Under the pieces are notes generated by a model. That model was given only the letters and a program-made list of their open reading frames with translations. It did not search any database and was not told the DNA's origin. A program made the translations under genes and the position numbers. This document shows positions 1-64,000 of a stretch of 64,000 bases of DNA, in pieces (positions within the stretch are counted from its first letter, which is position 1; each line of letters opens with the position of its first letter). The stretch comes from Hemerocallis citrina (taxonomy: Eukaryota; Streptophyta; Magnoliopsida; Asparagales; Asphodelaceae). The DNA is taken from positions 186,988,813 to 187,052,812 of the forward strand of contig CM030362.1 in assembly GCA_017893485.1 (NCBI GenBank). Direction: 5' to 3'.

Positions 1-179
1 AGATTGAGGGCCCGTAAGACCGTCGCTTGAAAGTCTTGAAGATCTGCCCTTGTGACTGGTGCCTCTCCAACTTGGCGGTCTCTATGTGTGGCTCGGCTTA
101 TTGGAGAATGAGTTCTCCGCCGACGACGCTGAGGGGACTTTCTTTGCCTCCTTGGGGGAGGAGATCTTCTAGTCCTCGG

Positions 180-545
180 TCAGCGGGGGGTTCGGATTCT
201 TAAAGCCCTTGAGTTTTCGGGTTGATGGACTTGACCAAGGGCTCGCCATCCATTCAGACGAGTTCTAAGGTTAACCCCCTTTTGGCAGTCGGTAATCACT
301 TGACGAAGATCCCGCTCGGGAGGGCTTTGAGAAGCCCTAGATTCAACTGAAGGATTGGGACACGTGACTTGGTCATGAGGAGGATGTTGCTTCGGACGAC
401 TCTGATGGGAGCCCCCCTGTGCAGCCCCCCGAGACCCTGGAGGGGCCTGTTGAGTAGGAGCACCTTGAATCGGAGGAGGGAGAGGAGGAAGAGAAGTGGT
501 TCTTCGGTTGGAGACCGCTGTCTTCCCCTTCTGTTTTGGATGCAT
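180..545 (-). pseudogene. Possible gag N-terminal fragment of the truncated Tat-like element
   Basis: A 121-codon reading frame lies just inside the 5' LTR, where gag begins in these elements. It is rich in proline, glutamine, serine and glycine (for example the PPLPPPIQGAP stretch), like the N-terminal part of gag in the neighbouring complete element. No capsid domain or zinc knuckle is present because the window starts too soon. Composition and position are the only support. It could equally be leader sequence that is not translated. Confidence 0.3.
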
Positions 546-615
546 GGCTTGAAACTAGTATCGTTGATGAAGTTAGATCAGGTTGCTTTTTCGTTTCCCA
601 CAGACGGCACCAATC

Positions 616-1250
616 TGTTACCGCTAAATCTGGTGTGGGGGCAAACAGATAGTATTTGTGGATTCTTGGGAAAACCTGAATAGCGAACCTATCACTAATC
701 CGCTAGAGTTTGACCACTGACTCCCGCCGTTCACCTACAAAAAATGCGAGACACCGGGGTTGATCCCGGCGACGCACCCTCCGACGCTCAAGTCAGTAAT
801 CAGGGAAGATTATGAAAGAGCGTAAATTGGCAAAAGATTGATTACCTCTTAACGATGGTGGATGGAGAGTTTTTATAGTCGCCTTAGGGATCAGATTAGG
901 AATGTAATCCCCGTGATCTGATAAGGAATATAATCCCCGTAATCAGATTAGGAATGTAATCCCTAATTCCCAGTGAAAAGATAGATGTGAATCAGGGCCG
1001 TTGATTAGTATTAATCAGAGACCCTAATCTTATCCTGTTAGACCGGGTTTGCTGCGGGTTGGAACCCGCACCCAGTTGGAGACGGATCCGTTCACGGGTT
1101 AATAGACCTTTGAGAAGGAGACCCAGTACCCGCTTCGGACCCATTAGTAGGTGAAATTACCGTTTTATCCCTGAACTTTAAGATTCGTGTCCGATGTGAA
1201 CGGTCCCGATTTAATCCTATTTTTAGCCATATCAATTCCTATGTACAACT
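616..1250 (-). repeat. 5' LTR of truncated Tat-like Gypsy
   Basis: The inner edge is the TG at 616-617, directly beside the priming-site motif at 596-615. A minus-strand TATA box (GACTATAAAA, about 871-880) would put the transcription start near 840. The outer edge is approximate (1200-1260), estimated from where composition changes to plain AT-rich DNA. Sequence from there to 1479 holds nothing I recognise. Confidence 0.5.
891..968. repeat. 26-bp tandem repeat, three copies, inside LTR
   Basis: Three consecutive 26-bp units begin at 891, 917 and 943, each of the form TCNGATWAGGAATRTAATCC followed by about six bases. They lie just upstream of the minus-strand TATA box at about 875, in the U3 part of the LTR, where short duplicated motifs often act as enhancer-like elements. 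That role is inferred. Confidence 0.8.
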
Positions 1251-1479
1251 TTTCTCCTAAGGAATTCTAAGAGACAAATGATTTCTATTATCTCAACACA
1301 AAGTCAACAAAAAAATTAGAGTAATAAATTTTAAGTAAATTAAATCAATCTAAAATTTAAACAAATTAAATAAAGTTATTCCAATATCAAAGTTAATCAT
1401 ATATAAATGACATGTCATCATATATCATTGTTATGTTTTTAAGATAAAAATTATTATGACTTATAACAATAAACAAAAG

Positions 1480-2210
1480 TGATGCGGTTTGTTTTTGGAT
1501 GGAGTGTGGATGCACCAGGTGTGAGTTCGGACTCAATTTGTAAGAGGGGAAGGGTTCGGTAGCGGACGGTGAGCTGTAGGCTCGCCTCGGCACTGGAGGA
1601 GCGGCTCGGATTGCCTCGCCTCGGGTACCTGCAGACGATCTAGAAACACCGGGGTTTATCCCGGTGGCAGACCCTCTGACAATCTAGTTAGTCCCTGTGA
1701 GAGAGTAGCAGTAACTAGGATTTTGTGGGTGAAAAATTGATTACCTTTGAAGGTGAATGGGGGTCTGGTATTTATAGATAACCCAACCGGGTTTGGATCT
1801 GCCTGGGGGCTGGGTCTGGACCCGAAAGCCCGTGGGCCTGAAGTGGCAAGAGGCCCAGGTGGTTTAGAGCATACGTGGCAGTGCCCAGAGTGGTTTAGGG
1901 TTGACATGGCAAGGGCACCAAGTGGCTTTGGGGCTGACGTGGCAGATCGTAGGGGCCCTGTGTCTCTGGGAGGATCAGAGGGCCCAGGCTGCGCCAGGTC
2001 ATCTCCCTCCCTTGCCCGGCTGAGTGGACGGCCCGTGAGACCGCCGAGGATCGGAGACCAAGGGTTTTGGAGGGTCGTCGGAATGGGGGGGGGCGGTTTC
2101 GTGGTGGTGAACTTACGGTTCGGCACCGAGCCTGTGGTGGTCCGGGGCCGAGCCGGATTGGCATGGAGCGAGAGCCTTCCTGGGCCCCAGTTCATTTTTA
2201 TCCTACCTCA
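1480..2210 (-). repeat. 3' LTR of Tat-like Gypsy (731 bp)
   Basis: It starts TGATGCGG at 1480 and ends CTACCTCA at 2210, exactly where similarity to the copy at 11675-12410 stops. A minus-strand TATA box lies at 1769-1776. The 5-bp length difference from its partner comes mainly from a G tract near 2086-2094 that is longer in the other copy. Confidence 0.96.
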
Positions 2211-2224
2211 TAAGCCCCCCCACT
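2211..2224 (-). promoter_or_regulatory. Polypurine tract of Tat-like Gypsy
   Basis: On the minus strand the bases directly before the 3' LTR read AGTGGGGGGCTTA. This purine-rich run sits where plus-strand DNA synthesis is primed in LTR retrotransposons. Confidence 0.75.
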
Positions 2225-2270
2225 CCTGCGGGGATGCGAGAGTTGGCCGTGGAGGAGTAGTTTCGGGTCG

Positions 2271-3797
2271 TGTTGGGCCTTCGTGAGAGGGCTATACTGG
2301 TGCAAGACCGTACCTCGAGATGGCGAGGGTTTTACGGGTCGGCAAGGGCGATGGCGAACCGTTGGGCCTTCGTGAGAAGGCTACCCTGGTGCGAGACCCT
2401 ACCTCGAGCTGGCGAGGGTTTTACGGGTAGGCAAGGGCAATGGCGAACCGTTGGGCCTTCGTGAGAAGGCTACCCTGGTGCGAGACCCTACCTCGAGCTG
2501 GCGAGGGTTTTACGGGTCGGCAAGGGTGATGGCGAACCGTTGGGCCTTCGTGAGAAGGCTACCCTGGTACGAGACCCTACCTCGAGCTGGCGAGGGTTTT
2601 ACCGGTCGGCAAGGGCGATGGCGAACCGTTTGGCCTTCGTGAGAAGGCTACCCTGGTGCGAGACCTTACCTCGAGCTGGCGAGGGTTTTACGGGTCGGCA
2701 AGGGCGATGGCGAACCGTTGGGCCTTTGTGAGAAGGCTGCCCTGGTGCGGGACCCTACCTCGAGCTGGCGAGGGTTTTACGGGTCGGCAAGGGCGATGGC
2801 GAACCGTTTGGCCTTCGTGAGAAGGCTACCCTGGTGCGAGACCTTACCTCGAGCTGGCAAGGGTTTTACGGGTCGGCAAGGGCGATGGCGAACCGTTGGG
2901 CCTTTGTGAGAATGCTGCCCTGGTGCGGGACCCTACCTCGAGCTGGCGAGGGTTTTGCGGGTCGGCAAGGGCGATGGCGAACCGTTGGGCCTTCGTGAGA
3001 AGGCTACCCTGGTGCGAGATCCTACCTCGAGCTGGCGAGGGTTTTACGGGTCGGCAAGGGCGATGGCAAACCGTTGGGCCTTCGTGAGAAGGCTACCCTG
3101 GTGCGAGACCCTACCTCGAGCTGGCGAGGGTTTTACGGGTCGGCAAGGGCGATGGCGAACCGTTTGGCCTTCGTGAGAAGGCTACCCTGGTGCGAGACCT
3201 TACCTCGAGCTGGCGAGTCGGCAAGGGCGATGGCGAACCGTTGGGCCTTTGTGAGAAGGCTACCCTGGTGCGGGACCCTACCTCGAGCTGGCGAGGGTTT
3301 TACGGGTCGAGCAAGGGCGATGGCGAACCGTTTGGCCTTTGTGAGAAGGCTACCCTGGTGCGAGACCTTACCTCGAGCTGGTGAGGGTTTTACGGGTCGG
3401 CAAGGGCGATGGCGAACCGTTGGGCCTTTGTAAGAAGGCTGCCCTGGTGCGGGACCTTACCTCGAGCTGGCGAGGGTTTTACGGGCCGGCAAGGGCGATG
3501 GCGAGCCGTTGGGCCTTTGTGAGAAGGCTGCCCTGGTGCGGGACCCTACCTCGAGCTGGCGAGGGTTTTACGGGTCGACAAGGGCGATGGCGAACCGTTT
3601 GGCCTTCGTGAGAAGGCTACCCTGGTGCGAGACCTTACCTCGAGCTGGCGAGGGTTTTACGGGGCGGCAAGGGCGATGGCAAACCGTTGGGCCTTTGTGA
3701 GAAGGCTGCCCCGGTGCGGGACCCTACCTCGAGTTGGCGAGGATTTTGCGGGTCGGCAAGGGCGATGGCGAACCGTTGGGCCTTTGTGAGAAGGCTG
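2271..3797. repeat. 89-bp minisatellite, about 17 copies
   Basis: The anchor motif GCGATGGCGAACCGTT recurs with small changes at 2348, 2437, 2526, 2615, 2704, 2793, 2882, 2971, 3060, 3149, 3227, 3317, 3406, 3495, 3584, 3673 and 3762. Spacing is exactly 89 bp except for one 78-bp unit (an 11-bp deletion) and one 90-bp unit. Some stretches alternate two variants (TTTGGCCTTCGTGAGAAGG and TTGGGCCTTTGTGAGAAGG), giving a 178-bp higher-order period. Because 89 is not a multiple of three, open frames across it shift from copy to copy and are not credible genes. Hypervariable minisatellites in this part of Tat/Ogre elements are established knowledge. Confidence 0.97.
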
Positions 3798-4033
3798 AGC
3801 TGATGCTAGCTGACTTCGAGGAGCATTAATGGCGCTCCGAAATTTGTGCGGCGCTCCGAAATTTGTGCGGCTTTCCAACTTCCTGGGGTCATTAAATGGC
3901 CCCTCTAATAAATGTGCGGCGCTTCAGTTCCAGCGTTGGACTGAGCCCGGCCGTGCTTTGTATGTAGTTGTTTCTTTCTCTCGGTCTTATTGTTCTTTTG
4001 AGCTCATTGTCCTTAATGGTTCTTTTTGCAGGT
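3798..4033 (+). promoter_or_regulatory. Probable promoter, leader and 5'UTR intron of the antisense gene
   Basis: This stretch joins the minisatellite to the plus-strand gene. It contains a local duplication of GCGCTCCGAAATTTGTGCGG (about 3833-3870) and a weak TATA-like TAATAAAT at 3906-3913. A good splice pair follows: donor GTATGT at 3960 and a T-rich acceptor ending TTTTTGCAG at 4031, three bases before the ATG at 4034. A 72-bp intron in the 5' leader is therefore likely. No transcript data can be seen here. Confidence 0.45.
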
Positions 4034-5728
4034 ATGGATCCAGAATCTATCAAGGCTCGGAGGCTCGCCTTGAAGAAGAAGAAGGCCGAGGAGGGGGGAG
4101 ACGCGAAGAGGGCGAGGGGGCCGACTCTGGTCGCATCCGAGGCAACGCTCCAGCCAAGAGGCAAGAGAACTCGCTCGGAGATGAGCAAGGAGGTTGCTGC
4201 TCAGGGGAGCTCGGGTCAGGCCAATGTTTCTGAGCGCAGCAAGGGGAAGGGTCCCCTGGTCGAAGGCGAGGGAGGGGACAAAATTACGAAGGAGCTGCGA
4301 CGACCGTGGGTGCCGGATTGGTCGATCCGAGTGGGGGATTGTCTGACCTGTGGGACCCAGGCCATCGAGGTGGCGGAGAAGCTGGCGACCCCCCGGGACT
4401 GCGCGGAGATGAAGGCCGAGACCTTGGAGGATGCGTACACGCGCCTCGCGCAGGCCAATGTGCTGGTAAGTCCGCCGACCCCACTTGCCTTGTGAAAATA
4501 TTGTGAGGGAGGCTTCCTTAGTAGTGCTTTGTTACTACAGGCCTGTGTGCAGGGGGCCCACGTGAGGGGTCTCTATGAGGCGACCTTGGAACGGGAGCGA
4601 GTCCGGGCAGACAAGGCCCTACAAGAAATGAAGGAGATGAAGATCGAGCTCGACGGCTCGCACAAGAGGGAGCAACAACTGAAGGTGGAGCTCGATGCCA
4701 GGGATTCCGAGTGGGCGAAGAAGGTCTCTGCTCTAAAGAAGAAGTTTGCGGCGGAGAGGGAGGAACTGACGACGACGGGGCAGGACCTGGTGATCGCGGC
4801 TGAGGACGCGGTCTACGCAAAGGCCCTCAGCCATGTGAGGCACTTTTACCCAGGCATCGACCTGACCGGCCTCGACTATGACATGGAGATCGAGGGGCCA
4901 CCGAAGACCCCTGACGTCGACCCTCCCATCGTGGGTTCGGCTGTCGATCCACCCGTGAACCCGGCTGATGCTGAGGTGATAACTTAGGTTGTTTGTCTCT
5001 TGTTTGTCTTTTTCTTTCTTTCAAATGTATTTGCCGAACGCGGACTGGCCACCGCAATTTTGTACGACGATTTCAATTTATAAGAGTGAATTTTTGATTG
5101 GCCAAGTCTTTTGTACTCAGATTTTTCGGGACCCCATTTGTGGATGTGTTTTGAGCCGTGGTTGGTTCTCTTTTAGGTAACGGCTCTCCTTCCCGAGGCG
5201 GACCCCCGTCGCTTCGATGTGGCGTGGCTCCGGAGTAAAATTAAGGTTCTGGAGGCCACGTTGGTCCGTTATCGCAAGGGGGCTCGCGACCAGGATGCTG
5301 CCTTCAACTATTATCGAGAGAAGTCCGAGGCTTTGAGTGCTGAGGCGAACCGGCTGAAGAAGGCAATGGTAGATCGGGACCTCGGAAGTGCCGGCCTCGG
5401 GTTCACCATGTCAAGTGCGTCGGTGCAGAGGCCCTCGTCCGAGAGGCTTCTTCGCAACGTCATAGTGGAGAAGGAAATGGAGATACACCGCTATAAGACG
5501 ATGCTCGGTGTGTCCGGAACGAGGATGGCATCCTCCTCAGGAGACCGGCGAGCGGAGGGGGTTCCTTCGGCGATGCTGCGGCTGGAGCGTGTCCGGCCGG
5601 TTGATGCCCAGAGTTCCGTTGCCGGTGTGTCGACCGTGGCTGACTCTAAGGACCATCGTGATGAGGAGAGAGGCCCAAGTCACTCGATTGGAGTGGGATT
5701 GCCGTTCCTCGGACCCGAGGGGTCCTAA
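4034..5728 (+). CDS. Spliced accessory ORF of Tat element, antisense to gag-pol (coiled-coil protein)
   Basis: Three exons join without frame change: 4034-4465 (144 codons, donor GTAAG), 4541-4975 (145 codons, acceptor CTACAG, donor GTGATA) and 5177-5725 plus stop (183 codons, acceptor TTTTAG), giving about 472 residues. The N-terminus is highly basic (ALKKKKAEE). A conserved-looking middle block includes RRPWVPDW. Long heptad-like charged stretches follow in exon 2 (LERERVRADKALQEMKEMKI) and exon 3, and the C-terminus is low-complexity. The gene lies tail-to-tail with the element's own gag-pol. Reverse-oriented extra ORFs are described in plant Tat elements, with unknown function; proteins like this are often labelled putative gypsy-type transposon. 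It is free of stops, unlike gag-pol, which may mean later decay or selection. Confidence 0.72.
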
Positions 5729-6159
5729 GAGTGAATTCCTTCTTTGTGAGATGAGCGGAGTGGTCTTGTAACGGTCTCTATTTGTTTTTCAGAACTTAAT
5801 AAGGGAGTACGAATAAGGGGTTTCTTTTCATTTGTTGCGTTGGTCAGTGGCCCATTGATTGGCGGAGGTGAGGTTCGGCCCTGCCGACCCGTGGGGGGGG
5901 ATCGGTATCATGGGCAGCGGGAGGTTTTATGGCGACTTCCTGGCCTGAAGCCGATTCGGACCTACCGAGACGTTGGGGACGATACCGGAGTGGGGACGCA
6001 GGTGCCGATCCCATTGTCCGGCGTTAGGTCGGACCCACCGAGGCGTTTGGAGTTGATAGAAAGAAGATTTTTTAATATATGATAGAGATGGGCGCTACAA
6101 ATGGCCCTTTACACACGAAAGCTTACAAAAAATATTATTTACATTAACCAAGCCAGGAC
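5729..6159. other. Spacer between convergent antisense gene and integrase
   Basis: About 430 bp separate the stop of the plus-strand gene from the stop of the minus-strand integrase. The spacer must hold the 3' ends of two converging transcripts. It has a G tract at 5891-5898 and an imperfect repeat (TTCGGACCTACCGAGACGTT near 5955, GTCGGACCCACCGAGGCGTT near 6029). No reading frame here resembles a known domain. Confidence 0.6.
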
Positions 6160-7152
6160 CTATGACCGTTCTTCTAGGAACTTCATAAGGTGCTCGGCGT
6201 TCCAGGGTCGCTTGATCGCTCGACCCTCCATGTCCACCAGCCGATAAGTGCCGGGCCGTATGGCATCGGCTACCCTGTATGGGCCCTCCCAGTTGGGGGC
6301 CAGCTTCCTCTTCTTGGTGGGATCGGAGACGGATAATTTGCGCAACACGAGGTCCCCGGCCTTGATGTCTGTTGGGCGGACCTTCTTGTTGTAAAATCTT
6401 TCGATCCGCTGTTGATAGATGTTTCTTCGGACGGATGACTTTTCCCTGACCTCGGCGATGAGGTCCAGATTGGCCCTCAGGCCGGATGAGTTGTCTGCTT
6501 CGTCGAAGGCCATGATCCGGGGGGAGGGCAAACCGATCTCTACGGGGATCACTGCCTCTGTCCCGTAGGTTAGACTGAACGGAGTCTCTCCCGTGGGGAT
6601 CCTCTTGGTGGTTCAGTGCGCCCATAGCACGCTGGGCAGCTCCTCTACCCACAACCCCTTGGGGGAATCGTCGAGGCGCTTCTTGAGGCCGTCGAGGATT
6701 TGCCTGTTTGCGTTCTCCGCTTGGCCGTTGGACTGAGTGTGGCATATGGCAGAGAAGCGTTGCTGGGTGCCGATGTCTTCGCAGAACTTTCGGAAGTTTT
6801 GGCCTGCGAACTGGGTCCCGTTGTCTGTAACGAGGACCTGAGGAATCCCGAACCGACAAACGATATTCTTCCAGAAGAACTGCTGTGTTTGGCGCTCGGT
6901 GATGCTGGACAGTGGCTCGGCCTCGAGCCACTTCGTGAAGTAGTCGATGGCGACTATCAAGAATTTCCTTTGTCCCGTTGCTACGGGAAAGGGGCTTACA
7001 AGGTCCATGCCCCACATGGCAAATGGCGTAGGACTAGCCAGGGATCGGAGATTGGCTTGAGGAAGCCTCTTGATAGGAGAGAACCTCTGGCAGGGGCCGC
7101 ACCTCTTGACCAGGTCTTGTGAGTCTTGGAGCATGGTGGGCCAGTAGTAGCC
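6160..7152 (-). pseudogene. int: Integrase of Tat-like Gypsy
   Basis: It continues the polyprotein frame after the stop at 7153. It begins with the CxxC half of the zinc-binding domain (RCGPCQRF; the two histidines lie upstream in HEGIGGCHMG). The catalytic core shows the three acidic residues in WGMDLVSPF, VTDNGTQF and GQAENANR. The C-terminal part includes the GDLVLRK and NWEGPYRV motifs typical of Gypsy integrases, and no chromodomain follows, as in the Tat lineage. One in-frame TGA (6613-6615) falls after SVLWAH, where related proteins usually have arginine, so CGA to TGA is likely. The integrase would insert the cDNA copy into the genome. Confidence 0.9.
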
Positions 7153-8364
7153 CTAATTCAGAGCTTTTCGAGCGAGGGACCTGCTTCCCATATGGCATCC
7201 GCCGATCCCTTCATGAATTTCCTTCAGCACGTAGCTGGCTTCGTCACTGGTGAAACAGCGGAGGTACGGCTTACCATCGGCCAGTGTGTATGAGCATTTG
7301 AAGAGGATGTCGTCTATCATGACGAACCTCTCAGCTCGGATCCTGACCCGTCTTGCCTCGGCTCGGTCTTCGGGGAGCTCGCCTCGGACTAGGAATCTTC
7401 GAATGGGGGTGGTCCAGTCGTCCGGATCGACACCACCTTGTACGCACATCGCCTCCTGGTCTTCATCATTGATACTTGGCTTCAAGAGGATTTCGATGAG
7501 TACCGTTTGGTCGAGGCCCTCGAAGGAGGAGGAGGCGAGTTTCGACAAGGCGTCTGCTTGGGCATTCTGCTCTCTAGGGACCCTAACCACTGTGGAGCAG
7601 CAGAAGGATGCTAGGAGCCGTCGGACCACGGCCAAGTATCGCACCATCCGGTCGTCGCGAGCCTCGTATTCCCCGGTGATCTGATTGACCACAAGCTGAG
7701 AATCGCTGAAGGCTCGGATCTGCTTGGCTCCGGCTTGGTGGGCTAGGGTAAGTCCGGCAATCATGGCCTCGTATTCCGCCTCGTTGTTAGAGGCCGGGAA
7801 GTTAAGGCGGAGGGAGTATTGAAGGAGGAATTGGTCGGGACCTCGGAGGATGATTCCGGCACCGCTCCCGGTTTCGCAGGAGGACCCGTCGACATAGACT
7901 TCCCAGATCGGGTCCGATTCGACGACGCTCGGCTGCTCGGAAGCTGTGCACTCAGTGATGAACTCGGCGAGGGCCTGGCCTTTGATCGCCTTCCTCGGCT
8001 GATAGCCGATGTCGTATTGGCTAAGCTCTATTGACCACTTGACCAGGCGGCCAGAGTTCTCCGGTTTGTGGAGGACGGTTTTCAAAGGCTGGTCAGTTAG
8101 AACTTGGATGGAGTGAGATTGGAAGTAAGGGCGGAGCTTTCGGGCTGCCATGACCAGAGCATAGGCCATCTTTTCGATTCTTGCGTACCTCGTCTCGACG
8201 GGAAGTAGGACCTTACTCACATAGTAAAGCGGCTTTTGAACCCCATCTTCTTCTCGGACGAGGACGGCACCGAGGGCGCTGTCCGAGGCGGAGAGGTAGA
8301 GTCACAGGGGTTCGCCCGGCTCGGGTTTGCTGAGGAGAGGGGGGTTGGCGAGGTATTGCTTCAG
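7153..8364 (-). pseudogene. RNase H plus archaeal-type second RNase H of Tat-like Gypsy
   Basis: The first part is the usual retroelement RNase H end (SKVLLPVETRYARIEKMAYAL). The second, about 7480-7900, is a complete additional RNase H with acidic residues in VYVDGSS, NNEAEYEAM, AFSDSQLV and NAQADALSKL. Dual RNase H is established for the Tat/Ogre lineage and is the best marker for naming this element. The integrase zinc-domain histidines follow near 7200. Stops lie at 8302-8304 (TGA) and 7153-7155 (TAG before GYYWPTM). The frame is otherwise continuous with the neighbouring domains. Confidence 0.9.
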
Positions 8365-9507
8365 CTACTCGAAGGCTTCTTGTTGAGGGGCACCCCATTC
8401 GAAGCCCCCTTTGCTGCGCAGAGCTTTGAAGAAGGGGAGAGATTTCTCCCCTGATTTGGAGAGGAAACGACCGATGGCCGCCAACCGACCCGTGAGTCTC
8501 TGCACCTCCTTGACATTCCGGGGTGGGACCATGTCTATTATGGCCTGAATCTTTTCTGGGTTCGCCTCGATGCCGCGTTGGCTGACGACGAACCCCAGAA
8601 ACTTTTCGGAGGAGACCCCAAATGCGCACTTGGCCGGGTTGAGCCTCATGTTATGGCGTCGGAGGATTCCGAAGGCTTCCTCGAGGTCAGCGACGTGGTC
8701 CGGCCCGGCCCGGCTTTTGACGAGCATGTCGTCGATATAGACCTCCATGTTGCGGCCGATTAGGTCCTTGAAGATTCGGTTCACGAGCCGTTGATAGGTG
8801 GCTCCGGCATTTTTCAGCCCGAAGGGCATAACGCAATAGCAAAAAAGACCCTGGTCGGTGACGAACGAGGTCTTCGCAATGTCGGGCGGGAACATCTAGA
8901 TTTGATTATACCCTGCGAATGCGTCCATGAAGGATAGCAGCTCGTGTCCTGAGGTCGCGTCGATCAGGGCGTCGATGCTGGGGAGGGGGAAAGGATCTTT
9001 AGGTCATGCCTTGTTTAGATCTGTGAAATCTATACAGATCCGCCATCCCCCGGTCGCCTTTTTAACCATGACGACGTTGGCCAACCACTCGGGGTAGCTG
9101 ACTTCCTGAATGAACCGAGCGGACAAGAGTTTGTCCACCTCTGCTTTCACGGCTTGCTGCCTCTTCGGGGCGAACTTGCGCCTCTTCTGGGCGACCGGCT
9201 TGGATCCCGGGGTGACGCTCAGCCTGTGCATGATCAGGTCTTCGGAAATCCCAGGCATGTCGGAGGGCTTCCAGGCGAAGAGATCGACGTTGCGGCGGAT
9301 GCAGTCAACTATGTCCGCCCTCAGACCTTCGGAGAGCGAGCGGCTCACTCGGAACCACTTTGATTCGTCTGCGGCCCCGAACGGGACCTCTTCCAGCTCG
9401 TCGGCTGGCTCTGGGGTGGAGCCCTTGCCCTCGGTCCCGAGCTCGACGGCGTCGAAGGGGAAGACACCACCTCCGACGGCGGTCATGTAGCAGGACCGTG
9501 CCGCCTC
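8365..9507 (-). pseudogene. Reverse transcriptase of Tat-like Gypsy
   Basis: The frame runs from just after protease through the conserved palm motifs: WRICIDFTDLNKA (about 9007-9045), VMPFGLKNAGATYQRLVN and the catalytic YIDDMLV (8728-8739 encode YIDD). LGFVVSQRGIEANPEKI and the thumb region follow. In-frame stops occur at 9004-9006 (TGA after DLNKA), 8896-8898 (TAG after YNQI) and 8365-8367 (TAG after QQEAFE). No frameshift is needed to read the whole domain. The enzyme would copy element RNA into DNA inside gag particles. Confidence 0.92.
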
Positions 9508-10170
9508 TTAGTTGCCTCGAACGACACCGACCCCTTGTGGGGTGGGGAATTTTAGCTTTAAGTGATAGGCTGACGGTACCGCTTGAAGGGAGCATAGCCC
9601 TGGTCGGCCAAGTATGGCATTGTACACCGCCTTGATGTTCACCACCATGAAGTCCATAGACTCGGTCCGCTGAACAGGGGCCGAGCCTGCGGTGACGTCG
9701 AGGGTCACGATCCCTTCTATGACGACAGGGACGCCAGAGAACCCGTGCAAGGTGTATCCGGTCGGTTTGAGCTTGCCTCTGGGCAGTTTGAGATTCTCGA
9801 AGGCTTCGAGAAAGAGGATGTTTACTGAGCTGCCGTTGTCGACGAGGATCTGGCGTACTTCACAATTAGCCATGTGGAGGCAAATGACGAGGGCGTCGCA
9901 ATGGGGGAGGCGGATGCCCTCGAGATCCTCTCCGGAGAAGGAGACGGGTACCATTTGCAACCGAGGCGAGGGGAGATCTTGGACAGCATTAACCTCGCGG
10001 ACGAAGGCTTTCCGAGAGGTATTCGACTCTCCCCCCATCGGTCCCCCGTCGATGCAGTGCAGGATTGTCGGGGTTCCGGTTCCCTCGGGGTTGGGATCCC
10101 GCCCCTGAATGAACTTTGGAGTAGGGATCGGAGGCGAAGGCCTCAGGTTCCTGGTATCTCTTCGTTCCTG
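9508..10170 (-). pseudogene. Aspartic protease region of Tat-like Gypsy
   Basis: The frame follows gag without a shift. The active-site motif is ILVDNGSSVNILF; DNGSS instead of D(T/S)G is common in this lineage. Further support comes from the AILGRPGL motif near the C-terminus. A TAA at 9508-9510 separates it from reverse transcriptase within VRGN*EAARSCY, consistent with CAA to TAA. The protease would cut the gag-pol polyprotein. Confidence 0.85.
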
Positions 10171-11595
10171 TTAGTTCTCTCTCGTGAACTCCCGGAGGTA
10201 CCCCCGTGAAATGAGGGCCTTGATTTCGTCCTTCAGGGCCCGACACTGGTCGGTTTCGTGCCCATGGTCCCTGTGGAAACGGCAGTAGAAGCGTTGGTCT
10301 TGCTTCTTGTTGTTGCTTGGTCGGGGAGGGAGTCGAACGAGGCCTTTGTTCTCGATCTCCAAGAGGATGGCAGACACGTTCTGTGTCAGCGGGGTGTACC
10401 TTTCGAAGCGAGGGACCGGAGGTACCCTCTTCGCGCCGACCCCTTCCTTTGCTGCCTTCCTCGCGGGTTCGATCTCATCGACCCTGCGCTTGCCTTTTCC
10501 TATGACCTCTTTGCTGCCCTCTGGGTTTAGGGCTTCCTCAGCTCGAATGTATTTCTCGACTCGATTGAGAAGGTCGGGAAAGTCCAGAGGTGGCTTCTTT
10601 GCCAGGGAAACCTTCAGCTGGTTATGGCGGACATTGTGCCAGAAGGCGGCCGAGGCAATCCCGGCGTCGAGGGCAGAGACGGATCTTGCCTCGATCGTGA
10701 ATCTCTTGACGAAGTCACAGAGTGACTCCCCCTCCCTCTGGCGGAGGTCGAGCAGGGGGGCGCTCGTCTTCTCGGCTTTCCGACTAGTGACGAAGTGGCC
10801 CAAGAAGTTGGCTTCCTGCTGATCAAACGAAAAGATTGAGCCTGGGGAGAGTTTGGAGAACCATTCTCTGGCCGGGCCCCGGAGGGTAGTCGGGAAGGCT
10901 CGGCACAGCAGGGGATCCGAAGCGCTGTGAATCATCATGAGGGTCTTGAAGCCCTCCATGTGATCAGCTGGATCACCCTCGCCGTTGTAAGTCTCGAATT
11001 GCAGAGGCCGGAAGTTCCGGGGGATCTCCGCTTCTAAATTGTTGACGGAGAATGGCGGCCGGGAAGGCGCTCGGCCTAGGACGGGGTTTGGATTACCGTC
11101 GCCGATGCGCTCGAGGCGATTCTCCATCTCAGTGAGGCGACGGAGTACCTGGTCTGCGTGCTCCGGTGGAGGAGGCGGCGCGCGAGTGTAGCTCCTTTCC
11201 TCGCTCATTTGATGGGGTCGGTTGAGCGTTGCGGACCTTGGCGCTCCGTGGAGCGCCTCCATGATTTCCTCCCGAAAGCTTCGGAACTCGGCCTTTGTGA
11301 CCGCTCAGTGGTCGGAAGGGTCGGGTCGGGGCGCAAGAATTCGGCCGATGCGGCTGAGTGTCGACGGCCTGGAATGGTTCGGGGCCGAGTTGGAAGCGGT
11401 CCCTCCCCTGGCCTGACTCGCCCTTCGGTTCATAATGACCCGACTAAGGTCGGGTTGCTTGATGTGAGGTTCGCCTTGCTGGGGTCCGAGGTTCGCCCCC
11501 GGGTTATTTGATCCTTGCCCTCCCGCGGGGGCACCCTGATTAGGGGGCCCGTTCCGATGGGAGGAAGAGGCCGATCTCCGGGCCCTGGGAGGCAT
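10171..11595 (-). pseudogene. gag: Gag of Tat-like Gypsy
   Basis: The likely start is the ATG at 11595 (MPPRARRSAS). A proline- and glycine-rich N-terminus leads into the retrotransposon gag domain (FKTLMMIHSASDPLLCRAFP, LRGPAREWFSKL, REGESLCDFVKRF). A C-terminal zinc-knuckle-like motif follows (YCRFHRDHGHETDQC). One TGA at 11305-11307 interrupts it near residue 96. The TAA at 10171-10173 ends gag in the same frame as protease and may be the natural boundary or another decay event. Gag would form the particle that packages element RNA. Confidence 0.88.
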
Positions 11596-11653
11596 TGGAG
11601 GGTGAGTGTCGGCGGCGAGGCTCGGACTGTCGTCCTTACCGAATAAGTAGAAG

Positions 11654-11674
11654 TTCCCACAGACGGCGCCAACC
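11654..11674 (-). promoter_or_regulatory. Primer-binding site of Tat-like Gypsy
   Basis: On the minus strand the bases directly after the 5' LTR read GGTTGGCGCCGTCTGTGGGA. The TGGCGCCG start is typical of primer sites in plant Gypsy elements of this group. Which tRNA pairs with it I cannot settle by eye. Confidence 0.8.
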
Positions 11675-12410
11675 TGATGCGGTTTGTTTTTAGATGGAGT
11701 GTGGATGCACCAGGTGTGAGTTCGGACTCAATTTGTAAGAGGGGAAGGGTTCGGTAGCGGACGGTGAGCTGTAGGCTCGCCTCGGCACTGGAGGAGCGGC
11801 TTGGATTGCCTCGCCTCGGGTACCTGCAGACGGTCTAGAAACACCGGGGTTTATCCCGGTAGCAGACCCTCCGACGATCTAGTTAGTCCCTGTGAGAGAG
11901 TAGCAGTAACTAGGGTTTTGTGGGTGAAAGATTGATTACCTTTGAAGGTGAATGGGGGTCTGGTATTTATAGATAACCCAATCGGGTTTGGATCCGCCTG
12001 GGGGCCGGGTCTGGACCTGAAAGCCCGTGGGCCTGACGTGGCAAGAGGCCCAGGTGGTTAAGGGCATACGTGGCAGTGCCCAGAGTGGTTTAGGGCTGAC
12101 ATGGCAAGAGCACCAAGTGGCTTTGGGGCTGACGTGGCAGATCGTAGGGGCTCTGTGTCTCTAGGAGGATTAGAGGGCCCAGGCTGCGCCAGGTCATCTC
12201 CCTCCCTTGCCCGGCTGAGTGGACGGCCCGTGAGACCGCCGAGGATCGGAGACCGAGGGTCTTGGAGGGTCGTCGGAACGGGGGGGGGGGGGGGGGTTTC
12301 GTGGTGGTGAACTTACGGTTCGGCACCGAGCCTGTGGTGGTCCGGGGCCGAGCTGGATTGGCTTGGAGCGAGAGCCTTCCTGGGCCCCAGTTCATTTTTA
12401 TCCTACCTCA
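11675..12410 (-). repeat. 5' LTR of Tat-like Gypsy (736 bp)
   Basis: It is the partner of 1480-2210 with the same termini. The minus-strand TATA box (TATAAATA) is at 11964-11971, so U3 is about 11975-12410 and R plus U5 lie to its left. A G tract near 12281-12297 is twice as long as in the other LTR, a typical slippage difference. Confidence 0.96.
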
Positions 12411-13236
12411 AAAAGATAACAGATAATGATAGTAATTAACTTCCAGCTAAATTAACAAATGTGTTACTTAATTTCAATTATATCCTCTTTAATATTACAA
12501 TAAGGGATAAATATACATGTCTTACTTAAACTAGTTAAAATAAAAACATAATATTAAGCTATTATTAGTGACAAATTGTGCATATCACGCATATGCCATC
12601 TGAGGGTGCAGATTTCTTTTTCAAATAAAATAATATTGCCTTAATTATGTTTTCTTTTTCTTCTGAATGTCAGTTAATGAATCCTATGAAACTCATATCT
12701 ACAGACATCATTTATAGCACATAAATGAAAGATGATACACATTACAAAGTACTAAATTTACCATTAAGCTTCCAAAAATCGGATCTTAGGACTTTTTTCC
12801 TTTGATAAAAGAGGTGTAGGCCACCGACAAAGATATAACAGTTTCTTTCAAAAAGAAAGAAAAAGAAAAGAATCTTATAGACCCATAACCCATATTTATA
12901 TATATAACACCTATCACAATACTTAATAGTAAGGTATACACAGTAAGAACAAACTTTTACATGGTATATAAGTCTTATACAGCCGCAATTGTAAATTAAA
13001 CATATCGCTAATATACTATGAAAGATGTACATGTAAATCCAAACCGCCCGTTCATAGGACCGGTACATGGCTAGTATTTAATTATTATGGAGTTTAGCAT
13101 ACACAGTTCGCCATGTGACACCTTTTAGTAAGAACCCAAAAAATATGTATCTTTTATTATTTCGCCACATGACACCTTTTAACAACCCAAAGGTCACCAT
13201 GTGGCACTTTTTAAAACCACAAAATATTGTATCTCT

Positions 13237-13272
<36 letters not shown>

Positions 13273-13338
13273 CCGTTGCAAACAACCTTGTAAGCCATTG
13301 GATCGACCATGATCACATCAAATGGCTCAGAGTTTTTT
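12411..13338. other. AT-rich DNA without a gene, with local repeats
   Basis: No protein domain is visible. Positions 13105-13235 hold three imperfect copies of CGCCAYRTGACACCTTTTA followed by A- and T-rich spacer, and an (AT)n microsatellite occupies 13239-13269. This may be old decayed transposon or host intergenic sequence. Confidence 0.6.
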
Positions 13339-13800
13339 TTGAGAAAAATATAACTTAGCCCGTCGTTGCCAATGATGGGCTAAGGTAAAGTGGATTTTTT
13401 AAAAAAAAAACTAAGACCTACTCTATCTTCTCTCTCTCACTCTCTACTTACTCTATTTCTCTTCTTCCCAAACTCAAACCCAATCCCAACCGAAACTAAT
13501 TCCCCTTTCACTCCGGCGCCGCCTCCTCTCTCACTTCACTCTTTCCCTCTTCTCCCTCTCTCTCTCTCTTCCGAAGTACCTTCCGAAACCCAAAAAACCC
13601 TAACCTTAACCATCTCACAAACTCCTCCTCCTTCGTCCACTACTGCTGTTCCTCCTCCATTATCACACTCTCTCACTCCCAATCTTCGAAACCATTCCTC
13701 CCTTAATCTTTGAAAGCCTTTCCTCCAATCTTTGAAAGTTCGGAGAGTCGAAATCCTAGTTCAGCGAACCTACATTGGAGGAGATTCACAGTTGTGCAAG
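13339..13800 (+). promoter_or_regulatory. Possible promoter and leader exon, origin unknown
   Basis: A small hairpin-like repeat (TAGCCCGTCGTTG...AATGATGGGCTA, 13357-13383) and an A tract are followed by about 300 bp of CT-rich leader sequence like a plant 5' UTR. A plausible splice donor (GTGCAAG|GTAATG) sits near 13800. The 107-codon reading frame inside is simple serine-, proline- and leucine-rich sequence and is not convincing as a protein. It could be the first exon of a host gene whose body is lost, or part of an uncharacterised element. Confidence 0.3.
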
Positions 13801-16800
13801 GTAATGACTAAACCATTGGCTCCGTAGTTGTATTTATGTCTCTTTCTAATTACTTAAATTGATTATTGTGATGCATAATTTTGTAGATGTAGTAGTTTGT
13901 AGGGAGTATTTTGATGATTTAAGAAAGTAAAATTTTACTCGTAGTTGTTGTTGTTCGCTTAAATTGTAGATTTAGTCGTATTTTTAATTGTTCGATATTA
14001 GTGTAACCCCTGTTTTTCATTTTATATATTTTTGGGTGTATTTTTCTTTTTGTGTATTTATTCATATTGTGTCTCTTTTGGACCATGTATTGGATCTTCT
14101 TTTTCTTTATTTTCATATATTTGATTTATCGTCGTTTTATTTGATCTTCTTGATTTCATTGCCAGTCTATTGTTTTGTCTTTGTTTGATCGAACCATTAT
14201 TTTTTATTCTCTTTATTTTATATTGTTCATGCCCTATTTTAATTATCCATGTTGTGCCCATCTCTTTATTTTTGGTTCATCCTATTTTTAAACCCTATTC
14301 AAATCCCTATTGGATCCTTATTTCTTCTACCCTACCCTACTCGTTACCCGCATTCACCCCAAACCCATTAGCCCACCCATCTGCTCCCCTAAACCCTAAT
14401 CTAAGCACCTTATATATATAAACCCATGATGTATCCCCCCTATCATCTAACTAAACCCTAACAGCCGTTTCCCTTCTTCATCCTTCCACCTCCCGACTCC
14501 CAATCACCCCCTCCTCCCTGCTGCAAACCGCAACCCCACAGCGTGACCCCCTTGGTCCCCTGCCTCTCTATCGTAACCACCTCGCGACGCACCAGACCTC
14601 CCGTTCAGCCTACCCCCGACCTCCCACTTCGTGCCTCCCCTACTCCCTATTACAACAGCAATGCCAGCCCAGCGCCTGTCTGCTCCTCCGACGACTGACA
14701 GTAGCAAAAGTGAGCGCTTCTTGCCATTGTTTTGCCGCTGCCGTTGCCGTTCTTTTGCCGTGCACCTCTCTGCCAACACCCCCCTGCCTGAGTTTTTGCG
14801 TGCGTGTGTTGGATCTCATGTACTTGTGGTTCGTTGTTCGTGAATTGTGTTCGTGGTTCATGTTCGTTCGTTCGTTGAGTCGTCGCCCGGGAATCCGTTC
14901 CCGTTATTCTTGTTCTTACTTCATCATTTTTGTCGTCATCTATAAGACAAGTAACTTGTATGCTTTCTATTGCAAATATAAGTACTAAATACCGCCTGTA
15001 GTCTAGTTGTGTTCTATAGACAATTTCTTGTGCAAAACCCCTATTATATCTTGTCTCTATGTATTGATTTGCCGGTAGTTATCTCATTACACACACGACA
15101 TAAATTTAGGGTTAGAGATAATCAATTCTTGTATACATGCATGTGTTCGTGATTATGAGGTGTTGTATGATCTTTTATGCATGATGTGTTCGATGTAGTA
15201 TAAGTCGTAGTAGACTTGCAAAATACCCTATACCATGTTACTTGGACATCTAGTACACCATATCTCATGTTTTGTTATGATTTGGATGTGTTTCATATGA
15301 TCTAGTTGATTTTATACACGAAGAATATTTCTGTCTTTTCTGTTACCCCGTTTTGTTCAGTATTTTAGACTCTATTAAGGTCAGTATATAAAAATTATTT
15401 GTGGATATGAATTATTGAGAATTCTGTCTACTTTCCAGGTTTTCTGACAGATCTCAGTTTCGATTTGTGAGTTGCAAGTTATTGCTGTTTTACTACAAAG
15501 GTGTAGAAAAATTCCAGATCCAGTTTTATATGAATTCTGCATGGTAATTTATTTTTATAATGATGTTAAAGATAATATTTTGATCCAGTGTTTTGCTGAG
15601 TACAACTAGACCTGATTGGAATTAGCCCCTAGTTTTTGTGGATTTAATTGATGACTTTTATAAACCATTCTATGCTTGCAAACAACTACTATACATGCAG
15701 AATTTTTACACTATTTAGTAAAGAAACATAATTTCGACCTAATTCTATTTGTTGTCTGTAAAAACTTTGTGAATATGAATTGTTTCCTACTGTATATATT
15801 TCATCAACCTTTTAACGGATCTGGATTTTGCTTTATATTTTGTAATCTATTTCTGTTTTGGTACTGCTGTGCTTATGATTCTAGATTTACAAAACTGCCT
15901 TATCTTGCCGCTTTCTGATTTTACTTGACTATTCTATTTATGTTGGAAAATTATGAAATTTTATTTTCTAATACTTGACATACTAGGAAATACCCCAGAA
16001 TTTTCTTGGATTTAATCAGTAAGTTTTGATATCGTTTTCCTGTTTATGAATACAAACTTCTGATTTCTGGCTGAACATATTTTCTGAATACAATTCTGTT
16101 TTGAGACATGTTTTTGTGAAATACCATATGACTTATATATATTTGTTGGATTCGGATGAGAGTCTATTTTCCAGATTCTCTGACAGATCCAGATTTGCAT
16201 ATTTTTGGCAACGGAAATCCCAGATTTGGTGCAGTACTGTCTTGCTGTCCTGAACTAGAATTTTCGTTGTCCTACCCTTTTATGAGTTGTTTTTCACCTA
16301 TACATGTTTATCTTCCAACCTGAACCTATTACTTGTTCATGCCATGTTATTCTTGCTCTGCTTTGTGCACGTATATGCCTGTTTAATAACAATAATAAAT
16401 AATCAAGTCGGGGTTAAGGAAAAGACCTTAGTAGTGGACAATATAGGTATGTGTGCTCAGAAGGGGGCCGTGTTTTCCATTACCTGTTGCCATATTTCAT
16501 GATTACATGATTCATGCCTGTTATTACTACATGTTTCCATGTTTCATGATTACATGATTCATTCCTGTTATTACTATATGTTGCCATGTTTCATGATTAC
16601 ATAATTCATGCCTGTTATTACTATCTGATTATATGTTGCCATGATTCGTGATAATTCATGCCTGTTATTTCTATATGTTGCCATGTTTCGTGACTACGTG
16701 ATTCATGACTGTTCCTGTTGCTGCGATTTCACGACTCGTGATTCGTGCCTGTTACCTGTTACATGATGCCTGAGTACACAACCCTATAGAAACCCACTAC

Positions 16801-17472
16801 TAGATCTAAACATAATTTGCATGTAAGTAGCCATGTGGTAAAAACTTGGGACGCATCAAGTGCTACCTAGATAGTAATAATACAAGACTTGACATAACAT
16901 GCTTACCTGTTACATGATTATCTGTACATGCTTCTTGACACCTGTTACATGTTCACTTGCTTACATGATACCTGTTACCCGTCACATGTTATATACACCT
17001 GTTATCTCACCACATTACTTGATTCTGTTCATAATTCATACTAGTTGTTCTATTTTGTAGCCATGTCTATTCCATGCTATGTTTATTTCTGCTGTTACTC
17101 TATTCTTGTTTATCTTTTCCTGTACTTGTGCATGCACTACAAGCGGCCTGCAACTTACATTGACGGGCGTTTTGTTTTCCTTTTCTCTCTTCCTGCAATT
17201 TTTTAAATTGCAGATTATGCTGATAAGCTGCCCGATGGAGTAGGTTATCTAAGATTCTAGATGCTGGAGTTTTTGCTATTATTATTTTTTGTTGCTTATT
17301 TTGAATAAATATATCTGTTACTTGGATTATTTTGTTTTGGGCAATGTGACCCAGAATTATTGACTTGTTTAGATCTGGTTTATTTGAGATTATTAAATTT
17401 TGTTTCAAGTAAATTGCTATTGGTATATTGATTCATTTATGCATGCGTGGTTGACTTCTCCTTGCTTATTAC
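13801..17472. other. 3.7 kb AT-rich region without a recognisable gene
   Basis: It contains a strong plus-strand TATA stretch (CTTATATATATAAACCC, about 14408-14425) and a C-rich leader from 14440 to 14660. A long T-rich tract then has short recurring pieces such as CTGACAGATC near 15443 and 16179. A tandem repeat lies near 16490-16710. The pattern of promoter, pyrimidine leader, long AT-rich body and minisatellite recalls a long LTR or a large non-autonomous retrotransposon derivative, but I find neither a duplicated end nor a coding domain. It ends at the left LTR of the SIRE-like element. Confidence 0.4.
16487..16715. repeat. Tandem repeat of about 48 bp, about five copies
   Basis: Units start with CCATRTTTCATGATTACATG and end with CCTGTTATTACTATATGTTG, at about 16490, 16537, 16585, 16639 and 16680, with small length changes. 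Looser CATGATT- and CCTGTTAC-rich sequence continues to about 17000. Confidence 0.75.
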
Positions 17473-18071
17473 TGTTGATTCTTGGTTTTGATGACTACAA
17501 CACAATGCAAAGTTGTGCTACTTCTTATATAATGCAGGATGTATCAATGTCCATACTATGTATGATACACAAGTGCAAAAGTGCTCCAATGAAGCTCTCA
17601 AAGAAAATTGATCAAGGTACAAAGGCTCAAGCTCTTATTTAAGACTGAAGACTGAAGACTGAAGACTCAAGACTCAAGACAAGACCCGTGCTTCAATGTG
17701 TTATTAAATGTCTTGTAAAGCAAATTGTAATCTTATTTTTATTGAGTCTTAGATTGATGTAACAGCCTTGTCATACACACACACTCACAAATCTTTATAA
17801 TTGAGTGTTTTTCAAAAGATTAAAGGTCGAAACAGTTTGAATTAGATCAGCCGTTAAGTACCAGTGGACTGCCTTATGGCACCAGTCAACTGTACCAGTA
17901 CAAAACTATCTGAACTTTTTCAAACTCTGGTCAGTCGACTCATCATGGCAACCCAGTCGAATGTTCAAGTCGTTTCGATAGATTTAAAACTTGTTTTTCG
18001 AATTCAAAAGTTTTATATCCATTTTAAATTAGTTTTATTGACTGTTTTACAACGTCCTAGTGATTCCTCTC

Positions 18072-18079
18072 TATAAATA
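18072..18079 (+). promoter_or_regulatory. TATA box in 5' LTR of SIRE-like Copia
   Basis: TATAAATA lies inside the near-palindrome CTCTATAAATAGAG and is conserved at 26508-26515 in the other LTR. Transcription would start about 30 bases downstream, near 18105, placing the hairpin array in the RNA leader. Confidence 0.75.
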
Positions 18080-18329
18080 GAGCCCAAGAATCACCATTGA
18101 AAGGTCCCAAAGAATTTTTGATAAAGAGTTTAAGTTTTGCTTTTGAAAGAGAACTAGTATTCAAACAAGCACTCTAAATCATCTAAGTCTTGGTTCTCTG
18201 AATCTCAGTCCAATATAACATTGATTTTGTTTTGGACTGATTTCAGAAGTGACCAATTAGCCACTATACAAAAATAACAACCACAAAATAAGGCTATAGG
18301 TTGATTGTATCTCTTTTATTGTTTTCTTT

Positions 18330-18443
18330 CACTCTCGGGTTGTGAGAGTGGTCCTCTCAGTTGGAGAGTAGGGCTCTACATTGTAGAGTCATGTTTTCAC
18401 TCTTGGTTGAAGAGTGGGTTTGCTCTCTCTAGTGGTGAGAGAG
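18330..18443 (+). other. Array of five stem-loops in LTR leader
   Basis: Five consecutive short inverted repeats are visible: CACTCTC/GAGAGTG (18330-18350), CTCTC/GAGAG (18354-18368), CTCTACA/TGTAGAG (18374-18388), CACTCTT/AAGAGTG (18398-18416) and CTCTCTC/GAGAGAG (18423-18443). Loops are similar, with GGTTG or AGTTG in most. The array is conserved in the other LTR at 26766-26879. It would be transcribed as part of the leader RNA. The function is unknown. Confidence 0.8.
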
Positions 18444-18924
18444 GTCTACGGGTTGGAAAAGGTTGTTGTCTAAATGCCGTAGGGTATTCTTGTATTTTTT
18501 TCAAGAATAGTGGAAAATCTCAAGTGGGTTGCTGGAGGACTGGATGTAGGTTGGAAGGACCGAACCAGGATACATCATGTGTACTTTGTGGTTGTATTTC
18601 TCTGAACTTGCATTTTCTTTACTTGCATTTAATTCTTATTCGAAAACTTGTCTAGACAGTCGACTGCGTCTCCTCTTTAAGTCGACTGGTCAGACTGGTA
18701 TAACATACTATTCGAAAACTTGTCTGGCAAGTCGACTATTTTCCGCTATAAGTCAACTAATCAGACTTGTCTCAAATACTCTTCTAATTTGATGCCTCAG
18801 TCGACTTATTTCTCTTTTAAAGTCCACTGGACAGAACAAAAAGTTCAATTTCGTTATTAATTTTTATACAACACTATTCACCCCCCCTCTAGTGTTTCTT
18901 GGCTTGCCTACAGGATTCAACACT

Positions 18925-18936
18925 TGGTATCAAAGT
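18925..18936 (+). promoter_or_regulatory. Primer-binding site of SIRE-like Copia
   Basis: TGGTATCAAAGT follows the LTR end after two bases. It matches the initiator-methionine tRNA primer site consensus TGGTATCAGAGC except at two positions. The second internal region has TGGTATCAAAGC at 27364-27375. Confidence 0.85.
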
Positions 18937-18949
18937 AAGGTTGAGTGCA

Positions 18950-20767
18950 ATGGCAACTACTTCTAATGCAAACCAATACCATGAAGGCCAATCCACACAA
19001 AGGCCACCCCTCTTCGATGGAACCAATTACAACTATTGGAAGTGTAGAATGAAGATCTACCTTAAGTCCATCAACTATGAGATATGGAACATGACGGAGA
19101 CCGAGTACACCACTCCTACCATTCCATATGCACAATGGAACGAAGACATGAAGATCCAAACAATGAAGAATGCAAAGGCGATGAACGCGCTATTTTGTGC
19201 TCTTACTAAGGAGGAATTCAATCATGTGTCCAATACAACAACCGCACATCAATTTGGCACACACTCGAGGTAAACTCATGAAGGAACTAATAAAGTAAAA
19301 GAATCTAAAATATCTATTCTTATTCACAGGTTCAAGATGTTCCACATGAAGGAAAATGAGAATGTGTCTGAAATGATCACAAGGTTCACGGATATTACCA
19401 ATTCTCTTGTGGCGCTTGGAAAGACATACACTCAATATGAAATGGTGAGGAAGGTTCTTCGTGCACTAACCCCCGAATGGGAGAAGAAGACCACCGCCAT
19501 AGAAGAGGCCAACGATTTAACACAACTTTCTCTTGAGAATCTTGTAGGAAATCTCATGCAATATGAGGTACAACTTGAAGAACGCAAGAAGAATCTTGAA
19601 CCTCAACAATCTAAAAAGAAGACACTAGCATTCAAGGCCATGTCGGACTCCGAGGATGAAGTAGAAGATGAGGAAGAGATAGCCATGTTCACACGAAAGT
19701 TCAAAAAGTTCCTAAGAAAAGGTAAATTTAATTCAGAATCTAAGGACACTAATGAACTTCCAACTTGTTTCAGGTGTAACAAGACAGGACACATGAAAAA
19801 GGATTGCCCACAAGAGAATGCAAAATCTAAAGAAAAGGCATCCAACTTCAAGAATGACAAGTACATAAAGAACAAGTTCATGAAGAATAAAAAGGCGTAC
19901 TAAGCAACTTGGGATGATAGCGACTCTTCATCGGAAGAAGAAAATGAAGTGACAAACTAGGTTGCTAACGTTTGCTTTATGCTGTCTCAAAATCAAGTAA
20001 GTGATGATTATGATTCTAATGATTTAGTAGATGCTTTCAACGAGATTTTTCAAGAGCTTAAGAAAGAAAAAGTTAGAGTTAAGAACTTGGAGAAAGTAAA
20101 TCAAACACTTTCTCAAGAGAATCTTGACTTAGATAAAGAGGTGAAATCTTTAAATTCTCGACTTTCTAGTTTAGATATAGATCTTGTGTCTCTAAAGAAA
20201 AATTATAAAGAGATATCCAAAAATGTATCTAAATTTAATAAAGGAAAGGAGAATTTAAATGATGTTCTCCATAATCAAGTACAAACTAATAAAAGATTTG
20301 GACTTGGTTTTCAAAAGTCTCTTGAAAAACCTCATGCTTCTAAGAACACTAGTGTAAATAAACCTATATATATTTCTAGTGTTAAGAATAAACTGTATGA
20401 GTTGTTTGGAAATCCAAAAACTGTAAGTTTTAATGAAAAGAGTAGATCTATAGTTCAGATCAGTCGACTGAACACAAATATCAGTCGTCTGTCCAGAGGT
20501 TCTGAGTCTCATTCAAACAGACGAAAACCTCAGATAAGTCGACCTATTCTACCTCCCAGTCGATTGGATTTCAGTAACAGTCGACTGAAAGGTTTGGTAA
20601 AGTCGACTGGACAGAGCAAAAATATATGGGTTCCAGTCAACCTGAGTCTGAAAGATAGAATTATTTACATAAATTCATATATTCTTACTGTATGTAACTC
20701 TGTAAATTATTTTTCAGCATTTGGTGGAAAATCAAACTCTATTTGGGTTTGGTTTCCCAAGAACTAA
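18950..20767 (+). pseudogene. gag: Gag of SIRE-like Copia
   Basis: The start is the ATG at 18950 (MATTSNANQY). Typical Copia gag motifs follow: PPLFDGTNYNYWKCRMKIYL near the N-terminus, then the second gag domain (MITRFTDITNSLVALGK) and a CCHC zinc knuckle CFRCNKTGHMKKDC (about 19768-19809). A long coiled coil (LKKEKVRVKNLEKVN, 20059-20250) ends in a linker encoding repeated Ser-Arg-Leu, where CAGTCGACTG motifs occur at 20461 and 20578. A frameshift near 19250-19275 and stops near 19902 and 19960 break it. The sister copy at 27389 shares the structure but carries different lesions. Confidence 0.88.
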
Positions 20768-20820
20768 TCTCTTTTGGACATAATGAAAAGGGTACCATAT
20801 TCACATTAAAATTTTTATAG

Positions 20821-21190
20821 GTACCTAAAAGAGATCGTTGGATACTTAACAGCGGATGCTCAAAGCACATGACTGGTTATACCAACCTCCTATATCTTCT
20901 ATACAAGAAATTGAGGAGGAACAATCACATTCGGTGACAACAACAAAAGGGAAGGTCGTTGGAATAGGCATGGTCGGTAAGCACACTAACCCTTCAAAAG
21001 AAGATGTTTTTCTAGTTAGTGGACTTAAGCATAATTTGTTGAATATTAGCCAATTGTGTGATATGGGATATAAAATAGTTTATGAAATAAATGCTTGTTT
21101 AATTTACGACTCTACTATGCAAAATATAATTTTTCAAGGAATTAGGAAGAATAACATTTATGAATTGTGTTTAAAGTCATATGATTTTTG
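20821..21190 (+). pseudogene. Protease and gag-pre-integrase region of SIRE-like Copia
   Basis: The protease active site reads RWILNSGCSKHMTG; the catalytic aspartate expected in WILDSG is replaced by asparagine (AAC at 20848-20850). A frameshift follows around 20925. Beyond it, the segment FLVSGLKHNLLNISQLCD (about 21009-21063) is the usual lead into the gag-pre-integrase domain. With the aspartate lost, no protease activity is expected. Confidence 0.85.
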
Positions 21191-22204
21191 AATGATTTTT
21201 GCTTAGTAGCTTCTAATAATGATTCTTGGTTATGACATAAGCGATTTGGCCATGTGAATATGAAAACTCTTGCTAAATTGTCTAAGAACAACCTAGTTAA
21301 AGGGCTGCCAATATTATCCTATAAAAAGGATAAGTAATGTGATGCATGTCAACTGGGTAAACAAATTAAATCTACTTTTAAAACAAAAGAAGTAATTTCT
21401 ACTAGTAGGCCTCTCGAATTAATCCACATGAATTTATTTGGCCTTACTAGAGTTGCTTCTTTAAATAAAAGTAAGTATGTATTTGTTTTAGTAGATGATT
21501 TTTCACGATTCACTTGGACTTTCTTTTTAAAACATAAGAATGATGCGTTTGATGAATTTGCAAATTTTTGTAAACGAATTCAAAATAAAAAATCTCTAAC
21601 CATAGTCACTATTAGAAGTGATCATGGTGGAGAATTTGAGAATGAAACGTTTGCAGAATATTGCAACAAGAATGGTATAACTCATTCATTTGCATTTCCT
21701 AGAGCTTTACCACAAAATGGAGTGGTCGAAAGAAAGAATAGGACTTTGCAAGAGTGTGCACGTACCATGCTTGTTGAAAGCAATTTACCTAAGTACTTTT
21801 GGGCTGAAGCCATTGCTACAGCTTGTTATGTTTTAAATAGAATATTAATTAGGCCTAAACTTAAGAAAACATGTTATGAGCTATTTTTTGATAGAATTCC
21901 TAAAGTATCTTACTTCAAAATATTGGGATATAAGTGTTTCATTTTAAATACTAAAGATAATTTAGATAAGTTTGATCCTAGATCTAATGAGGGTATATTT
22001 ATAGGATACTCAAATAGGAGTAAGGCATATAGGATCTTCAACAAGTTAACAATGACTATTGAAGAATCCATGCATGTTGCATTTAATGAATCTCTGCCTT
22101 CATCAACTTTAATTGAAGATGATGAAATTGATTCATCACCTTTAAATAAGGTTATTACATCTTTAGAGCAAACTACCCTTGCGGATAGGTCGACCGATAA
22201 GTAA
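21191..22204 (+). pseudogene. int: Integrase of SIRE-like Copia
   Basis: The zinc-binding part is visible as H...H in SWL*HKRFGHV and CDACQLGK (21225-21360), with stops where tryptophan is expected. The core has RSDHGGEFEN and NGVVERKNRT for the second and third catalytic acids. The first, normally aspartate in H-x-DLFG, reads HMNLFG (AAT at 21431-21433). YFWAEAIATACYVLNR and GYSNRSKAYRIFN follow. The change to asparagine should abolish integration. Confidence 0.9.
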
Positions 22205-22210
22205 GTCAAG

Positions 22211-23240
22211 TTGACTGATGTGAATCAGTCGGCTAATGGACTAGTCAAGTCGACTGATCCTGTTGTGATGTCTTCGACTTTACCAAAATCTTTTGTTGAA
22301 GTTAGAGATCATCCTCATGACTTAATAATTGGTGACATTTTACGTGATATTCAGACAAGATCTCATGTTAACATGATTTCTCACATGGCTTTCTTGTCGG
22401 ATTTTGAACCGAAGAATATACAAGAAGCTTGTGAGAATGAGTTTTAGATGAATGCCATGAAAGATGAGTTAAACCAATTTATAAGGAATGATGTATGGGA
22501 TTTAGTTCCACGACCTCCTGATCATACTATAATTGGTACCAAATGGGTATGCAAGAATAAGTTAGATGAATCAGGACAAGTCGTTAGGAACAAAGCTGAC
22601 TAGTTGCTCAAGGATATAATCAAGAAGAAGGCATGGATTGTAATGAAATATATGCTCCTGTTGCTAGACTAGAATCAATTGGTATTTTATTTTTTTTTCT
22701 TGTTTGATGAATTTTACACTTTTCCAAATGAATGTTAAAAGTGCTTTTCTTAATGGGTTTATAAAGGAAGATGTTTATGTTAAGCAACCACCTGGTTTCA
22801 AACATGAACAATTCCCAAACCATGTTTTTAAATTGAAAAACTTTATATGGTCTTAAACAAGCACATCGTGCTTGGTATGATCGATTGAAGACTTTTCTTT
22901 TAGAAACAGATTTTGAAATAGGTAAAGTACATACTACTTTGTTTATTAGGAGAACTGAGACTGATATTTTGATTATACAAATATATGTAGATGACATAAT
23001 TTTTGGTTCTATTAATAGTAATCTATGTCAAGAGTTTGCTAATACCATGAAAAATGAGTTTGAGATGAGTCACATGGGTGAACTCAATTATTTTCTTGGA
23101 CTACAAATTAAACAGTCACCAAATGACATATTTATTAATCAAGAAAAATATGCTAAGGAATTACTCAAACGATTTGGCATGGATAGCACGAGTAGTAAGA
23201 CCATACCTATGGCTACTACCACTACCCTTGACAAAGATGA
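22211..23240 (+). pseudogene. Reverse transcriptase of SIRE-like Copia
   Basis: Recognisable pieces in order are the linker (SHMAFLSDFEPKNIQEAC), the fingers (IGTKWVCKNKLDE), MNVKSAFLNG(F) with aspartate preserved only in part, and the catalytic IYVDDIIFGS (about 22981-23010). MSHMGELNYFLGLQI and QEKYAKELLKRFG follow. Several frameshifts between 22440 and 22885 and stops break the frame; the part from 22885 on is open. Confidence 0.88.
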
Positions 23241-23937
23241 ATTAGGTAAGAGTGTCGATCAAAAACTATATCGAGGTATGATTGGCTCACTCTTATATAT
23301 AACTGCTAGTAGACCAGACATTATGTTAAGTATATGTTTGTGTGCTAGATACCAGTCAAGTCGTAAAGACTCTCACTTAAAAGCTGTGAAACGCATTATA
23401 AGATACATTAAATGCACGTTTGAGTATGGTTTATTTTATCCATGCACCGATAATTTTCAACTTTTGTCATATAGCGATGCAGATTTTGCCGGTAGTAAAA
23501 CTGTCCGAAAAAGTATTAGTGGAACGTGTCACTTTTAGAGACACTCCCTAGTATCTTGGTGCAGTAAGAAGTAAAATTCGGTATCTCTATCTACTACAGA
23601 AGCTGAATATATCGCTGCAAGTTTGGCTTGTACCCAAATTTTGTGGATGAAACAAATCCTATTAGACTATGGCATTTCATTTTCAAAACCTGTTATAATG
23701 TGTGATAATACTAGTGCCATTAACGTATCTAAAAATCTGGTTCAACATTCACGTACGAAATACATTGATATTAGACATTATTTTCTACATGATCATGTTT
23801 TAAAGGGAGATATTTCTTTAGACTTTATTTCTACTGATAAACAAGTAGCAGACATCTTTACTAAATCACTTAAGGAAGACACTTTTATCACTTTTAGAAG
23901 AGATCTAGGAATTTGTAGTTTTCATGATGTTTCTTGA
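23241..23937 (+). pseudogene. RNase H of SIRE-like Copia
   Basis: YRGMIGSLLYITASRPDIM marks the junction with RT. The RNase H shows LLSYSDADFAGS, LSTTEAEYIAAS, MCDNTSAINVSKN and the C-terminal IDIRHYFLHDH and KQVADIFTKSL. Stops at 23536-23538 and near 23573 (TAA within SKK*NSVSLST, likely from CAA) interrupt it. The frame ends at 23935-23937. Confidence 0.9.
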
Positions 23938-24521
23938 AATTTTAACTCTGGTAAGTCGACTTAAAACTTCTTTTCGGTCGACTGACCAAGTATTTTTCGA
24001 TACCTATCTATATCTGAAATTCACGCTCTGGTAAGTCGACTGTGAACAGTCCTAAGTCGACTGCCAGTTGTATTATTACTGTTTTCGTTTATCTATTTTG
24101 CTCTCGACTAAGTCGACTGATCCTACACTCCAGTCGACTGTCGCGAATCAGCTCTTCTTTCAGATTCGAAATTGGCACTTCTTTTGAGGCAAAACTTTTA
24201 CCTTTTGTTACCCTTTGACCGTTTTGCACCTTTGATTTCCCCCAGCCTCAATCTCAGCTATTGATTCTTAGTAAAAACCCTAATTTTTACTTTCCTTCTT
24301 TTTCACTTTCTCTTTCACTGTCTCTCTACAAACCGAGCTCTAGAAGCCGGCTGCTCTCAAACCCATCGGTGATTCCAGTTTTTGAAGCCCAAATCGAAGC
24401 TTTCTTTCCAATTTCAAGTGGTTTTCCAAGGTCTCTTGAAGCTATTGTGCTTCTCTTTACCTCTCATTGTTGGTATAATCCCTTGATTCCTTTCTTTGTT
24501 TATTTTCTAGAGTTTTCTCTT
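23938..24521 (+). other. Spacer between pol and extra ORF, rich in AGTCGACT palindromes
   Basis: Six copies of AGTCGACT or a close variant occur at about 23955, 23976, 24036, 24054, 24110 and 24131. The right part has a long pyrimidine tract ending TTTATTTTCTAG at 24510, a good splice acceptor placed 11 bases before the ATG of the next ORF. A spliced message for that ORF is therefore plausible. No other coding domain is visible. Confidence 0.6.
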
Positions 24522-25559
24522 ATGCCTCCTAAAAGATCCCGTAGTTCTAATGTTGAGGAGGGACAATCCACAAAGGATTATCTCCCGTATTTAAGAAGTC
24601 CAAGTCTTATTGATAAATGGTACATAATTTGTTCTATTGTTATTTTTCCGGGAAAATTTGTTAATTTTCCGGATCTTGATAGGTTTCCTTTAGTCCCATT
24701 GTTTGAACAATGTGGATTATTTGATTTGTTGTCCTTGGTGAACCAATCCTCTTACTACCCTCAACTTATATATTTGTTTTACACAAATATGAAGGTTGTT
24801 ACATCGGAGAATGGTAGCGAGATATTTATACTATCTTCAATAAAAAATATCTGCATGAAAATCACCCCTGCTAGATTAAGACTTATTTTGGGCCTGTCTG
24901 ATGAAGGGATTGATATAGGAGATGTTGAGATGGATGATGACACCATATTGTCAAGAATTTATTTGCCAAATCGAGGTCCTCCTATGACCAATCAATCAAT
25001 TATTCCTATTGCTAAGCTAGTTGTACGCATACTGTCATATAACATTATTCCCAAAATAGGGAGTTATAACCAGTATTCCCATGAGATGCAACAAGCCGTT
25101 TATGCAATTTTTGGAAATATTAAAATAAATTGGGGTCAAGTCATCTTTAATCGTCTTCATAAGACTCATTCTTCATTTCTTTCTTTTGGTGCTTTACTCA
25201 CTCACATCTTCTCTGCTTATGAAGTTGATCTCGATTCTGAGACGAGTGTTGTAAAACACTACGAGTCCTTTGATCGTTCAAGTTTAGCACGTATGAAGCT
25301 TCTCACCTCTCCACCTCGTAGGAATACACCTCCTATCCCGTTAGCTTCTACCGCTCGTCGGTTTTCTGCTTCTAGTTCGTCTCGTCCTAGAGCTGATTAT
25401 GATGATTCTAGGGGTCTTTACATTTCTGTCAATTATATCATGGATCGTCAAGACACTCTTAAGGCCAGTCTTTCTCATTTTACTCACTTGTTCACTTCTC
25501 AGTTTCCACCTCCACCTTCTCCCTCTCAGGGTGCTCAAGACGAAGATGACGAAGACTGA
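24522..25559 (+). CDS. Extra ORF of SIRE-like element, putative plant transposon-type protein
   Basis: I choose the ATG at 24522 (MPPKRSRSSNVEEGQS) because it follows a strong splice acceptor and because MPPKR-like starts are common in this protein group. An in-frame upstream ATG at 24261 would add a simple serine- and leucine-rich stretch. The product is 345 residues with no stops. The pattern FPLVPLFEQCGLFDLLSL, YPQLIYLFYTNMK and ICMKITPARLRLILGLSDEG resembles the domain annotated as putative plant transposon protein. The C-terminus is basic and serine-rich with a final acidic tail (DEDDED). SIRE elements are known for an envelope-like ORF at this place, but I see no convincing signal peptide or fusion-type features. 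The function is unknown. Confidence 0.75.
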   Translation: MPPKRSRSSNVEEGQSTKDYLPYLRSPSLIDKWYIICSIVIFPGKFVNFPDLDRFPLVPLFEQCGLFDLLSLVNQSSYYPQLIYLFYTNMKVVTSENGSEIFILSSIKNICMKITPARLRLILGLSDEGIDIGDVEMDDDTILSRIYLPNRGPPMTNQSIIPIAKLVVRILSYNIIPKIGSYNQYSHEMQQAVYAIFGNIKINWGQVIFNRLHKTHSSFLSFGALLTHIFSAYEVDLDSETSVVKHYESFDRSSLARMKLLTSPPRRNTPPIPLASTARRFSASSSSRPRADYDDSRGLYISVNYIMDRQDTLKASLSHFTHLFTSQFPPPPSPSQGAQDEDDED

Positions 25560-25916
25560 TTAGCCCCTTTTTTTCTATGTATTTTTCTTCTTCTTATGTA
25601 TTTTCTAGTTTATGTAATCATTTGAACAATGTATTTCAAATTTCTATGTACAAATTTGCTTTGGTTTTGATATGTGTTTGTTTTTTTAATTATTTTTTAT
25701 TTTCCTCCTATTTTTTGTTGATGCCAAAGAGGGAGAAAAAGCTATGTGTGTGTAATTTAATTTTTATGCATGTTTTTGTGCATGTCTTTGTGCATGTTTT
25801 TTTGTGCATGTTTTTTAATATATGCATTTTGTACATCTGTTAGGGGGAGCATTGAGCATGTGTAATATTTCTATTATTATAAGACATTGTGTTATCATTA
25901 TCAAAAAGGGGGAGAA
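25560..25916 (+). other. 3' untranslated region and polypurine tract of SIRE-like Copia
   Basis: Four imperfect copies of TTTTTGTGCATG lie at 25767-25813. The purine tract AAAAAGGGGGAGAA (about 25903-25916) directly precedes the 3' LTR, as required for plus-strand priming. A second purine-rich run, AAAGAGGGAGAAAAAG, near 25726 could be an additional tract. Confidence 0.75.
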
Positions 25917-27361
25917 TGTTGATTCTTGGTTTTGATGACTACAACACAATGCAAAGTTGTGCTACTTCTTATATAATGCAGGATGTATCATTGTCCATAC
26001 TATGTATGATACACAAGTGCAAAAGTGATCCAATGAAGCTCTCAAAGAGAATTGATCAAGCTACAAAGGCTCAAGCTCTTATTCAAGACTCAAGACTCAA
26101 GACTCAAGACAAGACTTGTGCTTCAATGTGTTATTAAATGTCTTATAAAACAAATTGTAATCTTATTTTTATTGAGTCTTAGATTGATGTAACAACCTTG
26201 TCACATACACACTCACACATCTTTATAATTGAGTGTTTTTAAAAAGATTAAAGGTCGAAACAGTTTGAATTAGATCAGCTATTAAGTACCAGTTGACTGC
26301 CTTATGGCACCAGTCGACTGTACCAATACGAAACTATCTGAACTTTTTCAAACTCTGGCCAGTCGACTCATCATGGCAACCCAGTCGACTGTTCAAGTCA
26401 TTTCGAAAAATTTCAGAATTTAAAACTTGTTTTTCGAATTCAAAAGTTTTATATCCATTTTAAATCAGTTTTATTAACTGTTTTACAACGTCCTAGTGAT
26501 TCCTCTCTATAAATAGAGCCTAGGAATCACCATTGAAAGGTCCCAAGCATTTTTGATAAAGAGTTTAAGTTTTCGCTTTTGAAAGAGAACTAGTATTCAA
26601 ACAAGCACTCTAAATCTTCTAAGTCTTGGTTCTCTGAATCTCAGTCCAATATAACATTGATTTCATTTTGTACTGATTTCAGAAGTAAACTATTAGCCAC
26701 TATACAAAAATCACAATCACAAAACAAGGCTATAGGTTGATTGTATCTCTTTTATTGTTCTCTTTCACTCTCGGGTTGTGAGAGTGGTTCTCTCAGTTGG
26801 AGAGTAGGGCTCTAGGTTGTAGAGTCAGGTTTTCACTCTTGGTTGAAGAGTGGGTTTGCTCTCTCTAGTGGTGAGAGAGGTCTACGGGTTGGACAAGGTT
26901 GTTATCTAAATGCCGTAGGGTATTCTTGTATTTTTTTTCAAGAATAGTGAAAAATCTCAAGTGGGTTTCTTGGGGACTGGATGTAGGTCGGGAGGACCGA
27001 ACTAGGATACATTGTGTGTACTCTGTGGTTGTATTTCTTTGAACTTGCATTTTCTTTATTTGCATTTAATTCTTATTCGAAAACATGTCTGGACAGTCGA
27101 CTGCGTCTCCTCTTTAAGTCGACAGGTCATACTGGAATAACATACTCTTCGAAAACTTGTCTGGCAAGTCGACTGTTTTCCGCTTTAAGTCAACTAATCA
27201 GACTTGTCTAAAATACTCTTCTAATCTGACGCCTCAGTCGACTTATTTATCTTTTCAAGTCGACTGGATAGAATAAAAAGTTCAATTTCGTTATTAATTT
27301 TTATACAACACTATTCACCCCCCCCCTCTAGTGTTTCTTGCCTTGCTTAAAGGATCCAACA
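25917..27361 (+). repeat. 3' LTR of SIRE-like Copia, shared with a second internal region
   Basis: It matches 17473-18922 from TGTTGATTCTTGG to GGATCCAACA. It is preceded by a purine tract (3' LTR context) yet followed after two bases by a primer site (5' LTR context), so it serves both units. It contains a TATA box at 26508-26515 and the hairpin array at 26766-26879. Confidence 0.95.
26766..26879 (+). other. Array of five stem-loops, second LTR copy
   Basis: It has the same series of inverted repeats as 18330-18443. The third hairpin differs: here CTCTA-GGTTG-TAGAG instead of CTCTACA-T-TGTAGAG, keeping the stem and giving the common GGTTG loop. Confidence 0.8.
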
Positions 27362-28714
27362 CTTGGTATCAAAGCAAGGTTGAGTGCAATGGCAAATACT
27401 TCTAATGCAAACCAATACCATGAAGGCCAATCCACACAAAGGTCACCCCTCTTCGATGGAACCAATTACAACTATTGGAAGTGTAGAATGAAGATCTACC
27501 TTCAGTCCATCAACTATGAGATATGGAACATGACGGAGACCGAGTACACCGCTCCTACCATTCCATATGCACAATGGAATGACGATATGAAGAGCCAAAC
27601 AATGAACAATTCAAAGGTGATGAACGTGCTATTTTGTGCTCTTACCAGCTCTTACAAAGGAGGAATTCAATCGTGTGTCCAATGCAACAACCGCACATCA
27701 AATTTGGCACACACTCGAGGTAACTCATGAAGGAACTAATAAAGTAAAAGAATCTAAAATATCTGTTCTTGTTCACAGGTTCGAGATGTTTCGCATGAAG
27801 GAAAATGAGAATGTGTCTGAAATGATCACAAGGTTCACGGATATTACAAATTCTCTTGTGGCGCTTAGAAAGATGTACACTCAATCTGAAATGGTGAGGA
27901 AGGTTCTTCGTGCACTAACCCCCGAATGGGAGAAAAAGACCACCGCCATAGAAGAGGCCAACGATTTAACACAACTTTCTCTGGAGAATCTTGTGGGAAA
28001 TCTCATGGCGTATGAGGCACAACTTGAAGAATGCAAGAAGGATCTAGAACCTCAACAATCAAAGAAAAAGACACTAGCATTCAAGGCCATGTCGGACTCT
28101 GAGGATGAAGAAGAAGATGAGGAAGAGATAGCCATGTTCACACGAAAGTTCAAAAAGTTCCTAAGGAAAGGTAAATTTAATTCAAAATCTAAGGATACTA
28201 ATGAACTTCCAACTTGTTTCAAGTGTAACAAGACAGGACACATGAAGAAGGATTGCCCATAAGAGAATGCAAAATGTAAAGGAAAGACGTCCAACTTCAA
28301 GACGGACAAGTACATAAAGAACAAGTTCATGAAGAACAAAAAGGCGTACCAAGCAACTTGGGATGATAGGGACTCTTCATCGGAAGAAGAAAATGAAGAG
28401 ACAAACGAGGTTGCTAACGTTTGCTTTATGGCGTCTCAAAATCAAGTAAGTGATGATTATGATTCTAATAATTTACTAGATGCTTTCAATGAGATTTTTC
28501 AAGAGCTTAAGAAAGAAAAAATTAGAGTTAAGAACTTGGAGAAAGTAAATCAAATACTTTCCCAAGAGAATCTTGACTTAGATAAAGAGGTGAAATCTTT
28601 AAATCCTTGACTTTCTAGTTTAGATATAGATCTTGTGTCTCTAAAAAAAAATTATGAAGAGATATCCAAGAATGTATCTAAATTAAATAAAGAAAAATTA
28701 TGAAGAGATATCCT
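27362..28714 (+). mobile_element. Second SIRE-like internal region, truncated
   Basis: After the LTR at 25917-27361 a second primer site and gag follow, highly similar to 18923-20230, and stop abruptly in the coiled-coil part. At the break the 20-base block AAAATTATGAAGAGATATCC occurs twice (about 28650 and 28694), as often seen at repaired double-strand breaks. The LTR-internal-LTR-internal order can arise by recombination between two elements or by partial loss of a tandem pair. Confidence 0.88.
27389..28714 (+). pseudogene. gag: Gag of the second SIRE-like copy, truncated
   Basis: It starts MANTSNANQYHEG at 27389 and carries the same gag domains, then the zinc knuckle CFKCNKTGHMKKDC. An insertion of about 10 bp near 27640 (a repeated CAGCTCTTAC) shifts the frame. 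A TAA at 28260-28262 stands where the sister copy has CAA. The coiled coil continues to 28607 (TGA) and similarity is lost after about 28714. Confidence 0.88.
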
Positions 28715-29114
28715 GACATCTTATGAATAATGAAAATCATTCGCTGAACTTAGTCACGTATCCGTATTCCATATTCTCTTTTTGGTAAGAGGGGCATGAC
28801 AATTAGTGAAACTGCATATACGGTGAAAAGAAATTTTGAAACTTTAAGAGTGGTTCGGAATCACGACACACATGCTGGCAACTTCTAGGAGTGATTTTTG
28901 ACTCATGATTTGTAAGATACGGCTGTGTATCGCTTTTTGTCAAGAAAAACAAAAATAAAGCGACACACGGCCGTATCTCGCAAACCATGAGACGAAACTC
29001 AACTCTAGGACCTCTAAACCTCACTCTCTACACCCTAGCCTATGATTTGGAAGAAGAAGAGCCAAGGAGAAGGAGCAAGGATCTAGGCAAGGAACTAGGA
29101 AAAAGAAGAAGCCC
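28715..29114. other. Unassigned spacer with a large hairpin
   Basis: It lies between the broken SIRE copy and the truncated LTR of the minus-strand Copia. No coding domain is visible. The only clear structure is the inverted repeat at 28903-28990, listed separately. Confidence 0.5.
28903..28990. repeat. Inverted repeat, 34-bp arms with 20-bp loop
   Basis: The arms at 28903-28936 and 28957-28990 match at 29 of 34 positions (the left arm begins TCATGATTTGTAAGATACGG). All five mismatches are transitions, so several could still form G-U pairs in RNA. It could be a foldback element remnant or a miRNA-like hairpin; nothing else supports either. Confidence 0.7.
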
Positions 29115-29590
29115 AATTGGACAGCCCCAAAGCTCCTAATATAGGCCATCAAATGAACTTATACATGCATGTGATGCATGCTTATTACTATGCGACCAAC
29201 CCCCCTTCATTCCGAACATAGTTAGGGTGTTTGCAGTCAAAGAATTTAGCTGATTTGAATGGTTTTAAATTACCATTCTGCCAACAATTAATGAGTTCAT
29301 ACTAGTCTATAAGTGTTCATACTTCCACTGTCAAACTATGCACATATCTCATATTAAATGAGCTGTTTTAAGTGTCAAAAGAAGTGGTTGTCTCACCTGC
29401 AGCTGACTCGATTGAACGTATCAATATACATTTCCTTTCCGTCAACTAAAGTCTGTTCATTTCCTCCGAGTGCTCCATTTTTTCACACCAAAACTCAGAG
29501 GTGAACAAGTGTGAACATGTGTGACCATGAACTAGTGTATATACACTACATGTGATGCTGCCTTGGCTGTATTCCTAGCCACTTCTAACA
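29115..29590 (-). repeat. 3' LTR remnant of minus-strand Copia
   Basis: It matches 60148-60720 from ACAGCCC to the terminal CTTCTAACA at 29590. It lacks the Helitron and the 42-bp duplication present there, so it serves as an empty-site reference. The part corresponding to 38238-38620 is missing or unrecognisable. Confidence 0.82.
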
Positions 29591-30300
29591 AATCTCCATC
29601 TTGACTTCAAATACACAAATATTCTCCATCGGCTCGAATGCAATCAAGCTCAATGCCAAACCTCCATGTCTTCGCTGTAAGCCCCAAAGAGCTCAACCTC
29701 TGTCACTTCGAATGTCTTCTATTCCAAGAAGTTTTAAGCAGTGACGAAACTTGGACAAAGACAATGATTTTGTCAGCATATATGTTGGATTATTGGCAGT
29801 CCCGATTTTCTCCACTTTTATGTCAGTGACATCCCATACAAAGTAGTATCAGACATCAATATGTTTGGTTCTCTCATGATGCATATGGTCACGACAAAGA
29901 TGAATTGTGGACTGGCTGTCACAGTAAATCGTGATGCTCTTCTTCTCAACTCCCAAATCTGTTACCAGATTGCGAAGCCATATTACTTACTTTACTGCAG
30001 CTGTAAAATCCATGAATTCTGCTTTCATTGTGCTCAGCGCCACTATTTCTTGTAGTGTGACTTTCCACGACTATCAAACCACAAAGGGTAAATGTGTACC
30101 CTGTTAGTGACCTTATTCGATCCAGATCTCCTACATAATTTGAATATGAGAACCTTTCAACAAAACCGATTCCTCCTCCTCATTTAACATCAACGAGGCT
30201 TAATCCCATCGTACCTCGCATTTATCAAAGTACCCACTTCACTGCCTGCCAGTGAACTTTACCAGGCTTACTCATATAATGATTCACAGCTGACACTGCA
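29591..30300 (-). pseudogene. RNase H of minus-strand Copia
   Basis: On the minus strand, fragments such as ITIYCDSQSTIHLCRDH and HHERTKHIDV (about 29865-29965) are RNase H motifs including a catalytic aspartate. A TGA stands where RYHF is expected, consistent with CGA to TGA. Upstream pieces AVSAVNHYMSKPGKVHWQAVKW (split by a stop) link to RT. The region is heavily decayed. Confidence 0.75.
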
Positions 30301-31300
30301 TGCTATAGACCGGGATGAGTGCATACCATAGAGTACATCAAACTACCAACTGCACTCGCATATGGAGTTTTCGACATTTGCTCCACCTCCTCCTCAGTCA
30401 TTGGTAAAAGCTTTAGTGATAACTTGAAATGCAATGCGAGAGGTGTCAAAACAGGCTTGTCCAAAATTCTCCAATACATTTTCAATATATCTTTTCTGGC
30501 TTAGAATCAAGTGGCCCTGCTTCCTGTCCCTTTCAATCTCCATCCGTACGATCTTTCTTGCAACACCAAGATTCTTCATTTCAAACTCTGAGCTGAGTAG
30601 TCTCTTCAAATCTTGAATTACCTCCTTGTCCCTAGCAACTATCAACATTTCATCCACATAAAGCAAGAGATAAACCTCATCACCATCAGATTGCCTTATA
30701 TGATACACACACTGGTCGTACGGGCTTCGTGTGTATCCAATCTTTGCCATAAAGGTATCAAATCTATGACACCATTGCCTGTGTGACTGCTTAAGCCAAT
30801 GAAGAGATTTCTTTAGCAGACAGACATAATCTTTCTTCCCGGGGACCGCATATCCTTATGGTTGGCAAATGTAGATCTGCTCCTCCAGCCCACCATGAAA
30901 AAAGCCATATTGACATCGAGCTACTCAAGTTCAAGATTGAGCATAGGAACTAAAGCAAGGAGAACTCGGATTGAAGTGTGCCTCACAACTAGAGAGAACA
31001 CTTCATTGTATTCTAAACCTTTTTCTGAGTGAAGCCCTTTGCCACAAATCTAGTCTTGAACCTGACTTCACCGCCATCAGGACCTACTTCCTTCTTCTTT
31101 TAGATCCATTTTCTCCCCACTGTGCGCTTCCCTTCTGGCAACTTTACTAGAATCCATGTATTGTTCTTTTGCAATGACTAGCTTGTTTTCCATATCAGTT
31201 GTCCACTGGATGCACTCAATAAATGAGATAGCTTCTTTGTTGGACATCAGTTCACCTTCTACTATCTCACTGGTCGAATGTGCATAGGCCACCAAATCAA
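30301..31300 (-). pseudogene. Reverse transcriptase of minus-strand Copia
   Basis: The clear open part at 30394-30750 encodes SPYDQCVYHIRQSDGDEV, the catalytic segment LLLYVDEMLIVA and FEMKNLGVARKIVRMEI. The YVDD signature is changed to YVDE. AVGSLMYSMVCTHPG follows at 30303-30360. Upstream, 31077-31295 matches the linker before RT (VAYAHSTSEI, SNKEAISF). Frameshifts separate the pieces. Confidence 0.85.
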
Positions 31301-31732
31301 CATAACCGTATCTTTCTAGAGGTCAAATTTCTCTACGTGGCATGTCTTGACTGGTGTTATACTGCTGCGGAGGCTCCTGCTGAATGACATCTGTTATTGG
31401 TGCTTCTCCTCCAAATTTCTCTATATCTTCATCTTCATTTAGCTGAAAATCTCTTGTTGATGTCTTTGAAACTAAGGATACCTCCACCTTCTGCTGTGAT
31501 TCGTCGAACCCAGTACATTGCTTAACCTGCTTCGTCAAAGTCTACTTCTCCACCATCTTGGATAACATTACCTTCTCTTCAAAAGTAACGTCTTGGCTAA
31601 TCACTAAACCTGGAGACTATGGATCAAGACTCCACTATTGGTAGCGCTTCCCTCCGATTTGGTACTCAAGGAATATCGCCTTCTTGGTTCTTGGTTGCAG
31701 CTTTCCGTTACTAACATGATAGTAGGCATGAC
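31301..31732 (-). pseudogene. Linker between integrase and RT of minus-strand Copia
   Basis: Acidic, low-complexity sequence typical of the variable linker in Copia pol (SLVSKTSTRDFQLNEDEDIE) occupies 31323-31538. The left end of the hAT MITE interrupts it at 31733. Stops are frequent. Confidence 0.6.
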
Positions 31733-32325
31733 TAGCACTGGTATCGGGTCGGGTCGTGGTTGGGTAGTGAGATACCCTAACATTGTCCTATTCAAAGCTT
31801 CGCATTTTTGGGCCCGGTTCGGGTCCAATCGGTTTTCGGGTACCCAATGGGTCTAATAATATATGATAATAATTTTGTTTTTCAATGTTTACAAAGTTTT
31901 CAATATTCAAATTCCTAACATATTTTTTTCTTCTGTAGAGTACCACATGAATTAGCTACATACTGAAAGTAAATAATTAATATGTAAATGAATATAAGTA
32001 AGTTAATTTTATAAAATAAAGATTATGAGATGCAAATTGGGAGTAAAAGAAAAGATTGCACACTCTTTATTAATTTATATGAACATATTAAGCTTTATTT
32101 TCTATCAAAAAAAGGAAAAAATTAACACATACAACTATCTTGTTCTAATATTAAAAATTAAGTTATTAGTCTACTAACGGGTCCATGGGTCGGGTCCAGG
32201 TCGGGCCAGGTCTGATCGGGTCCAAAATCAACGGTCCCTAATCCTACCTGTCTAGAATCGGGTCTGTTCCGGTCCAATATTGGGTCCAAATCTGGTCCGA
32301 GTTTCGGGTAAATGTGACAGCGCTA
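31733..32325. mobile_element. hAT-type MITE (593 bp)
   Basis: It is flanked by the 8-bp duplication GGCATGAC (31725-31732) and GGCGTGAC (32326-32333). The ends TAGCACTG and, in reverse, TAGCGCTG form short terminal inverted repeats of hAT type. Both ends are rich in GGGTCGGG- and GGGTCC-like motifs and the middle is AT-rich without a transposase, so it is non-autonomous. It interrupts the integrase to RT part of the minus-strand Copia. The related element at 63349-63795 has the same design. Confidence 0.85.
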
Positions 32326-32840
32326 GGCGTGACATCCAAAAATGCAAAGCTTTGAATAGTTTGCCGACTTGTCCGACCACACCTCATATGGTGTCTTCAT
32401 ATCAACTGCTGTGAACGGTGACCTGTTCACCAGATAACATGCTGTCGATATTGTTTCAGCACAAAATCCCTCCTTCAGCCCGACACTGATTAACATACAT
32501 CGAGCATGTTCCAAATATGTTCGGTTCATCCGTTCTGCTACACCGTTCTGCTGTGGTGTGTAGGTGACAGTGCAGTATCTGACAATGCCCTTCTCTCTGT
32601 ATAACTTGTTAAATTATTCACTACAGAACTCCATTCCATTATCAGTGTGAAGCATATTGATTTTCTTGCCGATCTGTAACTCAACCATGGTCTTCCACTG
32701 CTTGAAAATCTTGAAGACTTCTGTCAAGAAGTAAACCCAATAAAATATGGAATGGTCGTCGATAAAAGCATGTTTTGCTTATCACCGATTGAAGCCTTGG
32801 GTGATGGTCCTGACAAATCTAAGTGAATGTAGTCGAGTGT
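32326..32840 (-). pseudogene. int: Integrase core of minus-strand Copia
   Basis: The segment MNRTYLEHARCMLISVGL...FCAETISTACYLVNRSP (32323-32529) matches the part after the catalytic glutamate, and ends with PYEVWSDKSANYSKLCIFGC. Upstream on the minus strand are decayed pieces with D-N-G-x-EF spacing (about 32620-32650). The MITE removes its continuity with the downstream linker. Confidence 0.8.
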
Positions 32841-33420
32841 CCCTTTGTTATGTGCACCGCCTCACCAAATGACACTTTCTTCTGCTTGGCCAAAATACAG
32901 AACTCACAGAAATCGAGCTTCTGTACCTTTAGACCTCCAAGCAAGCTGTCCAAACTCAGCTTATTTATGCCCTTCTCAGCCATATACCCTAGATGCATAT
33001 GCCATAGCTTCAGCTCTGAGCCACCAGTTTTATTGGCCACTTGCGTAGCTTTAGTTACTATAGATCCTAGTAGATAATAGAGGTCATTTCTCAATCTACC
33101 TTTATTGCTACAACACCAACTTTCACGATCTTTGTCTCGCCTTTGAAAAAGTTGTAAGTGCATCCATTTTGATCAAGAAAACCCAAAGAGATAAGGTTCT
33201 TCCTGATTGTTGGAACATATCGAACGTCCTTCAATGTTCGCACCACATCATCCCACACACGAATATGCACATCTCCAATTCCTTAAACCCCACAAGTTGT
33301 ATCATTGCCCATGAGAACCTGCCCACCATTGAGATCTTTATACGACACAAACCAATCTCGATGAGGACAAATATGGAATGTGCACTCAGAATCTAAGATT
33401 CACTATGCCATAGAAACTGC
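32841..33420 (-). pseudogene. Protease and gag-pre-integrase of minus-strand Copia
   Basis: The gag-pre-integrase domain reads LKLWHMHLGYMAEKGINKL and CEFCILAKQKKVSF (32850-33010), giving the HxxxH and CxxC zinc ligands. Further right the protease shows ILDSECTFHICPHRDWF (about 33360-33410), where glycine of DSG has become glutamate, then DVRYVPTIRKNLISLGFLD. A frameshift separates the two parts near 33165. Confidence 0.82.
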
Positions 33421-33946
33421 CAATGATTCGTCAATAGTAGTCAGTGCGATAAAGTCACCATGGCTCTCTGCAATTCCGGCTATAGAAGTCTCGCCATGAT
33501 GTTGTCCATTCTCCTTAAGTTTAGGACTTTTTGATTTGAAATGTCATTTCTTGTGGCAGTAGTAACATTCCAAAACTTTTTGGACTGAGACTTAGATTTG
33601 CCTTAGCTCTAGACTCTTTGTTCCCCATAATCTTGCTCCGCTTCGGTCGCACTCTAATGAAAAAATTATCTGTTGAATTAGAAATCTTTCTGGCAGAACA
33701 TTATTGACGTATCTTTTTGGAATACAATAAAGACATAACCTCCTCAAGGGCAATGTTTTCTCGACCATGTATGGTTGAAGTGACAAAGGTCTCGAATGAT
33801 GGAGGCAACGGACATAGTAATAATAGGGTTTGATCTTTGTCTTCTACTAGCACCCCAATGTCCCAGAGATCGACTAATATCTTGGTCAACTTGTTAAGGT
33901 GATCATCAAGTGGAGTGCCTTCCCTCATCTTGATGACATATAAATG
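33421..33946 (-). pseudogene. gag: Gag C-terminal half of minus-strand Copia
   Basis: The open part from 33946 to 33701 encodes HLYVIKMREGTPLDDHLNKL and LLCPLPPSFETFVTS, the UBN2-type gag core. Further left, ECYYCHKK (about 33560) is the start of a CCHC zinc knuckle followed by a stop. The LINE inserted at 33947 separates it from its N-terminal half at 37931-38185. Confidence 0.85.
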
Positions 33947-34401
33947 TTTTTTTTTTAAAGGTGGAATAAGGCCACCCTGTTTCATTAATAAGAAGTTAAT
34001 AAAACAACCCCGATGAACCGGGGAAAAATGCAGTGCAGAAAACAAAATACAGTGCAGAAAATAAAACATAAACCCCCAACAAAACCCTGGGGGGTGGGTC
34101 AAATCCTCCATACATCAGCCCAATCAGAAGTACAGTAAGCCAGGGACGACCTCGTAGAGACTGTAGCAACTGGTAGTCTAAAATTGATTGGTGTCGCCGT
34201 CCCTCAATCCAGTGTCGGCCCAAAGTCTACCTCCTCATCATCATAATCCTCCACTTGGAAGACTCTAGCAATCCTCCCTCTCGCTCCTGTGGTGGCAGCT
34301 GTAGCCCAAAAAGAGATAAGATGTATAATATGAGTAAGGTTACCAGAAATACTACTATATGAAGCACGAAAATAAAAGTTGTTTCTGTCTAGCCATAACA
34401 C

Positions 34402-35337
34402 CTATGTAGTTGCCGCAATGGTAATGTACCACGCATCCTTCATTTCGTGACGAATCGAAGCGAATTTGGGACCGATCCACAAGTCCTCATACTCATTGGG
34501 GTAGTCACTTGTACCCAGGGCTCTTAAAACCTCCACCATTGTCGCCATACTCCTTGGGCATAGGATAAAAAGGTGATTCAAAGTCTCTGTATGCATGTTA
34601 CAGAACCCACAGGCAGTCACAATCTGGGGTTGTCTTTTTACAAGGTTTTCTCTCGTGAGGATAGCATTATTGAGTACTAGCCAGAGGAATACTCTGACCT
34701 TCAATGGTGTTTTCGCCTTCCATAGCACCTGTGCCCAGCTGGGCCGGCATCCCCGGAAGTGGATCCGATGGTACAGGGATCTGACCGTGAAAGCACCCTT
34801 GGGTTCTAATCCCCAACGCAGCTGGTCTGGTCCTTGGGTGCACATTGACCCGGATCGGGCGATGTGTGTTTGCAGTTCTTGCAGTTGCTGCTGTAGTCTT
34901 GGGGTAAGAGCTCCTTGAAACGTCGGTTTCCAATTTCCCTTCTTCCAGGTATCTGCCACAGAGATATTAGGGCGAGTCATTTTGGCAGACAACTCTAGGA
35001 AAAATTCTTTCAGTGTATGAGCACCACACCACTTATCCCACCAAAATCTGGTGGACCGTCCATTTTCGATATTCGAGGTCACTGCAGAGCTGAACGGTCC
35101 ACTTGCTTTGGAAATTCCTTTCCAAAAATGGGAAACCTTAGCTCCTACTCGAAAGCCCAGGCTTCTCGTACCTTTTCCCCGTAGGTACGGTTGGATGAAA
35201 TCCTGCCAGCCTTCCCCACCGTGGTGGAAAACCTTCCACCACCATTTCCCTAAGAGGGCAAGATTCATATCTCTAAGGTCGATGATACCTAGCCTTCCAT
35301 GCTTCTTCTTCATGCAGGCAATACCCCATTTGATCAA
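34402..35337 (-). pseudogene. LINE C-terminal domain (zf-RVT type)
   Basis: The 311-codon open frame includes KWGIACMKKKHGRLGIIDLR, RFWWDKWCG and the zinc-binding core VLWKAKTPLKVRVFLWLV ... CGFCNMHTETLNHLFILCPRS, characteristic of plant non-LTR elements. The end of the frame (ITIAATT) is followed by about 450 bp of 3' sequence to the poly(A). Confidence 0.9.
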
Positions 35338-36181
35338 GTGGTAGCCTCCCCTATTCGAATCTGCCCCTTTCCAAAGGAATCTTTTACGGATTCGGTCAAT
35401 TCTTTGGATGACCCACTTTGGGAGCTAAGAAAAGGACATGTAGTAGATGAGCAAGTTAGACAGAACTGAATTAATGAGTATCACTATGCCTCCTAGTGAT
35501 AGCGATTTGCCTTTCCAACCAGACAACCTGTCCTTTACCCTATCTATTATAGGCAGCCAGTCTGATTTAGTGAGTTTCCCTGGTCTGAGTGGGAGTCCAA
35601 AATACTTGATTGAGAAGTCATTCGTCGTGCAGTTTAGTATAGTGGCATGTTCCCGGGCTTCATCATCCGATAGGGTTATGGGGGTTAATGCACTCTTGTG
35701 AAAATTTATCCTGAGACCTGACCAAGCTTCAAAACAGTATAGGGCCCCTTTAAAGCATACTGTTTCTGATCTGGACCCGTTCCCAAACAGTAGAGTGTCA
35801 TCAGCATATTGCAGGATCGTGCACCCTTGATTGGAGTTGCCCCTGGCCACCGGCTGAATCCAACCTTGTCTCCGACAATTTTCTAGCATTCCCCTTAGTA
35901 CATCTGCAACAATAGTGAATAGAAGTAGGGATAACGGATCCCCTTGCCGGAGTCCCTTCTTGCAGGGAAACGAGGGTCCTAGCCACCAATTCACCGATAT
36001 TGCTGTTTTACTGGTCTGTAGACATTGTTTGATCCAACCAACCCATCTGTCCCCAAATCCTCTCCCTCTGAGAGCTTCTAGCAGGCACTCCTAGTCGACT
36101 GAGTCGTATGCTTTTTCAAAATCCAATTTTAGAAGGAAGTTCTTAGAATTGCTCGTATGACAATGGTGTATGCATTGTTCA
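35338..36181 (-). pseudogene. LINE reverse transcriptase, C-terminal part
   Basis: It encodes KKGLRQGDPLSLLLFTIVAD, the catalytic LQYADDTLLFG (YADD intact) and LRINFHKSALTPI, then WLPIIDRVKDRLSGWKGKSLS. The TRIM at 36182 breaks it between the AYDSVD block and the upstream RT part at 36973. A TAG near 36092 (VD*ECLL) stands where tryptophan is usual. Confidence 0.92.
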
Positions 36182-36463
36182 TGTGACGCCCCGCCCCAAT
36201 ACTCAGACAATTTTAATATTTTTATAAGACAAATTAGATACTATGTAGTACAACTGCCCACCACAGGCTGCCTCTCAAAAGGTGGTTAACCAATTAGGTG
36301 ACTCTTGATCATAGGCAATTATATTTATACTCAAATTAGTTTTTGTATACTTCCCATGTGGGACTATATTTCTCAAATCCTTCTCAAATTCTCAAATCCC
36401 GCGCAGACCAGTCGACTGCTCAAACCACCAGTCGACTGTTTGCTCAAGATCTGGGGTATTACA
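36182..36463 (-). repeat. TRIM left terminal repeat
   Basis: 282 bp, the 3' repeat in element orientation. It contains two CAGTCGACTG palindromes at 36409-36418 and 36429-36438, 20 bp apart. Confidence 0.95.
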
Positions 36464-36690
36464 TACACCCCACCTTTAGAAATCAGCGTCCTCGCTGAGT
36501 ACGGGATACACATCTAGTGTAGGATCCGCCTTTCTAGCCGTTGTAGAATAGTCATCGATCCCACGAAATGTGTAGAAACACCCGGTACATAAAAATGCAC
36601 CCTGCCTATCCGGAGAATCATCTCCCTACCGTGAACTAGATCATAGGCCCTCTTCTACACTCGGTGTCGAAAGTCGGCTCTGATACCATT

Positions 36691-36972
36691 TGTAACGCCC
36701 CGCCCCAATACTCAGATAATTTTAATATTTTTATAAGACAAATTAGATACTATGTAGTACAACTGCCCACCACAGGCTGCCTCTCAAAAGGTGGTTAACC
36801 AATTAGGTGACTCTTGATCATAGGCAATTATATTTATCCTCAAATTAGTTTTTGTATACTTCCCATGTGGGACTATATTTCTCAAATCCTTCTCAAATTC
36901 TCAAATCCCGCGCAGACCAGTCGACTGCTCAAACCACCAGTCGACTGTTCGCTCAAGATCTGGGGTATTACA
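36691..36972 (-). repeat. TRIM right terminal repeat
   Basis: 282 bp, the 5' repeat in element orientation. The palindromes CAGTCGACTG are at 36918-36927 and 36938-36947, within 55 bp of the start of U3. Confidence 0.95.
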
Positions 36973-37790
36973 GTTCAGCAGTGGCCACACAGTCCAGGAT
37001 ACATCTGCCCTTGATGAAGCCCGTCTGGGTTTTGCTAATAATTCTATCCATTAGACTCCCCAGGCGAATGGCCAGGATCTTTGTGATGATCTTCGCCGAG
37101 CAGTTAATGAGGCTTATCGGCCTGAAGTCCCTCACACGCTTAGACTCCTCCCGTTTGGGGATCAGGACAACTTCTGCAAAGTTGAACATGCCTAATCTGA
37201 GCTTGTTAAGAAAAAATTCCTCCATCAGTGCCATAATGTCCTCTTTAATTTCTTCCCAGAAAACTTGGTAGAACATCATTGGGAAGCCGTCTGGCCCAGG
37301 AGATTTGTCTGCGCCCATTTGGTTGATGGCCTTCTTCACTTCCATTTCCGAAAATGGTTCCTCCAGATTGGAGAGGATTTGCGCTAATCCATTCTGGCTC
37401 TCCTGCCAAAAATCCTCCCTCAAAGGGACCCTGAAATCAGTTTTTCTTCCAAAGAGGCCCTTATAGTAGTTCTGGAAGGCTGAGGAGATCTCCTTTTCGT
37501 CATGCAAAGTTCTTGACTCCGACTGAATTGACAGGATGAGATTGGATCTGCCTCTGGCGCTAGCCACCCGATGGAAGTAGGCCGTGTTTGCGTCTCCCTC
37601 TTTGAGCCACAAAATCCGGGATCGTTGCTGCCATTTGATCTCTTCCAACTTATAGAGATTGGCGATATTTCCCCGGAGTTCTAATAGCCTGTTCCTTTCT
37701 TCCTGAGACAAGATTCTCGTCTCTTCCACCCTTTCCAGCTCATCGGTTTCATCACATGGTAATGAAAAATTGGGCACTCCCAACGGCTGG
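36973..37790 (-). pseudogene. LINE reverse transcriptase, N-terminal part
   Basis: It is open for 271 codons: RSRILWLKEGDANTAYFHRV, ADKSPGPDGFPMMFYQVFW, VVLIPKREESKRVRDFRPIS and ISKTQTGFIKGRCI are standard non-LTR RT motifs. The TRIM insertion ends it. The lack of stops suggests the LINE inserted fairly recently. Confidence 0.93.
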
Positions 37791-37885
37791 CAGGGACGCT
37801 GCTTCGCGATGGTGTGAGAAAATCAGAAGACTGAGAAAACGACTACGCAGATGGAATCGATCTAGGTTTTTGCTTTAGATAGAGA
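37791..37885 (+). pseudogene. Inverted 5' piece of the LINE
   Basis: On the plus strand, opposite to the rest of the LINE, this segment encodes WCEKIRRLRKRLRRWNR, which resembles the linker found just upstream of RT in plant LINE ORF2. Inverted 5' ends are a known product of twin priming during LINE insertion. The junction would be near 37790. Confidence 0.5.
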
Positions 37886-37930
37886 TAGGTTGTTAGAAAT
37901 TTTCTCATTTAGAGTTTCTCCAACTTCTCC

Positions 37931-38185
37931 TATAACCTTGCGGTTGTCTCATCGTCCTACACATTCTGAAGCACATCGCCGGAGAGGCACAGCTGGATAG
38001 CACTGCGTGCCTTTGCATCCATCTCATCTTTCTCGTATTTCTTCATATCAGTCGGTAGTTTGTCAACACCTTCCAAGACAGAAACAATGCCTTGCTGCAC
38101 CAACAATGCCTTCATATTTACTCTCCATAAGGCAAAATTGTTTTTTGCCTTCAAACTTCTCTACATTAAATTTGGTGGTAGACAT
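37931..38185 (-). pseudogene. gag: Gag N-terminal half of minus-strand Copia
   Basis: The start ATG lies at 38183-38185 and reads MSTTKFNVEKFEGK; a frameshift in the A run near 38140 leads to NNFALWRVNMKALLVQQGIVS. The domain continues as MDAKARSAIQLCLSGDVLQNV, then a stop. The LINE follows after TTAR(L). It is the first half of the domain resumed at 33946. Confidence 0.88.
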
Positions 38186-38237
38186 TGCGTCGAACTCTCA
38201 CAAAAGAAACTCCAACAACATGGCTGTGATATCAGTT

Positions 38238-38626
38238 TGTTAGGAAATTCGTGATGTTTCTTAAATGAGATTAGTTGCAAAATGTAGAGAATAAGTTTGG
38301 TAGACATGTAGGTACAACACAAGAAAAAGAATACCAAAGATTTAACGTGGTTTGGTCAAAGTTGACCTATGCCCACGGACGAAGACAATGAAGATTAGGG
38401 AGAATACAAGAGATACATTCACTATATCTCACATACAAAAGACAACTAAAAATAGCGCCCAATCGTACTCTCTTACACAATTCTCAACAGAGACAAAAGA
38501 TAATGAAAGAGAACTAACATTGTTTTGTTTCTAACTTCTCCCTTACTCTCTTACTGCTTCTTACCTTACTTCTAACTTCTCCCTTACTCTCTTATTGCTT
38601 CTTGCCTTGCTTCCTTCAGTTGGACA
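38238..38626 (-). repeat. 5' LTR of minus-strand Copia, inner part
   Basis: The inner end is at 38238 (CCTAACA on the minus strand), beside a degenerate primer site (ACTGATATCACAGCC against the consensus TGGTATCAGAGC). A 41-bp tandem duplication (TTCTAACTTCTCCCTTACTC...) lies at about 38529-38610. The plus-strand Copia interrupts the LTR after TTGGACA at 38626; it resumes at 60148. Confidence 0.82.
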
Positions 38627-39633
38627 TGTTAGAAAATGGGTTTCTTAACACCATTTACGAACCAATTTTGAAGCAATTTTTTGAGTAAGATCCTCTATGA
38701 ATTACTGAGAGATCTTGAGGGATTTGTGTTCTCCAACAGGAGTAGATCAAAATCATATATTTACTTGCTCAAAATGGTTATCGGGTGAATAAGAAATTAT
38801 CTCCAAAGTGAGGCAGTTGATTTCTGAAAAAAATGAGTTGATGGACTTCAGTTCCATATCGGAAAAAATGAAGGAATTAGAAGGGTATATATATTAACCC
38901 TTTTTCTTGGCATTGTAAGATAACAAACCATAAAGCTCTCTCTCGCGCGCATAGGGAGGGGGGGGGTGCAAATCTTGGACCGGATTACATGCGGCTTGTG
39001 TGCGCCCGGACATTCTACGGACACGAATGCCGGAGCGATGTGAACCCACTCCGTGCAGACCCCGAAATAAATGCATAAACGGTTTTGTCTGCTATTTATT
39101 TTTTGTCTGTATAGTGGTACCATTCACTCACCTGTGTCTGCCGTTACAGCCTGAGTGCATTCACTCACCTGTTTGCCGTTACAGCCTGAGTGCATACATT
39201 CACCTAGTTTTTCCCTGCCCCTATACATAGATGCTCATTCTCCCCTCCTAAGACATACCAGAAAATCTCCTCCATTCCACTATGTTATTTTGTTTCGTCA
39301 CTATTCTTGTCCAGTCGTTCGGTGATAGTATTCAAACGCCGCTTAGGTTCGAGATTGTGATGTGGTGCCTTCGTCGACACGCTTCTATCGTTGCTTCCTG
39401 GGAGATAGACGCCTCTACAAACTCTAATGCCCTGACGAGGCGAATCTGTTTTAAGGAGATTGTGTGATACACAAGCCTCTACACAAATCAGTTTGGTTTT
39501 TTTTGTAATTTATTTTCTCATTTCCTTGTTCCTTTTTATTTTGTTGGCTTTCTTCTTCTTCTCCTTCTCTGATTTTGTGCCTCTAAATCAAACATTCTTT
39601 TATTACAAATAATTTTGTACCAAATTTGTAACA
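38627..39633 (+). repeat. 5' LTR of plus-strand Copia (1007 bp)
   Basis: It aligns with 59119-60142. It carries two copies of TTACAGCCTGAGTGCAT with CATTCACCT (about 39124-39205) and a TATA-like CCCTATACATAGATGC at about 39220-39235 (CCCCTATAAAAAGAGGC in the other LTR, a better TATA box at 59735-59745). No standard primer site is evident after 39633. Confidence 0.9.
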
Positions 39634-39741
39634 AACTTAAAACAGATTTCTTGATCTTATTTCTATGATTTTGAGGCACTTGTTTTGTTTTCTTTTTCAA
39701 TCTGAAAATTTACACTCGTGTTGTGTGTTTTTAGAATCGAA

Positions 39742-40602
39742 ATGACAATTGTATCGGAAAACGTTGCTGTGGCCGAAACGGTCCAAGTTCCGACTGCAGA
39801 TGCGATACAAGTGCCGACTGTTGCTGTGGCACGAATGCCAATGCCAACCATTGTACCTATCTCAGTTTTCCATGGGGAGAAACCTGAGAAGTTCAACAGG
39901 AAGAATTTCAAGAGGTGGCAACAAAAAATGAGGTTCTACTTGACCACCTTGAATCTCGCAAGATTCTTGAATGAAGAAGCTCTAAATCTTAAAGAAGATG
40001 AGAAAGATTACTAAGTCATCGCCACTGTGGATGCTTGGAAAGGTTGTGATTACCTATGTAGGAACTACATAATGAACAGATTAGCAGATTCCTTGTACAA
40101 TGTTTATATTGACAAAAAAAGTGTTAAAGAACTTCGGAAATCCTAGACCATATATACAAAACTAAGTATGTTGGTGCCAAGAAATTCATTGTGGGCCGCT
40201 TCCTAGACTATCCAATGGTAGATTCCAAAACAGTAATCATTCAGGTTCAAGAAATTCAACTGATCTTGCATGAGATACATGCTGATGGTATGAACTTAAG
40301 TGAAAGTTTTCAAGTGGTTTGTATTATTGAAAAATTACCAGCAGGTTGGAAAGACTTCAAAAATCACCAAAAGCAAAAACGAAAGGAAATGGACAATGAG
40401 AATCTCGTTGTTAGGCTTTGTATTGAAGAAGACAACAGAGGGTTTGAAAAAATCGGAGCCATCAGTCATGCGGTCAAGGATAATTTGGTGAAACATAGTA
40501 AACGTTCCAAAAAATACAACAATCAGGGGTCCAAGTTGGGGCATAAGGGAAGAATTTCCAATAACCTGCAGTTTTAGGGCAAGTGCTTCAACTGTGACAA
40601 GT
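39742..40602 (+). pseudogene. gag: Gag of plus-strand Copia, N-terminal part
   Basis: It begins MTIVSENVAVAETVQVPT at 39742. ISVFHGEKPEKFNRKNFKRW and QQKMRFYLTTLNLARFL identify a Copia gag. A stop at 40012-40014 and a frameshift near 40140-40190 follow; then VQEIQLILHEIHADGMNLSE and FQVVCIIEKLPAGWKDFKNH continue the domain. The zinc knuckle CFNCDK is cut by the Tekay-like insertion at 40603 and resumes at 55416 as LGHKSTDY, where the last cysteine has become tyrosine. Confidence 0.9.
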
Positions 40603-43600
40603 TGTAACGCCCCAAATTTCCAATAAATAAAATTAGAATAAGTGGCACAATTTTCAGAATCAACTTCAATTGCAATCATAAACACAATATCAAATACTGG
40701 AAAAATTAAAACTTTTTATTTCATCTTTTCTTTTTACAGAACACAGCGGAATTAAATACATTAATTACAAATCATTATAACACATAAAATCTTCATTTTG
40801 TATTTATACTCAAAACTTTATTTGCATCCATGCTACCCATAATTGAAAACCTGCAAAAGTCAATTGAAAAGTGGGCACGTCAGTTAAATGTAACTGACGT
40901 CAACTATAGTAATAGTGAGACTTCTAAATCTCACAACCACAAACTTGATGCATATTAATAAGACAAAAATAAATGATGCATAAATAGTAATAAATAGGAT
41001 ATAGAACAAATGGCGAAGCATATTAGTATAGAAATAATAAATGGAACATAAAACAACGATAAATGAAGCGTAAAGCAACAAGTGAAGCTAGGCTAAGTGT
41101 CAAGTGTATAAGACAAACACGGAAAGCAAGCATGCATAAAACAAGTCAAGAAACACAAATGCATATGATGATCTCTAATGCATACTTGTCGGATTCTATA
41201 CACCCCATACTACATAGGTCTGGTGCAAGCCCTTATCGTTCGCCACTTTGGAAGGTTCAATCCATCGTTATGCAACTAATCTACTACGGTGATTACTTTA
41301 AGTTTTAGACATAATGCGCGTACCTAGCCCATGCCCCGATAATTTCGAGGTCAATCTCTATCCACAGATAATTTTGAAGACTATTTCACTCACACCTGAG
41401 AAACTTCGAGAATACCCCACACCGCAAGAAACGACGCATCACCACACGCAGACATGCTATGAGTGTCGCCTAGATCCTGATAATTCCGGATATCAATCCC
41501 ACACCGCAGGTAATTCCGGAGACTATTTCACTCACTCCTCGATAATTGCGGGGATTATCTCACACCACAGATCATATGAGGCCCCTCTACTCATGTTTGC
41601 TCTTATTTCATCACAACTCCAACAAGTGCATGTCCATATGTTTATTATTATTAATTAAATCACAGTCCCCCTCTATAGTTGATGTACCCAACCGGACATA
41701 AATCTACAAACCAGGAACCAAGGCCCCACTGGCCAACTTCCTCAAAATCTCAATTTGCTGGCACACTAGGGTCCCACTCAACCACTAGAGTCTCATCACT
41801 CAAAATTAAACGCAAACATTCTTTTAATTCATTGAATTCGTCAACAACTAGTTTAAATTATTCCAAAACGACTATATTTCAATTCATATGATATCTCTTT
41901 CCATATTTTGAAATCCATGTATTTAAATATGAAATTAAAACAAAAAAATAAACTAATATTAATCAACCAAAAATCTGAAATTTAATTATACTCAGAAATC
42001 TAATATTATATGTTTCTCCAAAATCTGAAATTATACACGTTAAAGTATGAAATTATGAAATTCCAAAACTGAAATCATATCCCATAGGTTTGAACAATAT
42101 CCTACCATATTTGAAATATTCACATACCCAATCTATCATACAAATTTGAGGCACAAGAGGAAAAATCTGCAATATGAATCAATAAATTAACAAAAATCCA
42201 AAATAACAATTAACAAAGATCTGGGATGTACACAATCTAAGATGTATAAACGAAAACCGAAATTTAAGAAATTTGAACAAGAACACTGAAACTAAATTCT
42301 CAAAAATTGAAGTCTTAGAATCAATAATCTTTAACATTAAAATTTATTAAATTGATTTTCCACTCAACACACATTTTTCTTTTTTTATCCTTTTTTATTT
42401 AAAAGCTTTAGAACAAAAAAAAGAACTGAAAAAAAGCTTTAAAAAAAACAACTCAAAAGAAACATAACCAAAGCTTGAAAAACTCAAAAACTCAAAAAAA
42501 AAAAAAAAAAACTTAAAAAAAAAAATCAAAACTGGGCTTCCACCCAGGCTCGAACCCGTGCAACCTCACACAACGCCCAAAATCCCCATGGGCTAGCCAA
42601 CTCCCCAACTGCCACTTCTGATTAAAAAGGCATCCAAAAATTTATGTGTCAAAACACACTGTACAGACCCCATGTCTTATACAAACCCGAAACCCTATAA
42701 CCCCAAACCCTAACACAATAACTCAGTTACTCTTCACCCTATGAACAGTGAAACCCGAAACCCAACAAACTCCAATTCAAGCATACAACAATTATTCAAA
42801 CCCTAATATTAAACTTGGGTTTTTATTAATTAAAAACAACGAATAAACATGAAAAATCTCAACTTTAAGATCAATCAAGCATGAATCTAAGAGCATACAA
42901 CGAGTTCTAATTATCTCTTCAAATCTTCATCATCTACAATTTAAATCTATGATCATCAAATAAATTTTATAGATCCCAAATTAAAATTTTATCAATTAAA
43001 AATTTGTATTTGTATGTTCATGATAATCTCTAGGTTGTAATATTAAAACCCAATATTTAATACACAATTCATCATCATACAAGTTTATAAGTCATGATGA
43101 GTTCTTTTATATGTGTCTAACATCAAAGAACATTTTCATTTTCCTTTTAACATGAATCAATGGAGTTCTAGTTCCATGAAAAATATCAATACCACCTTCA
43201 TTCGTCATACACACATTCATCATCTACTATATGATAATACAAGTATAATGCAAACGAAAGCAAGTTTCTAGAGCACTACTAAATCTCTAATATTCTTCAA
43301 TAATCCATGCATGAAAGATCACTCATCAGTTAGGGTTTTTATTCATGAAAGTTATTAGATAAGCATACATTCATTGAGATTCATTCACTAGTAGGGTACC
43401 AGACAACTTCTATCATGCATCTTACTAGATCAATCATCATATTCTACAAATATATAGCAAAATAAGAGACAAGAAGCATCACCCACATCAAACAAGATCA
43501 ATTGAAGATTATAATAATAAGAAAGAATGCCCCTTCCCCTCCTTGCGGAAATCCAAGATCCAAGCTTCCAAAACTCCACGATAATATCAAAGAAGATAAA

Positions 43601-44128
43601 ATTTTGTGAACAAAAGAAAGGAAAGGGCTGCTGCTACTATTGTAGGTCAGGATTGTATTATCTATGGTTTTACGGAAATTTTACAACCCCCCCCCCCCCC
43701 CCCAAGAAATCAAATTGTGTACAAATATGTATATCTCGAAATTTAGATTAATAAAACAAAATAACGGTAAGATTTTATCTCCCCCTAATCACCCTGATTT
43801 GGCTGGCCCACATGCAGCCAAGGGGGTTTCGAAATTTGAATTTTGCTTCCAAGTGGTAATTTTACACAAAAGTCCTTCACTTTGATATATTTGCAAACAT
43901 GCCTTAAATTATTCATAAAAATCCCGAAAATTTAGATTTATTATGTACTGATAAAGATTATATTTTTCAAATGAATTTTTTGAATTTTTATTTCCCAAGA
44001 AAAATATTTGCACGTGTTTTGCACGTGCAAAATGTTAAATTTCAGAAAAATGCTTAATAAATCACAGAAATTCACCTTAAATCAATTATTAATTTCAAAA
44101 ACATATTTAAAATTTCTAGGATGTTACA
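40603..44128 (-). repeat. 3' LTR of Tekay-like element (3526 bp)
   Basis: It matches 48915-51527 joined to 54447-55415. It contains A runs near 42415-42530, a 17-base C tract near 43686-43703 and AAACCCTA-type boxes near 42688-42715. No coding region is credible in it. Confidence 0.94.
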
Positions 44129-44256
44129 TTACTCCGTCCTTAGAATAGTTCTATCCTCAGAACTACCGGTAATAGGGAAAAGAAACAACTTCAAGCAAAA
44201 GAATAAAATTACACAAAGAGTTCAGGAAAATCATTCTTCATGCGGTCCTTCGGCTC

Positions 44257-44640
44257 TCAAGTGGCCTCCTCGAACAACTGATTCCTCCACAATACCTTGA
44301 CCAAAGGTATGACTTTACTCCGCAACACCTTCTCCCGTTGATTAACAATCTCCACACGCAGCTCCTTATAGTTCAAGTTTAGTTGCAGTCCATCAGGCAC
44401 TTCCGTCAACTGATGACTCTGATCTGGCACATACTTTCTCAACATCGACACATGAAACACGACATGCACTTGTGCCAATTCTTCGTGCAATTCCAACTTG
44501 TACGCCGCTTTACCGGTTCGCCTCAAAATTTTGCATGGCCCAATGTACCTCGATGCCAACTTGCCTTCTTTCCCAAACCTGATTGCCCCCTTCGTCGGAG
44601 ATACCTTAAGGAAAACTGTATCCCCAACCTCGAACTCCAA
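44257..44640 (-). pseudogene. Integrase C-terminus with chromodomain-like end, Tekay-like element
   Basis: The frame shows MEFEVGDTVFLKVSPTKGAI and LASRYIGPCKILRRTGKAAY, the Gypsy integrase tail, then HVVFHVSMLRKYV. A chromodomain-like stretch closes it: VNQREKVLRSKVIPLVKVLW. Chromodomains can direct insertion towards marked chromatin in chromoviruses. The final residues (FEEAT) are followed by a stop. Confidence 0.85.
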
Positions 44641-45515
44641 GTCCCTACGCCGAGTATCTGCATAACTCTTTTGCCGGCTCTAGGCTTCGACTAATCTCTT
44701 CCGAATCAGTTCAATCTTCTCTGACGTCTGCTGCACAATCTCTGGCCCAAACATCTGCATCTCTCCAACTTCGTACCAACAGATGGGTGTTCTGCACTTC
44801 CTTTACAAAGCTTCGTAAGGTGCCATACCGATACTTGCACGGTAACTATTTTTGTAAGAAAACTCAATCAATGCCAAATACCTCTTCCAACTGCCACCAA
44901 AATCCATGATGCAAGATCTCAACATATCCTCCAATACTCGATTCACCCTCTCTGTTTGATCATTGGTCTGTGGATGAAAAGCAGTACTGAAGTATGTTCT
45001 GGTACCCAAGGTTATTTGCAAACGCCTCCAAAATCTCGATGTGAACCTCGCATCCCTGTCAGAAACAATAGACACGGGAACTCCATAAGTCTCACAATCT
45101 CTTCGAGGTACAGCTCTGCCAGCTTCTCCAAGGACCATGTAATCTTCATAGATAAGAAATGAGCCGACTTGGTCAAACGATCCACAATGACCCAAATCGA
45201 GTCGTTGCCCTTTGGTCTTCTGGGCAAACCAGTGATAAAATCCATGTTGATATTCTCCTACTTCCATTCTAGTATAGGCAACGAATGCAACAAGCCTTCA
45301 GGCTTCTGATTCTCTGCTTTGACTTGCTAACAAGTTAAACATCTTACCACGAAATCAGCAACATCCCCTTTCATTCCTGTCCACCAAAAGTGCTGCGTGA
45401 TGTCCTTGTACATCTTCGTACTTCCAGGATGTACTGATAACAAGGTATTGTGTGCTTCTTGTAAGATGCTCTCTTTCAAATCTGCACTCTCCGGGACACA
45501 CAATCTCTCGCCCAT
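44641..45515 (-). pseudogene. int: Integrase zinc domain and core, Tekay-like element
   Basis: The zinc domain ligands appear in LQEAHNTLLSVHPG, HFWWTGM and VVRCLTC (45327-45470). The core has MDFITGLPRRPKG, IVSDRDARFTSRFW and HPQTNDQTERVNRV for the three acidic residues (about 44880-45245). A stop at 45327 and a frameshift near 45100 break the frame. Confidence 0.88.
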
Positions 45516-46344
45516 CTATAGAACTCCATCTTGGACACAAAATTCTGATAGCTTGCCATCGAAAATCTGCTGTAACATTCTCTGAATCTTTGCATCTGAT
45601 TTCTGATCCTCCATAACCCGTTCCTTCAATGTGGACTGAATCCTCAACTGTGCCAATGATGCTCGCAATCCTTGCAGTACAACCTCGATACCTGCCCGAT
45701 CTAACTCTACTGCCAACTCCTTCTGCGCCGTGATCAAACTTGACAGGCTACTCTTCCGACTGAGCCCATCAGCTAACACTTTTAATCACCTTGCCTAGAT
45801 GATACTTGTTCTCAGGATGAATGTTATCCAATACCCCAATCACCTTCTCTGCCGAAGATTCAGACCCTTTTTCTTATAAATGTACTTCAAGCTTTTATGA
45901 TCAGTAAACATATTGACCTTCTCTCCATATACATAATGCCTCCACTGCTTCAAAGCAAAGCTAATAGCTGCAAGCTCCAGATCGTGCATCAGATAGTTCT
46001 TCTCATGAGGACACAACTGCCTCGAACCATAAGTAATAATCTTCCCTTCTTGCATTAAGATGAAACCCAAACCTCTATGTGACACATCACTGTAAATATC
46101 ATAGTCTTTCCCAGCTTGCGGCAAAGCTAGAATAGGTGTTGTCTTCAACCTCTCCTTCAACTATAGAAAACTTGCCTCACATTTATCATTCCAAGTGAAA
46201 TTCACATTCTTCTTGGTCAACCCTAGGAACTACAGTCAATGCATAGCCTTGAATGAACCGCATGTAGTACCATGCCAATCCTAAGAAACTTCTGATCTCC
46301 TTCACAGTCATCGGTCTAGGCCAACTCTTCACTGCTTCAATTTT
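45516..46344 (-). pseudogene. RNase H and spacer, Tekay-like element
   Basis: [36 protein letters not shown] and [20 protein letters not shown] (45840-46160) identify the RNase H. LADGLSRK lies near 45770. The frame then runs through the spacer before integrase (LSEFCVQDGVL). Several stops and at least one frameshift are present. Confidence 0.88.
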
Positions 46345-46985
46345 CTAAGGATCGGTGGTCACTCCCTCCTTAGAAAGGATATGGCCTAGGAATGTCACCT
46401 CTGACTTCCAAAATTCACACTTCGATAGCTTTGCATACAAATCATGCTCCTGCAATTTCTTCAACACTTTGGCTAAGTGCTCAGCATGCTCCTTTTTCAA
46501 TTTCGAATAAACCAGTATATCATCAATGAATACCACAACGAAAGAATCAATGAATGGCCGCAAAATCCGATTCATCATATCCATAAACACTGCCGGCGCA
46601 TTCGTTACCCCGAATGGCATCACCAAAAACTCATAAAGTCCATGCTGAGTTCTGAAAGCTGTCTTGCTTACATCCTCCTCTTTAACTCGGACCTGATGAT
46701 ATCCTGATCGCAGATCAATCTTCAAAAATACTACTACCACCTGAAGCCTATCAAATATGTCATCAATCCATGGAAGTGGGTACTTGTTCTGAATGGTCAC
46801 CCTGTTCAATTCCATGTAGTCGATGCACATCGTCATTGAACCATCATTCTTCTTTACTAGCAACACAAGTGCACCCCATGGCGATGTACTCAGCCTGGTG
46901 AACCCCTTACTCAACAATAACACAATCTACTTCTTTACCTCATCTTGCTCTAGAGGTACCATCCTGTATGGAGCATTAGATATTG
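46345..46985 (-). pseudogene. Reverse transcriptase, Tekay-like element
   Basis: The open part shows [75 protein letters not shown] and the catalytic [11 protein letters not shown]. The catalytic aspartates are intact. Upstream on the minus strand the entry region [13 protein letters not shown] can be read near 46960-47000. Confidence 0.92.
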
Positions 46986-47076
46986 GAGCACTTCCTGGCT
47001 GAACATTGATGCAGAACTCAACATCTCGCTACGGCGGTAACCCTGGTAGATCTTTCAAGAACACAATAGGAAAATC

Positions 47077-47541
47077 TCAGACAACTGGAATTTCCCTGAC
47101 CTCAGTTGGAATCATCAATTCTGATATAGCTGCAATCACCTTTGAGTTTCCCTTCTTCCCCTGAAAAGTTACCGTAGATCCTCCTGGTGTCTTCACTATA
47201 ACTTCTTTATTCTTGCATTCAATTGTAGCATCATAAATTGACATCCAATCAATGCCCACAATCACATCTATACCCAAGACCTGCAGTTCAATGAGATCGA
47301 TTCCGAAAAGCCTTCCACCGATCTCGATATCACAATCCTCATAATACCGATCAACAATCAACTCCTTCCCTAATGGTGTTGCCACTAACAAGACCCAATC
47401 TAGAAAAATCATAGGTTCCACACCTAACACTTTAGCAAAATTGTGCGACACAAATGTATGCGAAGAACTAGTATCAAATAAAACCTTTGCTTTTATTCCA
47501 TTAATCAAAACATATCCTGTTACATGAAGAATGATACTCAA
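47077..47541 (-). pseudogene. Protease, Tekay-like element
   Basis: The active-site segment reads AKVLFDTSSSHTFVS; the usual DTGAS or DSGAT has lost its glycine. VLGIDVIVGIDWMSIYDATI is the conserved C-terminal block (GxDWL type). Loss of the active-site glycine should impair the enzyme. Confidence 0.87.
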
Positions 47542-47649
47542 AGCTTCATTTTATTCTTAAACAAAGTCTTATTTAATACATCCAATGAATAAATTAAAAT
47601 TCTTGCATACCTTGGATCACATCTTCTGAGTTACCCGTATCCTACCTCA

Positions 47650-48665
47650 GTCAATGCAAACACTCACCCTTGCCACTGGAATTTGCTCCCATTTGCACCA
47701 TCCCTCTTAAGCTGCGGGCAATACGGCTTGGTATGACCCTCTCGCCCACACTGATAGTAAGTCTGAACCATTGCTGGTTTGGGGCATGCTGAACTATAGT
47801 GACCCGCTTCTCTACAATTGCAGCAAGTCACACTGATCAGGCCCACTGAATTGTTGTTACCTTCTGATCAGGCCCACTAAATCTGCCTTTTTTCTTTGGG
47901 AAATTCTTCCCTCTCTGATTTGTTGCTGCTGGCCTCTTATTTCTGTTCCAGGTTGCCTCCTTCTTCTGGAATAGATCCATATCCTCCTCGGTTATGAATG
48001 CCCCCTGATAAGTTTATCGAATCCCTTGATCCCTAATGGTATCATTTGGGATCTCAAATTCGGCCTCAAGCCCTGTTCGAACTTTCTTGCCTTCTTTGCT
48101 TTGTCAACTACTAGCTCCAATGCATACCTTGACAACTGCATGAACTTAGTCTCATACTCATGCACCGACATATTGCCCTGCTGCAGGTTCAGAAACTCCA
48201 TCGCCTTCTTCTCCTGAATGTACAAGGGGAAATAGTATCCCTGAACTCACCAAGGAAGGCCTCCGAAGTCACCTGCTCTTGAACAAAAGTTCTCTTCACA
48301 AACTGTTACTAGACGCCAGCGTCTTTTTTCAATTGCATTGTAACCAATTTCACCTTGTAGGCTGTGGGGGTTTTCAAAACCTCGAAGACCATCTCAATTT
48401 TCCTTATCCAATCATCAGCCTCATTGGGATCAGTTTGCCCTTCGAAAACTAGCGGCTTCATCCGCTTGAAAGATTCCACTTGTTTGATAGGGTTTGCATT
48501 AATAGGTACTGGCCATGCTCCTTGATTTCGAGTCGCACTAGCTTCTACAAAAGTATTCAGAGTCTGATAGCCTCTGGCAATCTCCATCTCCAAATCAAGT
48601 CTGCCCCCGTGGGAACCTTCAGCCCCATCGTCACTCCTACCATTCCTAGTCCTGGGTCCTGCCAT
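47650..48665 (-). pseudogene. gag: Gag, Tekay-like element
   Basis: The likely start is MAGPRTRNGRS at 48665. Gag motifs follow: PLVFEGQTDPNEADDWIRKI and VTMQLKKDAGV, then two consecutive stops near 48307-48311 where a Trp-Trp pair is usual. After a frameshift come LNLQQGNMSVHEYETKFMQL and FEQGLRPNLRSQM (47992-48225). Two zinc knuckles lie at 47690-47830: CCNCREAGHYSSAC is complete, but the second (YYQCGREGHTKPYC) has lost its first cysteine. Confidence 0.88.
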
Positions 48666-48898
48666 TTTACTGAATACTGCAAAACACATGAATCTGTTAG
48701 AGCCCCACTACATAAATCATATTCATTCCAACTGCCCATTGCAGAAATCAATTCATACTCTTAAGTAATAACAAATCATTTCATTTAGTTTAGTTTCATG
48801 TTTAATACTCACACTCTAATGTCCACCAATGTACTCACGCTATAGTGTCCACCTAGGTTCATTCCCTATACCATGTTTACCATTACTAATTGAAGCTT

Positions 48899-48910
48899 GC
48901 CCTGATACCA
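48899..48910 (-). promoter_or_regulatory. Primer-binding site of Tekay-like element
   Basis: TGGTATCAGGGC on the minus strand, four bases from the 5' LTR, matches the initiator-methionine primer site at 11 of 12 positions. Confidence 0.85.
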
Positions 48911-51527
48911 ACTCTGTAACGCCGCGAATTTCCAATAAATAAAATTAGAAATAAGTGGCACAATTTCCAGAATTAATTTCAATTGCAATCATAAACACAG
49001 TATCAAATGCAGGAAAAATTAAAACTTTTTATTTCTATCTTTTCTTTTTACAGAACATAACGGAATTAAACACATTAATTATAAATCTTTACAACATATA
49101 GAATCTTCAATTTGTATTTAAACTCCAAGCTTTATTTGCATCGATGCTACCAATAATTGAAACCTGCAAAAGTCTATTGAAAAGTGGGCACGTCAGTTAA
49201 ATGTAATTGACGTCAACTATAGTAATAGTGAGACTACTAAATCTCACAACCGCAAACTTGATGCATATTAATAAGACAATAATAAATGATGCATAAACAG
49301 TAATAAATAGGACATAGAACAATAAGCGAAGCATATTAGTATAGCAATAATAAATGGAACATAAAACAACGATAAATGAAGCGTAAAGCAGCAAGTGAAG
49401 CTAGGCCAAGTTTCAAGTGTATGAGATGAACACAGAAAGCAAGCATGCATAAAACAAGTCAAGAAACTCAAATGTATATGATGATCTCTAATGCATACTT
49501 GTCGGATTCTATACCCCCCATACTACATAGGTCCGGTGCAAGCCCTTATCGTTCTCTACTTTATAAGGTTGAATCCATCGTTATGCAACTAATCTACTAC
49601 AGTGATTACCTTAAGTTTTAGACATAATGCGCATACCTAGACCATGCCTCGATAATTCTAACGTCAATCTCTATCCACAGATAATTCAGGAGACTATTTC
49701 ACTCAGACCTGGGAAACTTCGAGAATACCCCACACCGCAAGCAATGACGCCTCACCACACGTAGACATGCCATGAGTGTTGCCTCGATCCTGATAATTTC
49801 GGAGATCAATCCCACACCGCCGGTAATTCCGGAGACTATTTCACTCACACCTCGATAATTGCGGGGATCATCTCATACCGCAGATCATATGAGGCCCCTA
49901 TATCCATGTTTGCTCTTATTTCATCACAATTCCAACTAGTGCATGTCCATATGTTTATTATTATTAATTAAATCACAGTCCCCCTCTAGAGTTGATGTAC
50001 CCAACCGGACATAACTCTACAAACCAGGAACCAAGGCCCCACTGGCCAACTTCCTCAAAATCTCAATTTGCTGGCACACTAGGGTCCCACTCAACCTCTA
50101 GAGTATCATAACTCAAAATTATACGCAAACATTCTTTTAATTCATTGAATTCGTCTACAGCCAGTTTAAATTATTCCAAAACGACTATATTTCAATTCAT
50201 ATGATATCTCTTTCCATATTTTGAAATCCATGTATTTAAATATGAAATTAAAACACATAAAAAAAACTAATATTAATCAACTAAAAATCTGAAATTTAAT
50301 TATACTCAGAAATCTAATATTATATGTTTCTCTAAAATATGAAATTATACTCGTTAATGTATGAAATTATGAAATTCCAAAACTGAAATAATGTCCATTA
50401 GGTTTGAACAATATCCTACCATATTTGAAATATTCACATACCCAATCTATTATACAAATTTGAGGCACAAGAAGAAAAATCTTCAATATGAATCATTAAA
50501 TTAACAAAAATCCAAAATAACAACTAACGAAGAAATGGGATGTACACATTCTAAGATGTATAAATGAAAACCGAAATTTAAGAAATTTGAACCAGAAATC
50601 TAAAACTAAATTCTCAAAAACTGAAGTCTTAGAATCAATATTCTATAACATTAAAATTTATTAAATTGATTTTCCACTCAACACACTTTTTTCTTTTTTT
50701 TTATCCTTCTTTATTTAAAAGCTTTAGAACAAAAAAAAAAAAAAAAAAAAAGCTTTAAAAAAAAGAACTCGAAAGAAACATAACCAAATCTTTAAAAACT
50801 CAAAAACTCAAAAAAAACTTAAAAAAAAAAAAAATCAAAACTGGGCTTCCACCCTGGCTTGAACCCATGCAACCCCGCACAGCGCCCAAAATCCCCATGG
50901 GCTAGCCAACTCCCTAACTGCCTTTTCTGATTAAAAAGGCATTCAAAAATTTATGTGTCAAAAAACACTGTACAGATTCCATGTCTTGTACAAACCCGAA
51001 ACCCTATAACCCCAAACCCTAGCACAGTAACCCAGTTACTTTTCACCCTATGAACAGTGAAACCCGAAACCCAAGAAACTCCAATTCAATCATACAACAA
51101 TTATTCAAACCCTAATATTAAACTTGGTCTTTTATTAATTAAAAACGAATAAACATGAAAAATCTCAACTTTAAGATCAATCAAGCATGAATCTAAGAGC
51201 ATACAACGAGTTCTAATTATCTCTACAAATCTTCATCATCTACAATTTAAATCTATGATCATCAAATAAATTTTATAGATCCCAAATTAAATTTTTATCA
51301 TCTAAAAATTTGTATTTGCATGTTCATGTTAATCTCTAGGTTGTAATATTATAACCCAATATTTAATACACAATTCATCATCATACAACAAGTTTATAAA
51401 TCATGATGAGTTCCTTCATATGTGTCTAACATCAATAAACATTTTCATTTTCCTTTTAACATGAATCAATGGAGTTCTAGTTCCATGAAAAATATCAATA
51501 ACACCTTCATTCGTCATACACACATTC

Positions 51528-54441
51528 TGTAACACCCCGAATTCCAATTACAACTAAATTCGAAGTTCCACAGGATCTTTACACTTCTTTCGTACAATTT
51601 TACAAAGAAATTGAAATATTTCTTACATCAGAGTTATATTATACCTTTACATTATTACAGCGGAAGCAATTTTACAGTAATTACATGAAACAACATTTAA
51701 ATCAATCTTTGAGCAGCATGTATACTTCAAGTTGTCAAGCATCTTTACCCTATATGTAAAACTGTGGGCGCGTCAGTCCATTCACCGACGAAATATTATA
51801 CACGGCTATCCTCTCTATGCCGGAAACAGTATAACGATTCTCAATACTTAGCAAACCACAAACTTGTTCACAAACAAAACTAAAGGGACTATCCTATTGA
51901 TGTCGTGTTGTGCTGTGCACTTAGTCCTTAATGCAGTTATTATGTTATATGACACTAATGCGCACTTGTTCGGATTCTATGCATCCCATACTACGTAGGT
52001 CCGAGGGCAAGCCCTTAATCGTACTTCATCTTATAGGATTCAATCCCTTGCCATGACCTAAACTATTACGGTAACTACGGTAAGTATCCTAGATGTTCTA
52101 TGATCTACGAGCCCATGTCCAGGCAGTCTGGAGGGGAATCCCACGCACTGACATGACGCATCAAGCAGGCAGACTATGGACAATTCAACCTCTGCCATGG
52201 AACGATGGCACCACCTGCAGTCACCAAACACCCCACAAGCGTCACCACCGGGACGATAATTTCGGAATAGTGCTCACGCCATGTTATGACGCATCAAGCA
52301 GGCAGTCTGTGAATCACTCTCACACCGCCAATCCGATGGCCCTCATACTCGTGTTTTTCTTTCACTTTCGTCACATCACCACTATGTGTCTAAATCCTTA
52401 GTTTATTTGAATCATGAATAAAATCAACCCATAGAGTTAGCTCTTCCTCTATACCGGTCTCAATCAACAACATGACCAACTTGGTCTTTCATCTCAATTA
52501 TTCATAAAAAAAAATATAATTCATTCACTTGCCGGTAATAGGACTTAGCCACCCTCTAGTTCAAAATCTCATTTCATGTCCATAGCATTTGTGTATTCAT
52601 ATTCATAAAACCTTTCATAATTCATCAGAATATTTAACTTCACTTTCATGTACAATTTTCATGCATAAGACAAAATAAATTCATTTTCTAACTTGTCACA
52701 TTCAATCTTCATTCTTTCCATTATCAAATCTCTTTTCAAACTCTTTTAAGTAATACATTTATTTTCATCAAGAGATAATTCAAAATCTGAGAAATCAAAA
52801 TAGTCTGGACAGTCGACTGTTAAACTTGGCAAGTCGGCTGTTCTGTAAAGATTTAAAAACTCGAAATGAAAAGGATCAGGGCAGTCGACTGTTAAACAAG
52901 ACCAGTCGGCTGTTCTGCGATGCTTTAAAAACTCAAAAATAAAATGGATGGGGCAGTCAACTGTTAAACATATACGGTCGACTGTTCTGCGAGAATTACA
53001 ACTCAAAGAACTAGATACCCAGGACAGTCGACTATTAAACAAGATCAGTCGGCTGTTCTGCGATGCTTTAAAACTCGAAAATAAAATGGACGGGGCAGTC
53101 GACTGTTCAACATATACGTTCGACTGTTCAGCAACAAAATTCGAAATTTGGAATCATTTCGTCTTTCTTTTTGATTAACACCCAAATTGTTCATTCCATA
53201 ACTTTGTATAAATTGCAAAAAGTTCATTTTTCCGATAACTAACATACAGCTTTAGGATTTATTTAGCATCAATCACAACAAGCATAATTTACTATCCCAT
53301 ATGGAGGTTCTTACACAATTTCTAAAATTTCACTTTCACCTAAATCATGGTATTATCAAAGAACAATATTTTCATCTATTTAGTTTAATGTGATTAGCAC
53401 AAAACCTGTCATGGTACTACTTAGAAGTAGAGAAAATTGTCCACATTTATCAATTAGCAATCATCTTCACAATCCTTCTCTAAATTATCATTCCATCTCT
53501 AATCTATCAAGCATGAGACTAAAATTTCTTGATTTTTTTATAACCACTTATCAAATCATTCCTAGCATGGCATCTAAATTAGAAGTCATGAGAAACACCC
53601 ACTTATTTTGGAGAAAATGAAATGAACGCTCCTAGAATGCAAGAAAGTGGCATTCTCCTCCTAGAATGTATTGCAATTGCCTTCTCTTCCTTGGTGCTTG
53701 ATTGGAACCCGAAACCACCAATGCTCTTTGGGTGCTAGCCGGCCTCCTCTAGAATGGAACACACACAATCTTACTCTAATCTTTCTCTTACTATTGTCTC
53801 TCAATCTTTTACTCTCTAGTATGTGTCTTTCTCTTATAATGAAAATAGGTGCAAGAATGACTAATGAAAAAGGGGGTATTTATACATAATTTTAGTAAAA
53901 ATAAAGGGTTAGGATTAAAATCAAATAGTTAGGAATTAAAGGCTAGGATGAGTTTGGAAGTTGCCATAACCACCCATGAATGAGATAACCACCTCACCAC
54001 TACTCCCATCTCTCCCTCTCTCTTGATTCCATCCGGCCAAACTCCCAAGGGGGTGTGCTTTGCACACTCTTGTGCAAGCACGTGCTACCCTAGTGTCCCC
54101 CACTTACAAGTTGTACATGTTAGTTTAATTAATTGTCTATTATTTGAGTCTACACTACAAGTTAGACTAAAATAAAGATTAATTAAATTACATGGGCTCT
54201 CTAATGGGCCAAGGGACTATGGGCTCTACTAATTTAATTAATTAATTAACTAATGTGTGGGCTACAAAAGACAAATTAGGCTTAGGATTAGATTAGGCTT
54301 CTAAGAAAGTAAATGGGAATTACTAATTTATGAAATAATTTAGAGAAGTGTATACATAAATTTTTACGTGCACAACACATAAAAAGAAAAAATCAAACAA
54401 ATTTCAAGTATAAATAGGATTTGAAAATCCAGGGTGTTACA
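51528..54441. mobile_element. Solo LTR of a related Gypsy family (2.9 kb)
   Basis: It begins TGTAACACCCCG and ends AGGGTGTTACA, flanked by CATTC (51523-51527) and TATTC (54442-54446), a duplication with one mismatch. The corresponding site in the other Tekay LTR (about 43215-43225) is uninterrupted. Its middle (51700-52100) resembles that LTR, for example in CATACTACRTAGGTC, so it is a relative. It has no coding domain, as expected after recombination between two LTRs. Strand by similarity would be minus. Confidence 0.88.
52800..53135. repeat. 72-bp tandem repeat with paired GTCGAC motifs in solo LTR
   Basis: About five units start with GGRCAGTCGACTGTTAAAC at roughly 52808, 52880, 52951, 53022 and 53094. 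Each holds two boxes, CAGTCGACTG and CAGTCGGCTG or close variants, about 25 bp apart, followed by CTGCGATGCTTTAAAACTCG and a purine-rich tail. Confidence 0.85.
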
Positions 54442-55415
54442 TATTCATCATCAACTATGTGATAATACAAGTATAATGCAAACGAAAGCAAGTTTCTAGA
54501 GCACTACTAAATCTATAATATTCTTAAAAAATCCATGCATAAAAGATCACTCATCAATTAGTTTTTTTATTCATGAAAGTTATTAGATAAGAACACATCC
54601 ATTGAGATTCATTCACTAGTAGGGTTTTAGTAGTTATGTACCATACAACTTCTATCATGCATCTTACTAGATAAATCATCATATTCTACAAATATATAGC
54701 AAAATAAGAGACAAGAAGCATCACCCACCTCAAACAAGATCAATTGAAGATTATAATAATAAGAAGGAACGCCCCCCCTCCTTGCGAAAATCCAAGATCC
54801 AAGCCTCCAAAACTCCAAGATAATATCAAAGAAGAGAAAATTTTGTGAACAAAAGAAAGGAAATGGCTGATGCTACTCTTATAGGCCGGGAAATTATCAT
54901 CTAGGGTTTTACGGAGGATTTTACAACCCCCCTCCCCCCCCCCCCCCCCCCCCCCCGACACACACACCCATCCACCCACCCACCCACACACAAGAAATCG
55001 ATTTTTTACAAATATGTAGATCCCCAAATTTAAGTAGTTAATCAAATCAAATAAGGTAAGATTTTATCTCACCCCAATCACCCTGATTTGGCCAGCTCAC
55101 ATGCAGCCAAGGGTTTCAAAATTTGAATTCTGCCTTCAAGTGGTAATTTTATACAAAAGTCATTCACTTTGATATATTTGAAAACTTGCCATGAATTATT
55201 CATAAATATCCTGAAAATTTACAATTATTATCTATTAATAAAAATTAGAATTTTCAAATGAATTTTCTGACTTTTTATTTTTTAAGAAAAATATTTGCAC
55301 GTATTTTGCACATGCAAAATGATAAATTTCGGAAAAATTCTTAATAAATTAAAAAAGTTCACTTTAAATCATTTATTAATTTCAAAAACAAATTTAAAAT
55401 TTCTCGGATGTTACA

Positions 55416-55990
55416 CAAGTTAGGTCACAAGTCTACTGATTACAGACTACCCAAGAAGAACAAGAATAGAGAAGCAAATATTGTTGAAGGCACTGCTCAA
55501 GACGTTTCTAATATCGGCTTCTCTGTTGTGGTCTTAGAAGTGAACATGTTCAAACCCCAAGGTATGGTGGATTGATATTGGAGCTACTCGACACGTGTGC
55601 TCCAATAGAAGTATGTTCTCCACTTTCGAACTATTAGAGAATGGGGAGAAGATGTTTATAGGGAACTCGGCTACTTTAGAAATCAAGGCCAAAGGAAGGT
55701 GACTTTGAAGATGACTTCTGGGAAGGAACTGACTCTGAATAATGTTGCATATGTTCCTGAAATATGGAAGAACTTGGTATCTGGTTCGTTTCTAATAATC
55801 ACGGATTTTGTTTAGTGTTAGAGTCAAACAAATTTATTTTGTCAAAGAGTGAAATGTATGTTGGTAGATGATACATGAGTGGTGGAATGTTTAAACTCAA
55901 TGTAATGACCATGGTCAAGAATATCAATAAGGCTAGCTCATCTACTTATATGCTTGAGTCTTCCAATTTATGACATGGCAGACTATGACA
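55416..55990 (+). pseudogene. Gag end and protease of plus-strand Copia
   Basis: It resumes the gag zinc knuckle (LGHKSTDYRLPKKNK) and passes into the protease WWIDIGATRHVCSN, where the serine of DSG has become isoleucine. [15 protein letters not shown], then frameshifted pieces up to VLLSGSF-type sequence, follow near 55640-55790. Confidence 0.82.
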
Positions 55991-56985
55991 TATTAATTAT
56001 GATACTTTGCATAGACTAATTAACTTGAAGCATATACCAACATTCCAAATTAATTCCAAACATAAGTGTGAAACTTGTGTTGAGGCAAAACTAAAAAGAT
56101 CAACCTCTAAAAGTGGAGAAAGAAACACTGAACTTTTTGATTTAATACACAGTGATATATGTGATCTAAAAATGACACAAACAAGAGATGACAATAAGTA
56201 TTTTATTAGCTTTGTTGAAGATAACACAAAATATTGTTATGTGTATTTGGTTAAAAGCAATGACAAAGCTATAGAGAAATTTGTTCTCTATAAAAATGAA
56301 GTTGAGAATCAACTTAACAAAAAAACTAAGCCGCTAAGAAGTGACCGAGGTGGAGAGTATGAATCGTCATTTGCTGATTTGTGCTAAGCATGGGACTATA
56401 CATGAAACTATAGTGCCTTATTCTCTTCAGTCCAATGGTGTTGCATAGCGAAAGAATCGTACCTTGAAGGAAATGATGAATGCAATGCTAATAAGTTTTG
56501 GTTTGGCACCAAACTTGTGGAAAGAAGCTATTCTTTCAGCTAACTACCTTTTGAATAAGGTGCCCAAAAAAGAAAGAAGAGTAAACTCCATGTGAATTAT
56601 GGAAAGGAAGAAAGCCATCATACAATTACTTGCGAATGTGGGGATATCTTGACAGCACCTCCACCTAAGAGAGTGAAAATAGGACCCAAATGGTTGATTG
56701 CATTTTTATTGGCTAACACATAACAATAGTGCTTATCAGATCTTGGTGTACAAATCTGATATCTCTGATACATCAAAGAACACAATAATTGAGTCAAGAA
56801 ATGCATCGTTCTTTGAATATGTATTTCCATATAAGTCTAAGGAAGAACCGAGTTCTTCCAAATGAACACATGAGACTATCAGTGAGGATAGTGAAAACCA
56901 AGATGAAGAAGTTGAGGAGGAACTTAGACGTAGTAAAAGAACAAGAACGGAAAAATACTTTGGTGAAGATATATTGACTTTTATG
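55991..56985 (+). pseudogene. int: Integrase of plus-strand Copia
   Basis: HKCETCVEAKLKRSTSK gives the zinc ligands, FDLIHSDICDLK the first catalytic aspartate and LRSDRGGEYESSF the second. The third, in SNGVA*RKNR (about 56431-56454), is lost to a TAG in place of the glutamate codon. WKEAILSANYLLNKVP follows. Frameshifts near 56387 and 56590 break the frame. Confidence 0.87.
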
Positions 56986-57640
56986 TTTGAAGGTGAACCC
57001 CAAACTTTCAAAGAAGTAGTGAGCTCTAGTGATGGTCCTTTATGGGAAAAAGGCCATTAAGAGAGAAATTGATTCTATCTTGCAAAATCATACATGGGAA
57101 CTAGTGGATCTTCCACCAGGTAGTAAGCCTTTAGGTTCCAAGTGGATTTTCAAGAGGAAAATGAAAGCTGATGGATCAACTGATACAAACAAGGCAAGAC
57201 TTGTTATCAAAGGATATAGACAAAGAAAGGTCTGGATTACTTTGATACATATTATCCTATGACGAGAATGAATTTCATTAGGATGGTAATTGCAATAACA
57301 GCCTTGTGTAATCTTGAAGTACATCAAATGGATGTGAAAATAGCTTTTCTTCATGGAGATTTAGAAGAAGAAATCTACGTGGAACAAGTTGAGGGTTTTT
57401 CAGCTTCAGGACAAGAAAAGAAGTAGTATGTAAACTGGTGAAGTCATTATATGGCTTAAAACAGACATCAAAGCAATGACTTGAAAATTATGACAATGTC
57501 ATGATGACAAATGGTTTCAAAATCAATGAATGTGATAAATGCGTGTATGTCAAAGATATTGAAAGCGAATATGTCATAATATGCTTGTATGTAGATGACA
57601 TACTTGTTGTTGGAAATATGATAAGATGATTAAATCTACT
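56986..57640 (+). pseudogene. Reverse transcriptase of plus-strand Copia
   Basis: NHTWELVDLPPGSKPLGSKW and IFKRKMKADGSTDTNKARLV (57085-57200) start the domain. VHQMDVKIAFLHGDLEEEIY continues it in another frame (57320-57380), and [12 protein letters not shown] at 57583-57620 is the catalytic motif. At least three frameshifts occur. Confidence 0.87.
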
Positions 57641-58540
57641 AAAAACATGTTGAACTCAAGGTTCGACATGAAAGACATGAGACTAGATGATGTTATATTG
57701 GGAATTAAAATCTCAAGAACATCAGATGAGCTTGTTTTAAGCCAGTCATTTTATATAGACAACATTCTTGAAAGTTTCGATAAAGACAATTCTGGAATTG
57801 TCAGAACTCCAACAGACCTAACTTTACATTTATCTAAGAATAAAGGAGAGAGTATTTCTCAAATAGAATACTCTACAATCATAGGTAGTCTAACGTACTT
57901 AATGAGTTGTACAAGACCAGACATAGCCTATGCAGTTACTAAATTAAGCAGATGTACGAGAAATTGTGGAACCGAGCATTGTCAAGCGGTTACAAGAGTA
58001 CTGAAATACTTGCATTTTACTCGAAATTATGGGTTGCATTATACTAGATATCCGGCTGTACTTGAAGGATACAGTGATGCGAACTGAATATCTAGTGATA
58101 ATTCAAAATCCACTAGTGGTTGTGTATTTACACTAGGTGGTACAGTAGTTTTGTGGAAATCATCGAAACAAATAGTAATCGCTTAATCCATGATGGAATC
58201 TGAAGTTATCGCACTTGACAAATGTGGGGAAGAGGCTGAATGGTTACGTCACTTCCTTGAGGATATTCCAAGGTGGACAAAGTTCGTGCTTCCAATCTGC
58301 ATATATTCAGATAGTCAATTTACAATTTGTAGAGCATAGAGTAATATGTATAATGGTAAATTTAGATATAATCATCGAAGACATAATACCATTAGGTAAC
58401 TACTCTCTACTGAGGTTATCTCTGTAGACTATGTAAAGTCAAATGATAACATTGTGGAGCCGCTAACCAAATGGTTAAACAGAGAGTTAGTTGATAAATC
58501 ATCAAGGGGAATGAGACTAAAGTCCATGAAAGAATAAGCT
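57641..58540 (+). pseudogene. RT end and RNase H of plus-strand Copia
   Basis: [40 protein letters not shown] and [20 protein letters not shown] lead into SDAN*ISSDNSKSTSGCVF. MESEVIALDKCGEEAEWL, IYSDSQF and SNDNIVEPLTKWL complete the RNase H. Stops at 58085-58087 and near 58185 and frameshifts near 58215 and 58330 disable it. Confidence 0.88.
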
Positions 58541-59118
58541 GATACAATGGACACCTAACCTACTTGACTGGAGATCCCAAGATCTAGGTTCACATGGACA
58601 ACTAAATTGTAAAGACCATGTTGGATCACTGTGGAGATTTCTCCATGTCCATTCCTATGATGAAACAGTGATACCCGTAAGGTAAGATTTAAGTTAGGCT
58701 TCAAATGATTCTTATGCGTCAGAAATCTGAGCAGAGTAATGCAGGTTACTCTTAACCAGGAAATCACCTATGTGATAGGGAAGAATGGCCGCCTCCAAGG
58801 GAATAGTGTAGGGCAATATTCCTGTTAAACTCTTGCAGAACCAGACGTATGTCATGGCCAAAACAAAGATAACAATGAGAACTAAAATGCGTTTGGAAGA
58901 ATCCTATGTGAGATATGTCATCGTTTACACAAATGACAGAACAGTTTATGGACATCGCGTCTACTGTTTAGTTAGTAAAGTAAACATATTTTCATAAGGG
59001 AAGGTTCAGAGGGTAACACCTACCTATCCTGTGCAAGTTTCAACTGTTGAATTCTATCACCAAGTTTGTCGTATTAGTCTGTCGTGTCTGTGGTCGTCAA
59101 TTTCATTCATGTGGGGAA
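58541..59118 (+). other. 3' untranslated part of plus-strand Copia
   Basis: It is non-coding sequence between RNase H and the 3' LTR. It ends in the purine-rich ATGTGGGGAA (59109-59118) directly before the LTR, a plausible polypurine tract. No other structure stands out. Confidence 0.65.
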
Positions 59119-60142
59119 TGTTAGAAAATGAGTTTCTTAACACCATTTACGAACCAGTTTTGAATATTTTTTTGAGTAAGATCCTCTAAAAATTAGTGAG
59201 AGATCTTAATGGATTTGTGTTCTCCTTCAGATATAGATCAAAATCATATAATTACTTGCTCAAAATGGTTATCGGGTGAATGAGAAATTGTCTTTTAATG
59301 TGAGGCAGTTGATTTCTGAAAAATGAGTTGAGGGACTTTATTCCCATATCGGAGAAAACAAAGGAATTTTAAGTGTATATATATTAACCATTTTCTGGGC
59401 AATGTAATATAGCAAGCTAAGAGATTCTCTCTCGTGCGCGCATGTTTGGGGGGGTTGCAAATCTTGAACCAGATTACATGCAGCTTGTGTGCGTCCGTAC
59501 GTCCTGCATTCACGAATGCAGGACCGACGTGAACCCACCCTGTGCAGGGCCACTTTTTGCTACAGTTTTGATTTTCCGATATGTAACAATTGAAATAAAT
59601 GCATAAACGATTTTGTTTGCCGTTACAGTAGAACCATTCACTCACCTGTCTGACGTTACAGGGGTGCATTTTCATTCACTAACCTGTCTGCCGTTATAGC
59701 CTGAGTGCATTCATTCACCTAGTTTCCCTATGCCCCTATAAAAAGAGGCTCATTCTCCTCTCCTAAGACACACCAGAAACTTTTCTCTCTTCCTCTATGT
59801 TATGTTGTTTCATCCATTTTCCTATTTAATGATAGACACCAGACACTGCTTAGGTTCGTGAGTGTGACGTGGTGCCTTCGTCGACACTCTTCTGTCGTTA
59901 CATCCTGGGAGACAGACGCCTTTACAAATTCCAGCACCCGGACGAGGTGAATCTGTTTTAAGGAGATTGCGTGATACACAAGTCTCGACACAAATCAGTT
60001 TAGTTTTTTTTGGTAATTTATTTTGTCATTTCCTTGTTGCTTTTTAATTTGTTGATTTTCCTCTTCTTCACCTTTTCTGATTTTGTGTCTCTAAATCAAA
60101 CTTACTTTTTTTGCAAATAATTTTGTAACCAAATTTATAACA
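59119..60142 (+). repeat. 3' LTR of plus-strand Copia (1024 bp)
   Basis: It is the partner of 38627-39633. It has a TATA-like box (CCTATAAAAAG) near 59737 and a tandem-like GTCTGMCGTTAYAG repeat near 59648-59700. The LTRs differ by many substitutions and small indels, so this element is clearly older than the TRIM. Confidence 0.92.
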
Positions 60143-60147
60143 GAACA

Positions 60148-60720
60148 GCCCTCAAAGCCATTAGTATATGCCTTCAAATGAAGTCATACATACATGTGAT
60201 GCATTGTATATGCCTTCAAATGAAGTCATACATACATGTGATGCATGCTTATTACTATGCCACCAACCCCTGCCTTCATTCCCACCATAGTTCGAGTGTT
60301 TGTAGTCAAATAATCTCTACTACTACAATGGGAGAAGGCCTTTGTTCATAACCCAACCCGTGCAGTGCACATGCAGGTAAAATTTTTTCCCCCTTTTCAT
60401 TACCCCCAAATTTCCTCCACGTGCACAGCACGGGTATAATACTAGTTCAACTAATTTGAATGGTTTTACATTACCATTTAGCCAACAATTAATGAGTTCA
60501 TACAAGTCTGTAAGTGTTCATACTTCCACTGTCAAACTATGCACATATCTTATATTAAATGAGCTGTTTTAACTGTCAAAAGAAGTGGTTGTCTCAGCAG
60601 CAGCGTCTCCATTTGTTCACACCAAAAATTCAGGTGAACAAGTGTGACCATGTGTGACCATGAACCAATGTATAAACATTGCAGGCAGGATGCCGCCTTA
60701 GCTGTATTCGTAGTCACTTC
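60148..60720 (-). repeat. 5' LTR of minus-strand Copia, outer part
   Basis: It continues the LTR from 38626 and aligns with 29121-29586. Relative to that copy it holds a 42-bp tandem duplication (60165-60248, unit starting TATATGCCTTCAAATG) and a Helitron (60314-60445). Its last bases (CTTC|TAACA) are split by the PIF/Harbinger element. Confidence 0.85.
60314..60445 (+). mobile_element. Miniature non-autonomous Helitron (132 bp)
   Basis: It begins TCTCTACTAC after an A and ends GGGTATAATACTAG before a T, the standard Helitron ends (5' TC, 3' CTRR, insertion between A and T). A short hairpin (CGTGC-ACA-GCACG) lies about 10 bases before the 3' end, as expected. The other LTR of the host Copia (29240-29262) shows the site without insertion, aligning base for base once 60314-60445 is removed. 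Confidence 0.9.
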
Positions 60721-60874
60721 TAAGAGCATCCACTATCGTTTGCTATATACCCAATAAATGAATATTTTAACATTTTTTCAGCCACTATCGTTCGCTAAAA
60801 ACCTACTTTTTAGAAAAGTAGTGAACATTATGCTGCTAAATATAGCAACAAAATATAGCAATCTCCATATATAG

Positions 60875-61145
60875 GAGACGGAAGATCTTGTTCCGTCTGT
60901 CATTTTTTTGAATGTTAAAAGAGGTCGGACGGAAGATCTTCTTCCATCCGAACTCTTTTATTGCAGAAATGTAGAGGGACGAAATAAGATATTTTGTCCT
61001 TTACTTTAATTATTTAATTAATTAATAAAAGAAAAGAGACGGAAGAAGAAATTAAAAGTTGAGAGATAGAAGATCTTCCGTCTCTCATATTTTATTATTA
61101 AAAAAAATTAAAAGTTGAGAGACAGAATATCTTCTTCCGTCATCT
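60875..61145. repeat. Subterminal palindromes of PIF/Harbinger element, left cluster
   Basis: About five copies of GACGGAAGATCTTNTTCCGTC or half-copies occur near 60882, 60928, 61040, 61068 and 61120. Each is itself an inverted repeat. Subterminal repeats of this kind may bind transposase, but that is inferred. Confidence 0.7.
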
Positions 61146-61329
61146 TCTTTTATTACTTGGAAAATAATAAAAGACGAGCTCATCTATTCATTAATTTTTT
61201 TTAATGTTTTCCAAATGACATAAATGCCCTTGCCCTTCTCAATCCATCATCTTCCGCGTTGCGATTTTGACTCCCTCCAACGGCTACAATTTTTTAAAAT
61301 TATTTTTCCAACGGCTACAAATTTATTTA

Positions 61330-61333
<4 letters not shown>

Positions 61334-61377
<44 letters not shown>
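61334..61377. repeat. (AT)n microsatellite, about 22 units
   Basis: Uninterrupted AT repeat just before a pyrimidine-rich leader and the ORF1-type gene. It may contribute to that gene's promoter. Confidence 0.95.
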
Positions 61378-61379
<2 letters not shown>

Positions 61380-61496
61380 TCTACTCCGCATTCAACTTCT
61401 CTGTCTTCTCTGTCTCTTTTTATCTATCTTGTCTTCTGTTCTTTCTTTGTATCTAATTTACCTTCTTTTCTCAATAAGGTTGTAAGATTTAAACGA

Positions 61497-62502
61497 TGGC
61501 AAATCGTGGTAACAGAGGCAGGGCATACACATCTGTTGAAGATGTTATTCTTTCTTAAAGTTGGGTAACTATTACTCAAGATCCATTAGTTGGTAACGAT
61601 CAATCCAAAACACAGTTTTGGGATTGATTACTTGCCTCATTTGTATCTCTACTAGGCACTCCGACCGATCGAACGGCTAGCTCTCTTTCTAGTTGTTTTT
61701 GTGCAATTTCAAAATCTGTTGCATTGTTTATGGCGAAATTGGGTAGTGTCACAAATAGAGCCGCAAGTGGAACAACTAAGCCCGATAAGGTATATATAAT
61801 TTAGGATATTGAATTGAAAGTTAATATTTATAACAATTTAAAACTCGTGATTTGGTAAATTTTATTTTTTAGTTACATGAAGCAAGAATGGAATACACGC
61901 AATCTTCCAGGAAAGCATTCAAATTTGATGAATGTTATGAGTTGCTTAAAGATCAGCCGAAATTTTCGCTGCGTACAACCCATGTATTCGACCCAGGACC
62001 AAACTCTCAATCAGGCGAAGCCGGTAGCACATTACGTTTGCCATCTATGCAAGACAAGAATACCGATATATCGACTGACATGGATTAGCCTACACCCCTC
62101 TTCCGACCACCCGGCCGAAAAGCAGAGAAGAAAAAAGGGAAACAGTTGGCCGAATTTTTTGAAGTGGCGGATATGGTTGAAGAGACCAAAACTTTCAACT
62201 CTTTCTATAAGTAGGCTCAAGATCGGAGGATCATAGTAACGAAAAAAAAGTTTGCAATTAAAGAAAAAGATCACGATTTGAAAATACGAATGGAGAAAGA
62301 TCCCATCATGAGTATGGACCTCAGCAGCTTACCCGAGCATCAGCGTAATTATTTCATGCGCAGAAAGCATGAAATCATGCAAAGAGGAGGTTACATGTGT
62401 TATTTTATACGAATGTTGTTTTTATATGTTTTGCAATATCATTTGTATCTTGCTTATTATCAATTCTGTATTTGCATTGTGTTCCAATATATATATATAT
62501 GA
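61497..62502 (+). pseudogene. PIF/Harbinger ORF1-type protein (Myb/SANT-like, NAM-associated C-terminus)
   Basis: Exon 1 starts MANRGNRGRAYTSVEDVILS at 61497 and contains TITQDPLVGNDQSKTQFWD, the SANT-like fold seen in plant proteins often misnamed glutathione S-transferase T3-like. An 83-bp intron (61790-61872, GTATAT...TTTTAG) joins DK to LHEARMEY in frame. Exon 2 has FKFDECYELLKDQPKF, RPPGRKAEKKKGK and MSMDLSSLPEHQRNYFMRRK, the NAM-associated C-terminal pattern. Stops (61555-61557 TAA; near 61625 TGA in FWD*LL, likely CGA to TGA; 62086-62088; 62212-62214) and frameshifts disable it. ORF1 normally binds DNA together with the transposase. Confidence 0.8.
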
Positions 62503-62683
62503 ATATCTTTCTATTTCAGCTTAAAATATTAAAGAGTGTCAACATTGCAGTTTACTAGTAGATCCATACATTAATATTGTTTCTAAACTGAACATTAAGG
62601 CTGATTCTAAATTGAACATTATAATACATATTTTTCTTACTTTGCTATTCTAATGTTAACATAAAACGTTACAAATAATTTTC

Positions 62684-62935
62684 CTACAAGTCATTTCCAT
62701 ATTCGTTCCAAATGTGCTCGACCAAATCTTGTCGCAATGCATGATGTTTTTGTCTATCATGTAGTTCGACATTGCGGGCTAACCTTATTGCACTTGCTGA
62801 ACCTGCAGTTCTGTTAGATACGCTGAAGCTAGAGTTTGCATATTGGTCGTAGGCATAATCATGAAGTCTGTCCTGTCGTTCATCCTCAACTATCATATTG
62901 TGTAAAAAATTGGCCCTCGGACAGAAGAACATCTT
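62684..62935 (-). pseudogene. PIF/Harbinger transposase, C-terminal fragment
   Basis: On the minus strand ANFLHNMIVEDERQDRLHDY and HHALRQDLVEHIWNEYGNDL match the conserved end of plant Harbinger transposases (I-L-HNMIVEDER and LVEHIW). Only about 75 residues remain. The catalytic DDE core is gone, replaced at its upstream side by the subterminal palindromes, so the element is an internal-deletion derivative. Confidence 0.85.
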
Positions 62936-63210
62936 CGGTCTGGGCTCATAATGTTTTTTTTGCCTGGCCGGAAGATCTTCTTCCGTCTGAGGCCATTTTT
63001 TTTGTCTCCAAGGGAGGATCATCTTTCGTCTAGACTCAAAAAAAAATTTTAAAAAAAATATTTGTGGTAGACGGTATATCATCTTCCGTCTGCAATTTTA
63101 TTAATTAAAAAAAAAATTCATCCAAATGGAAGATGATCTTTCGTCTCACATATTTATAATAATAAAAAAACCAAAATTGTTGTGAGACGGAGGATGTTCT
63201 TCCATCTGAT
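62930..63210. repeat. Subterminal palindromes of PIF/Harbinger element, right cluster
   Basis: About six copies of GACGGAAGATC-type sequence or its variants lie near 62930, 62970, 63012, 63068, 63127 and 63186. They mirror the left cluster. Confidence 0.7.
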
Positions 63211-63279
63211 TATTTTGTTATTTTCTAAAGCCAAATTTAGCCCCAAACAATATTTTAGGAGCGATGATAGTGAATGCTC

Positions 63280-63284
63280 TAACA
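63280..63284 (-). repeat. Outer tip of the minus-strand Copia LTR
   Basis: TAACA after the PIF/Harbinger element completes the LTR terminus. The following bases GGACG (63285-63289) would be its target duplication, but the left partner is lost. Confidence 0.65.
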
Positions 63285-63348
63285 GGACGATAGTGGATGC
63301 CCTACAGTTTATAAAAGATTTTGTAATGCTAACAAATACAAATAGGAG

Positions 63349-63795
63349 TAGCATTGGTATAAATACCTGAAACCCGGATCCGACCCGGACCCGAAATTGG
63401 ACCGGAACCGACCCGGCCTATTCGGGTCCGGGTCCTAAAATGGGACCCGTTGCACTTTCGGGTCCGGGTTTGGGTTCGCTCAAAAGAGACTCGACCCGAA
63501 CCCGGACCCGGACCCGTTTTAAAAAACCCAAAAACCAATATAAAAATATTCTATCCTCATCCCTCTTCTCCTTCCTCTTCAATTGTAAATCTTCCTCTTC
63601 CAAACTCAAAACACATGCCTTTTTCTTCTCTCCTATATTCTAAATCCTCTACCCGTCGAGTTCGCTTGCTGCTCATACTCCCGCTCCTACCCGAATGGGT
63701 AGGAATATTTTAATAGGATCCGGGTTCGGGTCAAATTTTTGGACCCGTAAGGGACCAGGTAGTGAAGGACCCGAACCGATCAGATACAAATGCTA
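63349..63795. mobile_element. hAT-type MITE (447 bp)
   Basis: The 8-bp flanks AATAGGAG (63341-63348) and TATAGGAG (63796-63803) are a target duplication with one mismatch. The ends TAGCATTGGTAT and, reversed, TAGCATTTGTAT form the inverted repeat. Dense GACCCG and GGGTCC motifs near both ends and an AT- and CT-rich core match the element at 31733-32325. It has no transposase. Short open frames across the GACCCG repeats are artefacts of composition. Confidence 0.88.
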
Positions 63796-63803
63796 TATAG
63801 GAG

Positions 63804-64000
63804 TATATGAGATCGAATTGTCGTTCTAGTGTCTTACACCAATTTAATAGAACATACTTCAGAAATATGGGTCATACACCAATAAAATTTATTAACAATC
63901 TTAAAATTAATCAGTACACCATCTATATAATAAAACACAAAGAAAGCTATCAAGTGGCTCTCCTTCAATTCCCTAAAAATCAAAGACCCAGATCTAACCT
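63804..64000. other. Flanking sequence without recognisable feature
   Basis: About 200 bp of AT-rich DNA to the window end; I see nothing assignable. Confidence 0.5.

What the first reader, a model, noticed from the sequence alone, without database searches (positions are those of the whole stretch)
17932..53110. Palindrome CAGTCGACTG recurs in three unrelated retroelement families
The 10-bp palindrome or its AGTCGACT core is in the SIRE-like Copia (LTRs near 17932, 18657, 18680, 26309, 26381, 27094, 27166; gag linker 20461 and 20578; spacer 23955-24140). It is also in both TRIM repeats (36409, 36429, 36918, 36938) and in the solo LTR array (52810-53105). It is often paired 20-25 bp apart. 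A 10-mer so frequent in distinct families suggests a shared binding factor, sequence exchange, or a self-propagating motif. The half-site contains CG, so methylation could matter.
Basis: seen in the sequence. Interest (0 to 1): 0.85.

Follow-up and report, generated by a model that had tools for sequence, protein, structure and literature searches.

The report
Shared paired palindrome in unrelated retrotransposons
The same ten-letter palindrome, usually in pairs about two DNA turns apart, recurs in unrelated families of jumping genes in one plant genome, which suggests that one DNA-binding factor may serve several of them.

Summary
CAGTCGACTG occurs 14 times in the window (0.05 expected) and 337,030 times in the 3.78-Gb host genome, against 756 for the backwards control. 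The boxes come in pairs: AGTCGACT...AGTCGACT gives 224,687 places against 76, and 96 of the 100 listed are spaced 18-22 bp, about two helical turns. Paired boxes occur in a Sirevirus-like Copia, two Gypsy lineages and a TRIM. Between families the sequence inside pairs is no more alike than shuffled. In homologous sequences boxes differ at 4.0% of sites, others at 20.4%. Outer flanks share C at -5 and G at -3; inner flanks do not; no covariation was found. This favours a protein-read dyad over an RNA hairpin. Palindromic repeated motifs are known in Sireviruses (PMC2829016; Vitis CGGTCGACCG) but were called Sirevirus-specific with a CGG-CCG core. Sharing with Gypsy and TRIM elements and the fixed pair spacing look new. 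The binding factor is inferred, not shown.

The parts
17473..18925 (+). 5' LTR of the Sirevirus-like Copia element
   Evidence: 94.5% identical to 25917-27370 over 1436 aligned sites; TATA-like CTATAAATA at LTR position 599; run of C near its 3' end
17862..17963 (.). box cluster A in the 5' LTR, two pairs spaced 21 and 22 bp, upstream of the TATA-like site
18657..18829 (.). box cluster B in the 5' LTR, downstream of the TATA-like site, partly tandem units of about 72 bp
20461..20609 (.). box cluster inside the gag-linker open frame; four boxes read as S-R-L, the last as K-S-T-G
   Evidence: frame 19961-20767; boxes; by eye the two homologues P0001 and P0002 read differently there
22208..22256 (.). 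three boxes just after the integrase open frame and before the reverse transcriptase frame
23953..24140 (.). three box pairs just upstream of the envelope-like frame
   Evidence: CpG observed/expected 1.55 here, 0.72 for the window
24219..25559 (+). envelope-like open frame, 446 codons; PF20167 at 44.5 bits, cut-off 45
   Evidence: three homologues with PF20167
25842..25914 (+). two AGGGGGAG polypurine octamers (25842, 25907), the last starting 10 bp before the 3' LTR
25917..27370 (+). 3' LTR of the Copia element, with box clusters at 26290-26391 and 27094-27266
36182..36972 (-). TRIM element in a LINE: 282-bp LTRs 98.6% identical, GTTCA on both sides, TGGTATCAGAGCC beside an LTR
   Evidence: primer-site-like sequence seen directly
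36409..36438 (.). TRIM box pair in one LTR, spacing 20 bp
36918..36947 (.). TRIM box pair in the other LTR, spacing 20 bp
51528..54438 (-). LTR of a truncated Gypsy element (limits inferred)
52810..53126 (.). Gypsy LTR array: five box pairs (the last second box with two mismatches), spacing 21 bp, period 71-72 bp
40603..51527 (-). related Gypsy element whose LTRs (40603-43218, 48915-51527) hold no box with at most one mismatch: internal contrast

Best explanation
The unit is a pair of 10-bp palindromes CAGTCGACTG whose starts lie 18-22 bp apart, about two helical turns, so that both boxes face the same side of the DNA. SHOWN: the boxes are hugely over-represented, mostly paired, and present in a Sirevirus-like Copia, two Gypsy lineages and a TRIM; they are conserved beyond their surroundings, with shared outer-flank letters (C at -5, G at -3) and no such letters inside the pair. 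INFERRED: the pair is a cis-regulatory module bound by a host DNA-binding factor, probably two dimers side by side, which the elements need for expression or for keeping the LTR accessible; unrelated LTRs have gained or kept the module separately, and some arrays then grew by tandem duplication of about 70-bp units. A host factor is preferred because the TRIM has no room for a gene and, in the parts of the boxed Gypsy elements that were read, no further gene common to all was noticed; this was not a systematic search.
For: Genome count 337,030 against 756 control. Pairs 224,687 against 76; 96 of 100 listed spaced 18-22 bp of an allowed 8-38. The 18-22 bp step dominates in each family group. 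Exact boxes of one sequence differ in its homologue at 49 of 1213 sites (4.0%), other sites at 6868 of 33652 (20.4%), in 38 ordered comparisons of 19 pairs; choosing boxes that are intact in one member would by itself be expected to halve the divergence, and the ratio seen is 0.20. Of 100 listed TRIM sites (of 1131), 97 have or begin a second box; the interior falls into seven groups that differ from each other at a mean of 4.7 of 10 positions (six 10-base groups), while the commonest first box is CAGTCGACTG in all seven. Outer flank C at -5 in 82 and G at -3 in 75 of 126 half-sites; in L054/L055, fetched after the rule was seen, 10 and 11 of 18. One-step variants gather at box positions 1/10 and 4/7; CpG transitions are 1 of 21 variants in the 200-kb sample, 3 of 25 in the window and 3 of 97 in chosen box loci. 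Gag-linker boxes are read in two frames.
Against: No binding, expression or methylation data. The Gypsy at 40603-51527, 74% identical over 4.9 kb to the internal part of a boxed relative, has no box in its 2.6-kb LTRs, so some elements do without. Positions vary: upstream and downstream of a TATA-like site in the Copia and the second Gypsy, about 850 bp into the chromovirus LTR (LTR start judged by eye). In the gag linker the box/other divergence ratios were 0.84, 0.56, 0.71, 0, 0.43 and 0.43, and one LTR comparison gave 1.07, so conservation is not uniform. TRIM half-sites do not clearly show the flank letters (C in 1, G in 2 of 4). A few box pairs have other spacings (10, 13, 29, 30, 33, 36 bp; 29, 32, 36, 37). 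The 44-58 and about 70 bp steps are not whole helical turns. Copies within a family are related by descent, so counts are not independent events.
Confidence: 0.5

Rival explanations
1. Element-encoded trans factor: one element family, for example the Sirevirus-like Copia with its envelope-like gene, makes a protein that binds the boxes and keeps the DNA active, as VANC proteins do for VANDAL transposons; TRIM and Gypsy elements exploit it.
For: Boxes lie in LTRs, linkers and just upstream of the env-like frame and some form tandem arrays, as VANC targets do. The TRIM has no room for a protein of its own.
Against: The VANC21 motif is arrayed in one orientation and rare outside one family; these boxes are palindromic and shared. 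Pfam showed no known DNA-binding domain in the env-like frame, only a PF20167 match just under the cut-off; no fold was predicted.
Confidence: 0.15
2. RNA or cruciform hairpin: the two boxes pair with each other and act in dimerisation, packaging or small-RNA production, as discussed for maize Sirevirus palindromes.
For: Each box is complementary to its partner; maize palindrome-rich LTR regions are small-RNA hotspots (passages of PMC5311732 and PMC10760457).
Against: No compensating changes: flanks 241 matching cells against 253.6 by permutation (p 0.84), boxes 551 against 551.8 (p 0.66); of 22 columns one, at -9, reached p 0.04. Inner letters 36 complementary of 76 against 40.2 (p 0.91).
Confidence: 0.12
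3. Neutral spread: the pair is a selfish minisatellite-like unit copied by tandem duplication and template switching and kept without function.
For: Two arrays are tandem repeats of about 72 bp. A 25-bp stretch including a box, 92% identical, is shared by the Copia LTR and its own gag linker.
Against: Interiors are unrelated between families and boxes are more conserved than their neighbours; copying would carry neighbours along.
Confidence: 0.1
4. Epigenetic target: the CG and CHG sites in the box make it a preferred place for host DNA methylation or its readers, so that the host benefits.
For: The box holds CAG, CG and CTG. The outer flank letters form C-N-G together somewhat more often than independence predicts (55 against 48.8 of 126, Fisher p 0.02). 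Among 175 parsed TRIM boxes 133 were exact, 10 had a CpG transition and at least 15 a C-to-T or G-to-A at an outer end. CpG observed/expected is above the window's 0.72 in four of the five box clusters measured on their own.
Against: Elements would be expected to lose such a target, and CpG transitions are a minority of variants in the LTR loci. Methylation was not measured.
Confidence: 0.1

Closest known systems
Sirevirus repeated motif (RM) boxes, Bousios et al. 2010, PMC2829016 (abstract and sections 6, 7, 9, 10, 13, 19 read)
   Same: Short palindromes in high copy in the LTR upstream of the TATA box, with further copies just before the envelope-like gene; the Vitis RM CGGTCGACCG differs from CAGTCGACTG by one transition on each side.
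   Different: RMs are called Sirevirus-specific and absent from classic Ty1/copia elements, with a CGG-CCG core in 12 of 13; here the core is CAG-CTG, boxes come in 18-22 bp pairs, and Gypsy and TRIM elements carry them. No pair spacing is given in the sections read.
Maize Sirevirus LTR palindromes as small-RNA hotspots (Bousios et al. 2016 seen only as a citation, not held; passages of PMC5311732 and PMC10760457 read)
   Same: Palindrome clusters in the LTR cis region; PMC10760457 reports the maize Copia palindrome also as the most abundant motif of structured regions in Helitrons (10.7% of them), so cross-superfamily sharing has been glimpsed.
   Different: Different sequence; small RNAs could not be tested here.
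VANC anti-silencing target motifs of VANDAL transposons, PMC5735166 (abstract and sections 8 and 9 read)
   Same: Short motif in dense arrays, mainly non-coding, turned over by tandem repeats.
   Different: Nine-base motif in one orientation, rare outside VANDAL21, bound by that family's own protein.

Membership tests
Sirevirus (for the Copia element 17473-27370) | Ty1/copia gag and pol domains | tested here: met
   Retrotran_gag_2, zf-CCHC, rve, RVT_2
Sirevirus (for the Copia element 17473-27370) | AGGGGGAG octamer starting 10 bp before the 3' LTR | tested here: met
   octamer at 25907, LTR at 25917
Sirevirus (for the Copia element 17473-27370) | several octamer copies in the linker (3 to 5 per element in the paper's Table 2) | tested here: inconclusive
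   two exact copies, 25842 and 25907
Sirevirus (for the Copia element 17473-27370) | AT/TG attachment site (20 of 21 elements in the paper, so not universal) | tested here: not met
   AA before TG here; for this reason the element is called Sirevirus-like
Sirevirus (for the Copia element 17473-27370) | C-rich signal near the LTR 3' end (17 of 21 elements in the paper) | tested here: met
   CACCCCCCCTCTAGTG about 40 bp before the LTR end, by eye
Sirevirus (for the Copia element 17473-27370) | envelope-like gene (part of the genus) | tested here: met
   446-codon frame between pol and the 3' LTR; its function as envelope not tested
Sirevirus RM box | palindromic, high copy, in the LTR upstream of TATA and before env | tested here: met
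   further copies lie downstream of TATA and in gag
Sirevirus RM box | CGG-CCG core (12 of 13 elements) | tested here: not met
   CAG-CTG in the window; CGGTCGACCG is present in another Copia lineage, L057 and L026
Sirevirus RM box | confined to Sireviruses | tested here: not met
   boxed chromovirus-type and second Gypsy loci and TRIM
Sirevirus RM box | boxes form CpG islands | tested here: inconclusive
   CpG observed/expected 0.64-1.55 in four Copia clusters against 0.45 for its LTR, but G+C only 40-45%
VANC-type target | motif arrayed in one orientation | tested here: not met
   the box is a palindrome
VANC-type target | bound by an element-encoded VANC protein | not tested
   no VANC gene was looked for
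TRIM | short LTRs, target-site duplication, primer site, little room for genes | tested here: met
   282-bp LTRs, internal part about 230 bp, GTTCA duplication, TGGTATCAGAGCC seen directly

The most novel reading that the evidence does not exclude
One factor, host- or element-encoded, binds the paired box as two dimers on one DNA face and licenses much of the LTR-retrotransposon load of this genome (224,687 paired cores), so that unrelated Copia, Gypsy and non-autonomous TRIM elements have converged on a common regulatory address.
Probability: 0.3. Interest if true: 0.85.

Novelty: new variant of a known kind. Interest (0 to 1): 0.62.

Why it matters
A paired site shared across Copia, Gypsy and TRIM elements in one genome would point to a single trans factor on which several element families depend, and so to a handle on how they escape or attract silencing. 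The role of Sirevirus palindromes was left open in 2010 (PMC2829016, section 19); the defined pair (box, spacing, outer flank) makes it directly testable by DNA-affinity methods.

Tried and rejected
Chance or composition: rejected. Recent exchange of whole modules between families: interiors show no inter-family similarity. RNA hairpin: no covariation. Peptide-level selection in gag: the same boxes are read in two frames. Published account of this exact motif: AGTCGACT with retrotransposon listed 16 of 16 papers, none relevant by title and start of abstract. GTCGACTG with LTR held 497 papers, 20 listed, none relevant; the string 'ltr' matched inside words such as methyltransferase, so this tested little. 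Palindromic motif with Gypsy, Copia and plant listed 6, none describing it. Hemerocallis with Sirevirus terms listed 8 of 130, none on Hemerocallis. Bousios et al. 2016 is not held.

Not obtained: genome-wide counts of CGGTCGACCG-type boxes or pairs and of the CpG-decayed form CAGTTGACTG. The genome search did not complete.

Rows dropped before counts: one search found 107 pairs and kept 63 after removing near-duplicates (70% or more alike); it left out loci L038, L046 and the 5' Copia LTR. One search used only sites without a gap and in stretches at least 60% identical; two of the 100 rows overlap the same copy; in 22 rows the printed match ends before a whole second box (two of these are one-box copies); two spacings of 12 and the interiors 'GA' and 'AA' are parsing artefacts, by my reading of the rows; the group 'TTCGCTGCCA' of that call is the flank of one-box copies and is not counted as an interior, so the mean difference printed there (5.5) was recomputed as 4.7. 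In the box-loci set some loci overlap (L031 in L057, L045 in L056).
Full report
WHAT WAS CHECKED. CAGTCGACTG is in the window 14 times and its AGTCGACT core 30 times, against shuffle means of 0.05 and 0.63. Apart from the two TA-repeat palindromes it is the commonest 10-bp palindrome there; the next has 3 copies. Of 39 sites with at most one mismatch, 26 are in the Sirevirus-like Copia, 4 in the TRIM, 8 in a Gypsy remnant and 1 in a LINE; the intact Gypsy has none.

GENOME SCALE. The window lies in a 3.775-Gb genome. The exact box occurs 337,030 times; its backwards control GTCAGCTGAC, a palindrome of the same composition, 756 times. Base composition of a 200-kb sample predicts about 2,186. 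In 20 stretches of 10 kb at fixed places on contigs 1-10, 3 held boxes, 12 exact copies in all, so they are clustered. The genome is very probably that of daylily, Hemerocallis citrina: the published assembly is 3.77 Gb (start of abstract) with 90.42% of contigs in 11 pseudochromosomes (passage of PMC8027641). Here contigs 1-11 add up to 3,414,067,270 of 3,775,421,867 bases, 90.43% (lengths, sum), and contig 12 has only 642,500. This is a match of sizes, not a sequence test.

PAIRS. In the window and seven fetched loci, 58 of 89 steps between neighbouring boxes (steps up to 130 bp) were 18-22 bp, 27 were 44-58, 4 were 69 or 75, and none 23-43 (L001 and L004 overlap). Genome-wide, two cores with 0-30 bases between them give 224,687 places against 76 for the control; of the 100 listed, 96 have spacing 18-22 (20 in 45, 21 in 35), the others 29, 32, 36 and 37. 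The listed places all lie in the first 1.1 Mb of contig 1. Two turns of B-DNA are about 21 bp (general knowledge).

FAMILIES. After masking boxes, 20 further loci from contig 1 (chosen from the places), the earlier loci and the window pieces were compared. They group into the Copia, a chromovirus-type Gypsy (L001, L022, L023, L034, L048, L032, L039 and the window array), a second Gypsy (L014, L033, L035-L038, L044, L046, L047) and the TRIM (window and L043); L029, L031, L042 and L045 were unlinked at first. L022 shows a Chromo match just under the cut-off; L014 shows integrase core and zinc-binding domains and is 28% identical to L022 over 247 residues. The label Athila-like for this second Gypsy is recalled, not tested. 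L029 and part of L042 match the Copia pre-env region at 77% and 76%, and L045 lies beside sequence 91% identical to L014. L054 and L055 are judged to be LTRs of another chromovirus subgroup: the same places recur 7.6-7.7 kb further on, and the sequence between, L058, is 78% and 82% identical in protein to L022 and L023, while L054 had no match and L055 only 31- and 41-bp matches to the other loci. A different Copia lineage, L057 and L026, carries the Vitis-type box CGGTCGACCG, with pairs of 20-22 bp and some mixed or singly placed boxes.

SIGNS OF FUNCTION. (a) Between homologous sequences, exact boxes of one member differ in the other at 49 of 1213 sites (4.0%), other sites at 6868 of 33652 (20.4%), over 38 ordered comparisons. 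Choosing boxes intact in one member would by itself be expected to halve the divergence; the ratio is 0.20. It was higher in the gag linker (0.84, 0.56, 0.71, 0, 0.43, 0.43) and reached 1.07 in one LTR comparison. (b) The TRIM LTR of L043 matches the window's closely except around the boxes, where flanks and interior differ while both boxes are identical. A pattern anchored in the conserved LTR found 1131 TRIM sites, control 0. Of the 100 listed, 97 have or begin two boxes and 3 have one; interiors fall into seven groups; the six 10-base ones differ from each other at a mean of 4.7 of 10 positions; the commonest first box is CAGTCGACTG in all seven groups and the commonest second box in six (the seventh is a tie of two rows). 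The right-hand flank is much the same in most of them, so these modules are not wholly independent. (c) Outside the pair, C at -5 (82 of 126 half-sites) and G at -3 (75 of 126) recur in the Copia and both Gypsy lineages; information is 0.70 and 0.55 bits there and at most 0.12 bits in any inner-flank column. The four TRIM half-sites do not show it clearly. In L054 and L055, fetched later, C and G stand at 10 and 11 of 18 (binomial p 0.0009 and 0.0002 against 0.2; inner side 4 and 6 of 18); the two loci are homologous, so the true weight is less. (d) One-step variants gather at positions 1/10 and 4/7; CpG transitions are 1 of 21, 3 of 25 and 3 of 97 in the 200-kb sample, the window and the chosen loci.

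WHAT IT IS PROBABLY NOT. There is no covariation between the halves of a pair (flanks 241 against 253.6, boxes 551 against 551.8, inner letters 36 against 40.2; one flank column of 12, at -9, reached p 0.04), which speaks against a base-paired hairpin. In the gag linker four boxes are read as S-R-L and the last as K-S-T-G, so the peptide is not what is kept. By eye, P0001 and P0002, two homologues from other sources, read differently there.

HOW IT PROBABLY WORKS. The best reading is a cis-regulatory module read by a protein: two palindromic sites on one face of the helix with an extended outer half-site, so that the pair rather than the single box is the unit. Copies upstream of TATA-like sites in the Copia and the second Gypsy fit an enhancer; copies downstream and in linkers show that position is not strict. 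Two arrays grew by tandem duplication of about 72-bp units. The factor is unknown; a host protein is favoured because a TRIM with no room for a gene carries the pair. All of this paragraph is inference.

KNOWN RELATIVES. Sirevirus RM boxes (PMC2829016) are the closest: palindromic, many, upstream of TATA and before env. The Vitis RM differs from ours only by G-to-A and C-to-T at the two outer CpG positions, a change that loss of methylated CpG could produce (inference). The paper calls RMs Sirevirus-specific; here that fails. PMC10760457 reports the maize Copia palindrome also in Helitrons, a hint of similar sharing. The motif type is therefore known; the pair rule and the spread across Copia, Gypsy and TRIM are the new part, as far as the searches could show in an open-licence library that lacks at least one key paper.

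LIMITS. Most loci were chosen because they hold boxes, and most lie at the start of contig 1. Copies within a family are related. No molecular data exist here. Counts for the second box type and for decayed boxes were not obtained.

Noticed in passing
window 25917-28696: After the 3' LTR of the Copia element the sequence continues into a second gag region matching the first (17473-20247 against 25917-28696, 93%), as in a tandem LTR-internal-LTR-internal arrangement.
   Followed up: partly
window 2272-3820: Tandem array with a period of about 89 bp in a stretch of 62% G+C.
   Followed up: no
window 36182-36972: TRIM inserted between LINE open frames with a GTTCA duplication; a search with its LTR had 3268 first-look candidates genome-wide, of which 40 were scored.
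   Followed up: partly
L057 1581-1753 and L026 373-538: A second Copia lineage in the same genome uses the Vitis-type box CGGTCGACCG in 20-22 bp pairs, with some mixed boxes.
   Followed up: partly
TRIM copies on contig 1 near 134013593, 134014142 and 196976788: Three of 100 listed copies have a single box, as if the stretch from one box to the other had been deleted (one judged by match length).
   Followed up: no
window 26290-26299: The CpG-decayed form CAGTTGACTG contains TTGAC, recalled as the core of the WRKY W-box, so decaying boxes could seed such sites; genome counts were not obtained.
   Followed up: no
window 24219-25559: The env-like frame matches PF20167, 'Putative plant transposon protein', just under the cut-off; its three homologues carry the same domain.
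   Followed up: partly
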